Positions 1 through 64,000 of a stretch of 64,000 bases of DNA are shown piece after piece. This DNA is from Sinorhizobium glycinis. Its GTDB lineage: Bacteria; Pseudomonadota; Alphaproteobacteria; Rhizobiales; Rhizobiaceae. The notes under the pieces are model-generated. The model searched no databases. It had not been told where the DNA came from and was given only the letters and a program-made list of their open reading frames with translations. Made by a program: the position numbers and the translations under genes. The stretch is from NCBI RefSeq assembly GCF_001651865.1, contig NZ_LPUX01000053.1:868001-932000 (forward strand). Reading direction: 5' to 3'. Numbering within the stretch: position 1 is the stretch's first letter; every line of letters begins with the position of its first letter.

Positions 1-1507
1 ATGTCGAAGCCCTCAATCCGGCCTGGCGCTCGAAACGAAAGCGGCGGATCGTCTGTCCCAGCTCCAGGATGGTGCCGTGGAGATCTTCGGTCGAAGCCGC
101 CGTCTCGCCGGCGAGTTCCGCGCTTCGGCTCATCGCCTTCGAGATGCCGCCGATCTCGGAGGCCGCGGCGGCCAGATCGCTCACCTGCGATTGCGCCTCC
201 CGCGCGATGCCGGAGACGGCGGCATTGATGGAGATCACCTGCTCGACGATGCTGCTGATCGCATTCTGCGTCTGGCCGACGATCTCGACGCCGGCTTCGA
301 CCTGCGTCTTCGTGCCGTTGACGAGCTGCTTGATCTCGCGCGCCGCCTCACCCGAGCGCTGCGCAAGGGCGCGGACTTCCTGGGCGACGACAGCGAAGCC
401 CCGGCCGCTTTCGCCGGCGCGTGCCGCCTCGATGCCAGCGTTGAGAGCGAGAAGATTGGTTTGGAAGGCGATCTCGTCGATGACGCCGATGATCTGGCCG
501 ATCTTTTCCGCGGAAGCCTCGATATCCGCCATGGCAGAAATCGCCTGACCGGCGATCTCGCCGCTGCGCTCCGCAGCCAGGCGCGTCTCGCTGGCCTTAG
601 CCTCAGCCTCGCTGATCCTGATCGAGCCGGCGCGCATGCGTTCGGTCATCGCGCCAAGCGCTGCGACGCGGTCGGTCAGTGCCTCCGCCTCGCCGAGAGC
701 CGAGCCGGAAAATTCGGTCGTGCGGCTGCGCAAGCTTTCGACCATGCTCTCGGCCGCCGCTGCACGCTTGTCGCCGGACTGCAGGGCTTGCTGGATCTGG
801 TCCAGGGCGGCATTCAGCCCAGCGGCGATCGGCCGACAGACATCGGGCCCGTCGGTTGGGAGGCGAGCACCAAGATCGCCGTCGCCGAGAGCCTGCATGA
901 AATCGGAGAAGAGCGCCGTCACTTCGGTCTCGTCGCCCTTGCGCTGATCCGAGAGCTGGCGCTGATGCTGCTGGCGGAGCGCATTGAAGCGCAGCGCCAC
1001 CGCAATCTCGCTGTCGACGAAGGCGGCGCGCACCAGAGCGGCAACGAGGCGGCAGAGCTCGTGCCTGCGCGCGCTTCCGAAGGGAAGCAGGGACTTGGGC
1101 CAGGCATCCTCGACGGCGCCGACAATGAGATGCTCAAGCACGACCGCGTGGCTTGCGAGCTGCCAGCGCGGGTCGAGGCTCATGCGGGCTTCGGTGTCGG
1201 CCAGCACCTTGACGCGTTCGGCATAGAGCCCGTCGAAACGGGCATCGGTCAGCACATTCCAGTGGGACGACTGAAGATCGTGCAGCCGGTCGAGCTGGCG
1301 ATCATTGTCGAAATGGCGAGCGGCGTCCGGATTGGTCTGCAGCCGATGGAAAAGGTCACGCAGCGCAAGCTCGATGCGCGGCGACAGGGCCTGTCGACGA
1401 TCACGCAGAAGCGCGCAGGCTGCCTCGTCGAGACCGGCAAAGCGCAGGCGCTCGAGCAGGCTGGCCGCCTGGCTCTTCCTTGCCTGTTCTGACGCTTCCT
1501 GCTGCAC
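1..1507 (-). CDS. icpA: Soluble globin-coupled methyl-accepting chemotaxis protein (5' part, runs off left edge)
   Basis: Cytoplasmic chemoreceptor that would signal to CheA/CheW. The first 502 residues are in the window. Residues about 20-170 match the protoglobin (globin-coupled sensor) pattern: a [11 protein letters not shown] stretch puts a His at about residue 82, where HemAT-type sensors keep the proximal haem ligand, followed by FDGLYAERV. No membrane segment is visible. Residues about 340-500 are the MCP signalling domain, with the hairpin tip [23 protein letters not shown]. The start is taken as GTG at 1507 because GGGGA lies 6 bases upstream and no ATG occurs nearby in frame. In S. 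meliloti the soluble receptor icpA heads the main che operon and lies next to rhaK, which fits this position; the che genes would be to the left. The gene symbol rests on this context and on domain type. Confidence 0.85.
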
Positions 1508-2195
1508 GCTGTTCCCCGGCCTGATGCGTAGTCGAGACTTGCCTGAGGGAAGATGTGGCCCGAAAGGGCTGTGGCCGGTCACGCCCACTCGGTGAGATCG
1601 GCGTGCCTGAGCGTTCTCTATCGTCCATCCCGCAAGTAACTTCGGTGAAATTCATACCGGACCGGAACCGGTACGGCGGTACGGCATCATGCCTTGAGAG
1701 AAGCTGAGACTTCCTATTCCGACGTGTGGGACCATGTTTATGGTTAATTCCTTGCTTGAAGGTTAACGGTTTTTGGCCCGTAATCGGAATCGCTAAAATT
1801 CAACCAGCGCGTTATTAGCTGCTATCATGCACTGATTTACTCTGCCGGAGACAACAGGTTTTTAATCACAAGAGTTTAGAATTGCAGTTCTACTTGTCGT
1901 CCAGTATCGAGGCGAAGGTCGAATGGGCGCAAACCGCGCAAGCTGCACCGTCACAGGCACAGGCGACATCATGAAGATGCGTCCACGGGTATGAGCAATG
2001 ATTGTTCTTGGAATTAGCGCCGCCACCATCGCAATCCTCGCAATGACGGCGATCTCGATCGTCATCAATCTCGAACATAGAAGAGCGGCGAACAGAAACA
2101 TTTTCTGACGCGCGGTCTTTCGACCAGCGTCCAAGAAGATCGGTTCGCTCTTACTTTCTCCTATCCATCGATACACATTTGCGACTGCGGCCGCT
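1508..2195. other. Intergenic region between icpA and rhaK
   Basis: 688 bases without a convincing gene. The right part (1740-1890) is AT-richer than its surroundings and probably holds the promoter for icpA, whose gene points left. One minus-strand frame (1890-2078, 62 codons) encodes a Cys/His-rich peptide with a CEDC pair and a CACDGAACAVC cluster. It lacks a ribosome binding site, so it is not called as a gene. No clear terminator for rhaK was seen. Confidence 0.5.
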
Positions 2196-3566
2196 CTACA
2201 CGTGCTCGGCGGTCAAGCGCTGCCATTTGTGTGCGTAATCGACATAGCTCCGTGGGACAGCTTCCGAGAAGGCTTCCGCTCCTGTCCTGATCGCGGCACC
2301 CGCGACAAGGCAGGCCGCACCGAGGCTCGTTCCAGTGCTGCTGAGGCAGTTGGCGAGCACCGGCCGGCCGGTAGCAGCGGCCAGCATCCGCAAGTAGGCG
2401 GAATTCCCGGCGAACGGACCTTCCACGACAATTTCGCCCATCGCGCCTATGAGATCGAGGCAGGTCGCCGTCATCAGGGAAAGATGGAAGGAGACGGCGG
2501 CGAGCCGCTCGGCTGGGGCGAGATTGTCTTCGTTCACCGTCCAGCGCGGCTCTGCCGAGGGGAAAGGACCGGAGCCGCCCGGCACCGACGGCAGCAGCAT
2601 ATAGCCTTCTGCAAGCACACGACGTTCGGCCTCGGGTGAAGGTGGCGGCGGATCGTCGCCGATCAACAACGAAAAGGCGCGGCCGCCCATGAAGCGGGCA
2701 GATGGAACCGGATCGCCGAGTGCATTGACATTGATCAGCGTATCTCGCCTCTCGTCGAGCTCCACCTGCTCACCGCCGACCGACATCATGACGACCCAGG
2801 TCCCGGTCGAGACGACGGAAAACGGCGCGCTGCGGGTCAGCAGGTGCGGCAGCAGCGAGGCGTTCGAATCGTGGATGCCGCAATAGACTGGCAGCCCGTC
2901 CGGCAGGCGCGTTGCCTCGGCAAGCGCGGGAAGCAGGCCGCCTATCACCTCGTCCGCCTTGCGCACCGGCGCAAAAAGCGGGGCCCAACCCCGCGCCTCG
3001 ACCATCGTCGAGAACGTTGCAGACTTGGGACTCCACAGATCGGTATGACAGCCGAGCGAGGTCAATTCGTTCGTCGCAACGCCGGTGAGACGATAGGACC
3101 AATATTGCGCATAGGTGAGGATCGTCGCGACCTCGGCGAAATGTCGCGGAAAAATGCGCTGCTGCCAGAAGAGCTGCGCACCGACATTGAGCCCCATCGG
3201 CAGGCGGGCCGAGCCGGTCTCGGAAAAGGGCGGGCGCGCCTGGCCATATTCTTCGGCAAGCGCGTCCGGTCCGCCATATTCATAATCGAGCACCGGCATA
3301 GCAAGGTTGCCTGCGTTGTTGAGCAGGACGGCGGTCGCCCCATGTGTTGTCACGGAAATCGCATCCACCGGGTGTTCGCGGTGCAGTGCGGCGAGGCTAT
3401 CAAGCATGAAACGCCATAGATATTCGACGTCGAAATGCGGATAGAGGCCGTCCTTCACGACGACGTTGGGCATTTTGCGGACGGCAATTTCCTCGAAGCG
3501 CCGGAGATCGACCAACGCGACCTTGGCGTTTGTCTTGCCGATATCGATGACGGCGACGGTTTTCAT
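2196..3566 (-). CDS. rhaK: L-rhamnulose kinase-type FGGY sugar kinase
   Basis: Phosphorylates L-rhamnulose (or rhamnose-derived sugar) with ATP. The 456-residue protein starts MKTVAVIDIGKTNAKVALVD, the phosphate-1 loop of FGGY kinases, and carries VSTGTWVVMMS (phosphate-2) and STGTSLGAACLVAG (adenosine region). Length fits the family. It is the last gene of the minus-strand rha operon, one base after rhaU. The start at 3566 is used because the longer open frame would run through rhaU. In Rhizobium leguminosarum the RhaK protein is also needed for activity of the rhamnose ABC transporter; that is known biology, not seen here. Confidence 0.93.
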   Translation of the reverse strand: MKTVAVIDIGKTNAKVALVDLRRFEEIAVRKMPNVVVKDGLYPHFDVEYLWRFMLDSLAALHREHPVDAISVTTHGATAVLLNNAGNLAMPVLDYEYGGPDALAEEYGQARPPFSETGSARLPMGLNVGAQLFWQQRIFPRHFAEVATILTYAQYWSYRLTGVATNELTSLGCHTDLWSPKSATFSTMVEARGWAPLFAPVRKADEVIGGLLPALAEATRLPDGLPVYCGIHDSNASLLPHLLTRSAPFSVVSTGTWVVMMSVGGEQVELDERRDTLINVNALGDPVPSARFMGGRAFSLLIGDDPPPPSPEAERRVLAEGYMLLPSVPGGSGPFPSAEPRWTVNEDNLAPAERLAAVSFHLSLMTATCLDLIGAMGEIVVEGPFAGNSAYLRMLAAATGRPVLANCLSSTGTSLGAACLVAGAAIRTGAEAFSEAVPRSYVDYAHKWQRLTAEHV

Positions 3567-3567
3567 G

Positions 3568-3882
3568 TCAGCTGAGATGGAAAACGGTCTTGAGCGGCAC
3601 GGCGACCGGCTCGTTGTCCGCCCGCGTTTCCATGATGTCGGCCATGTAGGCCCACCATTTCCGCATGATCGGGTGCGACGGCAGATCGGCCATCTTGTGG
3701 TCCTCCGTACGCCAGAGCACGCCGAACAGCAGGTTGGTCTCCTCGTCGAGATGGATCGAATAGTCGGAGACGCCGGCATCTTTGAGCAGCGTCACCAACT
3801 CCGGCCAGATCGCATCATGACGCGCTCTGTATACCTCGGCCATGCCGGGGTTGAGCCGCATGCGGAAAGCGTATTTTTCCAT
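3568..3882 (-). CDS. rhaU: L-rhamnose mutarotase
   Basis: Interconverts alpha and beta anomers of L-rhamnose. This is a 104-residue protein of the RhaM/RhaU family: starts [22 protein letters not shown] and contains [21 protein letters not shown] and a [15 protein letters not shown] segment, including the conserved His and paired Trp of the active site. Length is typical (about 104-108 aa). Packed between rhaQ (9 bases upstream) and rhaK (1 base downstream) in the rha operon. Confidence 0.95.
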
Positions 3883-3891
3883 CGGGAAACC

Positions 3892-4896
3892 TCAGTGCGC
3901 GAGACGGCGGCGGGCGCGCCGCCAGAGGATCGGCAGGGCGATGACCGAGATCAGCAGCAGGCCGATGAAGATCGACATGACGATCCCCGGAACGTTCAGG
4001 AGGCCGAAGCCGAAGGTGACCATGCCCATGATCAGCGCCGCCAGGACCACGCCCGGTATCGTGCCCGAACCGCCGAGAATGTTGACGCCGCCGAGCACCA
4101 CCATGGTGACGACCTCGAGCTCCCAGCCGAGTGCGATCGAAGGGCGCGTCGAGCCGAGGCGGGAGGTGAGGCAGATCGAGGCGAGCCCGGCCATCAGTCC
4201 CGTCAGCAGGAAGAGCGTGAACTTCACCCGCGCCACGCGCACGCCGGAGAAGAGCGCCGCCGTCTGATTGTTTCCGATGGCGTAGACGGCGCGGCCGAAA
4301 TTCGTCTTGTGCAGGAGCACGCCGTAGGCGACGGCGAGCAGCACGAAGAGGGTGAACTCGAAGGAGAAGACCCACCAGACATAACCCTGGCCGAACCAGG
4401 CAAAGCTTTCGGGATAGCCGGTAAAGGCCTGGTCGCCGAGAATGATGAAGGACAGGCCGCGGAACAGACTCATCGTGCCGATCGTCACGACGATCGACGG
4501 CAGGCCGAGGCCGGTGATCAAGAGGCCATTGAGGGCGCCGCAGGCAAGCCCAACGCCGAGACCGATCGCGACAAGCGCCGGCGTATCGACGCCGAGCTGC
4601 ACGGCATAGCCCATCGCCGTCGAGGCGAGCGCGATGATCGAGGCGACCGAGAGATCGATCTCGCCGGAGATGATCACCAGCGCCATCGCGAAGGCGATCA
4701 TCGCCTTTTCGGTGAAGTTGAAGGTGGCGTCGGACAGGTTCCACGGGTCGAGGAAATAGGGCGACGCAAAGGAATTGCCAAGGAAGATCAAGGTCGCGAC
4801 CACGATCAGCAGCGCTTCCCAGCTCTTCATGATGCGGGCGCCGCGCCCCTCGAGGCGATCGGGGATGTTGCGGGGAGAGAGTTGAGCGTGGGCCAT
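3892..4896 (-). CDS. rhaQ: Rhamnose ABC transporter permease RhaQ
   Basis: Inner-membrane subunit of the rhamnose importer (CUT2 family, BPD_transp_2). The 334 residues show a short cytoplasmic N-terminus and about 8-10 hydrophobic segments. The family signature SGEIDLSVASIIALAS is present, then GLPSIVVTIGTMSLFRG and VVLGGVNILGGSGTIPG. The ATG shares one base with the stop of rhaP, so translation is probably coupled. The assignment as Q rather than P follows the known rhizobial order R-S-T-P-Q-U-K. Confidence 0.93.
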   Translation of the reverse strand: MAHAQLSPRNIPDRLEGRGARIMKSWEALLIVVATLIFLGNSFASPYFLDPWNLSDATFNFTEKAMIAFAMALVIISGEIDLSVASIIALASTAMGYAVQLGVDTPALVAIGLGVGLACGALNGLLITGLGLPSIVVTIGTMSLFRGLSFIILGDQAFTGYPESFAWFGQGYVWWVFSFEFTLFVLLAVAYGVLLHKTNFGRAVYAIGNNQTAALFSGVRVARVKFTLFLLTGLMAGLASICLTSRLGSTRPSIALGWELEVVTMVVLGGVNILGGSGTIPGVVLAALIMGMVTFGFGLLNVPGIVMSIFIGLLLISVIALPILWRRARRRLAH

Positions 4897-5872
4897 CAGA
4901 CCGCCTCCGCTTTCCTGAGAATGACCCGGCCCTTGCGCCGCTCGGCGCGGGCGTTGACGGCGACGGCGATGATGATGACCGTTCCGGAGATCGCCATCTG
5001 CGCAAAGGGCGAGATGTTGATCACCGGCAGGGCGTTCTTGATCACGCCGAGGAAGAGTGCGCCGAGCACGGCGCCGGCCACCGAGCCGATGCCGCCGGCA
5101 ATCGAAATGCCGCCGATGACGCAAGCCGCGATGATGTCGAGCTCGAAGCCGGCGGCGATATCGACATAGGCGACCGCATAGCGCGACACCCAGAGATAGC
5201 CCGAGAGGCCGGCGAGCGTGCCCGAAAGGCAATAGGCGAAGAAGCGCGTGCGGCCGACATCGATGCCAGTATAAATCGCGGCATGCGGATTGCCGCCGAC
5301 CGCATAGAAGGCCCGACCGAGCGGCGTGCGGCTCATCACCAGGAACATCACGCAGACCATCAGCAGCGAGAGCCAGGAAAGCACCGGCACACCGGCGAGA
5401 TCCAGCCGTGGCAGGGCCTTGAAGGCCTCGCTCATCTCGTGGGCATTGATCCACTTGCCGTCCGTCAGGAGGAAGATCAGGCCGCGAAAGATCGTCAGCG
5501 TTCCGAGCGTGACGACGATCGGCGGGATGTCGAGCTTCCAGACGAGCGTACCGTTGATCATGCCGAGCAGACCGCCGAGCGCCATGGCGGCAAGGATGAT
5601 GAGCGGGATCGGCAGGCCGGGAAAGGCCGCGTTCAGCATGGCCGCGACCATGCCGCAAAGCGCGAGGTTCGCCGCCATCGAGAGGTCGATGCATCGGGTG
5701 AGGATCACCGCCATCTGGCCAAGCGCCAGGATGATCAGGATCGACGTGTCGTTATAGACGCGGGCGAGATTGAACGGCGCCACGAAAGCAGGAAAGCGCA
5801 AGGCGATCAGGGCGAGCAATACGACAACCGCTACAACGAGCAGGATTTCGCGATTCTTGAGGAGCTTGGCGA

Positions 5873-5876
<4 letters not shown>
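4896..5876 (-). CDS. rhaP: Rhamnose ABC transporter permease RhaP
   Basis: Second inner-membrane subunit of the CUT2-type rhamnose importer, 326 residues. Hydrophobic throughout; the family motif appears as TRCIDLSMAANLALCG, followed by IPPIVVTLGTLTIFRG and CVIGGISIAGGIGSVAG. The start at 5876 overlaps the rhaT stop by four bases (ATGA), and the stop overlaps the rhaQ start, so the ATPase and both permeases form a tightly coupled block. Confidence 0.93.
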
Positions 5877-7423
<1,547 letters not shown>

Positions 7424-7479
7424 CAGTTCAGTCGTTTCAATTGGGCGGCGGTCGTTCGGGCGTCCTTCATTGTGAGGCT

Positions 7480-7633
7480 GCCCCTCACCCTAGCCCTCTC
7501 CCCGCTCGCGGGGAGAGGGGACATGTCGCAGCCCGCGGTTTCCGCCAGCGTTCATGAAGGGCGAGGCGCCGCCACGCGTTCCCTTCCCCCCGTCCAAACG
7601 GGGAGAAGGTGGCCGGCAGGCCGGATGAGGGGC
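7480..7633. repeat. RIME-type rhizobial intergenic mosaic element (copy 1)
   Basis: A block starting CCCCTCACCCTAGCCCTCTC, then a hairpin (TCTCCCCGC / GCGGGGAGA), and ending with a second palindrome around CGTCCAAACGGGGAGAAGG and GGATGAGGGGC. The same modules occur at 43351-43461. This is the recognised architecture of the Rhizobium-specific intergenic mosaic element. It sits between rhaS and rhaT inside the operon. Confidence 0.85.
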
Positions 7634-7649
7634 AAGCGCCCCTCCCCGA

Positions 7650-8639
7650 TCAGAAGATCTTCGCGAATTCCTCGACGTTCGAGGCATCATAGACGAACGG
7701 ATCGGCCATGGCGCCTTCGTTGTTGTCGTCGAGCTTGACGGTGCCCATGCGGCCCATCTTCAGTTCCGCGCCGGGCTTGGCTTCCGCGCCGCCGATGAGA
7801 TCATAGGCGATCATCGTGGCCGAATAGCCGAGGTCGATCGGGTTCCAGATGGCGAAGGACTTCGAGGCGCCGGACTTCACGTGGCCGGCCATTTCGGACG
7901 GCAGCCCAAGACCGGTGACGTTGATCTGGCCGATCTTGCCGGCGTCGGTGACGGCCTGAGCGGCGGCGACGATGCCGACCGAGGTCGGAGCGATGATTGC
8001 CTTCAGGTTTGGATGGGACTGGATGAGGCCTTGGGTTTCACGATAGGACTTGTCGGCCAGGTCATCGCCATAGACGGTGGCCACGACGTTGATGCCCTTG
8101 TAGTTGCCCTGCACCTTCTTCATCTCGGCAATCCAGGTGTTCTGGTTGGTGGCCGTTGCCGAGGCCGAGAGCACCGCGACGTCGCCGCCTTCCGGCAGGT
8201 TATCGGCGGCGAGCTTGATGATCATGTTGCCGATCAGCGGGCTCGATGACGGGTTGAGGTGCATCAGCCGGCCTTCCTTGGCGACGCCCGAATCCCATGA
8301 AATCACCTTGATGCCGCGGTCCATCGCCTTTTTAAGGGCCGGCACGAGAGCGTCGGTGTCGTTCGCCGAAACCGCAATCGCATCGACCTTCTGGGCGATC
8401 AGCGAGTTGATCACCTCGATCTGGCCCTCGGCGGTCGTCGAAGTCGGACCGGTATAGATGATCTCGACGTCGCCCAGTTCCTTGGCCGCTTCCTGGGCAC
8501 CCTTGTTGGCAGCCTCGAAGAAGCCGATGCCGAGCGCCTTGACGACGAGCGCGATCTTCTTGTTTTCCGCATGGGCGGCGTTGGCCATGAGCGCGACCGC
8601 GACGGCGGCCGTCACCATCAATGATTTCAGAACTTTCAT
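7650..8639 (-). CDS. rhaS: Rhamnose ABC transporter periplasmic binding protein
   Basis: Periplasmic receptor that delivers rhamnose to RhaPQ/RhaT. The 329 residues begin with a signal peptide (MKVLKSLMVTAAVAVALMA, cleavage likely after ANAAHA), followed by a type-1 sugar-binding fold of the Peripla_BP_4 class: NKKIALVVKALGIGFFEAANKGAQEAAKEL, DAIAVSANDTDALVP, ISWDSGV. A GTG codon directly upstream (8642) is also possible, but GGAGG is better spaced for the ATG at 8639. First gene of the transport block, 125 bases after rhaR. Confidence 0.93.
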   Translation of the reverse strand: MKVLKSLMVTAAVAVALMANAAHAENKKIALVVKALGIGFFEAANKGAQEAAKELGDVEIIYTGPTSTTAEGQIEVINSLIAQKVDAIAVSANDTDALVPALKKAMDRGIKVISWDSGVAKEGRLMHLNPSSSPLIGNMIIKLAADNLPEGGDVAVLSASATATNQNTWIAEMKKVQGNYKGINVVATVYGDDLADKSYRETQGLIQSHPNLKAIIAPTSVGIVAAAQAVTDAGKIGQINVTGLGLPSEMAGHVKSGASKSFAIWNPIDLGYSATMIAYDLIGGAEAKPGAELKMGRMGTVKLDDNNEGAMADPFVYDASNVEEFAKIF

Positions 8640-8660
8640 CACTTTCTCCTCCCTTGGGCC

Positions 8661-8679
8661 TGCATCCGGACTGGATGCA
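8661..8679. promoter_or_regulatory. Hairpin between rhaR and rhaS
   Basis: TGCATCC and GGATGCA form a 7-bp stem around a 5-base loop, 15 bases before the rhaS ribosome binding site. It could protect or mark the 5' end of a processed rhaS mRNA, which would raise binding-protein levels over the regulator. This role is inference. Confidence 0.35.
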
Positions 8680-8764
8680 TCAACCGACCCGACAATTCCA
8701 TTTGACGGTCCTGCTACCGGCTCGCCCGGTCAGACCGCTTCCATTTTCCCCCTCCCCATCCGCC

Positions 8765-9577
8765 TCAGGCGGATGTCGAAGCAGTTTCCGCGTCGGCCTT
8801 CGGCTTCGCATTGGCGATGACGAGATTGACGCCGGCGCTTTCGAGCATCGAGGCATGCCTGTCCTCGATGCCCGAATCCGTAATGACAGTGGTGATGCGC
8901 TTGAGGCCGCAAAGAATGAGGCTCGAACGCTTGTGAAATTTCGAGGAATCGGCGAGCACCACGAGCTCGTCGGCCTGGTCGATGAGCTTCTGCTCGGCCT
9001 GGATCAAGAGCGGGTCGGCCTCCATAAGGCCGAGCGGCCCGAGCCCCTGCGCGCCCATGAACATGCGGCGCGCGTAGAAATTGCGCGTCACGTCATTGTC
9101 GAACGGGCTCAGAATGATGTTCTGCTCGCGGTAGATCGTGCCGCCGGAAAGCATCACCGTGTTCTTCGAGTGCTTCAGCAGATGCTCGGCGATCGGGAAG
9201 GAATTGGTGAAGACCTGCATCCGGCGGTTGGAAAGGAAATGCACCATCTGGAAGGTCGTGGTGCCGCCATTGATGATGATCGGCTCGCCGTCCTGGCAGA
9301 GCGCCACCGCTTCGCGGGCGATCGCCTGCTTTTCCCGCGCATGCAGACCCTCGTTGACGCTGAAGGGGCGGCCGGCAAGGCCGACGAATTGCGGCGGATT
9401 GATCGCTTCGGCGCCGCCGCGCACCCGGCGCAGTCGTTTCTGCACATGGAGCGCCGCGACATCACGCCGGATCGTCGCCTCCGAGCTGCCGGTCAATTCG
9501 ACGAGCTCGGGCACGGTCACGACCGGCTTTTCCTGCACTGCCGACAGGATGATCCTATGTCTTTCTTTCTCGTGCAT
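8765..9577 (-). CDS. rhaR: DeoR-family regulator of rhamnose genes
   Basis: Likely repressor of both rha transcripts. The 270 residues carry an N-terminal DeoR helix-turn-helix (RIILSAVQEKPVVTVPELVE, then SSEATIRRDVAAL) and a C-terminal DeoRC sugar-phosphate sensor domain (GEPIIINGGTTTFQMVHFL, LSGGTIYREQNIIL, VVLADSSKFHKRSS). The start at 9577 is chosen for the well-placed GGAGGAG; an ATG at 9607 lacks one. First gene of the minus-strand operon, divergent from rhaD, with paired operator candidates in between. Confidence 0.92.
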   Translation of the reverse strand: MHEKERHRIILSAVQEKPVVTVPELVELTGSSEATIRRDVAALHVQKRLRRVRGGAEAINPPQFVGLAGRPFSVNEGLHAREKQAIAREAVALCQDGEPIIINGGTTTFQMVHFLSNRRMQVFTNSFPIAEHLLKHSKNTVMLSGGTIYREQNIILSPFDNDVTRNFYARRMFMGAQGLGPLGLMEADPLLIQAEQKLIDQADELVVLADSSKFHKRSSLILCGLKRITTVITDSGIEDRHASMLESAGVNLVIANAKPKADAETASTSA

Positions 9578-9620
9578 GCGCTCCTCCGATGTCCTGCATG
9601 CTTCCATCAGTCCCGCGCAT

Positions 9621-9693
9621 TGTCAATCAGTTTCGATCATCTTTTTTCATTGTGCATTGCAATATGAACGTTTTTGATCGTTTTTGATTGACA
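9621..9693. promoter_or_regulatory. Divergent rha promoter region with paired RhaR operator candidates
   Basis: Two 18-base arms face each other: TGTCAATCAGTTTCGATC at 9621-9638 and GATCGTTTTTGATTGACA at 9676-9693, matching at 14 of 18 positions when one is reversed. Centre spacing is 55 bases. The right arm also contains part of a tandem repeat of CGTTTTTGAT (9669-9678, 9679-9688). Placement midway between divergent rhaR and rhaD suits a DeoR-type repressor acting on both promoters. Confidence 0.6.
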
Positions 9694-9779
9694 TCCGCGC
9701 ATCGGCCGTGTGATCTGATGCCAATCATACCGTCGCGGCCTCGAGTGCCGGCGGCCAGCTTTACCGGGAGGAATTCGAG

Positions 9780-11879
9780 ATGCTCGACAAGCAACAGGGC
9801 GCACGCCTGGCCAATCTCTGGGACGACGCCAAGGCGGCGGGGATGAGCGAGCCGGAGCGGCTTCTCTACCGGTCCAATCTGCTCGGCTCGGACAAGCGCA
9901 TCACCAATTACGGCGGCGGCAATACCTCTGCGAAAGTGATGGAGAAGGACCCGCTCACCGGCGAGATGGCCGAGGTTCTCTGGGTGAAAGGATCGGGCGG
10001 CGACGTCGGCACGATCAAGATGGACGGGTTCGCGACGCTCTACATGGAAAAGCTCCGGGCGCTGAAGGGCATCTATCGCGGCGTCGAATTCGAAGACGAG
10101 ATGGTCGGATACCTGCCGCATTGCACCTTCAACCTCAATCCGCGCGCCGCCTCGATCGACACGCCGCTGCACGCCTATGTGCCGAAAACGCATGTCGACC
10201 ACATGCATCCGGACGCAATCATCGCCATCGCCGCCTCGAAGAACAGCAAGGAACTGACCAAGAAGATCTTCGGCGACGAGATTGGCTGGCTGCCCTGGAA
10301 GCGGCCGGGTTACGAACTCGGCCTCTGGCTGGAGAAATACTGCCTCGAAAACCCGAAGGCGCGCGGCCTGGTGCTCGAAAGCCATGGGCTCTTCACCTGG
10401 GGCGACACGGCCAAGGAGGCTTACGAGACGACGATCGAGATCATCAACCGGGCGATCGCCTGGTTTGAGGCGGAAAATACGGCGCCTGCCTTCGGCGGAG
10501 AGGCGAAACCGGCGCTTGGCGCTGCGGAACGCGCCGCAATTGCCAGGAAGCTGATGCCGGTGATCCGCGGCCTGATCGGCACTGATGAGAAGAAGGTCGG
10601 CCATTTCGACGACAGCAAGGCCGTCCTGGATTTCGTAACATCGACGAACCTCGAACCGCTCGCGGCCCTCGGCACAAGCTGCCCGGACCATTTCCTCAGA
10701 ACGAAGATCCGGCCGCTCGTGGTCGACTTCGATCCCGCTCAGCCGGATGTCGAAAATACCCTTGCCGGCCTGCCGGAGGCGATCGCCGCCTACCGCGCCG
10801 ACTATGCGCGCTACTACGACCGCTGCAAGCATGCCGACAGCCCGGCGATGCGCGACCCGAACGCGGTCGTCTATCTCGTTCCCGGTGTCGGCATGATCAC
10901 TTTCGCCAAGGACAAGGCGACGGCGCGCATTTCCGGCGAATTCTATGTCAACGCGATCAACGTGATGCGGGGCGCCTCGGGCGTTTCGACCTATGTCGGC
11001 CTGCCCGAACAGGAAGCCTTCGACATCGAATACTGGCTGCTCGAGGAAGCTAAGCTCCAGCGCATGCCGAAGCCGAAGAGCCTGGCCGGACGCATCGCGC
11101 TCGTCACCGGCGCCGCCGGCGGCATCGGCAAGGCGACGGCCAACCGGCTGATGCAGGAAGGCGCCTGCGTCGTCCTCGCCGACATCGACGAGGCGGCCCT
11201 CGAAACCGCCGAGAGCGAACTCGCCGCGCGCTACGGCAAGGATTTCGTCCGCTCCGTCAATATGAACGTGACCAGCGAGGCGGCGGTCGAGACCGGCTTC
11301 GCAGATGCGCTGCTTGCCTTCGGCGGCCTCGATATTCTCGTCTCCAATGCCGGCCTCGCCTCGTCGGCGGCGATCGAAGACACGACGCTGGCGCTCTGGA
11401 ACAAGAACATCGACATACTCGCGACCGGCTATTTCCTGGTCTCGCGCGAAGCGTTCCGCATCTTCCGCAGCCAGAAGGCCGGCGGCAACGTCGTCTTCGT
11501 CGCCTCCAAGAACGGGCTTGCCGCCTCGCCCGGCGCGTCGGCTTACTGCACGGCCAAGGCCGCCGAGATCCATCTTGCCCGCTGCCTCGCCCTCGAAGGT
11601 GCATCGGCACAGATCCGGGTCAACGTGGTCAATCCGGATGCGGTTCTGCGCGGCTCCAAGATCTGGAGCGGCGAATGGAAGGAGCAACGCGCAGCCGCCT
11701 ACAAGATGGACGTCGATGATCTGGAGGCACATTACCGCGATCGGTCGATGCTGAAGCTCAGCGTCTTTCCCGAGGACATTGCCGAAGCCATCTACTTCCT
11801 CGCCTCCGACATGTCGGCGAAATCGACCGGCAACATCGTCAATGTCGACGCGGGCAACGCCCAGTCCTTCACGCGCTGA
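9780..11879 (+). CDS. rhaD: Bifunctional L-rhamnulose-1-phosphate aldolase / lactaldehyde dehydrogenase
   Basis: Cleaves L-rhamnulose 1-phosphate to DHAP and L-lactaldehyde and then oxidises the aldehyde. The 699 residues are a fusion. Residues about 20-420 are a class II aldolase domain (NYGGGNTSAK, metal-binding HVDHMHPD, SHGLFTWG). Residues about 436-699 are a short-chain dehydrogenase with TGAAGGIG near residue 443 and a YCTAK catalytic pair at Tyr589/Lys593. GGGAGG lies 8 bases before the ATG. First gene of the plus-strand rhaD-rhaI operon. Confidence 0.93.
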   Translation: MLDKQQGARLANLWDDAKAAGMSEPERLLYRSNLLGSDKRITNYGGGNTSAKVMEKDPLTGEMAEVLWVKGSGGDVGTIKMDGFATLYMEKLRALKGIYRGVEFEDEMVGYLPHCTFNLNPRAASIDTPLHAYVPKTHVDHMHPDAIIAIAASKNSKELTKKIFGDEIGWLPWKRPGYELGLWLEKYCLENPKARGLVLESHGLFTWGDTAKEAYETTIEIINRAIAWFEAENTAPAFGGEAKPALGAAERAAIARKLMPVIRGLIGTDEKKVGHFDDSKAVLDFVTSTNLEPLAALGTSCPDHFLRTKIRPLVVDFDPAQPDVENTLAGLPEAIAAYRADYARYYDRCKHADSPAMRDPNAVVYLVPGVGMITFAKDKATARISGEFYVNAINVMRGASGVSTYVGLPEQEAFDIEYWLLEEAKLQRMPKPKSLAGRIALVTGAAGGIGKATANRLMQEGACVVLADIDEAALETAESELAARYGKDFVRSVNMNVTSEAAVETGFADALLAFGGLDILVSNAGLASSAAIEDTTLALWNKNIDILATGYFLVSREAFRIFRSQKAGGNVVFVASKNGLAASPGASAYCTAKAAEIHLARCLALEGASAQIRVNVVNPDAVLRGSKIWSGEWKEQRAAAYKMDVDDLEAHYRDRSMLKLSVFPEDIAEAIYFLASDMSAKSTGNIVNVDAGNAQSFTR

Positions 11880-11892
11880 ACGGGAGGTTGCC

Positions 11893-13185
11893 ATGACCAA
11901 CATGATCAGCACGTCGGTGATCGAAGCCGAGAATGCCAAGCGCCAGGACGCGTTGAGGCGCGACTACGAAAACCTCGGCGAGCGGCTTGCACGCCGCGGC
12001 GTCGACATCGACGCGATCAAACAGAAGGTCGCCGCCTATGGCGTCGCCGTCCCCTCCTGGGGGGTCGGCACCGGCGGCACGCGCTTTGCCCGCTTCCCCG
12101 GGCTCGGCGAGCCGCGCAACATCTTCGACAAGCTCGAAGACTGCGGCGTCATCCATGAGTTGACGCGGGCGACGCCGGCCGTTTCGCTGCACATCCCCTG
12201 GGACAAGGTGGCCGACCTGGCAGCGCTGAAGGAAAAGGGAACCTCCCTCGGCCTCGGCTTCGATGCGATGAATTCGAACACCTTCTCGGACGCTCCCGGC
12301 CAGGCGCATTCCTACAAGTTCGGCTCGCTCACCCATACCGATGCCGCAACGCGCCGCCAGGCGGTCGAGCACAATCTCGAATGCATCGAGATCGGCAAGG
12401 CGCTCGGCTCGAAGGCGCTGACGGTGTGGATCGGCGACGGCTCCAACTTCCCGGGACAGAGCAACTTCACCCGAGCCTTCGAGCGCTATCTCGACTCGAT
12501 GAAGGCCGTCTATGCGGCGCTTCCGGATGACTGGCGCGTCTTCACCGAGCACAAGATGTACGAGCCCGCCTTCTACTCGACGGTGGTGCAGGATTGGGGC
12601 ACGAACTACCTGATCGCACAGGAGCTCGGGCCGAAGGCCTTCTGCCTCGTCGATCTCGGCCATCATGCGCCGAACGTCAATATCGAGATGATCGTCGCCC
12701 GGCTGATCCAGTTCAAGAAGCTCGGCGGCTTCCATTTCAACGACTCGAAATATGGCGACGACGATCTCGACACCGGCTCGATCGATCCCTACCGGCTCTT
12801 CCTGGTGTTCAACGAGCTGGTCGACGCCGAGACTCGCGCGGCGGAAGGCTTCAATCCGGCGCATATGCTCGATCAGAGCCACAACGTCACGGACCCGATC
12901 GAGAGCCTGATGACCAGTGCGACGGAAGTCGGCCGCGCCTATGCCCAGGCGCTCCTCGTCGATCGCCAGGCCCTCGAAGGCCAGCAGCAGGCAAACGACG
13001 CACTGATGGCGTCGGAGACGCTGAAAGCCGCCTTCCGTACGGATGTCGAGCCGATCCTCGCCATGGCCCGCCTCGAAAATGGCGGCGCCATCGCTCCGGT
13101 CGCGACCTACCGGGCGAGCGGCTATCGGGCGCGGGTAGCGGCCGAACGACCTGCGGTTGCCGGTGGCGGCGGCGGCATCGTCTGA
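11893..13185 (+). CDS. rhaI: L-rhamnose isomerase (Pseudomonas stutzeri type)
   Basis: Converts L-rhamnose to L-rhamnulose. The 430-residue protein has a xylose-isomerase-like TIM barrel fold; visible active-site segments are WIGDGSNFPGQ, FTEHKMYEPAFY, VDLGHHAPNVNIE and FHFNDSKYGDDDLDTGS, which supply the metal-binding Glu, Asp and His residues. Start at 11893 follows GGGAGG at a good distance, 13 bases after the rhaD stop. With rhaD, rhaK and rhaU it completes the rhamnose pathway. Confidence 0.93.
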   Translation: MTNMISTSVIEAENAKRQDALRRDYENLGERLARRGVDIDAIKQKVAAYGVAVPSWGVGTGGTRFARFPGLGEPRNIFDKLEDCGVIHELTRATPAVSLHIPWDKVADLAALKEKGTSLGLGFDAMNSNTFSDAPGQAHSYKFGSLTHTDAATRRQAVEHNLECIEIGKALGSKALTVWIGDGSNFPGQSNFTRAFERYLDSMKAVYAALPDDWRVFTEHKMYEPAFYSTVVQDWGTNYLIAQELGPKAFCLVDLGHHAPNVNIEMIVARLIQFKKLGGFHFNDSKYGDDDLDTGSIDPYRLFLVFNELVDAETRAAEGFNPAHMLDQSHNVTDPIESLMTSATEVGRAYAQALLVDRQALEGQQQANDALMASETLKAAFRTDVEPILAMARLENGGAIAPVATYRASGYRARVAAERPAVAGGGGGIV

Positions 13186-13297
13186 AGAGGCGGCGTGAAG
13201 GTAAGCAATCGCTGACACTCGCGCACCGGCCGTCGCTCCTATCCGGTCGCATTGCGATCCCGGGGCGTCCCGCACCCCGGGGGATCGTCACCATCAC

Positions 13298-13329
13298 AGC
13301 GCCGTGCGCCTTTTCGGGCCCACGGCGCT
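13298..13329 (+). terminator. Stem-loop downstream of rhaI (possible terminator)
   Basis: AGCGCCGTG and CACGGCGCT form a 9-bp stem around a 14-base loop, 113 bases after the rhaI stop. There is no T-run after it, so factor-independent termination is uncertain; it may act as a 3' end stabiliser. The rest of 13186-13461 shows no gene. Confidence 0.35.
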
Positions 13330-13461
13330 GCGGGTGGGAATAGCCGCTCCGCGGCAAGGCATCCCGTTTGCGCAGAAAAATCACTCCCGATCGGATTGGC
13401 CTCTATCTGCTCGCGACGGATGAGCTATGTTTCCGGCAAGCACAACCGAAAGGAAGCATTG

Positions 13462-13716
13462 ATGGGCATTGAAAGCATTCTGGTATTTCTGATCGTCGGC
13501 GCGGTTGCCGGCTGGCTCGCTGGCCTGATCGTCAGCGGCTTCGGCTTCGGCCTGATCGGCAACATCGTGGTCGGCGTCATCGGCGCGCTTATCGCCGGCT
13601 ATCTGTTTCCGGCGGTCGGCATCACGCTCGGCACCGGCACTTTCGCCGCAATCATTCATTCGACGCTCGGTGCGATCATCCTGCTCGTGCTGATCCGGAT
13701 CGTCAAACAGGCCTGA
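13462..13716 (+). CDS. GlsB/YeaQ/YmgE family small membrane protein
   Basis: 84 residues with three hydrophobic glycine-rich segments (SILVFLIVGAVAGWLAGLIV, GLIGNIVVGVIGALIAGYLF, AAIIHSTLGAIILLVLIRIV). This is the pattern of transglycosylase-associated (GlsB/YeaQ/YmgE) proteins, linked in other bacteria to general stress response; the exact function is unknown. The ATG at 13462 is preceded by AAAGGAAG. It stands alone. Confidence 0.85.
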   Translation: MGIESILVFLIVGAVAGWLAGLIVSGFGFGLIGNIVVGVIGALIAGYLFPAVGITLGTGTFAAIIHSTLGAIILLVLIRIVKQA

Positions 13717-13883
13717 AATGGCGATTTCCCACGCGGGAATCACCTATCATCGGAACCGGTTTGAGGACAAAATCATTCAGCGATTACAAGTGCCACGGCG
13801 ACTCCTGTCCGACTGACGAGGCGCCGGAGCGATCCGCGTCCGAAGCCGCGGATCGCCACCGCAAGAAGCGAGCGGAGGGAACA

Positions 13884-14072
13884 ATGACCGAGTTCTATGC
13901 CGAGAAGATCGAAACCGCGCTGCAATCCTATATGAGCGATCATCCGGCCACTTTGACGCGCCAGGACGCAATCTCCACGATTCTCGAAAACTGGTTCGCA
14001 AGCCACGGCTACCTGCCGCCGCAACAGGAAGGTCTACGCCCGGAAGACCTTGACGCTTCGAACGACGACTGA
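13884..14072 (+). CDS. Small hypothetical protein, 62 aa
   Basis: Starts MTEFYAEKIETALQSYMSDH, includes TLTRQDAISTILENWFASHGYLPP and ends acidic. GGAGGG lies 5 bases before the ATG. The middle looks like a short helical ribbon-type segment (RQDAISTILENWFASHGY) similar to small proteins I associate with rhizobial genomes, but I recognise no named family. The good ribosome binding site and absence of a competing frame support a real gene. Confidence 0.65.
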   Translation: MTEFYAEKIETALQSYMSDHPATLTRQDAISTILENWFASHGYLPPQQEGLRPEDLDASNDD

Positions 14073-14149
14073 AACATTCTCGTCCTCGAAAGGCCCGCGG
14101 ACTTTTCTCCGCCCGCATTCCGTTTTGTCAACCCACGACCCAAGCCGAG

Positions 14150-14611
14150 ATGAGCCTCACCTCCGTCAAAGAGTTCTTTTCCCAGCACGCCCCGGACATC
14201 GATGTCATCGAACTGGAGCAGAGCACCGCCACGGTGGCGCTTGCGGCCGAAGGGCACGGCGTCGAGCCGGCACAGATCGCCAAGACGCTGGCGCTTCGCG
14301 TCGGCGACGAGGTGATCCTCATCGTCACCCGCGGCGACGCTCGCCTCGACAACAGGAAATACAAGGCCCGCTTCGGCACCAAGGCACGCATGCTCGGCTC
14401 TAGCGAGGTCGAATCCGAGATCGGCCATCCGGTCGGCGGCGTCTGCCCGTTCGGCCTTGCGAAGCCGCATCCGGTCTATTGCGATGAAGCCCTGAAGGCC
14501 TTCGATGTGGTCGTTCCCGCTGCCGGCGCAATCAACGCCGCCGTCCACATCAACCCCCACCGCATGGCGGAACTGACCGGCGCGGAATGGATCGACGTGT
14601 CGGAAACCTGA
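14150..14611 (+). CDS. YbaK/EbsC-family aminoacyl-tRNA deacylase
   Basis: 153 residues of the YbaK/ProX editing fold: TATVALAAEGHGVEPAQIAK (with the catalytic-type Lys of KTLAL), VIVTRGDARLDNRKYKARF and VGGVCPFGL. Family members hydrolyse mischarged Cys-tRNA(Pro) or related species in the cytoplasm. Length is typical. It stands alone, 77 bases after the small gene before it. Confidence 0.9.
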   Translation: MSLTSVKEFFSQHAPDIDVIELEQSTATVALAAEGHGVEPAQIAKTLALRVGDEVILIVTRGDARLDNRKYKARFGTKARMLGSSEVESEIGHPVGGVCPFGLAKPHPVYCDEALKAFDVVVPAAGAINAAVHINPHRMAELTGAEWIDVSET

Positions 14612-14651
14612 CCTCCCAGCCACGGCGCCGGCGCGCCGCCCCGCCCCGATC

Positions 14652-14738
14652 CTAGAGAACCGCCATGAGAACCATGAGCGAGCCGAACGAAAGCGCGGCC
14701 ATGAGGCTCATCAGCACCTTCATCATGTGCTTTGTCAT
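14652..14738 (-). CDS. Candidate 28-aa Met-rich single-span membrane microprotein
   Basis: An ATG-TAG frame of 29 codons: MTKHMMKVLMSL at the start, a hydrophobic stretch to the end (SFGSLMVLMAVL). Seven of 28 residues are Met; the three basic/polar residues are all at the N-terminus, so it would be a single transmembrane helix with N-terminus inside. AAGGA lies about 9 bases upstream of the ATG. It occupies otherwise empty sequence between ybaK-type and glxA-type genes and points opposite to both. No known family recognised. Confidence 0.4.
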   Translation of the reverse strand: MTKHMMKVLMSLMAALSFGSLMVLMAVL

Positions 14739-14986
14739 CTGCGTAGATCCTTGCCCGCGCTTCTGCAGTAAGAATTTTCCGTCAAGTTGGTTAACAAGTC
14801 ATCCTGTCAATGCGGATTAGCCCAGCTGTCTCAGGACGTAAGACAAGCATTTACCCGGACCGTTGCTTGCGGGATAATCGGCGAATAGAAGCAGATCTCG
14901 AACTTTGGAGGCGCGTCTCGAGACGCGCATGGCGGGCGGGAGGTCTATGGGCACCCCGCCCGCATCGATAACGGAACAGCGCGACA

Positions 14987-16033
14987 TTGCGAACGGCTCT
15001 CACGGAAACAACGGCTGCCGCCGGGAAGCCCCTCACGAACAAGGGCGTGCTGCGTGTCGGATTCGTTCTGGCGCGCAGCTTCACGCTCAGCGCCTTCTCG
15101 CTCTTCGTCGATGCGCTCCGCCTGGGAAGCGACGTGGAGGACAAGTCGGGGCGCGTGAACTGCGACTGGGAGGTGCTCGGCAGCACGAGAAACTTCGTCA
15201 TGTCGAGTTGCGGCATCCAGGTGGCGCCGACCGCGCCGCTTCGTCCACCGACGGAATTCAGCTATATCGCAGTCGTCGGCGGACGGCTCAACGTCGCCGA
15301 GCCGCTCGATCGGGAGACGATCGACTACCTGCACCGCGCCGCGCGCGCCGGCGTGCCGATCATCGGCGTTTGCACCGGGAGCTTCGTTCTCGCCGAGGCA
15401 GGCGTGCTCGACGGCCATTCCGCCTGCGTGAGCTGGCTTCATCATAACGAATTCCGCTCCCGCTTCCCCGCGATCGGGGTCACGTCGAACAGGATCTTCG
15501 TTGAGGACCGCAACATCATCACCTGCGCCGGCGGCAGCAGTGTCGCCGATCTCGCGACCTATCTGATCAGGAAGCATGTCGGCGAAGACGCCGAACGCAA
15601 TGCGCTCGAAATCATGCAGATCACGCGTCGCCGCGAGGCGAGCGAAATGCAGCCGCGAAATCCGCTCGGCCCCGTTCCGGTGCAGGACAAACGGATCAGC
15701 CTTGCGCTGATGGTCATGGAGCAGCATCTCGAAGATCTGATCGGCATCGACGACGTGGCGAATGTGCTCGGCATATCGCGCCGGCAGCTCGAGCGCCTGT
15801 TCCAGAACGAACTCGGGGCGACGCCGATATCCGTCTATCTGAAGCTCCGCCTCGACGCGGCGATGCGCCTCGTCGCCTCCACCGACAAACCGCTGATCGA
15901 GATCGCGCTGGAAACCGGCTTCGAAAACGTCTCGCACTTCATTCGTAAATTCCGCAAGGCATTCTCGATCACGCCGGCTGCGGCGCGCAAGCAGCTCGCT
16001 GCCGCCCGTGGCGCACCAAGCCGCAATGGCTAA
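14987..16033 (+). CDS. GlxA-family AraC-type transcriptional regulator
   Basis: 348 residues in two domains. About 20-190 is a DJ-1/PfpI-like (class I glutamine amidotransferase) fold (VLRVGFVLARSFTLSAFSLF, VVGGRLN, GVCTGSFVLAEAGVLDG with the nucleophile-elbow Cys). About 235-335 is a double AraC helix-turn-helix (IDDVANVLGISRRQLERLFQ; IEIALETGFENVSHFIRKFRKAFSITP). Homologues regulate amine or carnitine/choline catabolism. The start is uncertain: a stop lies at 14969 in frame, TTG 14987 gives the full frame, and GTG 15047 would give 328 aa, closer to many relatives. Its stop is only 5 bases from the stop of the convergent giant gene. Confidence 0.85.
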   Translation: MRTALTETTAAAGKPLTNKGVLRVGFVLARSFTLSAFSLFVDALRLGSDVEDKSGRVNCDWEVLGSTRNFVMSSCGIQVAPTAPLRPPTEFSYIAVVGGRLNVAEPLDRETIDYLHRAARAGVPIIGVCTGSFVLAEAGVLDGHSACVSWLHHNEFRSRFPAIGVTSNRIFVEDRNIITCAGGSSVADLATYLIRKHVGEDAERNALEIMQITRRREASEMQPRNPLGPVPVQDKRISLALMVMEQHLEDLIGIDDVANVLGISRRQLERLFQNELGATPISVYLKLRLDAAMRLVASTDKPLIEIALETGFENVSHFIRKFRKAFSITPAAARKQLAAARGAPSRNG

Positions 16034-16038
16034 ATGCT

Positions 16039-19000
16039 TCAGGTTGCCAGATAGGCCGCGATCACTGCCGCTATCTGATCGGAGTTCAGAGCGTCCATCT
16101 GGGAGTCCATCAACGCGTTGAGTTGCGTGCTGGACAGGTTCGAGATGTCGTCCGTCGACAGACCCGCGACACCGGATGCGCTAAACGAGGCGACATCCTC
16201 GGCCGAGAAGGTCGCCAGATCCTCGGTCTCCAAGGCCGCGACCTGCGCCGAGGTCATCGCCCCGACCTGAACGGCCGTCAGGGCCTCCGCCTGATCCGTG
16301 GTCAAGGCGGCGACGACCCTGGTGGTCAGTCCCGAGATCCCACTCGTACCCAAGGCGACGATATCATCGGTGGAGAGCTGGGCGATGTCGTCCGTCCCCA
16401 AGGCCGCCGCCTGTATGGCGTTGAGAGCACCGAGCTGCGCGGTGGACAAGGTGGCGATCTGGGCGGCGCTCATCGCCGCCACCTGGTTGTAGCTCAGCGA
16501 CCCGACCTGACTTGCTCTCAGGGCGGCGATCTCGTCCGTGGAGAGTGCTGCGACAAAGTCCGTGGACAATCCCTTTATGGCAGCCGCGCTGATCGCCTGC
16601 AGCTCCTCGGTCGTAAACGTCGCGAGATCCTCGGTAGTGAAACCCGCAAGCCCATCCGCGCTCAAGGCGGCAATCTGATCCGTGGACAGCGAATCGATCT
16701 GCTCGGCGCTCATGGCTCCGACCTGAGCGCTGCTCAGGCCCGCAATGCTGGCCGTGCCGAGGGCGGCAATCTCGGCGGTGGAAAGCCCTGCAATGAATTC
16801 CGTGGGCAGTCCGCGGATGGCGGCCGAACTGATCGCCGCGAGTTCGTCGCCCGAGAAGCCTTCCAAGTCATCCGTGCTCAGCCCCGACAGCGCATCCGAG
16901 CTCATGGCAGCGATCTGGACGGTGGTAAGGGCCTCGACCTGCTCATCGCTCAAGGCATGGACCTGGTCGCTGTCGAGGCCGGCAATACCCGCCGTGCTCA
17001 GCGCGGCAATCTGCGCCGTCGAGAGCACCGCGAGGTCGTCGGTGCTCAGGGCCGCCACCTGCTTGGAGCCGAGACCGCTGATCTGCGCCGTCGACAGGCC
17101 CTCGATCTGGTCAGTGCTCAGCGCATTGATCTGGGCGGTGGAAAGGCCTGATATGCCGGCCGAGCTCAAGGCCCCGATCTGATCGACCGAAAGCGCAGCG
17201 ATCGTATCGGTGGACAGTCCTGCTACGGCACTCGAACTGATCGCCGCTATTTCGTCCGTCGAGAAGGTCTCCAGATCATCCGTGCCGAGGACGGCGATCT
17301 GCTTCGAACTCAGCGCGGCAATCTGGAGCGAGGTGAGAGCCTCGACCTGGTCGGTGTTCAACGCGTTGATCTGGGCCGTAGAAAGGCCGGCGATGCCACC
17401 GGTGCCAAGCGCCGCGATCTGATCCTCCGAAAGCGCAGCGATTGTGTCCGTGGACAGTCCCGCTACGGCACGCGAACTGATCGCCGCGATCTCGGCCGTC
17501 GAAAAGTTCTCCAGATCGCCCGTGCTCAGCGCCGCGATCTGCGTCGAACTCATAACGGCGACCTGGGCGGAGGTCAGCGCCTCGAGCTGATCGGCATTCA
17601 GCACGTCCATCTGAGCGGTGGAAAGGCCGGCAATTGCAGCCGTATCCAGGGCGGCAATCTGGTCCGTGGAGAGAATGGCAATGTCGTCCGTTCCCAGCAC
17701 CGCCATCTGTTTGGAGCTGAGCGCGGCGATCTGGCCGGTCGACAGCGCCTCGAGCTGGCCGGTGCTCAATGCCTGGATCTGAGCGGTGGAAAGACCGGCT
17801 ACACCGGCCGCGCTGAAGGCGGCGATCTGATCGGCCGAAAGCGCCGCCAGCGTGTCGGTGGATAGTCCCGCCACGGCGCTCGAACCGATCGCCCCGATAT
17901 CCGCGCTCGAAAAGCTCTCCAGATCGTCCGTGCTCAGCGCCGCAATCTGCGTCGAACTCATCACCGCGATCTGGCTGGTGGTCAGAGCCTCGAGCTGATC
18001 GGCGCCCAGTGCCTGGATGTGCGCCGTGGAAAGTGCCGCAACGCCGGCCGTGCTCAGAGCGGCAATCTGTTCCGTCGTAAGGGCAGCTATGTCGCCGGTG
18101 CCGAGCGCCGCCACCTGTTTGGAGCTGAGGGAGGCGATCTGGTCGGTCGAAAGCGCCTCGAGCTGGTCGGCGCTCAGCGCACCGACCTGGGCGGTGGAAA
18201 GGCCGGCAATGCCGGCCGCGCTCAGAGCCGCGATCTGATCCGCCGAGAGCGCCGCTATCGTGTCCGTGGATAGCCCCGCGACGGCATCCGAACTGATCGC
18301 CGCGATATCTGCGGTCGAGAAGTTCGCAAGATCGTCGGTGCTCAAGGCGGCGATTTGCGTCGAACTCAGCGCCGCCACCTGGCCGGTGGTCAGGGCTTCG
18401 AGCTGCTCGGCGCTCAGCGCATCGACCTGCGCGGTCGAAAGGGCCGCAATGCCAGCGGTACCCAGCGCGGCAATCTGGTCCGCCGAAAGAGCTGCCAGGT
18501 CGTCGGTCCCCAGCACCGCCACCTGCTTGGAGCTAAGCGCAGCCACCTGTTCGGTCGAAAGGGCGGCAAGCTGTTCGGTGCTCAACACGTTCATCTGGGC
18601 GGTGGTAAGGCCGGCGACCCCGTCCGTGCTCAAGGCGGCGATCTGCTCCGCCGAAAGTACCGCAATCGTGTCGGTGGACAATCCCGCTATGGCACTGGAA
18701 CTGAGAGCCGCGATCTCCGCGGTCGAAAAGCCTGCTATGTCGTCCGAACTCAAGGCGGCGATTTGCCTCGACCCGAGAGCGGCGATCTGGGTCGCCGTCA
18801 GGGCATCGACCTGGCCCGCGCTCAAGATGGCGATGTCCGCGGTGCTGAGGCCGACGACACCCGCCGCGCTCAGCGCAGCGATCTGGTCGGTCGAGAGCGT
18901 CGCGACGTCATCCGTGCTCAAGGCATCCACCTGCCTGGAGGTGAGCGCTCCGACCTGAGCCGTGGTGAAGGCGGCAAGCTGATCGGTGCTCAGGGCATCG

Positions 19001-22000
19001 ACCTGCTTGGTGCTCAGCGCCGCAACGGCATCCGTATCCAAGGCGGCGATCTGATCGGTGGAAAAGGCGGCGATGGCATCGGTCGATAGAGCGGAAACGA
19101 GATCCGCGCCGATCGCCGCGACCTCGTCGACGGAGAGTGCCTTTATGTCGTCTGCATCAAGGGCGGCGATTTGCTGGGACGTCAATCCGCTGAGCTGCTC
19201 GGTCGACAGGGCGCCAATCTGGTCGGAACTCAGGACAGCCATCTGCTTGGTGGTCAGTCCCGCAACGGCAGTGGCGCTCAGGGCGGCGATCTGCTCAGTA
19301 GAAAGGGAAGCGATGGCAGCCGTCGAAAGCCCCGCTATGGCGCTCGATCCGATGGCCGCCATGTCCTTGGTCGAGAAGCCCGCCACGTCGTCCGTGCCAA
19401 GGGCTGCTAGCTGCGTCGAGCTCAGGGCGCCGACCTGGGCAGCGGCCAGCGCCTCTACCTGATCGGTGCTCAACGCGGCGAGCTGCTTGGTGGTCAGTCC
19501 GGCGATGGCAGCGGTGCCCAAGGCTTCGATCTGATCGGTCGAAAGCACCTGGATGTCGCTGGTGCCCAACGCGGTGACGTGCACCGAACTCAACGCGGCA
19601 ATCTGCTTGGTGCTCAAGGCAGCGAGCTGATCGGTGCCGAGTGCGTAGACCTGCGCACTGCTCAGACCCGCAATGCCGGCCGTGCTCAGGGCGGCGACCT
19701 GAGCCGTGGAAAGCGCAGCGACAGCAGCGGTGGAGAGGCTGGACACGGCATCCGAACTGATCGCCGCGATGTCCTTGGTCGAAAAGACCGCAATGTCTTC
19801 CGCCGCCAGGCCTCGGAGCTGCGTCGCGCTCAGAGCGCCTACCTGTGTCGAGGACAGGGCCTCCACTTGATCGGTGCTCAAGGCAACGAGCTGCTTGGTG
19901 TTCAGCCCTGCGATCGCGGCCGTGCTCAAAGCTGCGATCTGATCGGTCGAGAGACCCGCAAGATCGCTCGTTCCCAAAGCGGCGATCTGCGCCGACCCAA
20001 GCGCGGCGACCTGCTTGGTGCTCAGGGCGGCGAGCTGACTGCTGCTGAGCACGTTCAACTGGGCGCTGCTGAGGCCGGCAACACCGGCGGTGCTCAGCAG
20101 AGCGATCTCGTCGGTGGAAAGGGCGGCCACGACGGCTGTAGACAGTCCGGCCATCGCACTTGCGCTGATCGCCGCAATGTCCTTCGTCGAGAAGGCCGCA
20201 ATGTCTTCCGTTCCGAACGCCCCAAGCTGCGTCGAGCTTAGCACGCCGACTTGTGCCGCGGTCAGGGCGTCCATCTGATCGGTGCTCAGGGCATCGATCT
20301 GCTTTGTGCTCAGCCCCGTGATCGCAACCGTACTCAACGCCGCGATCTGGTCGGTCGAGAACGTCGCAATATCGCTGGTGTCCAGCGCGGCGATTTGCGC
20401 CGAGCTCAGCGCGGCAACCTGCTTGGTGCTCAGCGCCACGATCTGATCCGAGGAAAGGGCCTCGACCTGGTCGGCGGTCAACTCGTTGATGCCGGCAGTG
20501 CTGAGCGCGGCGATCATGTCGGAGGACAAGGCCGCGACGGTCTCCGTGCTCAAGGCGGCGACCTGCGTCGGTTTCAGCGCTGCAATCTGTTTGGTGCTCA
20601 AGGCCGCAACCTGGTCGGAGCTGAGCGTCGCCATCTGGTCCGTGCTCAATCCCGCGATGCCGGCGGTGCTGAGCGCGGCAATCTGCGTGGAGGACAGAGC
20701 CGCCACGACATCCTCCGACAAGCCGGAAATGGCCTTGGAACCGATCGAAGCGATATCGGCGGTCGAGAAACTTGCGATATCCTCCGGCTTCAGTGCCGAG
20801 AGCTGCGTGGAGCTCAGGACGGCCACCTGCGTGGTGGACAGGGCGGCGATCTGATCGCTGGAGAGGGCATCGATCTGATCGGTGCTGAGGCGAGCGATGC
20901 CCTTCGTGCTCAGCGCCAGGACCTGGTTCGTGGTGAGGGCTTCGATGAGATCTTCCGTCAGCCCCGCTACGGCGCTCGAACTGATCGCCGCTATATCGGC
21001 GGTCGAGAATGCCGCTATGTCCTCCGCACTGAGGGCCGCAAGCTGCTCGGAGCCGAACGCGGCAACCTGTGCGGAGGAGAGAGCCGCGACCTGATCGGAG
21101 GACATGGCTTCGATCTGGTCGGCGGCAAGCCCGGCAACCGCCTTCGTTCCGAGAGCGGCGACCTGCACCGTGGTCAAAGCCGCGACGTTGTCCGTGCTCA
21201 GCGCCGCAATCTGCGTCGAGCTCAGGGCTTTGAGCTGTGCGGTGGACAGTGCCGCAGCCTGGTCGGTCGACAGGGCAGCGATCTGTGCGGTCGCCAGACT
21301 GGCGATCGCACTCGTGCTGAGCGCCGCTATCTGAGCGGTGGAAAGCGCAGCAAGTGCGTCCGCGCTGACGCCGGGGACGGCTTTGTTTGTGATCGCCGCG
21401 ATATCGGCGGTCGAGAACATTGCGATGCCGTCCTCACCGAGGGCGGCGAGCTGTGCCGAGCTCAGCGCCTTCACCTGCGAGACGGACAAGGCCCCCGCCT
21501 GACCGGTCGACAAGGCCTCCATCTGGGTGCTCGTCAAGCTGGCGACCGCACTCGTGCTGAGTGCCGCAATTTGATCGGTGGACAGGGACGCGACGACCTC
21601 GGCGTCCAATCCCAATACGGCTTTGTTGCTGAGCGCCGCGATATCGCCGGTCGAGAACATAGCCAACCCGTCGGTGCCAAGGGCCGCAATCTGTCGTGCG
21701 TTCAGGACCTTTACCTGCGTCACTGACAGAGCCTCGACCTGGTCGGTCGACAAGGCGGCGATCTGGTCGGTTGTCAGCCCCATGACGCCCTTGGTGCTGA
21801 GCGCCGCGACCTGGTCCGTGGACAAGGCTTCGACGTTGTCCGTGCCAAGGGCGGCGACTTGCGCCGAGCTCAACGTCCTGAGCTGTGCGGCGGAAAGGAC
21901 CGCGGTCTGGTCGGAGGACAATGCTTCGCTCTGCGCGGTCGTCAGGCCCGAGATCGCACTCGTGCTGAGCGCTGCAACCTGAGCGGTCGATAGCGCGGCG

Positions 22001-23115
22001 ATCGCTTCCGTGCTCACGCCCTTGATGGCCAGGTTGGTGATCGCCGCGATTTCGGCAGTCGAGAACGTCGCGATGCCGTCGGTGGCGAGCGCCGCAAGCT
22101 GTCTCGAATTTAGCGCCTTCACCTGCAAGGCGGACATCGCCTCGGCCTGATCGGTCGACAAGGCGGCCATCTGTCCGGTCGTCAGGCTGGCGACCGCCGT
22201 CGTGTTCAGGGCGGCAACCTGGGCGGTGGAGAGCGCAGCGATGGCGCCTGTGGTCAAGCCCCATGCGGCCTTGCTGATCGCCGCAATCTCGGCGGTCGAG
22301 AATGTCGTTATGCCGTCCGTCTCCAGGGACCCGAGCTGCGCCGCCGTCAGCGCCTTCACCTGCGAGACGGTCAGTGCCTCGATCTGGTCGGTCGACAGGA
22401 CGGCGATCTGAGTGGTGGACAGCCCCGTGATTGCCGAGGCGCTCAACGCAGCTATCTGGTCAGTGGAAAGCGCGGCGATGTCGTCGGTGCCCAAGGCATC
22501 GATTTGCGACGCCTTCAATGCACCGACCTGGGCCGTCGTCAAGACGGCAATCTGGTCGGTGGACAAGGCGGCGATCTGCGCAGTCGTCAGGGCGGCGACA
22601 GCACGCGTGCTCAAGGCGGCAATCTGATCCGTGGACAGCGAGGCGAAGACATCCGTGGGGAGCCCGGTTATGGCTTTCGCGCCGATGGCCGCGATGTCGG
22701 CAGTCGAGAAGGCCGCCAGGTCTTCCTCGCTCAGGACCGAGAGCTGCAGTGCGCTAAAGGCGCCGACCTGGGTCGAGGTCAAAGCCTCCGCCTGCTCCGT
22801 CGACAGGCCATTTATCTGCGTCGTGGTGAGGGCTGCAACCTGGCTCGTGCCGAAGCTTTCGATGTCCGATCGGTCGAGAACGGCGAGCTGCTCCAGGGTC
22901 AAACCCACGATGGCGCTTGGAGCGATGGCGCCCAGCTGCCGGGAGCTGAGGACATCGACATCCTCCGTGTCGAGCGCCGCGATCTGAGCGGAAGACAGCA
23001 CGCTGATCTGCTTCGTCGTCAGCGAAGCCACATCTTCCGTCGTCCAGGCAGCAACGGCCGCCGTCGAGTAGGATTTGATCAGAGTGGGGCTGAGGGACGA
23101 AATGATGGAGGTCAT
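16039..23115 (-). CDS. Giant octapeptide-repeat protein 1 (2358 aa)
   Basis: Function unknown. After a 7-residue leader (MTSIISS) the whole protein is a run of octads with consensus L-S/T-T-D/A-Q-I/V-A-A. 2358 = 7 + 294 x 8 - 1, and the one missing residue is the heptad ISKAAWG encoded at 22258-22278. Octads group mostly into blocks of 17, each marked by FSTADIAA; at least one block has 10. No Cys, few charged or aromatic residues, very high Ser/Thr and Ala/Leu. No signal peptide and no RTX nonapeptides. The last residues (LNSDQIAAVIAAYLAT) resemble the end of its paralogue and may be an export signal. The nearby type I exporter and glycosyltransferases suggest an exported, glycosylated surface fibre; that is inference. 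The gene lies 451 bases after glf and probably has its own promoter. Confidence 0.85.
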   Translation of the reverse strand: MTSIISSLSPTLIKSYSTAAVAAWTTEDVASLTTKQISVLSSAQIAALDTEDVDVLSSRQLGAIAPSAIVGLTLEQLAVLDRSDIESFGTSQVAALTTTQINGLSTEQAEALTSTQVGAFSALQLSVLSEEDLAAFSTADIAAIGAKAITGLPTDVFASLSTDQIAALSTRAVAALTTAQIAALSTDQIAVLTTAQVGALKASQIDALGTDDIAALSTDQIAALSASAITGLSTTQIAVLSTDQIEALTVSQVKALTAAQLGSLETDGITTFSTAEIAAISKAAWGLTTGAIAALSTAQVAALNTTAVASLTTGQMAALSTDQAEAMSALQVKALNSRQLAALATDGIATFSTAEIAAITNLAIKGVSTEAIAALSTAQVAALSTSAISGLTTAQSEALSSDQTAVLSAAQLRTLSSAQVAALGTDNVEALSTDQVAALSTKGVMGLTTDQIAALSTDQVEALSVTQVKVLNARQIAALGTDGLAMFSTGDIAALSNKAVLGLDAEVVASLSTDQIAALSTSAVASLTSTQMEALSTGQAGALSVSQVKALSSAQLAALGEDGIAMFSTADIAAITNKAVPGVSADALAALSTAQIAALSTSAIASLATAQIAALSTDQAAALSTAQLKALSSTQIAALSTDNVAALTTVQVAALGTKAVAGLAADQIEAMSSDQVAALSSAQVAAFGSEQLAALSAEDIAAFSTADIAAISSSAVAGLTEDLIEALTTNQVLALSTKGIARLSTDQIDALSSDQIAALSTTQVAVLSSTQLSALKPEDIASFSTADIASIGSKAISGLSEDVVAALSSTQIAALSTAGIAGLSTDQMATLSSDQVAALSTKQIAALKPTQVAALSTETVAALSSDMIAALSTAGINELTADQVEALSSDQIVALSTKQVAALSSAQIAALDTSDIATFSTDQIAALSTVAITGLSTKQIDALSTDQMDALTAAQVGVLSSTQLGAFGTEDIAAFSTKDIAAISASAMAGLSTAVVAALSTDEIALLSTAGVAGLSSAQLNVLSSSQLAALSTKQVAALGSAQIAALGTSDLAGLSTDQIAALSTAAIAGLNTKQLVALSTDQVEALSSTQVGALSATQLRGLAAEDIAVFSTKDIAAISSDAVSSLSTAAVAALSTAQVAALSTAGIAGLSSAQVYALGTDQLAALSTKQIAALSSVHVTALGTSDIQVLSTDQIEALGTAAIAGLTTKQLAALSTDQVEALAAAQVGALSSTQLAALGTDDVAGFSTKDMAAIGSSAIAGLSTAAIASLSTEQIAALSATAVAGLTTKQMAVLSSDQIGALSTEQLSGLTSQQIAALDADDIKALSVDEVAAIGADLVSALSTDAIAAFSTDQIAALDTDAVAALSTKQVDALSTDQLAAFTTAQVGALTSRQVDALSTDDVATLSTDQIAALSAAGVVGLSTADIAILSAGQVDALTATQIAALGSRQIAALSSDDIAGFSTAEIAALSSSAIAGLSTDTIAVLSAEQIAALSTDGVAGLTTAQMNVLSTEQLAALSTEQVAALSSKQVAVLGTDDLAALSADQIAALGTAGIAALSTAQVDALSAEQLEALTTGQVAALSSTQIAALSTDDLANFSTADIAAISSDAVAGLSTDTIAALSADQIAALSAAGIAGLSTAQVGALSADQLEALSTDQIASLSSKQVAALGTGDIAALTTEQIAALSTAGVAALSTAHIQALGADQLEALTTSQIAVMSSTQIAALSTDDLESFSSADIGAIGSSAVAGLSTDTLAALSADQIAAFSAAGVAGLSTAQIQALSTGQLEALSTGQIAALSSKQMAVLGTDDIAILSTDQIAALDTAAIAGLSTAQMDVLNADQLEALTSAQVAVMSSTQIAALSTGDLENFSTAEIAAISSRAVAGLSTDTIAALSEDQIAALGTGGIAGLSTAQINALNTDQVEALTSLQIAALSSKQIAVLGTDDLETFSTDEIAAISSSAVAGLSTDTIAALSVDQIGALSSAGISGLSTAQINALSTDQIEGLSTAQISGLGSKQVAALSTDDLAVLSTAQIAALSTAGIAGLDSDQVHALSDEQVEALTTVQIAAMSSDALSGLSTDDLEGFSGDELAAISSAAIRGLPTEFIAGLSTAEIAALGTASIAGLSSAQVGAMSAEQIDSLSTDQIAALSADGLAGFTTEDLATFTTEELQAISAAAIKGLSTDFVAALSTDEIAALRASQVGSLSYNQVAAMSAAQIATLSTAQLGALNAIQAAALGTDDIAQLSTDDIVALGTSGISGLTTRVVAALTTDQAEALTAVQVGAMTSAQVAALETEDLATFSAEDVASFSASGVAGLSTDDISNLSSTQLNALMDSQMDALNSDQIAAVIAAYLAT

Positions 23116-23566
23116 GCGTGAAAACCCTTGGGGTCTGAATAGTCTCTATCTGCCAAACGACGCCCCGAAAGAGCGGTCGTTCCTGAAGCCTCGGGCACAT
23201 CCGGCAACAGCTGTTGCCCGTTCGGGCGACCGCGGAGATCGCCGTCGTCAGAAGGCGTAGCCCAAGTTCGAATTGCAGGTTGAGCGAGGGAAACGTCCGG
23301 ATACCGGCATGGGCGATCTCATGGCTGCTATGGGAATAAGCTGCCGTCGATAATAGTCAGCAACCTTGTGTCTGTCTGACCTTCAACGCCGTCACGTATT
23401 CGTTGCAGCGGAGCGGTCCGCAGGGCGACCATAGGGTGAGATTGGCCCGCCTTCCTTCGTGGCATGCTCTTTCGTTTGCCGTCTATCTTCTGCCGACCGG
23501 ATCGCCAGAATTCCGGGGCGGTTCGATGGCGCTGATCCGCAACAATCACGCCATCGTTATCGTCGA
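23116..23566. other. Upstream region of giant gene 1, with 16-base palindrome
   Basis: 451 bases between the end of glf and the start of giant gene 1, both on the minus strand. It contains a perfect palindrome GGCAACAGCTGTTGCC at 23203-23218, about 88 bases before the giant gene's ATG, which could be a regulator site. No gene with a plausible ribosome binding site was found. The palindrome is not present before giant gene 2. Confidence 0.4.
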
Positions 23567-26021
<2,455 letters not shown>

Positions 26022-26051
26022 ATCATCCTCACTATCTGAAACTGGTGCCGC

Positions 26052-28106
26052 TCATCGCGCGTCGGCTGTCGCCGCTGTCCACAAGCGGGAGTCGAACGGG
26101 ATTGGCGAAAAGGCGTGCCACTCGGCCAGCTTCTCGACATACCGCTGCCGATAGGCGGCGCTGTCGACGAACTCCACGTTTTCCTTCATGATCTCCGCCC
26201 CGACCTCGTAATAGATGTCGAGATTGCCGAGATCGGGCACGGGCGTTTCGCCGCGCTCGCACTCGCCATGCATTTGCCAGAACAGTTCTTCCAGGCGCCG
26301 GACGAGAGCCGGAATGTCGCGCAATACGCTCGCGTCGCGCCGGCTCTCCAGAGCCTGCCTGACACGCGCGAGGCTCTGTCGGTCCTTCGCGAACCCAATT
26401 GCCTTGCGGACGAAGTCGTCCGGTCCGTCGCAAATGAGTTCCGGCACGCCTGCCGCGGCGACGATGCTCGAGCAGAATCGCGACGCGAAGCCGTTGCCGG
26501 GCGCTGTCAGGACGGGCAATCCCATGGTCAGCGCGTCGCCGGCGGTGGAATGCGCCCCATAGGGGAAGGTGTCGAGGAAGAGATCGGCCAATCCGATGCG
26601 CGCCAGATGGTTGGGGTTGGGAGCCTTCGAAGCAAAGATCAGGCGCTCGGGTGCGACACCACGCTGTTCGGCCGCCTGCTTGAGGCGCTGATCGACATTC
26701 TCGCCGCCGCCGAGCAGCCAGAGGAAGCTGCCGGGCGTCGCGGCAAGGATTGCCATCCAGCGATCGAAGCAAGCGGCGGTGATCTTCTGCGCACCGTTGA
26801 AGCAGGCGAATATGAAGCCGTCCTCCGGCAGCCCCGCTTCGGCCCGGCTTGGCCGCGGCGCGATCTGCCGCTTGCGGTCGACGGGCTGGTTGCAAGGGAT
26901 GCGCAGCACCTTTTCCGAATAGTAGATCTCGTTTTCCGGCGGGATGATCTGCTCGTCGGCGATGATGTATTGGTGGAAGGGGCTGCCCATCGTGCCCGGA
27001 TACCCGCAGAAGCTGACGATCACCGGCGCCGGCCGGTAGGCGAAGATTTTGGTGCGGGCATGTTTCGTGTAGCCGTTGACATCGACGAGAATGTCGATTT
27101 CGTCGGCGATGATCTGCTTTGCGGCGTCGATGTCACTGACGGCGGAAATGTCGCGCCAGCAGTCGATGGCGCTCATCATCCGCGTCTGCGTTGCGTCGCC
27201 CGTCCGCGCTTCGCCGCAATAATAGGCGTAGATCTCGACGCTGCTCTTGTCGTGCGTTTCGAAAACCTCGCTGAGCGCGAAGCCAACCGCGTGGTCGCGC
27301 AGGTCCGACGACACATAGCCGACGCGCAATCGCTGCCCGGTTCCGGACTTTTGCCGAGGCAGGAGCTTCGGGAAGCCGTTCAAGTCCGGTCGGCCCACCA
27401 GCGACTTGCAGTAGCGATAGGCCTTGGCAAGCTGGAAAACCGGATCGTCAGCATAACAGGCAAGGGTCAACGGAGACAGCGCATCGAGCAGTTGCCGGGC
27501 CGATACATGTTCCGAAGGGGCCAATGTCGGCCATTTGCATTGGCGTTGCCTGAGCGATGTCCAATGCTGGCCGGCCTCGGTCTTGTCTGGCCTGAGCTCG
27601 ATCGCCTTCCACAGCGTGCTTTCCGCCTCCTCCATCAGACCGGCATTCTCGAGCACCCGACCCATGTGCTGGAGGACCATCAAACGATGCGCGGCGCGCT
27701 CCGGCGTGATCTCGGAGGTCGCCTCGGCATAGACTTGCCATTGTTGAATCGCCTGACCCGTCAGTCCGGCATCCTCCAGGGCACGGCCGAGATTGATATG
27801 ACCCTGGCCGAAGCGCGGCTCGAGCTTCAGGCAGGCGCGCAGGGCATGAATGGAGCCGGCAAGGTCGCCCATCTGCCTGAGCGTGACGGAGTAGTTGAAA
27901 TAGACGAGGTGAAGCAGCGGATTGGAATCGTTGTAGGCGATCCAGGATTTGTAGAGTTCGGCAGCCTGCTCTCTCTGCCCGGCGGCATTGAAGCTTTCGG
28001 CAAACTGGAACAATTCCGTCAGGGGAAGCCGCTGTTGTCGCGCCCTTTCCAGGAAACCAGCAAGTGGAGAAGCAGGATCCGAAGCGAGGTGAGTGTAAAT
28101 GGTCAT
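26052..28106 (-). CDS. TPR-containing GT41 (OGT/SPINDLY-like) O-glycosyltransferase
   Basis: Likely transfers a sugar from a UDP-sugar to Ser/Thr of proteins in the cytoplasm. The 684 residues have TPR-like helical repeats at about 30-190 (AAELYKSWIAYNDSNP, ALRACLKLEPRFGQGHINLGRALEDAG, AESTLWKAIELRPDK), then the GT41 catalytic region. VGYVSSDLRDHAVGF (His272), FCGYPGTMGSPFHQYIIAD, FNGAQKI (Lys441) and YGAHSTAGDALTMGLPVLT (His519) align by eye with the human OGT His498, Lys842 and His920 segments. The ATG at 28106 follows GGGA; an in-frame ATG at 28151 would add 15 residues without a good binding site. First gene of the operon with the second transferase and glf. The adjacent Ser/Thr-rich giant proteins are obvious candidate substrates. 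Confidence 0.88.
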   Translation of the reverse strand: MTIYTHLASDPASPLAGFLERARQQRLPLTELFQFAESFNAAGQREQAAELYKSWIAYNDSNPLLHLVYFNYSVTLRQMGDLAGSIHALRACLKLEPRFGQGHINLGRALEDAGLTGQAIQQWQVYAEATSEITPERAAHRLMVLQHMGRVLENAGLMEEAESTLWKAIELRPDKTEAGQHWTSLRQRQCKWPTLAPSEHVSARQLLDALSPLTLACYADDPVFQLAKAYRYCKSLVGRPDLNGFPKLLPRQKSGTGQRLRVGYVSSDLRDHAVGFALSEVFETHDKSSVEIYAYYCGEARTGDATQTRMMSAIDCWRDISAVSDIDAAKQIIADEIDILVDVNGYTKHARTKIFAYRPAPVIVSFCGYPGTMGSPFHQYIIADEQIIPPENEIYYSEKVLRIPCNQPVDRKRQIAPRPSRAEAGLPEDGFIFACFNGAQKITAACFDRWMAILAATPGSFLWLLGGGENVDQRLKQAAEQRGVAPERLIFASKAPNPNHLARIGLADLFLDTFPYGAHSTAGDALTMGLPVLTAPGNGFASRFCSSIVAAAGVPELICDGPDDFVRKAIGFAKDRQSLARVRQALESRRDASVLRDIPALVRRLEELFWQMHGECERGETPVPDLGNLDIYYEVGAEIMKENVEFVDSAAYRQRYVEKLAEWHAFSPIPFDSRLWTAATADAR

Positions 28107-28852
28107 TGAAATCCCACTAACAGGCGAGTTGGCGGCCGACGCAGAGAACATGTTCGAAGGCTATTTCACGCCATTAACCGGACTAGCTTGCCTTGGGCTT
28201 GCGCCGCTTCGATAAGCAAGGATCGGGCGTGGTACACAACGAACCGCTCGTATGAACATCCTCCGGCCCTGCCCGGGTCCTTCGGCCCGCGAGGCAGAAC
28301 GAAGCGGCATAAGGCAGCGGTCGAGCCTCTCGGCACTTTACCTTTCGCTGCGTATTGCCAACCATGGATTCGATGTATTAGCGTCTCGTCAGACGCAAGC
28401 CTGCTCTCGAATCTTCGCGCCCAGGCCGAGTCCGGTCGAATGCTCTGGCATTTGCCCTTCAAGCCGGCCCGTTAACCAAAATTTTAACTTTGGCAGCTAG
28501 TCGTAGTAACCGAGTGCCGCAGTCGGCAACCGCCGGATGAGACTGCGGCGAAGATGACGGAGCCGATCTCGCCAGGGAAAGGTTCCATTCATAGGCGTAG
28601 GAAATAGGACGCGCTGGTCCTGTGTGCATGAAGCTTTCCGAACGCTAGGGCTCACGCGAGCCATGTCCCTCAACCCGATATTTTCGCCCATCAGGACGCT
28701 TTGAGCCGAAGCGGGTCTTCGCGTCCGGGTGGACAGGCGTCGCACGAGGTCGCACGTGTCACGCGCTTGGTTCCTTCGGGGTTCCCGGCGCTTGTCGCAC
28801 TTTCGGCGTCAACGGGTTTTCCACAAGCGATTAACTTTGAAGGCTCGCGTCC
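28107..28852. other. Divergent regulatory region between the GT41 operon and giant gene 2
   Basis: 746 bases with no supported gene. It should hold the promoters for the glycosyltransferase operon (left) and giant gene 2 (right). A hairpin GCGTCT-cgtc-AGACGC is at 28381-28396 and an AT-rich patch at 28472-28495. The short open frames here lack ribosome binding sites and overlap each other. Confidence 0.5.
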
Positions 28853-31800
28853 ATGACTTCCATCATCTCTTCTCTGAGCGTCACCCAGATCAAGAATCTT
28901 TCGACCTCCGCGGTTGCCTCCCTGACGACGGAAGACGTCGCGGCTATGACCACTGCTCAGGTCAAGGCGCTCTCCTCGACCCAAATCGCGGCGCTCGATA
29001 CGGACGATGTCGCGGTCTTCAGCACCGCACAACTGAGCGCCATCTCGGCAACCTCGGTCGCCGGCATCAGCCTCGACCAGCTGGCGGCCATCGATGCGGC
29101 CAAGATCGCAAGCCTGGCGACGTCGCAGGTGGCAGCGCTGAGCTCGGCACAGATCGGCGGCCTGAGCTCCGACCAAGCCGAGGCCCTGACCACGTCGCAA
29201 GTGGCCGCGCTCACCTCCACGCAGATTGCGGCTTTGGCCTCTGAAGATATCACCACCTTCTCGACCGCCGAGGTCGCAGCGATCTCCGTTACCGCGCTCG
29301 CCGGTCTCTCCACCGACAATCTCGCGGCACTGTCCACCGACCAGGCCGCTGCACTGAAGACCACCCAGGTTGCAGCGCTGAAGACCGCCCAGATCGCCGC
29401 CCTCACGACGGACCAGGTCGGCGCGCTTAGCTCTTCGCAGATCGCCGCCCTGAGCTCGACACAGGTAAAGGCACTCTCCACCGACAATATCGCGGCCCTC
29501 TCCACCGACCAGGTCGCAGCGCTCAACTCGAAGAGCGTCGCCGCCCTGACGTCGGCACAGATCGGCGCCCTCACCTCCGACCAGGCCGAGGCTCTCACCA
29601 CGGCCCAAGTGGCCTCGCTCACCTCGACGCAGATTGCGGCTTTCGCCTCCGAAGATATTGCGGCCTTCTCGACTGCTGACATCGCGGCGATCACGGTCAC
29701 GGCGCTCGCCGGTCTTTCCAGCGACAATGTCGCGGCGCTCTCCACCGACCAGGCCGCAGCCTTGAAGACCACCCAAGTCGCGGCGCTGAAGACCGCCCAG
29801 ATCGCCGCCCTCACTTCCGATCAAGTCACGGCGCTCACCTCGTCACAGGTCGGCGTCCTGACCTCGACGCAGATTTCGGCGCTCTCCACTGACAATGTCG
29901 CCGCGCTCTCCACCGACCAGGTTGCGGCGCTCAACTCGAAGACCGTCGCGGCACTGAGCTCGGCACAGATCGGCGCGCTCAGCTCCGATCAGGTCGAAGC
30001 CCTGTCCGCCGTGCAGATCGCCGCACTCGACTCGGCCGACATTGCGGCGCTCGCTTCCGAGGATATCGCAACCTTCTCGACTTCGGAGATCGCGGCAATC
30101 ACCGCGACCGCCCTCTCGGGACTGAGCACGGACAATGTCGCGGCGCTGTCGACCGATCAGACCGCTGCGCTGAAGACCACTCAGATCGCAGCGCTGAAGA
30201 CGGCCCAGGTCGCCGCCCTCACTTCGGACCAGGTCGTGTCGCTCACTTCGTCTCAGGTCGGAGCCCTGAGCTCGACCCAGATTTCGGCGCTCTCGACCGA
30301 CAATGTCGCCGCACTCTCCACCGACCAGGTGGCGGCGCTCAACTCGAAGACCGTCGCAGCGCTGAACTCGGCACAGATCGGCGCTCTCACCTCCGACCAG
30401 GCCGAGGCGCTGACCACGGCGCAAGTCGCCGCGCTCACCTCGACGCAGATTGCGGCTTTTGCCTCTGAGGACATCGCCGCCTTCTCGACCGCCGACATCG
30501 CGGCAATCACCGTCACGGCGCTTTCGGGCCTTTCCACGGACAATGTCGCGGCGCTCTCCACCGATCAGGCCGCGGCGCTGAAGACCACCCAGGTTGCTGC
30601 GCTGAAATCCACGCAGGTTGCCGCCCTCACCTCGGACCAGGTCGTGGCGCTCACCTCCTCGCAGGTCGGAGCCCTGACCTCGACGCAGGTGAAGGCGCTC
30701 TCCACCGACAATGTCGCGGCACTCTCCACCGACCAGGTCGCCGCCTTGAACTCGAAGACCGTCGCAGCGCTCAGCTCGGCACAGGTCGAAGCCCTGACCT
30801 CGGATCAGGCCGAGGCTCTGACCACGGCTCAAGTGGCATCGCTCAGCTCGACTCAGATTGCGGCTTTTGCCTCGGAGGACATCGCCGCCTTCTCGACCGC
30901 CGACATTGCGGCAATCACGGTCACTGCCCTGACGGGTCTTAGCACCGACAACGTCGCGGCACTCTCGACCGATCAGGCCGCGGCGCTGAAGACCACCCAG
31001 GTCGCGGCGCTGAAGACCGCCCAGATCGCCGCCCTCACCTCGGACCAGGTGACTGCGCTCACCACGTCCCAGGTTGGAGCGCTTACCTCGTCGCAGGTGT
31101 CTGCAATCAGCACCGACAATATTGCGGCACTCTCCACCGACCATGTGGCGGCGCTGAACTCGAAGACCGTCGCAGCTCTGACCACGGCACAGATCGGCGC
31201 GCTCAGCTCCACGCAGGTCGAGGCGCTGACCTCGGTTCTTGTCGGCGCGCTCAGCTCGACGCAGCTCTCTGCGCTGGCTTCTGAAGATATCGCTGCCTTC
31301 TCGACCGCCGACATTGCGGCAATCTCGGTCGCCGCACTTGCCGGCCTCTCCACCGACAATGTCGCGGCACTCTCTACCGATCAGGCGGCAGCACTGAAGA
31401 CCACCCAGGTCGCGGCGCTGAAGAGCACCCAGATCGCCGCACTCACCTCGGACCAGATCGCCGCCCTGAGCACCACTCAGATCGGTGCCCTGACCTCGAC
31501 GCAGGCGTCCGCGATCACCACTGACAGCCTCTCGGCACTGACCACCGATCAGGTCGCGGCCCTGAACACCAAGACCCTGGCATCACTGTCGACGGTACAG
31601 ATCGACGCAATGAGCTCCGATCAGCTCGAAGCGCTGACCTCGGCGCAGGTCGGCGCTCTGACCATGGCGCAGATGGGTGCTCTGGCTTCGGAAGATATCG
31701 CAACCTTCTCGACCGCCGATATTGCGGCCATCACGGTCGCAGCGCTGGCAGGCCTCTCGACGGATAACGTCGCGGCTCTGTCGACCGATCAGGCTGCAGC

Positions 31801-33916
31801 GCTGAAGACCACCCAGGTCGCGGCGCTGAAAACCGCCCAGATCGCCGCCCTCACCTCGGACCAGATCGCGGCGCTCACCTCGTCACAGGTCGGAGCCCTG
31901 AGCTCGACGCAGATTTCGGTGCTCTCCACCGACAATATCGCCGCACTCTCCACCGACCAGGTCGCAGCGCTGAACTCGAAGACGGTGGCAGCTCTGACGT
32001 CGGCACAGATCGGCGCTCTCAGCTCCGACCAGGCAGAAGCTCTGACCACGGCGCAGGTGGCGGCACTCGGCTCGACGCAAATCGCAGCCCTTGCCTCCGA
32101 GGATCTCGCGACCTTCTCGACCGCCGACATTGCGGCGATCACGGTCACGGCACTCACGGGTCTGTCCACCGACAATCTGGCGGCACTGTCTACCGACCAG
32201 GCTGCAGCGTTGAAGACCAGCCAGGTCGCAGCACTCTCCACCGCCCAGGTCGCGGCCCTCACCTCGGATCAGGTAACGGCGCTCACCTCGTCTCAGGTCG
32301 GAGCTCTGACCTCCACGCAGGTGAAGGCGCTCTCCACCGACAATGTCGCGGCGCTCTCCACCGACCAGGTGGCAGCGCTCAACTCGAAGAGCGTCGCCGC
32401 CCTGACCTCGGCCCAGATCGAAGCCCTGAGCTCCGACCAGGCCGAGGCCCTGACCACGGCGCAAGTCGCCTCGCTCACCTCGACGCAGGTCGCGGCTCTG
32501 GCCTCGGAGGACATCGCGACCTTCTCGACTGCCGACATTCAGGCGATCACGGTCACGGCGCTGGCGGGTCTCAGCACCGACAATGTCGCGGCGCTTTCCA
32601 CCGATCAGGCCGCAGCGCTGAAGACCACCCAGGTCGTGGCGCTGAAGACTGCCCAGATTGCGGCCCTGACTTCGGACCAGGTCGTGGCGCTCACCTCTTC
32701 GCAGGTCGGAGCCCTCACCTCGTCGCAGATTTCGGCGCTCTCCACCGACAATGTCGCGGCGCTCTCCACCGACCAGGTCGCAGCGTTGAACTCGAAGACG
32801 GTCGCCGCGCTGAGCTCGGCACAGATCGAAGCGCTGAGCTCCGATCAGGCTGAGGCGCTGACCTCTGCCCAGATCGCGGCGCTCGACTCGGCCGACATCG
32901 CGGCTCTCGCTTCCGAGGACATTGCAACCTTCTCGACCTCGGAGATTGCGGCAATTGCCGCAACCGCCCTGTCGGGTCTCTCAACCGACAATGTCGCGGC
33001 CCTGTCGACCGATCAGGCTGCGGCGCTGAAGACCACCCAGGTCGCGGCGCTCTCCACCGCCCAGATCGCCGCCCTCACCTCGGACCAGGTGACTGCGCTC
33101 ACCTCGTCCCAGGTCGGCGTCCTGAGCTCGACACAGATTGCGGCGTTCTCCACCGACAATGTCGCGGCGCTCTCCACCGATCAGGTTGCGGCGCTGAACT
33201 CGAAGACGGTCGCAGCCTTGAGCTCGGTACAGATCGGCGCGCTGAGCTCCGACCAAGCCGAGGCCCTGACGACGGCGCAAGTTGCATCGCTCGGCTCGGC
33301 GCAACTCGCCGCCTTCGCCTCCGAGGATCTCGCGACCTTCTCGACCGCCGACATCGCGGCCATCGCGGTCACGGCGCTCACGGGTCTGTCCACCGACAAT
33401 GTCGCGGCACTGTCCACCGATCAGGCGGCGGCGCTGAAGACCACTCAGGTCGCAGCGCTCTCCACCGCCCAGATCGGGGCCTTGACCTCGGACCAGGTCG
33501 CGGCGCTTACCTCGGCCCAGATCGGAGCCCTGACCTCGACGCAACTGGCCGCGTTCAGCACGGACAACGTCGCGGCACTGACCACCGATCAGGTCGCAGC
33601 CCTGAACACGAAGGTCATCGGCGCGCTCAGCTCCGACCAGATCGACGCGCTCAGCACCGACCAGGTCGAGGCACTGACTTCGGCCCAGGTCGCAGCGCTG
33701 GACTCGGCCGACATCGCGGCCCTGTCAACGGACGATCTCGCGACCCTCTCGACCGCCGACATCGCCGCGATCAGCACGACTGCAATCGCCGGTCTGTCCA
33801 CGGACGACATCCTGAGCCTGTCCAGCGACCAGTTGCTGGCCGTCACGACAACGCAGGTGGAAGCCCTGAACACCTCGCAGGTGGAGGCGATCCTGGCGGC
33901 ATACCAGGCCATCTAA
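28853..33916 (+). CDS. Giant octapeptide-repeat protein 2 (1687 aa)
   Basis: Paralogue of giant protein 1 with the same first seven residues (MTSIISS). The rest is exactly 210 octads (1687 = 7 + 210 x 8) with no break in phase. Consensus L-S/T-T/S-D/A-Q-V/I-A-A. Octads are ordered into a 17-octad (136 aa) super-repeat marked by LSTDNVAA-LSTDQVAA-LNSKTVAA; the marker recurs every 408 bases from 29483 to 33563. Phe is confined mainly to two octads per super-repeat (FASEDIAA, FSTADIAA). No Cys or Trp seen. The C-terminus LNTSQVEAILAAYQAI parallels the end of protein 1. No RTX motifs or signal peptide. Suggested role as for protein 1: exported, perhaps glycosylated, fibre. A terminator follows 14 bases after the stop. 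Confidence 0.85.
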   Translation: MTSIISSLSVTQIKNLSTSAVASLTTEDVAAMTTAQVKALSSTQIAALDTDDVAVFSTAQLSAISATSVAGISLDQLAAIDAAKIASLATSQVAALSSAQIGGLSSDQAEALTTSQVAALTSTQIAALASEDITTFSTAEVAAISVTALAGLSTDNLAALSTDQAAALKTTQVAALKTAQIAALTTDQVGALSSSQIAALSSTQVKALSTDNIAALSTDQVAALNSKSVAALTSAQIGALTSDQAEALTTAQVASLTSTQIAAFASEDIAAFSTADIAAITVTALAGLSSDNVAALSTDQAAALKTTQVAALKTAQIAALTSDQVTALTSSQVGVLTSTQISALSTDNVAALSTDQVAALNSKTVAALSSAQIGALSSDQVEALSAVQIAALDSADIAALASEDIATFSTSEIAAITATALSGLSTDNVAALSTDQTAALKTTQIAALKTAQVAALTSDQVVSLTSSQVGALSSTQISALSTDNVAALSTDQVAALNSKTVAALNSAQIGALTSDQAEALTTAQVAALTSTQIAAFASEDIAAFSTADIAAITVTALSGLSTDNVAALSTDQAAALKTTQVAALKSTQVAALTSDQVVALTSSQVGALTSTQVKALSTDNVAALSTDQVAALNSKTVAALSSAQVEALTSDQAEALTTAQVASLSSTQIAAFASEDIAAFSTADIAAITVTALTGLSTDNVAALSTDQAAALKTTQVAALKTAQIAALTSDQVTALTTSQVGALTSSQVSAISTDNIAALSTDHVAALNSKTVAALTTAQIGALSSTQVEALTSVLVGALSSTQLSALASEDIAAFSTADIAAISVAALAGLSTDNVAALSTDQAAALKTTQVAALKSTQIAALTSDQIAALSTTQIGALTSTQASAITTDSLSALTTDQVAALNTKTLASLSTVQIDAMSSDQLEALTSAQVGALTMAQMGALASEDIATFSTADIAAITVAALAGLSTDNVAALSTDQAAALKTTQVAALKTAQIAALTSDQIAALTSSQVGALSSTQISVLSTDNIAALSTDQVAALNSKTVAALTSAQIGALSSDQAEALTTAQVAALGSTQIAALASEDLATFSTADIAAITVTALTGLSTDNLAALSTDQAAALKTSQVAALSTAQVAALTSDQVTALTSSQVGALTSTQVKALSTDNVAALSTDQVAALNSKSVAALTSAQIEALSSDQAEALTTAQVASLTSTQVAALASEDIATFSTADIQAITVTALAGLSTDNVAALSTDQAAALKTTQVVALKTAQIAALTSDQVVALTSSQVGALTSSQISALSTDNVAALSTDQVAALNSKTVAALSSAQIEALSSDQAEALTSAQIAALDSADIAALASEDIATFSTSEIAAIAATALSGLSTDNVAALSTDQAAALKTTQVAALSTAQIAALTSDQVTALTSSQVGVLSSTQIAAFSTDNVAALSTDQVAALNSKTVAALSSVQIGALSSDQAEALTTAQVASLGSAQLAAFASEDLATFSTADIAAIAVTALTGLSTDNVAALSTDQAAALKTTQVAALSTAQIGALTSDQVAALTSAQIGALTSTQLAAFSTDNVAALTTDQVAALNTKVIGALSSDQIDALSTDQVEALTSAQVAALDSADIAALSTDDLATLSTADIAAISTTAIAGLSTDDILSLSSDQLLAVTTTQVEALNTSQVEAILAAYQAI
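29483..33562 (+). repeat. Ten tandem 408-bp super-repeats inside giant gene 2
   Basis: The codon marker GACAAT (in LSTDNVAA, LSTDNIAA or a variant) lies at 29483, 29891, 30299, 30707, 31115, 31523, 31931, 32339, 32747, 33155 and 33563: every interval is exactly 408 bases. Each unit is 17 copies of a 24-base module. Less regular partial copies flank both ends. Neighbouring units are very similar in DNA as well as protein, which suggests duplication or gene conversion under strict selection for phase. Confidence 0.95.
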
Positions 33917-33929
33917 CGGCGTCGGTGCC

Positions 33930-33951
33930 GGGGCGACGCGGTCGCCCCTTT
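33930..33951 (+). terminator. Terminator of giant gene 2
   Basis: GGGGCGAC-gcg-GTCGCCCC, an 8-bp GC-rich stem with a 3-base loop followed by TTT, starting 14 bases after the stop codon. Confidence 0.8.
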
Positions 33952-34013
33952 GGCATCGAGCATGATGGCAGCCAAGACAACCGTCTGTAGGCCGTCCTGA
34001 TTGATCGCGATTA

Positions 34014-34041
34014 CGGCCCCACCTCAACCGAGGTGGGGCCG
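34014..34041. terminator. Strong 12-bp stem-loop, possibly bidirectional terminator
   Basis: CGGCCCCACCTC and GAGGTGGGGCCG pair perfectly around AACC. It lies about 65 bases beyond the first terminator and may stop transcription from either side. Another function is possible. Confidence 0.5.
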
Positions 34042-34099
34042 TTGCCATTCGCCCGTTGTTCCGGTGGGATGCGCCACAAGAGTTGATGAACCTCTCGCG

Positions 34100-34293
34100 C
34101 TTCCGGACATTTTCCTGACGAGAGTGCCGAGCAGGCGCGTCGCTCTGCTCGCTGCCAGACCCGAGCTATTTGCTTCTCCAATGCGCCCCGTGGCGAAGTC
34201 GAGGAACGCCGCAACCTTCACAAAGTTTCCGGGTCGATACAGCCGGCGGAATGCCACAGCAAGTCGACTCGGGTCTGCGAGGCAATCAGCCAT
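34100..34293 (-). pseudogene. Possible LysR-type regulator C-terminal remnant
   Basis: A minus-strand frame reads LAVAFRRLYRPGNFVKVAAF then LDFATGRIGE, which resembles the last strand and helix of LysR-family effector domains. There is no upstream coding sequence, since a repeat element abuts it at 34294. If real it is a fragment left by rearrangement. Recognition is weak. Confidence 0.2.
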
Positions 34294-34400
34294 TGCTAGA
34301 GCATTTTGCAGTCAGGTGGAATCACCTGACGTCGCACAAATGCGGCAAAAACAAAGGTTTAGAGCGGCGATGCGAACGTATGTGAGCGCATCCCGCTCTA
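34294..34400. repeat. Rhizobial intergenic palindromic repeat (TAGAGC family)
   Basis: Begins CTAGAGCATTTTGC, includes the inverted repeat TCAGGTG-gaat-CACCTGA (34315-34332), then GCGGCAAAAACAAAGGTTTA before GAGCG, and ends CCCGCTCTAGCGG. Sequences with TAGAGC ends and an AAAACAAAG core are scattered through Sinorhizobium and Agrobacterium intergenic regions. Confidence 0.65.
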
Positions 34401-34459
34401 GCGGCTCAAAAGCTGAAGCCGGTTCCACGTGAAAGGCGAAGCGGCCTCAGGCTCCAGTG

Positions 34460-34942
34460 TCAGCGTGGGAAGGAGTATCGGTCGACCATCGCCCAGATCT
34501 CCCTGTTGATCCTCTGGATGTGCTCGATGACCTCGTTGATCCGCACGATTTCCGCATCGTCGATCTGCTCGATCTTGCCGTATTTGATCGTGTCCTTGCT
34601 GTCAAAGATGGCCATCAACTGGGTGCTCGCCTGATCACCGGTCTCGTCGAAGGAATAAATGCAGTGGCTGTATTTGTTCCTAAGCTTCACCTGCCGACCA
34701 AGTTGTTGCGTTATTGCAAGAATTTCTTGCCGGCGCGACGCTGGTGTCTTGCTCGTCTTGGCGAGTCTCTCGACGAGCTCGATGCGAGCGCGCGTGGTAT
34801 TAAGCGTCAGGAAGATGACGATGGCCGTCTCCTTGTCCGTATTGGCAAGGCCGGCGATCAGGTAAATGAGCAGGCTTTCAGTGTTGGTCCAGGTGTAGTT
34901 CAGTTGCCCAATCAAAAGTAGGAGCTCTTGGTATCTCTTCAT
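34460..34942 (-). CDS. HEPN-like protein of unknown role (160 aa)
   Basis: Mostly helical. Residues 88-93 read RNKYSH, an exact R-N-x3-H form of the R-X4-6-H motif that defines catalytic HEPN ribonucleases, in a typical setting (VKLRNKYSHCIYSFDE). The N-terminal helix (QELLLLIGQLNYTWTNTESLLIYLIAGLA) resembles the first helix of HEPN folds. No partner antitoxin gene lies beside it: the left neighbour is a repeat and the right is a divergent gene. No clear ribosome binding site, so the start is uncertain. It could be an orphan RNase toxin or a non-toxic HEPN protein. Confidence 0.6.
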   Translation of the reverse strand: MKRYQELLLLIGQLNYTWTNTESLLIYLIAGLANTDKETAIVIFLTLNTTRARIELVERLAKTSKTPASRRQEILAITQQLGRQVKLRNKYSHCIYSFDETGDQASTQLMAIFDSKDTIKYGKIEQIDDAEIVRINEVIEHIQRINREIWAMVDRYSFPR

Positions 34943-35368
34943 AGGTTTACGTGCCCGTATACAGAATGGTGAGAATATCTCATTTCGGCGCCCGGTATAC
35001 TACCTCAAGTTAGCAGCCTATCCACCCGTGGAATTCTCGGGCGCATCTCCTCCATCGAACTGGCAACTTACATTTCGGTTGTCCCGGCAACAGACTTTTT
35101 CCCGCAGCACGGGAGCAGGAAAACGCTCAGGTCTGGGAGGACGAGTGTCTGCGCCGCAAGGGCGCTCCTTTCGAAGGACCTACTGCTCCCCTCAAAGAAG
35201 GGAGAGTGAATGCCCAGCGCAAGACGAGAACCTTGAACAGCGGACCTGCGGCCATTCCTGGCCGTCGATCCCGCTTCCTCATCATCAACACTCAGCCCGC
35301 GCATGGCTCAAATCCGCGTGAAAGAAAATGGCGGTTCGGCTGTCGCGGCTCAATTTGAGGATACTCTT
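34943..35368. other. Divergent intergenic region before the low-complexity gene
   Basis: 426 bases between the HEPN-like gene (left) and the Gln/Asn/Gly-rich gene (right). It should contain promoters for both. An in-frame ATG at 35303 precedes the chosen start but has no ribosome binding site. No other gene or strong palindrome seen. Confidence 0.4.
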
Positions 35369-37084
35369 ATGAGCAATGACAAGAATTTCCTGTGGCCATG
35401 GGACACCCAAAGCCAGGACCAAACTCAGGACCAGAGCCAGCATGAGCTTCAAGCGCAGCTTGAACTTCAGAAGCAGAAACAGGGACAGGACCAAGGTCAG
35501 GATCAGGGACAGGACCAGGGACAAGATCAAACGCAGTCCAGCGCGTCCCACAACCTGAACGGAAACCTCAACGGCAATGGCAATCTCAACGGCAACGGGA
35601 ATGCCAACGGCAATGGAAACCTGAACGGCAACGGCAATGCCAACCTGAACGGAAACGGCAATGCCAACGTGAACGGTAACGCCAACCTGAACGCCAACCT
35701 GAACAAGAGCGAGACCAAGGTCGACGTAGAAAGCAAGACCGACGTTGACGTGGACGTGGACGTCAAGCTCGACCTGGATGGCTGGAAGCCCTCGGATGAC
35801 GACTTTGTCGACGTCGACGACTCGACCATCAACGGCATGGCCAGCATCAGCTTCAAGGACATCTTGAACGACTCACTCGGCGGCGCAGGCAATGACGTCG
35901 GTAACGTCTTCAGCCAATCCGCCATCATGTCGGATGACGACTATCTGCACGACGTCTCCAATGACGGCACCTTGTACCAGAAGGGCGATGCCTATGGCGG
36001 CTACGCCAAGTCGGACGACGGCATCGATGCCGGCGGTGACGGCGGCGAAGGCGGCGGGGATGCCGATGCCGACGGTGGCGACGGGGGCGATGGTGGCGCC
36101 GCGATTGGCGGCTTCGCGAGCGGCGGAAAAGCCATCGGCAGCGATGCATACAACAAGGGCGATGCTGACGGTGGCGACGGCTACGGCGGTATCGCGGCAA
36201 GCGTCGGCGTCGGCACAGGCGGAACCAGCGGCAATGCCAACGGCGGCTACGCAAAGGCTGGCGACGGCGGCAATGGCGGAGCCGGCCTCGGGCTCGGGCT
36301 CGGGCTCGGTGTCGGCCTTGGCGTCGGCGCGGCAGCCGGCGGCGAAGGTGGCGACAGCAAGGCGGGCGATGGTGGCAAGACGGGTGACGTCGAAAGCGAC
36401 GACGCGACTGCCAAGGACGCCGGCAACGGCGGCGACGGGGCAGATTCCCACGGCTTCTCGATCCCGATCCTCAACTTCGGCGGCGACGGCGGCGACAATG
36501 ACGGCGGCAACAGCGTCGCCGTCGGCAAGACCGGCGACGCCAATGGGGGCAGCTCGGACGATGGTGGTGACGGCGGGAATGCTCTCGGCGCCGGCGTGGG
36601 CATAGGCGCAGGCTTCGGTCTCGGTGCTGGTAACGGCGGCGGCGGCGGTGGCGGCGGCGCTGCCAACGCCAACGGCGGAACCTCCGGCGATGCTGCCGGC
36701 GGAGCCGGGTCCGGCGGAGCCGCAACTGGTGGCGCCGGTAGCGGCGGCCTTGCCCTCACGGGCGCCTGGGCTGGCGATACCTGGGCCGGCGGCGGTGCAG
36801 GCGGCGACGCCACAGGCGGTGCAGGCGGCGCGGGCGCCGCAGGCGGCATTGCCACGACCGGAGCTGGCGGTGCAGGTGGCGCAGGCGGGACCTGGGGTTC
36901 CTACAACGGGGATGACAGTTTCCTCGAAGGAATCTCCTCGGCAAGCGCCGATGCGGTGATCGACACGAATGCCTTCAACCAGCAGTTCGTGCTCGGCGCC
37001 AATCTGCAAGGCAACACGATCGACATGACGGTCGTCGGGGGCAACTACAGCACCACGTCGATCGGCGAAGACGAAGACGCCTAA
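35369..37084 (+). CDS. Gln/Asn/Asp/Gly-rich low-complexity protein, probable type I secretion partner or substrate
   Basis: 571 residues in compositional blocks. A Gln-rich N-terminus (QDQTQDQSQ, then repeated GQDQGQDQ) at 12-60; an Asn-Gly block of NGNGNANGN/NLNGNG units at about 62-115; an Asp-rich segment (VDVDVDVDVKLDLD) near 125; a globular-looking acidic stretch; then about 320 residues of Gly/Ala/Asp-rich sequence (GGDGGEGG, GLGLGLGLGVGLGVGAA, GGGGGGG), ending NAFNQQFVLGANLQGNTIDMT. No signal peptide. GAGGA lies 7 bases before the ATG at 35369. It is the first gene before the exporter genes on the same strand, so export by that system is likely but unproven. No named family recognised. 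Confidence 0.75.
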   Translation: MSNDKNFLWPWDTQSQDQTQDQSQHELQAQLELQKQKQGQDQGQDQGQDQGQDQTQSSASHNLNGNLNGNGNLNGNGNANGNGNLNGNGNANLNGNGNANVNGNANLNANLNKSETKVDVESKTDVDVDVDVKLDLDGWKPSDDDFVDVDDSTINGMASISFKDILNDSLGGAGNDVGNVFSQSAIMSDDDYLHDVSNDGTLYQKGDAYGGYAKSDDGIDAGGDGGEGGGDADADGGDGGDGGAAIGGFASGGKAIGSDAYNKGDADGGDGYGGIAASVGVGTGGTSGNANGGYAKAGDGGNGGAGLGLGLGLGVGLGVGAAAGGEGGDSKAGDGGKTGDVESDDATAKDAGNGGDGADSHGFSIPILNFGGDGGDNDGGNSVAVGKTGDANGGSSDDGGDGGNALGAGVGIGAGFGLGAGNGGGGGGGGAANANGGTSGDAAGGAGSGGAATGGAGSGGLALTGAWAGDTWAGGGAGGDATGGAGGAGAAGGIATTGAGGAGGAGGTWGSYNGDDSFLEGISSASADAVIDTNAFNQQFVLGANLQGNTIDMTVVGGNYSTTSIGEDEDA

Positions 37085-37194
37085 GGGTATTTCGACGCCT
37101 CCGATCCGCAATCCTCGGAATCGGGAATTGAACTGGACTGCGCGGGCTCGTCCCGCGCGGCCCAACGGCACCGAAATGCAAAGGCGGGCTGACA

Positions 37195-39201
37195 ATGACC
37201 GTGTATTTCGACAAGACCACCGAGGCGATTGCCCATTTCATCGGGCTGTTCGCAATTGCCATCGAAGAAGTCCGACTGCGTGAGGCCTATGAAGAGTTCA
37301 AGGCTCTCCAGAAAGCCCAGGAAGACCCGCAGGAGCTGTCCTCCGTGCCCGTCACGGTCAAGGCGAATTACGAGCTCGAGGGCTTCGATCCCCGTGTTTC
37401 CTATCGGCCGGTCGAGCCGGACCTGGTCGAGACGTCCCTCGGACGGCATCCCGGCGTCCACCCAGAGGAAATAACGCCCTCGCGCCCGGTAAGCGAAATC
37501 GACAATCCCGGCCCCTATACCCCGAATGCGCCCAGTTCCACATCGTCGGGCGGCGCCGCGGAATTTCAGATCGATCCGCCCGGGTCGACGGCTGTGTACG
37601 CTTCCCAGCACATCTGGCTTTCGGACAACGATGTCGTCAGCCTTGGCGGTCACGGTCTGCACGTCGAATCCCAGGTGGACAACAGCGCCCTCATGAACGA
37701 TCTCATCGAAGCGGCGCGGCAGATGTCCCCCCTCGGCGACGAGGAGATTCCAGGTTCGCCCGAGGAGATTGCCACCTACATCACAACCGCTGCGCAGGAG
37801 CTTGATGCCTTCTCCGCCGACGGACAGGAAGGCGCCTTCGTGGCGAAATCCGAGACCCTCGAAGGCACGTTCGTCGATGGAGAGCTCGTAGAGCAGGCAC
37901 CCAGCCTCGAAGACTACCTGCCGCCACAGGAGGAGATGCCGGACGGCAAGCCGGCTCCCACCGATCAGGCCGGCGGCGCCTTCACCGCGGGCAAGGGACC
38001 CGTCTCGATCGAGCCTGCGGTCGAACTGCAAGCCGGCGGCAACACCCTGGTCAATTCCGTGCAACTGACAAACAACTCGCTACAGTCGCAGGTGCTCGCT
38101 GTCGCCGGCGACCATGTCGAGCTCAACGCGATCAGCCAGATCAATGTGCTGTGCGACAACGATCTCTTGAGTCCCGCCCTCAACGGCTGGAACCTCGACT
38201 CGGCCAAGCCGTCCGAGACGTTCAACATCGCGATGTTCAAGCATCTCGACCCCTCCCCCGCCAACACAGAGCAGGCGGGAGTCGGCGACTTCCCGAAGGT
38301 CTGGGCGATCACCGAGATCGAGGGCGACCTCCTGATTGTGAACTGGATCGAGCAATTCACCTTCGTGACGGATGAGGACACGGCCGTTCTCGCGTCCGCC
38401 GGCACCAAGGCTTCGATCATTACAGGCGACAACACCGCGATCAACGACGTCTCGCTCGCCGAGCTCGGCCACTACTACGACCTCATCTTCGTCGGCGGCG
38501 ATGTTTACGACGCCAATATCATCCAGCAGGCGAATATCCTGCTCGACAACGACCTGGTTGACGCCGTCGAAGGCTTCGGCACAAGCGGCCAGGGGTCGGT
38601 CTCCACCGGGGAAAACCTGCTCTGGAATGAGGCGGGCATCGTGGAAGCAGGTGGGGCGACCACCGTGGAGCCGATGCCGGAATCCTACCTTGACGCCTTC
38701 GGCGATCTCGCAGGCGACAAGAAATCGCTTCCGAAGGACGTCCTCAGGGATGACGCGTTCGCCGGCATGAACGGCTTGAAGGTCCTCAATATCAAGGGTC
38801 ACCTCGTCAATCTCAATTCCATCAAGCAGACCAACATCCTGGGCGACAGCGACGAGGTCGCGCTGGCGAAGAACAAGCTCGTCGGCCATGCCAAGGCGGA
38901 TTGGACGATTTCGACGGGTTCGAACAGCTTGGTCAACTATGCGGGAATCGTCGATGCCGACCCCGGCAAGACCATTTACACCGGCGGCAACGCCTATTCG
39001 GACGAGGTCCTTTTCCAAGCCCAGCTGATCGATACCGAACCCGACCTCGCAGCCCAGAATCCCGACGCGCTCATCAACGAAGCGGTGGCATTCCTCGGCG
39101 AAGACATGATGGCTCCGGACCCCGGACCCAAGCCCCTGGACCACGCGCCGCCTCCGATCGACACGACGAGTGCCGATCCCATGCAAAGCATGCTCGCCTG
39201 A
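37195..39201 (+). CDS. Acidic four-repeat protein of the secretion cluster (668 aa)
   Basis: Unknown function. The N-terminal 60 residues form a helix that looks amphipathic (HFIGLFAIAIEEVRLREAYE, FKALQKAQED), then a Pro-rich linker. From about residue 125 a motif of the form G-x-N-x-L-x-N-x-a-x-I followed by V-x-G-x-x-Y/V-x-x-N-x-I-x-Q-x-N-I-L-x-D-x-D repeats; clear copies start near residues 283, 413, 474 and 577 (VNSVQL/ISQINVLCDND, IIQQANILLDND, IKQTNILGDSD). Such regular short strands suggest a beta-solenoid. Rich in Asp/Glu, one Cys, no signal peptide. It lies between the low-complexity gene (110-base gap) and the exporter ATPase (19-base gap), which argues for a part in export or for being its substrate. 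Confidence 0.75.
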   Translation: MTVYFDKTTEAIAHFIGLFAIAIEEVRLREAYEEFKALQKAQEDPQELSSVPVTVKANYELEGFDPRVSYRPVEPDLVETSLGRHPGVHPEEITPSRPVSEIDNPGPYTPNAPSSTSSGGAAEFQIDPPGSTAVYASQHIWLSDNDVVSLGGHGLHVESQVDNSALMNDLIEAARQMSPLGDEEIPGSPEEIATYITTAAQELDAFSADGQEGAFVAKSETLEGTFVDGELVEQAPSLEDYLPPQEEMPDGKPAPTDQAGGAFTAGKGPVSIEPAVELQAGGNTLVNSVQLTNNSLQSQVLAVAGDHVELNAISQINVLCDNDLLSPALNGWNLDSAKPSETFNIAMFKHLDPSPANTEQAGVGDFPKVWAITEIEGDLLIVNWIEQFTFVTDEDTAVLASAGTKASIITGDNTAINDVSLAELGHYYDLIFVGGDVYDANIIQQANILLDNDLVDAVEGFGTSGQGSVSTGENLLWNEAGIVEAGGATTVEPMPESYLDAFGDLAGDKKSLPKDVLRDDAFAGMNGLKVLNIKGHLVNLNSIKQTNILGDSDEVALAKNKLVGHAKADWTISTGSNSLVNYAGIVDADPGKTIYTGGNAYSDEVLFQAQLIDTEPDLAAQNPDALINEAVAFLGEDMMAPDPGPKPLDHAPPPIDTTSADPMQSMLA

Positions 39202-39220
39202 TGGGCCGGCGGAGGAGATG

Positions 39221-41539
39221 ATGGCCGACGACCGCGCACCGACCTTTGAAGAGCTCGCCACGGACGGCGACGTGGTCTCTTCGCTCGATTCCAAGGCGGA
39301 GCATTCCCCTGATCAAGTGCTCCGTACACTCGACCGTCGGGAGAACGTCCTGAAGCGCACCGTCAAGGAGATCGACGAGGTGATTGACCATCTTCGCGGC
39401 GCGGCGGCCGCAAGACCTGACCAGAACACCAATGGCCCAGATACGACCGCCCCGACCGCATCCGAGCGGATTTCGACGCCGGCAGCCGAGGTCATTCTAC
39501 AGGCAGCCCCGCCTCCCCTGAAAGCCGACACCGCAAACGCCCCCGAAATCCGGGACGGACGAGGAAACGGGGAATCCGGCAGCGGGCTGATTCAGGACGA
39601 CGGCAAACCCGAACCGCGCTTCGAAAAACCAAGTGCCGAGCCCAGGGCCGAAGCCAAGGACAAGACCACCATGTCGGGAATGGTCGTTATCGAGGGCGAC
39701 CGCGGTCCGATAAAGGCAGAGGCCCGGACACCGGATAAGCGTGGCTCCCCGGGAGGAGAAGGCGGCGGAGACGGCAAAGGAGGAGGCGGAGGCGCCGGTG
39801 TCTTCCATAAACGCCTCGGCCCGGTCGATTTCTCCGCCAGTCTCAAGGCGGGTCTGCGGGCGATCAGGCAGAACCTAATGATCGTGATGCTGTTCACCAT
39901 CGCCACCAACATTCTCGTGCTCGCCATACCGATCTATCTGTTTCAGATATCCGACCGGGTGCTCACGAGCCGCTCGATCGACACGTTGGTGATGCTCACT
40001 GGGCTGATTGTCGGCGCCGTCATCCTGCAGGCGATTTTCGATGCAGTTCGCCGCATGATCCTGATGCGCACCGCGGTGGAGGTTGCCGCGCAGCTCGGCG
40101 CGCCGATCCTCAGCGCGGCCGCCAGAGCCTCGCTGCACAGCAATGGTCGCGAATATCAGACGCTTGGCGATCTGCAGCAGCTGCGCTCCTTTCTGGTGTC
40201 GAGCACACTGCTCTCCTTTCTCGATGCCCCGATCGCGCCGTTTTTTGTGGTGGCAGTCTTCCTCATTCACCCGCATCTCGGCTCCATCGTCATCACCTCG
40301 GCACTGCTTCTTCTCGTCGTGACCTTGTTGAACCAGAAGGCGACGGCGGCTTCCTTCGGCGAAGCCAATACGTTTCAGAGCAAGGCAAACCTCCACCTCG
40401 ATTCGATGTCGCGCAATTCGCAGATCATCAATGCGCTTGCCATGATCCCGGAATCCGTCCGCATCTGGGGCAGGGACATGGCCAGCTCGTTCACGGCGCA
40501 AGTCGTGGCGCAGGACCGCAACATTGCATTCGCTTCCCTCTCCAAGGCCTTGCGGTCGCTCACCCAGGTCATGATGCTCGGCTGGGGCGCCAATCTCGCC
40601 CTGCGTGGGGACCTTACGGGCGGTATGGTGATCGCCGCATCGATCATTGCCGGCCGAGCCCTCGGGCCGATCGAGGGGGCGATCGAAGGCTGGAACCAGG
40701 TGGTCCAATCGCGCGCCGCCTATTCTCGCATCGCCTCCCTGCTGCAGTCCTCGCCGCTCAATTTCGAGCGCCTGAAACTGCCGCGTCCGGAAGGGCGCCT
40801 CGACGTCGAACGGCTGCTTTTCGTCCCGCAAGGCACGAAGCGCGTCATCCTCAACGGCGTGACCTTCTCGCTCAATCCGGGTGATTCGCTGGCCGTGATC
40901 GGCAGTTCCGGAGCGGGCAAGACAACGCTCGGCAAAATGCTTGTCGGCTCCATCCTGCCGACATCCGGCAATGTCCGGCTCGATCTCATGGATCTGAGGA
41001 ACTGGGACCAACGTCAGTTCGGCGAAAGCATCGGCTATCTCCCACAGGACGTCCAGCTCTTTCCGGGAACCATCAAGGCCAATATCGCCCGCATGCGGGA
41101 GGACGCCAGCGACGCTGAAATCTATGCGGCCGCCAAGCTCGCCGATGTGCATGACATGATCGCGCAGCTGCCGCACGGATATGAGACTTTCGTGGCGGCG
41201 GACGGATCCCCCCTCTCAGGCGGCCAGAAACAACGCGTCGCGCTCGCCCGCGCCTTTTTCGGCAATCCTCGCATGGTGGTGCTCGACGAGCCCAATTCCA
41301 ATCTCGACAGCGCGGGAGAGGCGGCGCTGACGCGGGCACTCGCCCATGCAAGGAAGCAGCAGATCACCGTCGTGACCGTTACCCAACGACCGGCCCTCCT
41401 CAACAGCGTCGACAAGGTGCTGCTGCTGGTGAACGGCACCGTGGCCCTCTTCGGCATGCGCCAGGACGTTCTCAAGGCCCTCGCCTCCCGCGGAATGAAT
41501 CTCGAGGGCAATCCGCTCGACCACAATCAGCTTACGTAG
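39221..41539 (+). CDS. Type I secretion ABC transporter (PrtD/PrsD-like) with long N-terminal extension
   Basis: Inner-membrane ATPase/permease for one-step export. 772 residues. Residues 1-200 are a hydrophilic extension rich in Pro, Gly and charged residues (GGEGGGDGKGGGGG). Then comes a six-helix membrane domain starting NLMIVMLFTIATNILVLAIP near 215. The ABC domain has Walker A GSSGAGKTT at 561, LSGGQKQRVALARAFF at 665 and Walker B MVVLDEPNSNLD. There is no C39 peptidase domain, as in PrtD-type exporters of proteins with uncleaved C-terminal signals. Start at 39221 is preferred over 39218 because of the GGAGG spacing. Followed after 6 bases by its adaptor gene; a TolC-type outer-membrane partner is not in the window. 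Confidence 0.92.
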   Translation: MADDRAPTFEELATDGDVVSSLDSKAEHSPDQVLRTLDRRENVLKRTVKEIDEVIDHLRGAAAARPDQNTNGPDTTAPTASERISTPAAEVILQAAPPPLKADTANAPEIRDGRGNGESGSGLIQDDGKPEPRFEKPSAEPRAEAKDKTTMSGMVVIEGDRGPIKAEARTPDKRGSPGGEGGGDGKGGGGGAGVFHKRLGPVDFSASLKAGLRAIRQNLMIVMLFTIATNILVLAIPIYLFQISDRVLTSRSIDTLVMLTGLIVGAVILQAIFDAVRRMILMRTAVEVAAQLGAPILSAAARASLHSNGREYQTLGDLQQLRSFLVSSTLLSFLDAPIAPFFVVAVFLIHPHLGSIVITSALLLLVVTLLNQKATAASFGEANTFQSKANLHLDSMSRNSQIINALAMIPESVRIWGRDMASSFTAQVVAQDRNIAFASLSKALRSLTQVMMLGWGANLALRGDLTGGMVIAASIIAGRALGPIEGAIEGWNQVVQSRAAYSRIASLLQSSPLNFERLKLPRPEGRLDVERLLFVPQGTKRVILNGVTFSLNPGDSLAVIGSSGAGKTTLGKMLVGSILPTSGNVRLDLMDLRNWDQRQFGESIGYLPQDVQLFPGTIKANIARMREDASDAEIYAAAKLADVHDMIAQLPHGYETFVAADGSPLSGGQKQRVALARAFFGNPRMVVLDEPNSNLDSAGEAALTRALAHARKQQITVVTVTQRPALLNSVDKVLLLVNGTVALFGMRQDVLKALASRGMNLEGNPLDHNQLT

Positions 41540-41545
41540 GCGACC

Positions 41546-42883
41546 ATGACAGACGCAGTCAAAGTTTACGACCTCGAGTGGTATTCACCGGTTCCGCGCT
41601 CGATCTGGAGACATACCGTCTTTGGGCTCGCCCTCATGGCAGTTACGTTCGGCGGCTTCAGCTGGTGGGCCTTCACGGCGCCACTGGCCGCTGCCATCAT
41701 CGCCCAGGGAAGTTTCGTCGCGACCGGCCAGAACAAGATCATCCAACACCTTGAAGGCGGGATCATCGAAGAAATCCTGGTCAACGAAGGCGATCAAGTA
41801 GACGCAGGCCAACCGCTCATTCGGCTGGACGAAACGGCGGCGCGCGCCAACGAACGGCAGCTTTTTCTGCGGCAGGCGCGACTGGAGGCGATAATCGCCC
41901 GCCTCCAGTCGCAAATAGGAGGGGCCGACGAGATTGCACTGCCGGACCACCTTCGTCCACGGCCGGACGACCCGGACATCGGGCGGATAATCCGCAGTCA
42001 AGAGGTCAATTTCCAGTCCTGGAAAAGCAAGTTGGACAGCGACATCGAACTGCTGATGCGGAACATCGAGAGTTTCCGCTTCCGCGCGAAAGGCTACGAG
42101 CAACAACTCAAGTCAGTTCGCCAGCAGCGTGTTCTCCTGCAGGAGGAATATGCCAGCAAGACGTCGCTCCTGAAGAAGAATTTGATCCGCAGGACGGAGA
42201 TCAAGACGATCCAGCGGTCGATCGCCGACGCGGAGGGGCAGGCCGGGAGACTGACCGCCGAGATAGCGGAAACCGGCGTCCAGATTCTGAAGCAAGAGCA
42301 GCAGGTCCAGCAGGTACGGGAAAGCTATCGCGAGGCCGCCCTCGAGGAACTACAAAAAGTGGAGGCCGAACTGGATTCGGTGCGCGAGCAGTTGCGCGGG
42401 GCGGCCAGCGTCCTGCGCCGCGCCACCATAAACGCCCCGGTCAGCGGCAAGGTGGTCAGGCTTTACTATCACACGCCCGGAGGCGTCATCGAAAGCGGCA
42501 AGCCGATCATGGAAATCCTGCCGTCCGACGTGCCTCTCATCATTGAAGCACTGGTGCTCCGCACCGAGATCGACAACGTCAAAGTCGGTCAGAATGCGAC
42601 CGTCAGACTGACCGCCCTCAACCAGCGGACGACGCCGGTCTTGAATGGCGAAGTCTTCTATGTTTCCGCCGACTCGGTGCCCGACACAACGGGCGACGGC
42701 GCACGGGAGGTCTATTTGGCCCGGGTCAACCTGCCGGTCAGCGAGCTCTCAAGAGTTCCCGGCTTCGCGCCAACTCCAGGGATGCCGGCGGAGATCCTAA
42801 TCCAGACAGCAGAGCGAACCTTTTTCGACTACCTGACCAGGCCGATCCGGGACAGCATGGCACGTGCCTTCATGGAACGATAA
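41546..42883 (+). CDS. Type I secretion membrane fusion protein (HlyD/PrsE-like)
   Basis: Periplasmic adaptor joining the ABC exporter to TolC. 445 residues: one membrane span at about 24-46 (HTVFGLALMAVTFGGFSWWA), a biotinyl-lipoyl half (GQNKIIQHLEGGIIEEILVN), a long coiled coil at about 95-290, the second lipoyl half (INAPVSGKVVRLYYHTPGGV) and a beta-barrel domain with GMPAEILIQTAERTFFDYL at the C-terminus, the usual HlyD-family ending. Six bases after the exporter gene, so co-transcribed. Confidence 0.93.
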   Translation: MTDAVKVYDLEWYSPVPRSIWRHTVFGLALMAVTFGGFSWWAFTAPLAAAIIAQGSFVATGQNKIIQHLEGGIIEEILVNEGDQVDAGQPLIRLDETAARANERQLFLRQARLEAIIARLQSQIGGADEIALPDHLRPRPDDPDIGRIIRSQEVNFQSWKSKLDSDIELLMRNIESFRFRAKGYEQQLKSVRQQRVLLQEEYASKTSLLKKNLIRRTEIKTIQRSIADAEGQAGRLTAEIAETGVQILKQEQQVQQVRESYREAALEELQKVEAELDSVREQLRGAASVLRRATINAPVSGKVVRLYYHTPGGVIESGKPIMEILPSDVPLIIEALVLRTEIDNVKVGQNATVRLTALNQRTTPVLNGEVFYVSADSVPDTTGDGAREVYLARVNLPVSELSRVPGFAPTPGMPAEILIQTAERTFFDYLTRPIRDSMARAFMER

Positions 42884-43070
42884 TGCAAGCGGAACTCCGT
42901 GCGGGAGCAGCAGGTCCCGTCGACTGAGCTGATGCGGCACTCTGCCTGGGCCAAACTCTCCTCCCGGTTCAACAGGGCAACTTCGATCGGCCCGGCATGG
43001 AGGCAGGTTGCGGCGATTGCCTGCGATAAGACGCCCTCAAACGCTGCATTCGGTGTGGACACGAAGAAAA

Positions 43071-43146
43071 TGGTGCCCGGAGGCGGATTCGAACCACCGA
43101 CACGCGGATTTTCAATCCGCTGCTCTACCAACTGAGCTATCCGGGC
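43071..43146 (-). tRNA. tRNA-Phe (GAA)
   Basis: 76-base cloverleaf on the minus strand: acceptor GCCCGGA, D-loop AGCTCAGTTGGTAGAGC, anticodon stem-loop GCGGATTGAAAATCCGC with anticodon GAA, T-arm GGTTCGAATCC and encoded CCA at 43071-43073. Confidence 0.97.
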
Positions 43147-43350
43147 ATCCTGCCTGTGGGCAGCGGCTTTGAAAGCCGTGGGGGCGCTTGGTTCGCCCCG
43201 GAAGCGAGCGGGGTTATAGCATCTTGTTCGGCCGTGTCCAGCACCAAATGACTCTTTTTCGATGGAAATCCACGAGCCGTGGAGAAGCCGTGAAAAGCGA
43301 AGGGATTCAGCAGGATCGGCGCAGCCCCCCGCACTGTCAGTCGTGCGATC

Positions 43351-43461
43351 GCCCCTCACCCTAGCCCTCTCCCCGCACGCGGGGAGAGGGGACTTAAGCG
43401 CGCGCCACGAGTCCCTCGCCCCGCTCGCGGGGAGAAGGTGCCTGCAGGCGGATGGGGGGCC
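43351..43461. repeat. RIME-type rhizobial intergenic mosaic element (copy 2)
   Basis: Same opening as copy 1 (GCCCCTCACCCTAGCCCTCT), the hairpin CTCCCCGC-acg-GCGGGGAG, then the second palindromic module (CCCCGCTCGCGGGGAGAAGG) and GCGGATGGGG. It fills most of the 323-base gap between tRNA-Phe and yacG; the remainder (43147-43350) presumably holds the tRNA promoter. Confidence 0.85.
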
Positions 43462-43469
43462 AAGCGAGT

Positions 43470-43679
43470 CTAGCGATCCTCGTCGTCGGCTTTCGATTCG
43501 TCGTCGGCGACGGGGATCGCGTAGGAGCCGGAAAGCCAGCGGTTGAGATCTACATTGCGGCAGCGCCCGGAGCAGAAGGGGTAGTGCTCGCGCACCGACG
43601 GGCGGCCGCATTCCGGGCAGGGCCGCGTCGGGCGCAGGGGCTCGACATTCGAGCCGTGCTTCTTGCCTTCGCCACTCAC
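43470..43679 (-). CDS. yacG: DNA gyrase inhibitor YacG (zinc finger)
   Basis: 69-residue protein with the YacG zinc-binding pattern CPECGRPS ... [24 protein letters not shown]. The four Cys residues are all present and the [10 protein letters not shown] sequence is nearly invariant in the family. It binds GyrB and inhibits gyrase in E. coli. Six bases after maf, so co-transcribed. Confidence 0.95.
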
Positions 43680-43685
43680 TTGTCT

Positions 43686-44306
43686 TCAGCCTTCCAGCCA
43701 ACGCGCATGGACGTCGTACCCCTCGCCGATGAGGAGATTGACGGTCTCATAGAGCGGCAATCCTACCACATTGGTATAGGAGCCGACGAGCTTGACGACG
43801 AAGCTGCCCGCAATGCCCTGGATACCATAGCCGCCTGCCTTGCCGCGCCATTGGCCGGAGGCGAGGTAGCTCTCGATGTCGTAGCCGGAAAGGCGCTTGA
43901 AGCGTACCTTCGTGTCGACCACCTTCTGGCGGATCGTCCGGTCCGGCGTGACGAGGCAGATGCCGGTATAGACGCGGTGGCTCCGGCCGGACAGGAGGTG
44001 CAGCGCGCTCGACGCCTCGCCGATCAGCTCCGGCTTCGGCAGGATGCGGCGACCGACGCAGACGACCGTGTCGGCCGCGAGGATGTAGCTCCCGTCCCAG
44101 GCCGGCTCCCCCTTGATCGCCGCCAGTGCCGCCTTCGCCTTCTCGGCGGAAAGCCGGCGGGCCAGCGAGCGCGGGTGCTCGGCGCGCTTCGGCGTTTCGT
44201 CGAGGTCCATCGGCAGCAAGCGCGCCGGCTCGATACCGGCTTGCGCCAAAAGCTCGACGCGACGCGGCGATCCGGACGCCAATATCAATTTCTGGGTGAC
44301 TGTCAT
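43686..44306 (-). CDS. maf: Maf-like nucleotide pyrophosphatase
   Basis: 206 residues. [19 protein letters not shown] (SxxR active site), [34 protein letters not shown] and [14 protein letters not shown] are the family motifs. Members hydrolyse modified or canonical nucleoside triphosphates (dTTP, UTP and pseudo-UTP in characterised forms). In an infA-maf-yacG block. Confidence 0.93.
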
Positions 44307-44353
44307 CGAAGCGAACCGTCAGATCCCGGAGGTTACCGCCGCTAAAGTCGTGC

Positions 44354-44572
44354 TTACTTGAAGCGGTAGGTGATGCGGCCCTTCGTCAGGTCGTAGGGGG
44401 TCATCTCGACCAGCACCTTGTCGCCGGCGAGAACGCGGATGCGGTTCTTGCGCATGCGGCCGGCCGTGTGGGCGATGATCTCATGGTCATTCTCGAGCTT
44501 CACGCGGAACGTCGCGTTGGGAAGCAATTCGGTGACCACGCCCGGGAATTCGAGGACTTCTTCTTTCGCCAT
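44354..44572 (-). CDS. infA: Translation initiation factor IF-1
   Basis: 72-residue S1/OB-fold protein: [63 protein letters not shown]. This is nearly identical to IF-1 of other alphaproteobacteria. It binds the ribosomal A site with IF-2 and IF-3 during initiation. 47 bases before maf. Confidence 0.98.
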
Positions 44573-44749
44573 GCAGGATTGTGCTTTCTCATGTTCAACA
44601 GGGATGCGCCACGCATCCTTGAAAAATTTGCCGGAAACTACACAATCGCCGCGGATTTGTGAACCCGCCTTGATACCCGTTTTTTCCGCAATTCTACCCT
44701 ACGATGCCGACATGGCTTTCAGCCACGCAAAAGCGAACGGCACCGTCCT

Positions 44750-45211
44750 TCAACCGACTTTCTCGCGACCAGCCAGCCGGCTGGCAATAAGGCCGGCGAG
44801 GTGATCCCTGACAGCCCGATAGGCGCCGACGATCTGGTCGCGCGTGCCGGTCGCCACCGTCGGATCCGGCGTCGGCCAGTAGACGACATCGACCGCCATG
44901 GAGCGGGTCAGTTCCAGCGCCTTGTGATGGGCCTCCGGCGCCAGCGTGACGATGACATCGAAGTAATCGTCTTCGAGCTCCTCGAGCGTGCGCGGCTGGT
45001 GGCGACCGATCGTCAGCCCGACCTCATCGAGAACCACGTCCACGAAGGGATCGCGCTCGCCGTGGCGGACCCCGGCGGAGGCCACATAGGTCCCCTTCGG
45101 CAGCGCGGCCCGCGCAAGCACCTCGGCCATCGGCGAGCGAATCGCGTTCATGCCGCACATGAAGAGGATCGAGCGGGGCATCTTCGATCCTGGCAAGGCG
45201 ATCCCGGTCAT
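44750..45211 (-). CDS. Low-molecular-weight protein tyrosine phosphatase family protein
   Basis: 153 residues. The phosphate-binding P-loop is CGMNAIRSPMAE, a C-x5-R-S form of the LMW-PTP/arsenate reductase fold; the downstream acid region contains YWPTPDPT with a DP dipeptide as in LMW-PTPs. The ATG at 45211 follows GGGGGCGG; a TTG at 45235 would extend it into the upstream gene. It is part of the murA-hisD-infA block. Phosphatase or arsenate reductase activity cannot be told apart here. Confidence 0.85.
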   Translation of the reverse strand: MTGIALPGSKMPRSILFMCGMNAIRSPMAEVLARAALPKGTYVASAGVRHGERDPFVDVVLDEVGLTIGRHQPRTLEELEDDYFDVIVTLAPEAHHKALELTRSMAVDVVYWPTPDPTVATGTRDQIVGAYRAVRDHLAGLIASRLAGREKVG

Positions 45212-45222
45212 GTCCGCCCCCG

Positions 45223-45699
45223 TCAGCCGCGCCAATAGAGCACGCAGACCAGTGTGAAGAGGCGCCGCGCCGTATCGAAGTCCAGCCTGATCTTGCCGGA
45301 AAGCCGATCGATCAGCGTCTGCGAGCCTTCGTTGTGGATGCCGCGACGTCCCATGTCGATCGCCTCGATCTGGCTCGGCGTCGCCGTGCGGATCGCCTCG
45401 TAATAGCTTTCGCAGATCAGGAAATAGTCCTTCACGATGCGGCGAAAGGGGGTGAGCGACAGAATATGGGTGGCAACCGCGTCACCGCCGTCGGTCGAGA
45501 TCGCGAAGACGAGCTTCGAATCGACCAGCGACAGATTGAGCCGATAGGGCCCGCCCGGATGGCCGACAGGCTCGAACAGGTTCTCTTCCAGGAGGTCGAA
45601 AATCGCAACCGCGCGCTCATGCTCCACGTCCGGGGTCGAGCGGCCGATCGTCTCGTCCAGCACGACATCGCAGAGGCGCAGGTGGCGATCGGCCCTCAT
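45223..45699 (-). CDS. UPF0262 family protein
   Basis: 158-residue alphaproteobacterial protein of unknown function: [40 protein letters not shown] and [20 protein letters not shown] identify UPF0262. Its ATG overlaps the hisD stop by four bases, which suggests translational coupling. Always found next to hisD in the rhizobia I know. Confidence 0.9.
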
Positions 45700-47000
45700 C
45701 CGGCATCCTCAAGATTGAGGCGGATGGCGACAGAGCGGGCATGGGCCTCAAGGCCCTCCGATTTGGCCAGCGCGATCGCCGCCGGGCCGAGAATGCGCAG
45801 CTGTTCGGGTCCGAGCCGGAGGATCGAGGTCCGCTTCATATAGTCGAGCACGCCGAGCCCGGAGGAGAAGCGCGCCGAGCGCGCCGTCGGCAGCACGTGG
45901 TTGGAGCCGCCGACATAGTCGCCGATCACCTCCGGCGTGTGGCGGCCGATGAAGATGGCGCCGGCATTGCGGATCTTCGGGACCATCGAATCCGGATCGG
46001 CCATCGCCAGCTCGAGATGCTCCGCGGCGATCCTGTTGGCGAGCGGCACGGCCTTGTCGAGATCCGGCACCAAAATCACGGCGCCGAAGTCGCGCCAGCT
46101 CGCCGTTGCCGTCTCGGTGCGCGGCAGCGTCGTGAGCTGCCGCTCGACCGCCTGCTCGACCGCCCCGCCGAAGGCGGCGTCATCGGTGATCAGGATCGCC
46201 TGGGCGCTGGCGTCGTGCTCTGCCTGCGCCAGGAGATCCGCCGCGATCCAATCCGGGTCGTTGTCGGCATCGGCGATCACCAGCACCTCCGAGGGGCCGG
46301 CGATCATGTCGATGCCGACGGTGCCGAAGACCTGCCGCTTGGCAGCCGCGACATAGGCATTGCCGGGCCCCATGATTTTCGCCACCGGCGCGATCGTCTC
46401 GGTGCCGTAGGCGAGCGCGGCGACGGCCTGGGCGCCGCCGATGCGATAGATTTCCTCGACGCCGGCGAGCCGCGCCGCCGCCAGCACGGCGGGGTTGACC
46501 GCACCATCCCTCGCCGGCACCACCATGACGATGCGCGGCACGCCGGCGACCTTGGCCGGCAGCGCATTCATCAGAACCGAGCTGGGATAGCTGGCGGTGC
46601 CGCCCGGGACGTAGAGCCCCACCGCTTCGACCGCCGTCCAGCGCGAGCCGAGCCCGACGCCCATCTGATCTTCGTAGAGGTCATCCTTCGGCACCTGCCG
46701 GCGGTGATGCGCCTCGATGCGGGTCGCCGCGACCTTGAGCGCGCCGAGCACCTCCGGTTCGACCGCATCGATCGCCGCGTCGATCTCGGCCGAGCTGACC
46801 GCCATGGGCGTGACGCTGAAATCCACGCGGTCGAACCGGGCGGAATAGTCGGCAAGCGCGGTGTCGCCGCGCGCCCGCACGTCGTCGATAATGGCGCGCA
46901 CCGCGGCGTTGACGTCTTCGGAAACCTCCCGCTTGGTCGTCAGGAACGCGGCGAATTCACGTTCGAAGCCGCTGTCGAGAAAGTTCAACCTGATTGCCAA
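45696..47000 (-). CDS. hisD: Histidinol dehydrogenase
   Basis: Catalyses the last two steps of histidine synthesis: L-histidinol to L-histidine with 2 NAD+. 434 residues with [52 protein letters not shown] (substrate and NAD site), [13 protein letters not shown] (zinc ligands Gln/His), and [18 protein letters not shown]. The start is a TTG at 47000, the codon used in the related annotation I recall, with GAGG about 10 bases upstream; there is no better ATG. Between DUF2948 and UPF0262 genes. Confidence 0.95.
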
Positions 47001-47034
47001 TGCGATGATCCTCTTGGTGGTGGCGGCGCTTTGC

Positions 47035-47475
47035 TCAGTCGCCTTCGGGATGGCGCGGCTTGAACGCGGTTTCCCACGCCCCGCCGGTATCGGCAAGCTG
47101 CGCCTCGATGCATTCCACATCAAGCGCGATCAAGGCATCGCCGGCGAGCACGAGCTCGACCGTTCCCTCCGGCCCCTCCCCCTTGAGCACGAAACGCAGC
47201 GCCAGGAGATCGAGCACCGCTTCCATGTCGGCCCGGTCGAAGCCGAGCGAGCGCACGGCCGTGACGCACTTGAAGAGCAGCAAGGCGCGGCGCCGCTCGA
47301 AGCTCCTGCGCTTGCCTTCCGCCGCCTCCCAGACGAAGCGGTTGAGGACCAGGGAAAACTGGCGACGGCGCGCATCATAATGAATGCCGGCCACCTTGAA
47401 GACTGCGTCTTGCACATGAGCGGAAACGACCCCAAGGTCTTCCTCGTCGAGTGCGAGCAGCTTCAAAGCATCCAT
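47035..47475 (-). CDS. DUF2948 family protein
   Basis: 146 residues, alphaproteobacterial family of unknown function, always in the murA-hisD neighbourhood. Visible: MDALKLLALDEEDLGVVSAH, VQDAVFKVAG, RRQFSLVLNRFVWE, RALLLFKCVTAVRSLGFDR and VLDLLALRFVLK. The start is uncertain between ATG 47475 and ATG 47484; the shorter has the better-spaced AGGG. Confidence 0.88.
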   Translation of the reverse strand: MDALKLLALDEEDLGVVSAHVQDAVFKVAGIHYDARRRQFSLVLNRFVWEAAEGKRRSFERRRALLLFKCVTAVRSLGFDRADMEAVLDLLALRFVLKGEGPEGTVELVLAGDALIALDVECIEAQLADTGGAWETAFKPRHPEGD

Positions 47476-47538
47476 GCGATCCATCCCTGCAGTCCGGCGC
47501 CGAATTTTGCACCGCAATCATCAAGGACATAAGACGTC

Positions 47539-47624
47539 GCGCCCGAAACCGCAACGGTTTCAGGCGCAAAAGCCTACTGCATGTTTCCTGAAATCGAATC
47601 CGATTTAAGGATAAAAACATGCAG
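47539..47624. repeat. Rhizobial intergenic palindromic repeats downstream of murA
   Basis: Two nested hairpins. First: GCGCCCGAAACC-gcaac-GGTTTCAGGCGC at 47539-47567. Second: CTGCATGTTT (47577-47586) pairs with AAACATGCAG (47615-47624), with AAATCG/CGATTT pairing inside. The second is the abundant Sinorhizobium element of the form CTGCATGTTTCCTnAAATCG. Either could end murA transcripts, though the operon appears to continue leftwards. Confidence 0.75.
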
Positions 47625-47651
47625 CAACTCGAGACGCGCGGCGCTGTCGTG

Positions 47652-48944
47652 TCAGTCGCTGACGCGCTCGACATGGGCGCCGCAGCGCGTCAGCTTTTCT
47701 TCAAGCCGCTCGAAGCCGCGGTCGAGGTGGTAGACCCGCGAGACCATCGTCTCGCCCTCGGCGGCAAGCCCGGCGATGACGAGCGAAACGGAAGCGCGCA
47801 GGTCGGTCGCCATCACCGGGGCGCCTTTCAACCGGCTGACGCCCTCGATCTTCGCCGTCTGGCCGGCGAGCGAGATCCTCGCGCCGAGCCGCGCCAGTTC
47901 CTGCACATGCATGAAGCGGTTCTCGAAGATCGTCTCGGTGATGTGGGAAACGCCGCCCGCCTTGGTCATCAGGCCCATGAACTGGGCCTGCAGGTCGGTC
48001 GGGAAGCCCGGAAAGGGATCGGTGACGATATCGACCGGGCGGATGCCGGGGCCATTGCGGACGATGCGGATACCGCTGTTCGTCGCGCTGATCTCGGCGC
48101 CGGCCCGGCGGATCGCTTCAAGGGCGGTATCGAGCAGGCTTGGATCCGTGTCCTCAAGGATGACGTCGCCGCCGGTCATCGCCACCGCCATGGCATAGGT
48201 ACCGGTCTCGATGCGGTCGGGCAGCACCCGATGGCGGGCGCCCGACAGCGAGCGCACGCCTTCGATGGTGATCGTGCCGGTGCCGGCACCGGAGATCTTC
48301 GCGCCCATGGCGTTCAGGCACTTGGCAAGATCGGCGACCTCGGGCTCGCGGGCCGCATTGCCGATCACCGTCGTGCCGTTGGCAAGGGTCGCGGCCATCA
48401 TCAGCACATGCGTGGCACCGACCGAGACCTTCGGGAACACATAGCGCCCGCCGATGAGGCCGCCTGCGGGCGCCGTGGCGTTGACGTAGCCGCCGTCGAT
48501 CTCGATGTTGGCGCCGAGCGCCGTCAGGCCCTCGATGAAGAGGTCGACCGGCCGCGTACCGATGGCGCAGCCGCCCGGCAGCGAGACGCGCGCCTTGCCT
48601 TCGCGGGCGAGCAGCGGCCCGATGACCCAGAAGCTGGCGCGCATCTTCGAGACGAGCTCATAGGGCGCCGTGGTCGAGACGATGTTGCGGCTGGTGAAAT
48701 GGATGGTGCGGGCATAGCTCTCGCCCTGGCGCTCGCGCCGGCCGTTGACGGAGATATCGGCGCCATGATTGCCGAGGATGCGGATCAGTTGCTCGACGTC
48801 GGCGAGGTGCGGCACGTTTTCCAGGGTCAGCGTGTCGTCGGTCAGGAGCGACGCGATCATCAGGGGCAGAGCGGCATTCTTGGCGCCGGAAATGGGGATC
48901 ACCCCGTTAAGTTGATTTCCGCCTACGATCCTGATGCGATCCAT
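47652..48944 (-). CDS. murA: UDP-N-acetylglucosamine 1-carboxyvinyltransferase
   Basis: First committed step of peptidoglycan synthesis: transfers enolpyruvate from PEP to UDP-GlcNAc. 430 residues; starts [20 protein letters not shown] and carries the catalytic Cys in [35 protein letters not shown] and [19 protein letters not shown] lies 5 bases before the ATG. It heads the minus-strand murA-DUF2948-hisD-UPF0262-phosphatase run. Confidence 0.97.
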
Positions 48945-49161
48945 GAGACCTCTCGCACGGGCGCCGCCCGCCTTTCCAAAAAAATCCGGTGTTGCTGAAG
49001 GGCGTCTCTTAGTGGAGATGCCGCGAAATTAGAAGTGCCTTGAAATGCGAAGTCGACAGGAATGGCGGAAGCCTCAAAGAAGGTGATTTATCCCCCGCCG
49101 ATTACTTCCCTTCCTGCATGCCGTCATCCAAAAACCGCTGCACACTTTTGGGCGACATGCA

Positions 49162-49374
49162 TTAATCGCCCGATTCGTCCGATTTTGCGGCAGGCACTCC
49201 GGATGTCTCGTCGGCGTCGCCCGCCCGGCGGGCCCGCGCCTGCTGCTTGCGGCGCTGGAGATTGTCGCGGAGCGTCTTCGCCAGCCGCTGCCGCCTCACC
49301 TCCGCCTCGCTTTTGCCGGCTTTCGCGCCGCTTCGCGGCCCCGGCGCGCGCCCCTTGTCGTCGTCGTTCTGCAT
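49162..49374 (-). CDS. Small basic hypothetical protein (70 aa)
   Basis: Highly charged: SGAKAGKSEAEVRRQRLAKT then LRDNLQRRKQQARARRAGDADE. One amphipathic basic helix with acidic ends; no membrane segment. The RRQRLAKTLRDNLQRRKQQ type of sequence recurs in short rhizobial proteins beside murA, but no function is known to me. The start is unclear (ATG 49374 or TTG 49380); no strong ribosome binding site. Confidence 0.65.
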   Translation of the reverse strand: MQNDDDKGRAPGPRSGAKAGKSEAEVRRQRLAKTLRDNLQRRKQQARARRAGDADETSGVPAAKSDESGD

Positions 49375-49642
49375 GGTCAATGGATTAGCGCAAAAGCCGA
49401 AACTCCGGAAGCGGCAAGGTGAGTTCCGGCCGAGCGAAATTCCGAAAAATTAGCGGCGATTTTCAAATCGTGGCCTGCATCAAGGCATTGAAACCAAGGG
49501 GCTTTGTGACCTGAGACCGAGCTTGCCGCAGGCGAGGACGCCCCCTCCCCGTCAAAAACTTCGAAATGCGCCTTGCGCTCTCCCGCAAGCTATGGCAATA
49601 GGCCCCTCGCTTGCTGCGGCGTATCACCCAACGCCGCCGGAT

Positions 49643-49717
49643 GCTGCTATAGCTCAGGGGTAGAGCACTCCCTTGGTAAGGGAGAGGCCGAGAGTTCAAA
49701 TCTCTCTAGCAGCACCA
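49643..49717 (+). tRNA. tRNA-Thr (GGT)
   Basis: 75-base cloverleaf: acceptor GCTGCTA, D-arm AGCTCAGGGGTAGAGC, anticodon stem-loop CTCCCTTGGTAAGGGAG with anticodon GGT, T-arm AGAGTTCAAATCTCT and encoded CCA at 49715-49717. Confidence 0.97.
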
Positions 49718-49799
49718 GTTTTCCTTGGCTGATATTTGCAAAGAATCGCTTGAGCTTGCTAGGGTGATCGCCGGGTGAACGGGCGCGGGAAGTGCTCCA

Positions 49800-50291
49800 A
49801 TGAGAACTGACTCCGACGACAAAGGCACGCTCAAGGACGATCTCGTCTGGCGATGGCACGACAATCTCATCTACGCAATCCGCTTCGACATCGGCGATCC
49901 AGAGAGACAGGAATGGCGCAGCGATCTGGTGCTCGACATCGATTTCATCGCCGACTGGCTTTGCGAACCTTCTGGGATGTTTCGCTTCAGCGTGGCGCCA
50001 GCCACCCTGACATTTCACGATGTCGGTGATCTGCAGCTTGCCATCGATCACGGCGACAGCGATGGGCGAACCGCGATGAGTGAACTTTCCATCGACCGCG
50101 TTACACGGGAGCGTCTGGATCGACCCTTCGATTTTTGGCGATGGACGATCAATTTGAACTCGCCGCCGGGCGGCAAGATCGTGTTCTGCGCCAGCGGGCA
50201 CTCCCAGGTGCTTCGAGCCGAGCCCAAGATCGTAGCCGAGCAACATCTTCCGCGCGGCGAGCGCTCTTGCGCGCCATTGGCTTCGAAATAG
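49800..50291 (+). CDS. Conserved hypothetical protein (163 aa)
   Basis: Contains LKDDLVWRWHDNLIYAIRFD, DLVLDIDFIADWL and PATLTFHDVGDLQLAIDHGD, a beta-rich pattern also seen in a set of uncharacterised proteins whose aromatic, acidic strands (WHDN-IY, DLVLDIDYI) recur. GGGAAG precedes the ATG by 10 bases. Convergent with the penicillin-binding protein gene. No function can be assigned. Confidence 0.75.
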   Translation: MRTDSDDKGTLKDDLVWRWHDNLIYAIRFDIGDPERQEWRSDLVLDIDFIADWLCEPSGMFRFSVAPATLTFHDVGDLQLAIDHGDSDGRTAMSELSIDRVTRERLDRPFDFWRWTINLNSPPGGKIVFCASGHSQVLRAEPKIVAEQHLPRGERSCAPLASK

Positions 50292-50350
50292 CGGAAAATA
50301 CAAAAGCTCAGCGAACCCTACAGCATCGCCGCACTGGATTCGCACCTGCC

Positions 50351-52606
50351 CTACTTTTCACACAAACGCCTCGGCCCGTAATACGGCTGGAACGTACAAT
50401 CATCCGGCCGGAACGACCGATAGGCCCGCGCGCAGGCCCTGAAGTTGCAAGCCGGTGCGGACCCCGCCACCTGCGCGCCGCTCTGCTCCGGCGTGCCTTC
50501 AGCCAGCGCCGCGGTCATGAAGTTCTTCCAGATCCGCGCCGGCAGCTTGCCGCCGGTGACGTCCTTCATCGGCGTCTCGTCATCGTTGCCAACCCAGACG
50601 CCGACGATCAGCGGCTCGGTGAAGCCGACGAACCAGGCGTCGCGGTGGTTCTGGCTGGTGCCGGTCTTGCCGGCGGCGAGCGTGCCGATATCCGCTTCGC
50701 GGCCGGTTCCGCGTTCGACCACCAACCGCAGCAGCGCAACGAGGTCCGGTCGGTACTGACTGATATCGGTCACCGCCTCCTTGGAAGGGCCGACCCGGAA
50801 GGCCTGCGGTTGGCCCTCGGCATGCAAGGATTCGATGCCCCATGCCTCGATCGGCGCCCGGCCGGCCCGGACGGAGGCATAGGCGCCGGTGAGGTCGAGC
50901 AGGTTCACCTCCGAGGAGCCGAGCGCGAGGCTCGGCGTGTCGGCGAGCTTGGCATCGATGCCGAGTTCCCGCGCCGAGGCGATGACCTCGTCGATGCCGA
51001 CCTCCATCGCCAGCGCCACCGTCGCGGCGTTCAGCGATCGGGCGAAGGCTTCGGCTATGCTGACCACGCCGCTATAGCCGCCGCCGAAATTCTCCGGCGA
51101 CCAGCCGTTGATCTCGATCGGCGCGTCCTCGACGGGGTCGAACGGGCTCAGGCCCCTTTTTAGCGCGGCATAATAGACGAACAGCTTGAAGGCCGAGCCG
51201 GGCTGGCGCATCGCCGAGAAGGCGCGGTTGAAGGTGCTCTTCGTATAGTCGCGGCCGCCGACCATGGCGACGACGGCGCCCTCCGGCGTCATCGCCACCA
51301 AAGCGGCCTGCGAGACGCCCGCCTTGCCGCCTTCGCGCCGAAGCGCATCGGCGACGACCTTGTCGGCGATCGCCTGCAGCCGCGGCACCATGGTGGTCCT
51401 CACCTTGATCGTGCCGCGATAGGGACCGGCGAGTTCGCGGGCATCCTGCATGATCCAGTCGGCGAACCAGCTTCCCGACCGGATCGCCGGACTGGTCGGC
51501 TGGAGCTTGCCGAAGTCGGCGCGGGCGACCTTCGCCTCTTCAGACGTGATCCTGTTGCCCTTCACCATGGCATCGAGGACCAGTTCCGCCTGCTGGCGGG
51601 CACCCTCCGGATTGGTCAGCGGATTGAGCTGCGAGGGTGCGCGGATGATCGCCGCGAGCATCGCCGATTCGCCGATCGAAAGCTCCTGAACCTCTTTGTC
51701 GAAATAGATGCGGGCAGCGGCCGGCACGCCGGTGGCGCCTGCGCCGAGGTAGATATTGTTCAAATAGCGGGTGAGGATTTCGTCCTTGCCGAGCTTGTGC
51801 TCCAGCCAGAAGGCGATCACCGCCTCCTGTATCTTCCGCTTCCAGGTGCGGTCGCGCTCGAGATAGAGGATCTTGATCAGCTGCTGCGTGATGGTGCTGC
51901 CGCCCTGCACAACCTCGCCCGCCCCGAGGTTGGTGTAGATCGCCCGGGCGATGCCCCGGAGATCGATGCCGGAATGCTCGTAGAAGCGCCGGTCCTCCCT
52001 TGCGAGCACCGCCTCGACCAGATGCGGCGGAAAATCGGCGCGCACCGCGTAGGACCCCTGAAACGGCCCCTGGCTCACCAGAGGCTTGCCGTCGGCGGTT
52101 TCCAGCACGACGACCGGCTTCAGCGAGCCCTCGGCGATCTCGTCCCAGGGAACATCGCGCAAGGCCCAGGCGAAGACGGCAACCAGCAGCACGAGCGACG
52201 CCAGCGCCGCTGCCGATACGGTCCGCACCAGGATTGTACGCCGGCCGCTCGGGCGCTTCGGTTCGGCGCGGTGGTCTTCGGTTCGCCCTCGCCGCGGCTT
52301 CACCCATCGGCTTGCGGAGCGTCCCGCTAAGGCGACGGAATCGGACTTGCCATTTGAGGTCCGCCCCAGCCGCTCGATGGCGCCGATCGCCGCGGCGCCC
52401 GATTTTTCACCGGCACGACGGGCGGCAACAGGTACTTCCTCGTGGAGCGCCCGGCCAAGTCTGGCCAGCGCGCGACCCAGCCCCGCAAGTGCCTCTCGGG
52501 TCTTTGCGAATGCGGCGCCTTCCGAACTGCCCGGCTGATCACGGCTCGGCTCGGCTTCTTCTGGCCCATCGGGACCAATCTTCGACGCGGCATCGCTTTG
52601 CGCCAT
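50351..52606 (-). CDS. Class A penicillin-binding protein (transglycosylase/transpeptidase)
   Basis: Polymerises and cross-links peptidoglycan. 751 residues: a 120-residue cytoplasmic tail rich in Ala, Arg and Glu, a membrane span at about 126-148, a GT51 glycosyltransferase domain with catalytic Glu204 in EDRRFYEHSGID and GGSTITQQLIK, and a transpeptidase domain with Ser471-x-x-Lys474 (SAFK), Ser524-Leu-Asn526 and Lys647-Thr-Gly. The long cytoplasmic N-terminus is larger than in E. coli PBP1a and PBP1b relatives. PBP1A/PbpC-type family; I do not give a letter. Confidence 0.93.
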   Translation of the reverse strand: MAQSDAASKIGPDGPEEAEPSRDQPGSSEGAAFAKTREALAGLGRALARLGRALHEEVPVAARRAGEKSGAAAIGAIERLGRTSNGKSDSVALAGRSASRWVKPRRGRTEDHRAEPKRPSGRRTILVRTVSAAALASLVLLVAVFAWALRDVPWDEIAEGSLKPVVVLETADGKPLVSQGPFQGSYAVRADFPPHLVEAVLAREDRRFYEHSGIDLRGIARAIYTNLGAGEVVQGGSTITQQLIKILYLERDRTWKRKIQEAVIAFWLEHKLGKDEILTRYLNNIYLGAGATGVPAAARIYFDKEVQELSIGESAMLAAIIRAPSQLNPLTNPEGARQQAELVLDAMVKGNRITSEEAKVARADFGKLQPTSPAIRSGSWFADWIMQDARELAGPYRGTIKVRTTMVPRLQAIADKVVADALRREGGKAGVSQAALVAMTPEGAVVAMVGGRDYTKSTFNRAFSAMRQPGSAFKLFVYYAALKRGLSPFDPVEDAPIEINGWSPENFGGGYSGVVSIAEAFARSLNAATVALAMEVGIDEVIASARELGIDAKLADTPSLALGSSEVNLLDLTGAYASVRAGRAPIEAWGIESLHAEGQPQAFRVGPSKEAVTDISQYRPDLVALLRLVVERGTGREADIGTLAAGKTGTSQNHRDAWFVGFTEPLIVGVWVGNDDETPMKDVTGGKLPARIWKNFMTAALAEGTPEQSGAQVAGSAPACNFRACARAYRSFRPDDCTFQPYYGPRRLCEK

Positions 52607-52854
52607 CCGTGCTCTCGATCAAAATGTCACCCCTACGTTCGCTCAGAACGCATTGGCCGGCGAGTGGTTGCCAGAAAGATGTCCAAAACATGGTGGCGAT
52701 CGCATATCGATCGAAATGCCGGCTGCCGAACCATCAAAACATCATTAACCATGTCTGACGTTACTCGGGGAACAGCCTGATCGTCGCCACAGGAATAACT
52801 CCATCTCGCGCTTTGACAGCCGGAGCGGCAAATCACGCGCTTGGAGGACGTGGG

Positions 52855-53001
52855 ATGATCAAATCGGGGCTCGGCGCCACCATCGCCGTTCTTGTCGCGT
52901 CGATCGCGGCGTCCGGGATCCTGCACGTTGCCCTGTCCCAGCACAGGACGCCAGCGAACGCCGCCGTCTCCGGCGAAATTACCTCGTCGATACCGCGCTG
53001 A
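52855..53001 (+). CDS. Small membrane or exported protein (48 aa)
   Basis: Begins MIKSGLGATIAVLVASIAAS then GILHVALS, one hydrophobic segment, followed by a short polar tail ending SSIPR. GGAGG lies 7 bases before the ATG. Could be a membrane microprotein or a secreted peptide. No family recognised. The 250 bases that follow (53002-53251) hold no recognised gene. Confidence 0.5.
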   Translation: MIKSGLGATIAVLVASIAASGILHVALSQHRTPANAAVSGEITSSIPR

Positions 53002-53251
53002 CGGTCGCCACGGGATTCCTGTGACAAGCACAGGAATGAGGACAAGAGGGAAAGCCCTGCCGCACCGCAACCGACGCGAGGCAGCTGCCGTATACTGTGG
53101 CGTCTCAAAAGACGCACGGCACTGTAGCCTACCGCTTTCTTCGCCCGGCTGCTCGGCTCGCCGGTTGAGTCGGGGCAAACGCCCGTCTCCGCCTATCTCG
53201 GCGACACGCAAGTCTCGCCGATCAAGACGTCGGATGGTGTTGTCGCTGTCG

Positions 53252-53464
53252 TTAGAAGGCGCGGTGATGCGGTTCCGGCCTGAAGTCTCCGAGCTGAGCC
53301 AGAAGCTCGTCGCAGGAGCACTTCTTCCTGTCCATAAGGTCGAGGATGCGCCGCGCGGCTCTGTTGGCCTCTGCTCCATCCTTGCCGACATTGTGCAGGG
53401 CACACCAGATATCCAGTGCACCGCGCATGACGTCGACGTCATCGGGTGAATAGGCTTGACGCAC
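53252..53464 (-). CDS. Small hypothetical protein (70 aa)
   Basis: Starts at GTG 53464 with GGGAGGGG just upstream. Sequence MRQAYSPDDVDVMRGALDIW, EANRAARRILDLMDR and CSCDELLAQLGDF; helical, with a CSC pair. It resembles short conserved rhizobial proteins of unknown function. No partner gene nearby. Confidence 0.6.
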   Translation of the reverse strand: MRQAYSPDDVDVMRGALDIWCALHNVGKDGAEANRAARRILDLMDRKKCSCDELLAQLGDFRPEPHHRAF

Positions 53465-53638
53465 GAACCCCTCCCAAGGTGTACCTCAACGCGGGTCATC
53501 ATGGGGCATTTCGGGGGAAATTCAAGAAAATAGTGAGGTACCCCCATAAGTCATATTATTGGGCGTCGGCTCAGGCATTTTCCGCCGAAGCTGACGGCGG
53601 AAAAGGTGTCGAACGTGGGATGTCAGAGGCGGCGCTCA

Positions 53639-54943
53639 TCACACGCGGACGCTCTGCTCGACGAAATCCTCCGTTCCGAAGAATTTCAGATAGCGCTCGA
53701 CTTCGGCGGGATCGCCGGTTGCCTTGCGCGGATTGTCCGAAAGCTTGACGGCCGGCCGACCGTTGGCTTCGCTGACCTTGCAGACGATCGAAATCGGATT
53801 GAGGCCGCTGATCTCGGTCGGCGCGCAGCCGGCGAAATCGTTGGTCAGGTTGGTGCCCCAGCCGAAGCTCATGCGCACGCGCCCCTCGAAATGGCGATAG
53901 GTCTTGATGATCGTGTCGACATCGAGACCGTCGGAGAAGATCAGCAGCTTCTCGGCCGGATCCCGGGCCATCTTCTTCCACCAGGCGATGATCTTCTCGC
54001 CGCCCTCGATCGGCGGAGCGCTGTCCGGCCGGAAGCCGGTCCAGTCCGCCACCCAGTCGGGGGCATTGCGCAGGAAGGCGGCGGTGCCGAACGAATCCGG
54101 CAGGACGATCAGCAGATTGCCGCCATAGAGCTGGTTCCAGTCCTGCAGAACCTGGTAGGGAGCCGCGGCAAGCTCCCGGTCGTTGCGGGCGAGCGCGGCC
54201 GCCACCATCGGCAGTTCGTGGGCATTGGTGCCGAGCGCCTCCAGATCGTTGTCCATGGCGAGAAGCACATTGCTCGAGCCCGAGAAAGAGGCGCCGATGC
54301 CTTCCTTCAACGCCTCCACGCACCAGCGCTGCCACAGGAAGCTGTGCCGGCGGCGCGTGCCGAAGTCGGAAATGCGCAGGTTCGGATATTGCCGCAACTG
54401 CTCGACCTTCGACCACATCCTGGCCTTGGCGCGGGCATAGAGCACGTCCAGCGTGAAGGGACCGAGGCCCTTCATCGCGGCGCGCGAGCGCAGCTCGTTG
54501 ATGATCGCCAGCGCCGGAATCTCCCACATCGTCGTCTCGACCCAGCGGCCGCGGAAAGTCAGCTCGAACTGGCCGTCGCGGCGCGACAGCTCGTATTCGG
54601 GCAGCCGGAACCTGGCGAGCCAGGAAAGGAATTCCGGCGAGAAGATCTGCTTGCGGCCGTAGAACGTATTACCGGCGAGCCAGATCATCTCCTTCTTGGT
54701 GAACCGCAGGGTGCGGGCGTGATCGAGCTGGTCGCGCAGCTCCTGTTCGTCGATCTCCTCGGCAAGCCGCACGGTCTTGGTGCGGTTGATCAGCGAGAAG
54801 GTCGCATCGACATCGGGATAGAGCTGCCAGATCATCTGCAGCATCAGGAGCTTGTAGAAATCCGTATCCAAAAGACTGCGGATGATCGGATCGAGCTTCC
54901 AGGTGTGGTTATAGACCCGCCGCGCGATATCGGTCTTTGGCAT
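53639..54943 (-). CDS. pncB: Nicotinate phosphoribosyltransferase
   Basis: Makes nicotinate mononucleotide from nicotinic acid, PRPP and ATP in NAD salvage. 434 residues of the PncB family: [67 protein letters not shown] with the regulatory phospho-His position (GTNAHELPM), and [11 protein letters not shown]. Length is typical. Together with pncA (86 bases upstream on the same strand) it forms the nicotinamide-to-NAD salvage pair. Confidence 0.95.
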
Positions 54944-55029
54944 TTCAGACTACGCTCCTTCTGGATCACGTCTGGCCGAACACCATCATGATCGATTTGG
55001 TAACTCGGAGCGATCCCGCTCCTGTGCGG

Positions 55030-55629
55030 CTAAATGAGTTCGACCCCCGCCTCGCGCATGCGCCGGGTCATCGCCGCAAGCGATCTGTTCAGGTCGATGC
55101 CGCGACAGGCGCCGAGCACAACGGAGGTCGAAAAGCCCTGAGCGACCGCATCGAGCGCCGAGTAGGCGACGCAGAAATCGGTCGCGAGACCGCAGAGCGA
55201 CACTCTGGAGATGCCGCGCTCGCGCAGGTAGCCGGCGAGGCCTGTCGGGGTGCGGTGATCGTTCTCGAAGAAGGCGGAATAGCTGTCGATCTCGGGGCGG
55301 AACCCCTTGCGGACGACCAGCTCCGCCCTCGTCCAGCGCAAAGCGGGGTGGAAATCGGCGCCCGGGCTTCCCTGGACGCAGTGGTCGGGCCAGAGCGTCT
55401 GCTCACCATAAGGCATCGCTATCGTCTCAAAAGGCGCCTTGCCGGGATGGCTCGAAGCGAAGCTCGAGTGCCCGGCCGGGTGCCAGTCCTGGGTCAGGAT
55501 GACATGCTGGGCCGCTTCGATCAGGCGATTGACGACCGGCACGATCTCATCGCCGCCCGCGACCGCGAGCGCACCGCCCGGGCAGAAGTCGTTCTGCATG
55601 TCGATGACGATCAGGGCATCTTCAGCCAT
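55030..55629 (-). CDS. pncA: Nicotinamidase (isochorismatase fold)
   Basis: Hydrolyses nicotinamide to nicotinic acid, the substrate of PncB. 199 residues: ALIVIDMQNDFCPGGALAVA (catalytic Asp), LTQDWHPAGHSSFA (metal-binding DxHxxxH type), VVRKGF (catalytic Lys) and GLATDFCVAYSALDA (nucleophile Cys). Start at 55629 has GAGGAG upstream; the frame is open for another 22 codons without a binding site. Confidence 0.95.
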   Translation of the reverse strand: MAEDALIVIDMQNDFCPGGALAVAGGDEIVPVVNRLIEAAQHVILTQDWHPAGHSSFASSHPGKAPFETIAMPYGEQTLWPDHCVQGSPGADFHPALRWTRAELVVRKGFRPEIDSYSAFFENDHRTPTGLAGYLRERGISRVSLCGLATDFCVAYSALDAVAQGFSTSVVLGACRGIDLNRSLAAMTRRMREAGVELI

Positions 55630-55784
55630 GGGCCACTCCTCGCGATCGCCGACCGTCTTTCGACGATCGGCAAACCGATTTAAGCGCAAGATCAATCACA
55701 GAACGCGCGAGGCGGCAAGCATGTTCACCAGGATGCTGGCACGCGACTGGCGAGGTCGTGGAGGCGTATACCCCCACGCTACTT

Positions 55785-56972
55785 TCAGTTGTTGAGATCG
55801 TTGATATTGTCGGCGATATTGACGCCGGAATTCGCAATGCCGATCGGCCGCGCGACGAAATCCAGGAACTTCGTGATGTCGACCGAAGGATGGCGCGAGG
55901 CGTAGATGACGTCGCGGTTCTTGACCGGGAAGGTCTGTCCGATGATCAGGCTGTCCGGGTTCGTCATGTTGAAGCGGTAGACGATCGGATAGCGGCCGAC
56001 GCTGTCGGGCTTCATGCCCTTGCTCAGCATGGAGTTGAAGCGCTCGCGGCCGAGCAGGCTCATGACGATGTCCGGCTCCTCGTAGCGGAAGACGAAATAG
56101 CCCTTCGCATCGACGGTGCGATCCGCCCCGCCGCCGGCGAGCGCCACGGCTTCGAGCAGATTGAGGTCGTTGGAGCCGAACTCGACGCGCTGGTTGGCGC
56201 GAACCTGGCCGAGGATCGTGAAGGTGCGCGGATCGCGGGTGACGAAAATCTGGTCGCCCGGCTTCACATGGATGTTTTCCGAGGGGCTCTCGATGATCGA
56301 CTTCAGCAGAACCGTTCCGGTCTTCTTGCCGCGCACCAGCGTGACATAGGTCTCGTAGGGCTGCGCCGAGGGACCGCCGGCCTTGGCGATCACCTCGTTG
56401 ATCGTTTCACTGACCAGGTTGAGCGGCACCACCGACGGGCGGCCGACGGCGCCCGAGACGGTGACGATGCGCGACGCTGTCGACGTCGAGGTGACGATGA
56501 CGTCCGGCTCCACGGCCTTCTGCTTCAGAGCATCGAGGATCGCCTGGCGCGCCTGCTCCAGCGTCAAGCCGGCGAAGCGGACCGAGCCAACATAGGGGAT
56601 CGCCGCCTTGCCGTCGGGCTGGACGACGAGGTCGATGCTCGTCTGTTTCGATTCCGTTGTGGAAAACAGGCCGTCGCTGCCCGCCTCGAAAATGGTGACC
56701 TTCAGCTGGTCGCCGACGCCGATCACTACCTGGCCGACGCCGCCGCCGATGCCGAAGCGGCGGCTGAGGGTCGTCGCCACATATTCGGAAACGAGCCGCG
56801 CGGACTGGCCGTCGATATCAATGATGTCGAAAACGGTGGCGTTCTTCCTGCCGATCTCCGATCCCGACTGGCCGGCTTCTGCGACGATATCGCTTGTCAG
56901 AGGGCCCTCGCCCGGTACAGCCTGACATCCCGCAAGCGCGGTACAAAGCAGAAGGGCAGTCACTCGTTTCAC
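55785..56972 (-). CDS. rkpU: Polysaccharide export outer-membrane lipoprotein (Wza/OPX family)
   Basis: 395 residues. A lipoprotein signal peptide (KRVTALLLCTALAGC with lipobox LAGC) starts at GTG 56972, which has GGAG 8 bases upstream; an ATG at 57008 would disrupt the signal. Then the Poly_export domain (VVIGVGDQLKVTIFEAGSDG, DLVVQPDGKAAIPYVGSVRFAGLTLEQARQAI) and SLBB-type repeats (VTVSGAVGRPSVVPL, FTILGQVRANQRVEF). It would form an outer-membrane channel for polysaccharide. In S. meliloti rkpU lies beside rkpA of the K-antigen rkp-1 region, which matches here: the genes are divergent. Confidence 0.88.
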   Translation of the reverse strand: MKRVTALLLCTALAGCQAVPGEGPLTSDIVAEAGQSGSEIGRKNATVFDIIDIDGQSARLVSEYVATTLSRRFGIGGGVGQVVIGVGDQLKVTIFEAGSDGLFSTTESKQTSIDLVVQPDGKAAIPYVGSVRFAGLTLEQARQAILDALKQKAVEPDVIVTSTSTASRIVTVSGAVGRPSVVPLNLVSETINEVIAKAGGPSAQPYETYVTLVRGKKTGTVLLKSIIESPSENIHVKPGDQIFVTRDPRTFTILGQVRANQRVEFGSNDLNLLEAVALAGGGADRTVDAKGYFVFRYEEPDIVMSLLGRERFNSMLSKGMKPDSVGRYPIVYRFNMTNPDSLIIGQTFPVKNRDVIYASRHPSVDITKFLDFVARPIGIANSGVNIADNINDLNN

Positions 56973-57305
56973 TACGATACTCCGTATTCGGCACAGCGAT
57001 GATTCCATTCAAAGATCTGCGCCGCATTCGTCCCGGCAGGAATCCGCCGGTCCCTGAAAAGCACAATCGCCGTCCCACAACAAGCCACCCGCCGATAAGC
57101 GAGCCAAAATATTAGGAACTGCGCCTTTCCGGCCATACCGCCCCCGAAATCGGTTACGAGCTGTCGCGGTAATTGTTTTGGACGGGTGTTGCAGGCCGTT
57201 TATCTAGTCCTTTGGGGTTGAAAGCTAGGCACTATGAGTTAAAAGCTCCCTAATACAGCAGGGGGGACAAAAACGGGGAAAACCACCCAGCAAATCTTTC
57301 GCCGA

Positions 57306-57348
57306 TTGCAATTTCCGTTTGACGTTGCAATTGGCTAGGACAATTTTA
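57306..57348 (+). promoter_or_regulatory. Candidate rkpA promoter with repeated TTGCAATT boxes
   Basis: TTGCAATT occurs at 57306-57313 and 57325-57332 (start-to-start 19 bases, about two helical turns). TTGACG at 57319-57324 overlaps the repeat zone and an AATTTT or ATTTTA -10-like hexamer follows after 17-18 bases. The rkpA ATG is about 30 bases further. The rest of 56973-57376 presumably holds the divergent rkpU promoter. Confidence 0.4.
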
Positions 57349-57376
57349 ACGGCAGTTCTAGAGCGTTCGATCATAC

Positions 57377-60300
57377 ATGACTGTTGAAATCATAGGGCGT
57401 GCATGCCTGGCACCTGGAGCGGAATCGCCGCAGGCGCTGTTCAAAATCCTTCGTCAAGGCATGTGCACCGTGTCCAGCGTGCCGGGCGACCGTTGGGACT
57501 TGGCGCGTTTCTGGCACCCGGTGATGGGAACGCAGGGCAAGACCTATTCGTTTGCCGCCGGCGTTCTCGACACGATTTATGATTTCGATCCGGCCGTGTT
57601 CGGCATGTCGCAGCGCGAGGCCATGTACATGGACCCGCAGCAGCGGGTGCTGCTGCGGCTTGCCTGGCGCGCGCTCGAGGACGCAAACATCTCGATAGCG
57701 TCGCTGCATGGCGAGAATGTCGGCGTCTATATCGGGGCATCGAGCCTCGATCACGCCAACCTGACGGTCGAGGACCCGGCTGCCGCAGGCCCCTATTTCA
57801 TGACGGGCAATACGCTCTCGATCGTCTCCAACCGAATTTCGCATGTTTTCGGGCTAAGCGGCCCGAGCATGACCGTCGACACCGCCTGTTCGTCCTCGCT
57901 CGTGGCACTCGACCAGGCGATGCGGGCGCTCGACGCCGGTGAGATCGACACGGCGATCGTCGGCGGCGTCAATATTCTCGCCCACCCGCTCCCCTTCGTC
58001 GGCTTCGCCCAGGCGCGCATGCTGTCGCCGGAGGGGCTCTGCCGCGCCTATGACAACGACGGCGCCGGTTATGTCCGTGCCGAAGGCGGCGTCGTCTTCG
58101 TCCTGCGGCGGTCGGATCGCGCCCGCCGGGAGAGGGACAGGAGCCATGCGAGGATCGTCGCCTCCGGCGTCAACTCGGCCGGCCGCACCAACGGTATCTC
58201 GCTGCCTTCGCGCGAGGCGCAGGCGAACCTGCTCCGAGCAATCTACGAGGGCAACGACATCGACGCCAATCAGGTGGCCTTCGTCGAGGGCCACGGTACG
58301 GGCACCAAGGTCGGCGACCCGGCGGAGGTGTGGTCCATCGGCACGGTCATCGGCGCCAAGCGCCGGGCTCCGGTGCCGATCGGCTCGATCAAGTCGAATA
58401 TCGGCCATACCGAGCCGGCCTCCGGTCTGTTCGGGATGATGAAGGCCGTTCTGGCGCTCGAGCACAACTACCTTCCGGCTTCGCTGCACTTCGACACGCC
58501 GAACGAGCATATCGATTTCGAGGGCCTTAACGTCCGCGTGACGGCCAATCCGATCGAGCTCCTGAGGGGCAAGCGCGCTCGGCTTGCCGGCATCAACTCC
58601 TTCGGCTTCGGCGGCGCCAACGCCCATGTCGTCATCAGCGATCCCGATCCGGTCGCACAGGAAAAGGCAACGGCTGGATCGGCCGGACACGTGTTTCTCG
58701 CAAGCGCCCACACGCAGTCGAGCCTCGAAAACCTGCTCAAGGACTACAAGGCGACGTTCGCGAGCGCTTCCAAGGAACAGACACGCGCCATCATCGCTGC
58801 TTCGGGCTCGAACCGCACCCATATGCGCCACCGTTTCGCGGCGCGCAGCGACCATCCCGAGGACATCGTCCGGGCGATTGCCAGCCACCTCGAGAAGCCG
58901 GGCTCCGATGTCGGCGAGGTCGGCGAGGCGCCCGTCAAGAATGCTCAGGTCGCCTTCGTCTTCTCCGGCAACGGCTCGCAATGGGCCGGCATGGGCGTCG
59001 AGGCCTTCCGCGAAAACCTGCACTTCCGCCAGTCCTTCACCTCCGTCAGTGCGCTCTTCAAGTTCCACGCCGATATCGATCTCAAGGACCTCTTGACCGA
59101 TCCGGAGCTGGACAAGAGGCTCGCGGACACCAAGATCGCCCAGCCGCTGCTGTTCGCGATCCAGGCCGCACTTTCCGACTCGCTCGTGGCGATGGGCATC
59201 ACGCCGGCCGCCGTGTTCGGGCATTCCGTCGGCGAGATCGCCGCAGCCTATGCGGCAGGCGCCCTGTCGCTGGTCGATGCCGTGTCGATCGTCGCAAAGC
59301 GCTCGCTGCACCAGGATCTGCTGGCGGGCCAAGGCACGATGGCAGCCGTGATGCTCGGCGAGGAAGCGGCCAACGCCTTTGCTGAGGCGCGCGGTCTCGA
59401 CGAACTCTGCGTGGCTGCCGTCAACGCGCATAATTCGGTGACGATTTCAGGGCCGGCACACGAGATTACCGCCTTCCGCGACGCCGCTCGCAAGGCGAAG
59501 ATCCCGGTTCAGATCCTCGACATCAACTACCCGTTCCACCATCCGATCATCGACCGGGCGAAAGAGGCGTTCCTTGCCGATATTCCCGATATCGCCCCGC
59601 GCCGGACGGAGCTGACCTACCTCTCGACGGTCACCGGCAGTGCGCTCGACGGCACGGAGCTCGATCCCGATTATTGGTGGAAGAACGTCCGCGAGCCGGT
59701 GCGCTTCCAGGCGGCCGCCGAGGCGGCGCTCGCGCTCGGCTGCCGTTTGTTCATCGAAATCTCTCCGCGTCCGATCCTCGCCTCCTATGTCAAGGAGACG
59801 ATCAAGCAGGCCGCGGTTCCGGCGACGGTGGTACCCACCTTGCTTCGCGACGCCGGAGAGAAGGGGCAGGACCCGATCTCCGCATCTATGGCGCGGGCCG
59901 TCGCGCACGGCGCGGCAGTCGACCGGCCGAGCGTCTACGGCAAGCGCGACGCCTTTATCGAACTGCCGACCCTGCCGTTCGAACCTGTCGAACTGCGCCC
60001 GCAGTCCACCACTGACGCGACCGACCTCTTCGGTCGTTCCGGCAAGCCCTACCGCCTTTCGGGCTGGCGGAGCGACCCGAACAGCGGCAGCTGGAAGAAC
60101 CATGTCGACGCGCATCTCTTCCCGGATCTCGCCGAACACGTTGTCGACGGCAAGGCGATCCTGCCGGGCAGCGGTTTCATAGAAGTGGCCGTCTCGGCTG
60201 CGCAGCAATATTACGGCAGCGACGAGGTCGAGATCACCAATCTCGAGATCGTCCGGCCGCTCGAACTCAGCGACAGCCGGATCATGGAGCTCTCGACCAC

Positions 60301-63300
60301 GCTGTCGCCGGAGACCGGCGACATCGAGATCCGTTCGCGTGAACGCCTGTCGGAAGACGACTGGGCGGTGCATGCGGTGGCGAGAAGCCGCAAGCCGATA
60401 GCCGGAGCGAACGGAAAACTGCCCTCCATCTCCGGTCTGGCCAAGACAGGCACCGTCACTCCGGCGAAGGCCTACGACACGGCAAGGCAGTTCGGGCTCG
60501 ACTACGGCCCACACTTCCAGTTGCTCGCAAAGGCGGTCGCCTACGGGGAACGGCTGATCGAAGTCGAGCTGAAGGCACCGGCCGAAGCAGGGCATCCACT
60601 CGTTCGATATGCGCTCCATCCGATCTCCGTCGACGCGACCTTCCACGGGCTGGTGGCCCTCTTCGACCGCTTCACCGGCGAAAAGGGCGGCGCGCCTTAC
60701 ATTCCGGTCCGCTTCGGTTCGGTACGAGTCGTCAATGCAGGCAGGCCGATTGCCCGTGCGACGATCGAGATCCAGCGTGTCAGTGCCAATTCGATCAAGG
60801 CACGGTTTCACTTCTTCGATGCGGCGGGCGAGCCGGTTGCGCAATTCGACGATTGCCGTTTCCGCCGAACCTATCTGCGCAAGCACAAGACGCTCGACGG
60901 ACTGTCCTTCCATTACGAGTCGGTTCTGTCCGATGTGATACTGACCGGCACGAAGCTGGCCGGGACGGTGCCGGCGAAGCTTGCGGAAACGACCGGCGCC
61001 GACAGCGGCGTCGACAATGCGACACTGCTCTTCAATGCGTCCATCTATCGCGCCTGTCATGAAATCGCTCTCAAGCTGGCGCGGGGAAAGAGCACGATCC
61101 AGAGCAATGGCTTGCCTGGCGATTTCGCGTTCCAATGCTTCCTGACGAACTGCCTCTACGCACTCGAGGATGCCGGGCTCTGTGAACACCTGAACGGCAG
61201 CTGGAAAATCGCGCCGGAGTTCACCCTTCCGACCGTCGAAGAGATCCTCGGCGAGCTCTATGGTGAACGTCCCGACCGCGCCGTCGAAGCGGTGCTGATC
61301 AACAACGCCTATGCGGAAGCGATGAGCCGTCTCGACGTGCTGCTGGCCGGAACTGGCGAACCTGCGGCTTTCCAGTCGGGTTTCATCAGCGAGGCGACGC
61401 TCGACCATCAGGCTGTCCATTCGGCGGCAAGCCGTTCGCGCATGGATCAGGTCCTCGGCATGGTCGAACACGCCTTGGCCGCGCAGGTGAATGGCGCTCG
61501 ACTTCGCATCGTCGAGTTCGGCAGTGTCTCCGCAGGGTTCACGCGGCGCTTGGCCGATCTGGCGGCACGGCATGGAACGACCCTTTCGGTCGTCGAGCCG
61601 CGCGACAATGCCCAGCGCAATCTCGAAATCGCATTCGAGGAAGACGCCCATGTGCGCATTCTGAAGAAGAGCGAATTCACCGCGATAGGGCCCTTCGATC
61701 TCGCCGTCAGCGCTTCGGACAACCTGTACCAGTTGATCGAAGAGGACGCCGACATTCGCGTTGCGCTGCGTTCGATGTTGCGCGAAAGGGGCGCGCTGGT
61801 CGCTGCCGTCAGTGCTCCGTCGATCTTCGGCGACTTCGCCTTTGGTCTCTCCGACGGCTGGTTCGAACGCAGCCAGACCGCGGAGTTCGCGATCGGCAAG
61901 CTCGCCGCGGCGTCGCACTGGCAGAAATGTCTGACCGATCTCGATCTCAGCGACGTCAGCGTCAGCGATTGCGAGTGCCCGCACGGCACCACGATCCTGA
62001 TCGAGGCACGCGGCACTGCCGTCGCGGCAGGGCCGGCGGCAAACGATGCCGGTGCAAATCCGTATCTGGTGGTCGAAACGGACGCCCGGCACGGCCCGAC
62101 TCCTGCTGGGGCCATCCCCGTCTCCGTCTCGGGCGATATGGCCGCTGATGTCGCCCTGCTAAGCGCAGCGCTCGACAGGCTCGGCGAAAACCCGGTCCGC
62201 GCGGTTTTCGTGTCCGCGGCGGCAGACCACGCCGGCGACGTCGATTCCGCCTCGCTGCAGACGCAGGTGCTGGCGCTCAGCGCCTTTGCGGAAGCGCTGA
62301 AGCAGCGTGCCGGGAGCTCCGAGCCTGCCGGAGCCGAGCGTCCCCGCCTCGTGCTGGTGGCGCCGGGCGGCGCACCGGTGTCGCGATCCGCAAGTTCGGG
62401 CGTGAATTCGGGATTGTGGACATTCGTCCGCGTGTTGCAGAACGAATACGAATTCCTCGACGTTCATTCGCTCGATTTCTCCGATCCTGTCGGTGCGAGC
62501 CACGAGGACATGCTCGCTTCGGCGCTGCCGCTGCTCTCCATCCAGGGTTCCAACCGCGAGTGGCTGCTTGATCGGGCGACGGGCCTGGTCTCGGAAATCC
62601 GGGCCGTGTCCGGTCCTGCCGCCAGGACCGAAGGCAAGATCAGCGCTTTCTCGGCCGCTACCATTCGCCAGCGCGTCAGTTCCCAGGTCAGCAGCATCGC
62701 CTGGGAAGAAACCGATGTGCCGCGGGCGGGACCCGGTGAGATCGTCGTCTCCGTTGCCGCTACGGGGCTGAACTTCCGCGACGTCATGTGGGCGATGGGC
62801 CTATTGCCGGAAGAGGCGCTTGAGGACGGGTTTGCCGGCGCGACGATCGGCATGGAGCTTTCCGGACATGTGGTCGAGGTCGGGGAAGGCGTTGACGATC
62901 TCGCCGTCGGCGATGCGGTGATGGCGATTGCGTCTGCCGCCTTCTCGACGCATGCGGTCGTCTCCCGCGCGGGCGTCGCCAGACTGCCGCAGACGATCAG
63001 CCCGGTGGCCGCTGCCACGCTGCCGGTCGCCTTCCTCACCGCCTATTATGCGATGGTCGAGCTCGGCCGTATCCGGGCAGGCGAGACGATCCTCATCCAC
63101 GGTGCTGCCGGCGGGGTCGGCCTCGCTGCACTCCAGGTCGCCAAGCTGAAGGGCGCCAAGGTCATCGCCACGGCTGGAACCCGCGAAAAGCGACGTTTCC
63201 TGACGATGCTCGGGGTCGATCACGTGTTCGATTCCCGTTCGCTCGGCTTCGTCAATGACGTTCGCGCCGTGACCGGCGGCGAAGGGGTGGACCTCGTCCT

Positions 63301-64000
63301 CAACTCGCTCTTCGCCGAGGCGATGGAGCAGAGCCTCGCCCTCGTCAAACCTTTCGGGCGGTTCCTGGAACTCGGCAAGCGCGACTATTACGCCGACAGC
63401 AAGATCGGCCTCAGGCCGTTCCGGCGTAATGTCAGCTATTTCGGCATCGACGCGGACCAGCTCCTCGTCAACCAGCCGGAACTGACCAAGCGCATCTTCC
63501 TGGAGATCGGCGAACTCTTCGAGGAAGGCAGGCTGACGCCTCTTCCCTATCGCGCCTTCGATTTCGACGAAATCGGCAATGCCTTCCGGCTGATGCAGAA
63601 CGCCGGCCATATCGGCAAGATCGTCGTTCTCCCGCCGGTCGCCGGCAAGCACGAGATTGCCGCCAACCCGCGCAGGGGCATGAAGGTCGATCCGGACGGC
63701 ATGCACCTCGTCGTCGGCGGCATCGGCGGCTTCGGCCTCGCCGCTGCCAAGTGGCTCGTCGAGAAGGGCGCCCGCCACATCGCTCTCTGTTCACGCCGCG
63801 GCCAGCCGGATGCCGAGACGAGCGCGACGATCGAGCGCTGGCAGAAGGCCGGCGTGTCGGCATCGCTCCACGCCTGCGACGTCACCGATGCCGCCGCGGT
63901 GGAAGCGCTTCTTGCGACACTTCGGGCGCAGGCGCCGCTGCGCTCGATCGTGCATGCGGCAATGGTGCTCGACGATGCACTGATCGGCAACTTGAACCGC
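57377..64000 (+). CDS. rkpA: RkpA, modular type I polyketide/fatty acid synthase (5' part, runs off right edge)
   Basis: Large multidomain synthase thought to make a lipid carrier or primer for K-antigen production (rkp-1 region). The first 2208 codons are open to the window edge. Domains in order: ketosynthase (Cys171 in DTACSSS, His306 in HGTGT, His344 in KSNIGH), acyltransferase (Ser617 in GHSVGE), dehydratase (His921 in HVVDGKAILPGSGF, Asp1086 in SVDATFHG), a methyltransferase-like region at about 1300-1520 whose motif I (EFGSVSAGFTRR) is degenerate, enoyl reductase (HGAAGGVGLAALQVAK near 1908) and the start of a ketoreductase (VVGGIGGFGLAAAK near 2113). ACP would follow beyond the edge. 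No strong ribosome binding site before the ATG at 57377. Confidence 0.93.
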   Translation, partial: MTVEIIGRACLAPGAESPQALFKILRQGMCTVSSVPGDRWDLARFWHPVMGTQGKTYSFAAGVLDTIYDFDPAVFGMSQREAMYMDPQQRVLLRLAWRALEDANISIASLHGENVGVYIGASSLDHANLTVEDPAAAGPYFMTGNTLSIVSNRISHVFGLSGPSMTVDTACSSSLVALDQAMRALDAGEIDTAIVGGVNILAHPLPFVGFAQARMLSPEGLCRAYDNDGAGYVRAEGGVVFVLRRSDRARRERDRSHARIVASGVNSAGRTNGISLPSREAQANLLRAIYEGNDIDANQVAFVEGHGTGTKVGDPAEVWSIGTVIGAKRRAPVPIGSIKSNIGHTEPASGLFGMMKAVLALEHNYLPASLHFDTPNEHIDFEGLNVRVTANPIELLRGKRARLAGINSFGFGGANAHVVISDPDPVAQEKATAGSAGHVFLASAHTQSSLENLLKDYKATFASASKEQTRAIIAASGSNRTHMRHRFAARSDHPEDIVRAIASHLEKPGSDVGEVGEAPVKNAQVAFVFSGNGSQWAGMGVEAFRENLHFRQSFTSVSALFKFHADIDLKDLLTDPELDKRLADTKIAQPLLFAIQAALSDSLVAMGITPAAVFGHSVGEIAAAYAAGALSLVDAVSIVAKRSLHQDLLAGQGTMAAVMLGEEAANAFAEARGLDELCVAAVNAHNSVTISGPAHEITAFRDAARKAKIPVQILDINYPFHHPIIDRAKEAFLADIPDIAPRRTELTYLSTVTGSALDGTELDPDYWWKNVREPVRFQAAAEAALALGCRLFIEISPRPILASYVKETIKQAAVPATVVPTLLRDAGEKGQDPISASMARAVAHGAAVDRPSVYGKRDAFIELPTLPFEPVELRPQSTTDATDLFGRSGKPYRLSGWRSDPNSGSWKNHVDAHLFPDLAEHVVDGKAILPGSGFIEVAVSAAQQYYGSDEVEITNLEIVRPLELSDSRIMELSTTLSPETGDIEIRSRERLSEDDWAVHAVARSRKPIAGANGKLPSISGLAKTGTVTPAKAYDTARQFGLDYGPHFQLLAKAVAYGERLIEVELKAPAEAGHPLVRYALHPISVDATFHGLVALFDRFTGEKGGAPYIPVRFGSVRVVNAGRPIARATIEIQRVSANSIKARFHFFDAAGEPVAQFDDCRFRRTYLRKHKTLDGLSFHYESVLSDVILTGTKLAGTVPAKLAETTGADSGVDNATLLFNASIYRACHEIALKLARGKSTIQSNGLPGDFAFQCFLTNCLYALEDAGLCEHLNGSWKIAPEFTLPTVEEILGELYGERPDRAVEAVLINNAYAEAMSRLDVLLAGTGEPAAFQSGFISEATLDHQAVHSAASRSRMDQVLGMVEHALAAQVNGARLRIVEFGSVSAGFTRRLADLAARHGTTLSVVEPRDNAQRNLEIAFEEDAHVRILKKSEFTAIGPFDLAVSASDNLYQLIEEDADIRVALRSMLRERGALVAAVSAPSIFGDFAFGLSDGWFERSQTAEFAIGKLAAASHWQKCLTDLDLSDVSVSDCECPHGTTILIEARGTAVAAGPAANDAGANPYLVVETDARHGPTPAGAIPVSVSGDMAADVALLSAALDRLGENPVRAVFVSAAADHAGDVDSASLQTQVLALSAFAEALKQRAGSSEPAGAERPRLVLVAPGGAPVSRSASSGVNSGLWTFVRVLQNEYEFLDVHSLDFSDPVGASHEDMLASALPLLSIQGSNREWLLDRATGLVSEIRAVSGPAARTEGKISAFSAATIRQRVSSQVSSIAWEETDVPRAGPGEIVVSVAATGLNFRDVMWAMGLLPEEALEDGFAGATIGMELSGHVVEVGEGVDDLAVGDAVMAIASAAFSTHAVVSRAGVARLPQTISPVAAATLPVAFLTAYYAMVELGRIRAGETILIHGAAGGVGLAALQVAKLKGAKVIATAGTREKRRFLTMLGVDHVFDSRSLGFVNDVRAVTGGEGVDLVLNSLFAEAMEQSLALVKPFGRFLELGKRDYYADSKIGLRPFRRNVSYFGIDADQLLVNQPELTKRIFLEIGELFEEGRLTPLPYRAFDFDEIGNAFRLMQNAGHIGKIVVLPPVAGKHEIAANPRRGMKVDPDGMHLVVGGIGGFGLAAAKWLVEKGARHIALCSRRGQPDAETSATIERWQKAGVSASLHACDVTDAAAVEALLATLRAQAPLRSIVHAAMVLDDALIGNLNR

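Follow-up and report, generated by a model that had tools for sequence, protein, structure and literature searches.

A candidate cytoplasmic O-glycosylation cassette for giant octad-repeat proteins in Sinorhizobium glycinis and its relatives

The 64,000-nucleotide stretch of Sinorhizobium glycinis DNA analysed here (the window) holds two giant octad genes on either side of a GT41 glycosyltransferase, a second transferase and glf, with a type I exporter close by. This layout raises the question of whether the enzymes modify the octad proteins and, if so, at which residue, with which sugar and with which route to the cell surface. The genes and positions in the first-pass annotation agreed with the profile matches and open reading frames:

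16039..23115, minus strand: P0001, giant octad (ALTTAQ) protein of type ALT1 with 2358 aa; Ser/Thr occupies position 2 in 203 of its approximately 263 octads
23567..24724, minus strand: P0007, UDP-galactopyranose mutase (Glf), PF03275 match
24768..26021, minus strand: P0008, predicted GT-A-type glycosyltransferase with a galectin-like insert (about residues 57-200), accessory
26052..28151, minus strand: P0009, TPR and GT41 glycosyltransferase, PF13844 match
28853..33916, plus strand: P0002, giant octad (ALTTAQ) protein of type ALT2 with 1687 aa, divergent from GT41; Ser/Thr occupies position 2 in 169 of its approximately 194 octads
35303..37084, plus strand: P0003, Gly/Asn/Asp-rich protein, first gene of four in a separate type I secretion cluster
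37195..39201, plus strand: P0004, conserved protein of the P0003-P0006 cluster, no family match
39170..41539, plus strand: P0005, PrtD-type ABC exporter
41546..42883, plus strand: P0006, HlyD-type adaptor

P0001 and P0002 are members of PF20080 (ALTTAQ_rpt), with 1509 bits over 96 stretches and 1212 bits over 68 stretches, respectively (cut-off 26.4). A loose octad pattern fitted 263 times in P0001 and 194 times in P0002, against means of 17 and 10 (maxima 32 and 16) in 50 shuffled versions of each protein. The octad model found no close match in the PDB, the top one being mesothelin (E 5e-4, TM 0.35). By eye, no signal peptide is obvious in the octad proteins.

The GT41, P0008 and glf genes lie on the same strand, 30 and 43 bp apart. 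P0009 belongs to GT41 (PF13844, 236.7 bits; cut-off 25) and carries TPRs; its top PDB match is XcOGT (2jlb, E 1.3e-75). Residues H287, K456, H534-T536 and D539 are invariant in 13 sequences and align with XcOGT and human OGT, and we take the first three to be the catalytic-region His, Lys and His-Ser/Thr-Thr of GT41. With the HMW1C-type N-glycosyltransferase model NF049992, P0009 scored 27.9 bits and stayed below the cut-off of 1000. P0007 was identified as a UDP-galactopyranose mutase by PF03275 (258.5 bits; cut-off 26.3), while its TIGR00031 score of 301.3 bits is slightly below the cut-off of 303.75. Sequence searches with P0008 gave no match to a glycosyltransferase family and no NCBIfam name; its sole match over a cut-off was PF12248 (28.7 bits vs 24.2). 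The assignment of P0008 as GT-A-type comes from its structure model, which has a GT-A-like fold with the galectin-like insert, together with an Asp-rich metal motif.

The association of GT41, Glf and octads, proposed from the window only, was upheld in two surveys. Among 151 family genomes (Rhizobiaceae), 13 have a GT41 orthologue, the 12 other than the window's at 64-77% to P0009. Clear octad genes occur in 13/13 GT41 genomes vs 7/138 others, and Glf in 13/13, adjoining GT41 or one gene off, vs 22/138 others (Fisher 4e-14 and 7e-10, respectively). Weak octad matches in three further genomes (G035, G070 and G086) were set aside because the surrounding stretches (L140-L142) are octad-poor and, by eye, type III secretion-like; the association with octads is still 6e-13 when these genomes are counted as octad-bearing. 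In a second genome collection, 80 of 289 GT41 relatives were examined, at least three loci being common to both surveys; the 93 GT41 loci include at least three identical pairs in which the same genome was reached twice (L013/L047, L014/L079 and L016/L103). Octads are in the flank of 74 of these 80 loci and elsewhere in the genome for the remaining 6. Glf is in the flank of 62, and the other 18 loci represent 17 genomes, 16 of them with Glf elsewhere; in 9 of the 16, the sole Glf is one of 45-47%, whose role may lie with other glycans. The class survey scored each genome's 2-3 best candidates at strict cut-offs. Relatives of the octad and enzyme set are present in several groups of bacteria, and some of these have an export pump of their own.

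Solitary octad genes with neither GT41 nor Glf nearby also exist. Glf is present in 1/7 solitary-octad genomes vs 21/131 other genomes without GT41 (p = 1), so that its lack in the former is uninformative. The first-pass annotation would have counted octad proteins occurring mostly without GT41 against its proposal. This is about half the case, as 7 of the 20 clear octad genomes have no GT41 orthologue, yet position-2 Ser/Thr is lower there (22-62%), in line with the proposal.

The second transferase is not a necessary part of the set and was rejected as such. P0008 was found in 4/151 genomes, all within the 13 GT41 genomes, and is absent from the flank of 48/80 loci examined, although some of these flanks end at contig ends. 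The suggested galactofuranose cap is therefore possible but not required. In loci without P0008, glf directly follows GT41 in 40/41 same-strand cases. In distant GT41-octad loci, Glf is replaced in the GT41 cassette by UXS (UDP-glucuronate decarboxylase, UDP-xylose synthase) in 3/3 cases; the Pseudoroseomonas cassette likewise has a gene named UXS in the record rather than Glf. The L112 gene is closer to human UXS1 (2.2e-128) than to the next extended SDR enzyme (6.4e-40), the L113 and L131 genes are 95 and 74% identical to it, and no NCBIfam model reached its cut-off with the distant-locus UXS. In Cereibacter, Rhodovastum and Pseudomonas, the GT41 loci lack an annotated Glf or UXS.

The octad residues S-T-D-Q had been proposed as acceptors. 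Octad Ser/Thr is supported as the likely acceptor, and the comparison narrows it to position 2, which is T* in the register L-S-T*-D-Q. Ser/Thr occupies this position in 82+-10% of octads in 103 proteins linked to GT41 (9 of 112 linked Rhizobiaceae reading frames with fewer than 25 countable octads were dropped, and the loci behind the 103 include at least three identical pairs), in 79+-5% in 7 unlinked proteins with GT41 in the genome, and in 35+-12% in the small group of 9 Rhizobiaceae proteins without GT41. In the same order, Pro accounts for 1.7, 2.7 and 16%, and Ala is also commoner without GT41. Adjacent positions do not differ between the three groups (Ser/Thr 77/80/74% at position 1 and 22/28/21% at position 3). 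In linked proteins of six other lineages, position-2 Ser/Thr reaches 64-95%; individual values are 64 and 70% in G378, 95% in G350, 95% in G446, 94% in Cereibacter, 91% in Rhodovastum, 88 and 95% in Pseudoroseomonas pieces and 72-79% in Pseudomonas. Thioclava (44%) and Shinella HZN7 (53%) have no GT41 on the sequence record examined. The separation has exceptions: without GT41, L026 and L027 reach 62 and 50%, the linked L111 protein, with 64%, is level with the upper end of the no-GT41 proteins, and in the GT41-bearing genomes G350 and G446 the octad proteins that are not linked to it, L136 and L138, have 31 and 17%. In the structure model, each short predicted helix starts with position 2.

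The linkage of GT41 and octads, the exchange of Glf and UXS, the position-2 signature and its placement at the helix start together indicate that GT41 most likely O-glycosylates position 2, with galactofuranose involved in Rhizobiaceae. We infer that the locus is probably a dedicated cytoplasmic O-glycosylation cassette for giant octad proteins. That GT41 modifies these proteins is very likely, and position 2 is the probable acceptor. By analogy with FlmG, P0009 would bind the octad protein via its TPR part and place a sugar on the position-2 Ser/Thr, the first residue of each short helix, at up to about 370 sites on P0001 and P0002, that is about one sugar per octad. The donor would come from the gene encoded with GT41, being UDP-galactofuranose via Glf in Rhizobiaceae and probably UDP-xylose where UXS replaces Glf; the chances that GT41 itself uses such an unusual donor seem even. 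Where present, P0008, a predicted GT-A-type enzyme with a galectin-like module, may extend the glycan. The product would be a helical octad fibre with a sugar approximately every eight residues, destined for the cell surface.

Other readings of these data have to be considered. The difference at position 2 might reflect drift or shared ancestry instead of an acceptor site, since related proteins are not independent, the tree shows only three label changes (108 rows, L025 and L028 of the no-GT41 group being left out), and 7 of the 9 no-GT41 proteins are placed in two clades. Such an origin seems improbable, because positions 1 and 3 are unchanged, because the unlinked L119-L121 proteins of GT41 genomes have 78-80% against 22-31% in the no-GT41 clade of the same weakly resolved group, and because linked proteins of Acetobacteraceae, Cereibacter and Pseudomonas again show high values, those of Thioclava and Shinella HZN7 being lower. 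It is very unlikely that GT41 targets flagellin or a surface polysaccharide and that the octad genes are mere neighbours. The TPR transferase FlmG does modify flagellin in Caulobacter (PMC7591256), but the GT41-octad linkage persists across families and gene orders, and genome G017 has a separate GT41 (33%) adjoining four flagellin-like genes. In the GT41 tree, the flagellin-side L127 falls outside the octad-linked clades, albeit on a long branch; octad-linked GT41s form two supported clades, with a single origin in 47% of bootstrap trees. The likeliest of these other readings, though somewhat short of an even chance, is that the first sugar, attached by GT41, is a common one (GlcNAc, Glc or Gal) and that P0008 or another transferase tops it with galactofuranose. 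Against it, Glf is kept in GT41 genomes and loci in which P0008 is missing (present in 4/13, not in the flank of 48/80), and glf then directly follows GT41.

As to export, the first-pass annotation assigned the octad proteins to the window's type I system. P0005 (TIGR01842, 697.7 bits; cut-off 510) and P0006 (TIGR01843, 400.2 bits; cut-off 208.7) are indeed of the PrtD and HlyD types, and the system lies 1.4-9 kb from P0002. The octad proteins also lack an obvious signal peptide, and in genome G138 the same four genes (P0003-P0006 type) occur about 25 kb from GT41 on one contig. However, the cluster marker P0004, present in 32/151 genomes, tracks neither GT41 (4/13 vs 28/138 others, p = 0.48) nor octads (5/20 octad genomes, p = 0.77), and the G138 cluster has its own Gly-rich protein. 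Export by this system is thus quite doubtful, and the cluster was rejected as a conserved partner. P0003, which like P0004 had no Pfam or NCBIfam match, is probably the cluster's own cargo. The general kind of export fared better: in four other lineages, Cereibacter sphaeroides 2.4.1 among them, type I exporter genes stand next to GT41 and octads. In C. sphaeroides 2.4.1, a laboratory strain, the GT41 gene is DQL45_RS20570, with ABC and HlyD genes beside it, and the octad protein is WP_011836189.1. Whether some type I system exports octad proteins is a balanced matter. For Rhizobiaceae, it was also considered that octad proteins leave through, or coat, the flagellum. Flagellar or chemotaxis genes are in the flank of 15/93 GT41 loci (6/47 synteny groups), in settings which, from gene names read by eye, are between cheD and fliF, between fliG and flhB, and among flagellins. 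In R. dioscoreae, flgE (Pfam) is directly upstream of octad-GT41; no full flagellar cluster surrounds it within the stretches read. Plasmid 5 of Pseudorhizobium flavum carries flgE, two flagellins, octad, GT41, P0008 and glf together, in Rhodovastum some 2 kb separate octad-GT41 from genes annotated for flagellar export, and octad N-termini (MTSII/V) resemble, by eye, the rhizobial flagellin start MTSIL. Nevertheless, the flanks of 78/93 loci show no flagellar gene, in other lineages it is a type I system that lies beside GT41/octads, and the enrichment was noticed post hoc (binomial P 0.006 for 4/47 groups and 0.0008 for 5/47, with a guessed background of 1.55%), so that the flagellar route is rather unlikely.

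Taken together, the original interpretation holds for the link between GT41, Glf and octads and for octad Ser/Thr as the likely acceptor, but not for the window's exporter as partner. A bolder, tentative proposal is that this GT41 clade has changed donor, so that galactofuranose (Rhizobiaceae, Glf) or xylose (other Alphaproteobacteria, UXS) goes directly onto the Ser/Thr that begins each octad helix. The result would be a helical array of hundreds of identical sugars on a fibre tied to the flagellum in Rhizobiaceae and type I-secreted elsewhere. The proposed cassette would be an unstudied route, within the literature searched, to a sugar-armoured surface fibre, with the acceptor predicted at single-residue level and a built-in control group in the octad proteins that lack the enzyme. 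It would also widen the donor range of GT41, the family that includes human OGT, supply galactofuranose or xylose with a defined protein carrier, and yield a repeat scaffold with sugar spacing fixed at eight residues. Cereibacter sphaeroides 2.4.1 has a compact form of the set, complete with exporter, which opens the idea to direct testing. No description of the octad/GT41/sugar-gene system was found in the open-licence PMC literature, a search that did not include UXS with GT41.

Several known systems share parts of this arrangement. The designed octad protein HeliScrew4 (9zem) follows a common octad plan (E 5.5e-19 to the octad protein); its own position 2 is Pro in 7/9 counted octads of the printed stretch, the residue that is commoner there in proteins without GT41. 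Both P0001 and P0002 are members of the PF20080 family, and GT41-linked members differ at octad position 2; membership alone tells nothing on glycosylation. P0009 aligns best with OGT-type enzymes, unlike HMW1C, and shares the catalytic-region residues of OGT and XcOGT, whereas its genomic partner suggests a different donor sugar. In Haemophilus, HMW1C is likewise a soluble cytoplasmic GT41-type enzyme, there an N-glycosyltransferase, encoded with a giant exported substrate. The HMW1A substrate, a giant adhesin, is a beta-helix, and an octad protein takes its place here. HMW1 uses two-partner secretion (PMC2877744, PMC3983070), and none was noticed beside the octad/GT41 genes. FlmG of Caulobacter combines a TPR part with a GT-B part and O-glycosylates an exported flagellin in the cytoplasm (PMC7591256); it shares this two-part build with the GT41 described here, as well as the O-glycosylation of an exported protein proposed here. 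The sugar that FlmG puts on flagellin is pseudaminic acid; in the present set, glf or UXS accompanies the transferase gene and the proposed substrate is an octad protein.

Both giant proteins of the window, P0001 and P0002, belong to the Pfam family PF20080 (ALTTAQ repeat). A loose octad pattern covers about nine tenths of each, and shuffled sequences give few octads. The genes for the TPR-containing GT41 transferase (P0009), the predicted GT-A-type glycosyltransferase (P0008) and UDP-galactopyranose mutase (Glf, P0007) lie between them on the same strand, with gaps of 30 and 43 bp. The P0002 gene is divergent from the GT41 gene (701 bp spacing) and that of P0001 comes after glf (451 bp). Within the 6.04 Mb genome, PF13844 matches are confined to the P0009 gene, the product of which is 97% identical to the GT41 of Sinorhizobium fredii USDA 205. 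The following are ordinary neighbours in the window:
3892-8642, - strand, sugar-type ABC transporter
50351-52606, - strand, transglycosylase/transpeptidase
55785-57008, - strand, polysaccharide export protein (SLBB)

Each protein served as query against one set of 151 genomes from the family. GT41 orthologues occurred in 13 genomes of 9 genera (64-77% identity to P0009 outside the window's genome), octad proteins in 23 (P0002 as query, E <= 1e-25; 20 called clear and 3 weak), Glf in 35 (E <= 1e-30) and P0008 in 4. The co-occurrence of GT41, octads and Glf expected by the first-pass annotation was borne out by this neighbourhood survey: all 13 GT41 genomes fall within the 20 clear octad genomes (Fisher test, 4e-14), and in all 13 Glf adjoins GT41 or sits one gene off (GT41 with Glf, 7e-10). 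No GT41 or Glf was found near the octad genes of the seven octad genomes lacking this GT41 (fetched stretches L023-L030, one contig being 7 kb), two of which (G103 and G145) carry a distant GT41 (35%) elsewhere. Relatives of P0008 at 44-45% were noted in Commensalibacter (P0127 and P0128). In a Spiroplasma that is an endosymbiont of Drosophila, the plasmid CP117533.1 gives an octad-like match at 13387-16254 (27% identity, E 4e-89), which possibly reflects no more than a common repeat composition.

A second genome collection yielded 289 GT41 relatives, the best 80 of which (66-97%) were taken; they bear mostly the names of Rhizobium, Sinorhizobium and their kin, with one Xanthobacter, and at least three are family-survey genomes met again. 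Among these best 80 of 289, the flanks contained octads in 74, Glf in 62 and P0008 in 32. All six loci without flanking octads had an octad gene elsewhere in the genome, and the 18 loci without flanking Glf represent 17 genomes, 16 of which have Glf elsewhere, the exception being a metagenome bin in which the contig stops inside P0008. Where P0008 is missing and glf shares the strand of GT41, glf directly follows GT41 in 40 of 41 loci. The minimal set, as judged from these gene contents, is therefore GT41, Glf and an octad protein. At two loci with the octad gene elsewhere (L088, 3364-9390; L095, 2-2161), a large reading frame that by eye encodes a surface protein adjoins GT41. At L114 (2-6008), two tandem GT41 genes come after a YadA-type stalk/head repeat protein, and GT41 there adjoins a predicted adhesin of another kind than the octad.

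A class-wide survey of 385 genomes found relatives of P0009 at 44-47% only in G378, G350 and G446, and ten further genomes had matches of 36-40% (E <= 1e-90). Octad proteins (E <= 1e-60) occurred in the window's genome, in these three and in G215 (GT41 vs octads, Fisher test 5.5e-9), and lie beside GT41 in all three. Glf was not found in the fetched stretches of these three GT41 loci. The gene directly before GT41 in G350 and G446 has human UDP-glucuronate decarboxylase (UXS) as its best solved relative (2.2e-128; next enzyme 6.4e-40), no NCBIfam model scoring over its cut-off. The G378 counterpart of this gene is 74% identical and sits in the single-strand run UXS, octad, GT41, octad. In Pseudoroseomonas cervicalis the row is ABC, HlyD, UDP-glucuronic acid decarboxylase, GT41, GT41, with octad fragments upstream. 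Going by gene content, the nucleotide-sugar gene beside GT41 is swapped between lineages, Glf vs UXS. In a tree of 24 GT41 proteins, the 16 octad-linked ones form two supported clades. In the clade that includes P0009, 9/9 rows come from loci with Glf or UXS; in the other clade, neither gene was found among the annotated neighbours of Cereibacter, Rhodovastum and Pseudomonas. We take this pattern as the main argument that GT41 enzymes grouping with P0009 may depend on a special donor.

The candidate acceptor is the second octad residue. Residues were counted per octad position in three Rhizobiaceae groups: 103 proteins linked to GT41, 7 unlinked proteins of GT41 genomes and 9 proteins of genomes without GT41. 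In all three, Ser/Thr makes up 74-80% of the residues at position 1, the helix cap. At position 2, Ser/Thr reached 82+-10% (lowest 59), 79+-5% and 35+-12% (highest 62), respectively, and Pro 1.7, 2.7 and 16.2%; Ser/Thr at position 3 was 22, 28 and 21%. The Mann-Whitney value for position 2 (9e-7) comes from related proteins, some of them duplicates. In an N-terminus tree, seven Rhizobiaceae rows without GT41 fall into two distinct clades and one further row stands far off, which leaves about three independent contrasts. Linked proteins from outside the family show position-2 Ser/Thr of 64 and 70% (G378), 95% (G350 and G446), 94% (Cereibacter sphaeroides), 91% (Rhodovastum), 88 and 95% (two Pseudoroseomonas pieces) and 72-79% (Pseudomonas). 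The value is 30% in G215, which has no GT41, and 44% in Thioclava and 53% in Shinella HZN7, neither showing GT41 on the record that carries the octad gene (chromosomes lay outside the search). Unlinked octad proteins in GT41 cells gave 66% in G378, 31% in G350 and 17% in G446, which speaks against a simple GT41/position-2 rule; some of these proteins may be non-substrates. In 9zem, a designed octad protein, 7 of the 9 octads counted carry Pro at position 2. In our reading, Pro, Ala and Ser/Thr would all suit the fold at that position, Ser/Thr being retained where an enzyme modifies it.

No obvious signal peptide was seen by eye in the octad proteins, and the first-pass annotation had them exported by the window's type I system. 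That exporter is probably the wrong one, since its marker P0004 occurs in 32 of 151 family genomes yet in 4 of 13 with GT41 (Fisher test, 0.48). The four-gene unit (window 35303-42883) recurs in G138 (L129, 6943-14541) about 25 kb from GT41, with identities of 71% (Gly-rich protein), 62% (P0004), 77% (PrtD ABC) and 79% (HlyD). Because the four genes recur as a unit and P0004 relatives are found in those 32 genomes, the cluster is probably a separate type I system with its own cargo. Type I export in kind fared better. In G350 and G446, HlyD and ABC genes adjoin GT41 and octads (for the ABC of G446 the top-scoring model is HlyB-type, at 606 bits, below the cut-off of 726), Pseudoroseomonas has a type I system there, and two Pseudomonas plasmids have TolC, HlyD and ABC. 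Cereibacter sphaeroides 2.4.1 and ATCC 17029 carry octad, GT41, peptidase-domain ABC, HlyD and methyltransferase genes, the octad protein of 2.4.1 being annotated as ICE nucleation protein:
L154 10952-21862, plasmid pA of the laboratory strain Cereibacter sphaeroides 2.4.1, compact octad/GT41/ABC/HlyD/methyltransferase set

Flagellar or chemotaxis genes flank GT41 in 15 of 93 Rhizobiaceae loci (6 of 47 synteny groups), a candidate pattern spotted post hoc from gene names read mostly by eye; the insertion points vary within the flagellar cluster. On Pseudorhizobium flavum plasmid 5 (L161, 499-13510), flgE and two flagellin genes lie beside octad, GT41, P0008 and glf, and in Rhodovastum octad and GT41 are near flagellar export genes. 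Both the type I and the flagellar neighbourhoods are leads on octad export. In G017, a second, distant GT41 (33%) beside four flagellin-like genes (L127, 1299-8068) is a candidate FlmG-like flagellin enzyme.

A search of open-licence PMC papers for PF20080 octad proteins with GT41 or Glf found no paper. Comparison across genomes lends strong support to the proposed GT41-glycosylated octad fibre with galactofuranose, and it predicts the modified residue, octad position 2; the chemistry is likewise a prediction. Among known systems, Caulobacter FlmG is described as a TPR transferase that places pseudaminic acid onto flagellin, which its TPR part binds (PMC7591256), and HMW1C is described as glycosylating Asn of the adhesin encoded alongside it (PMC2877744, PMC3983070).
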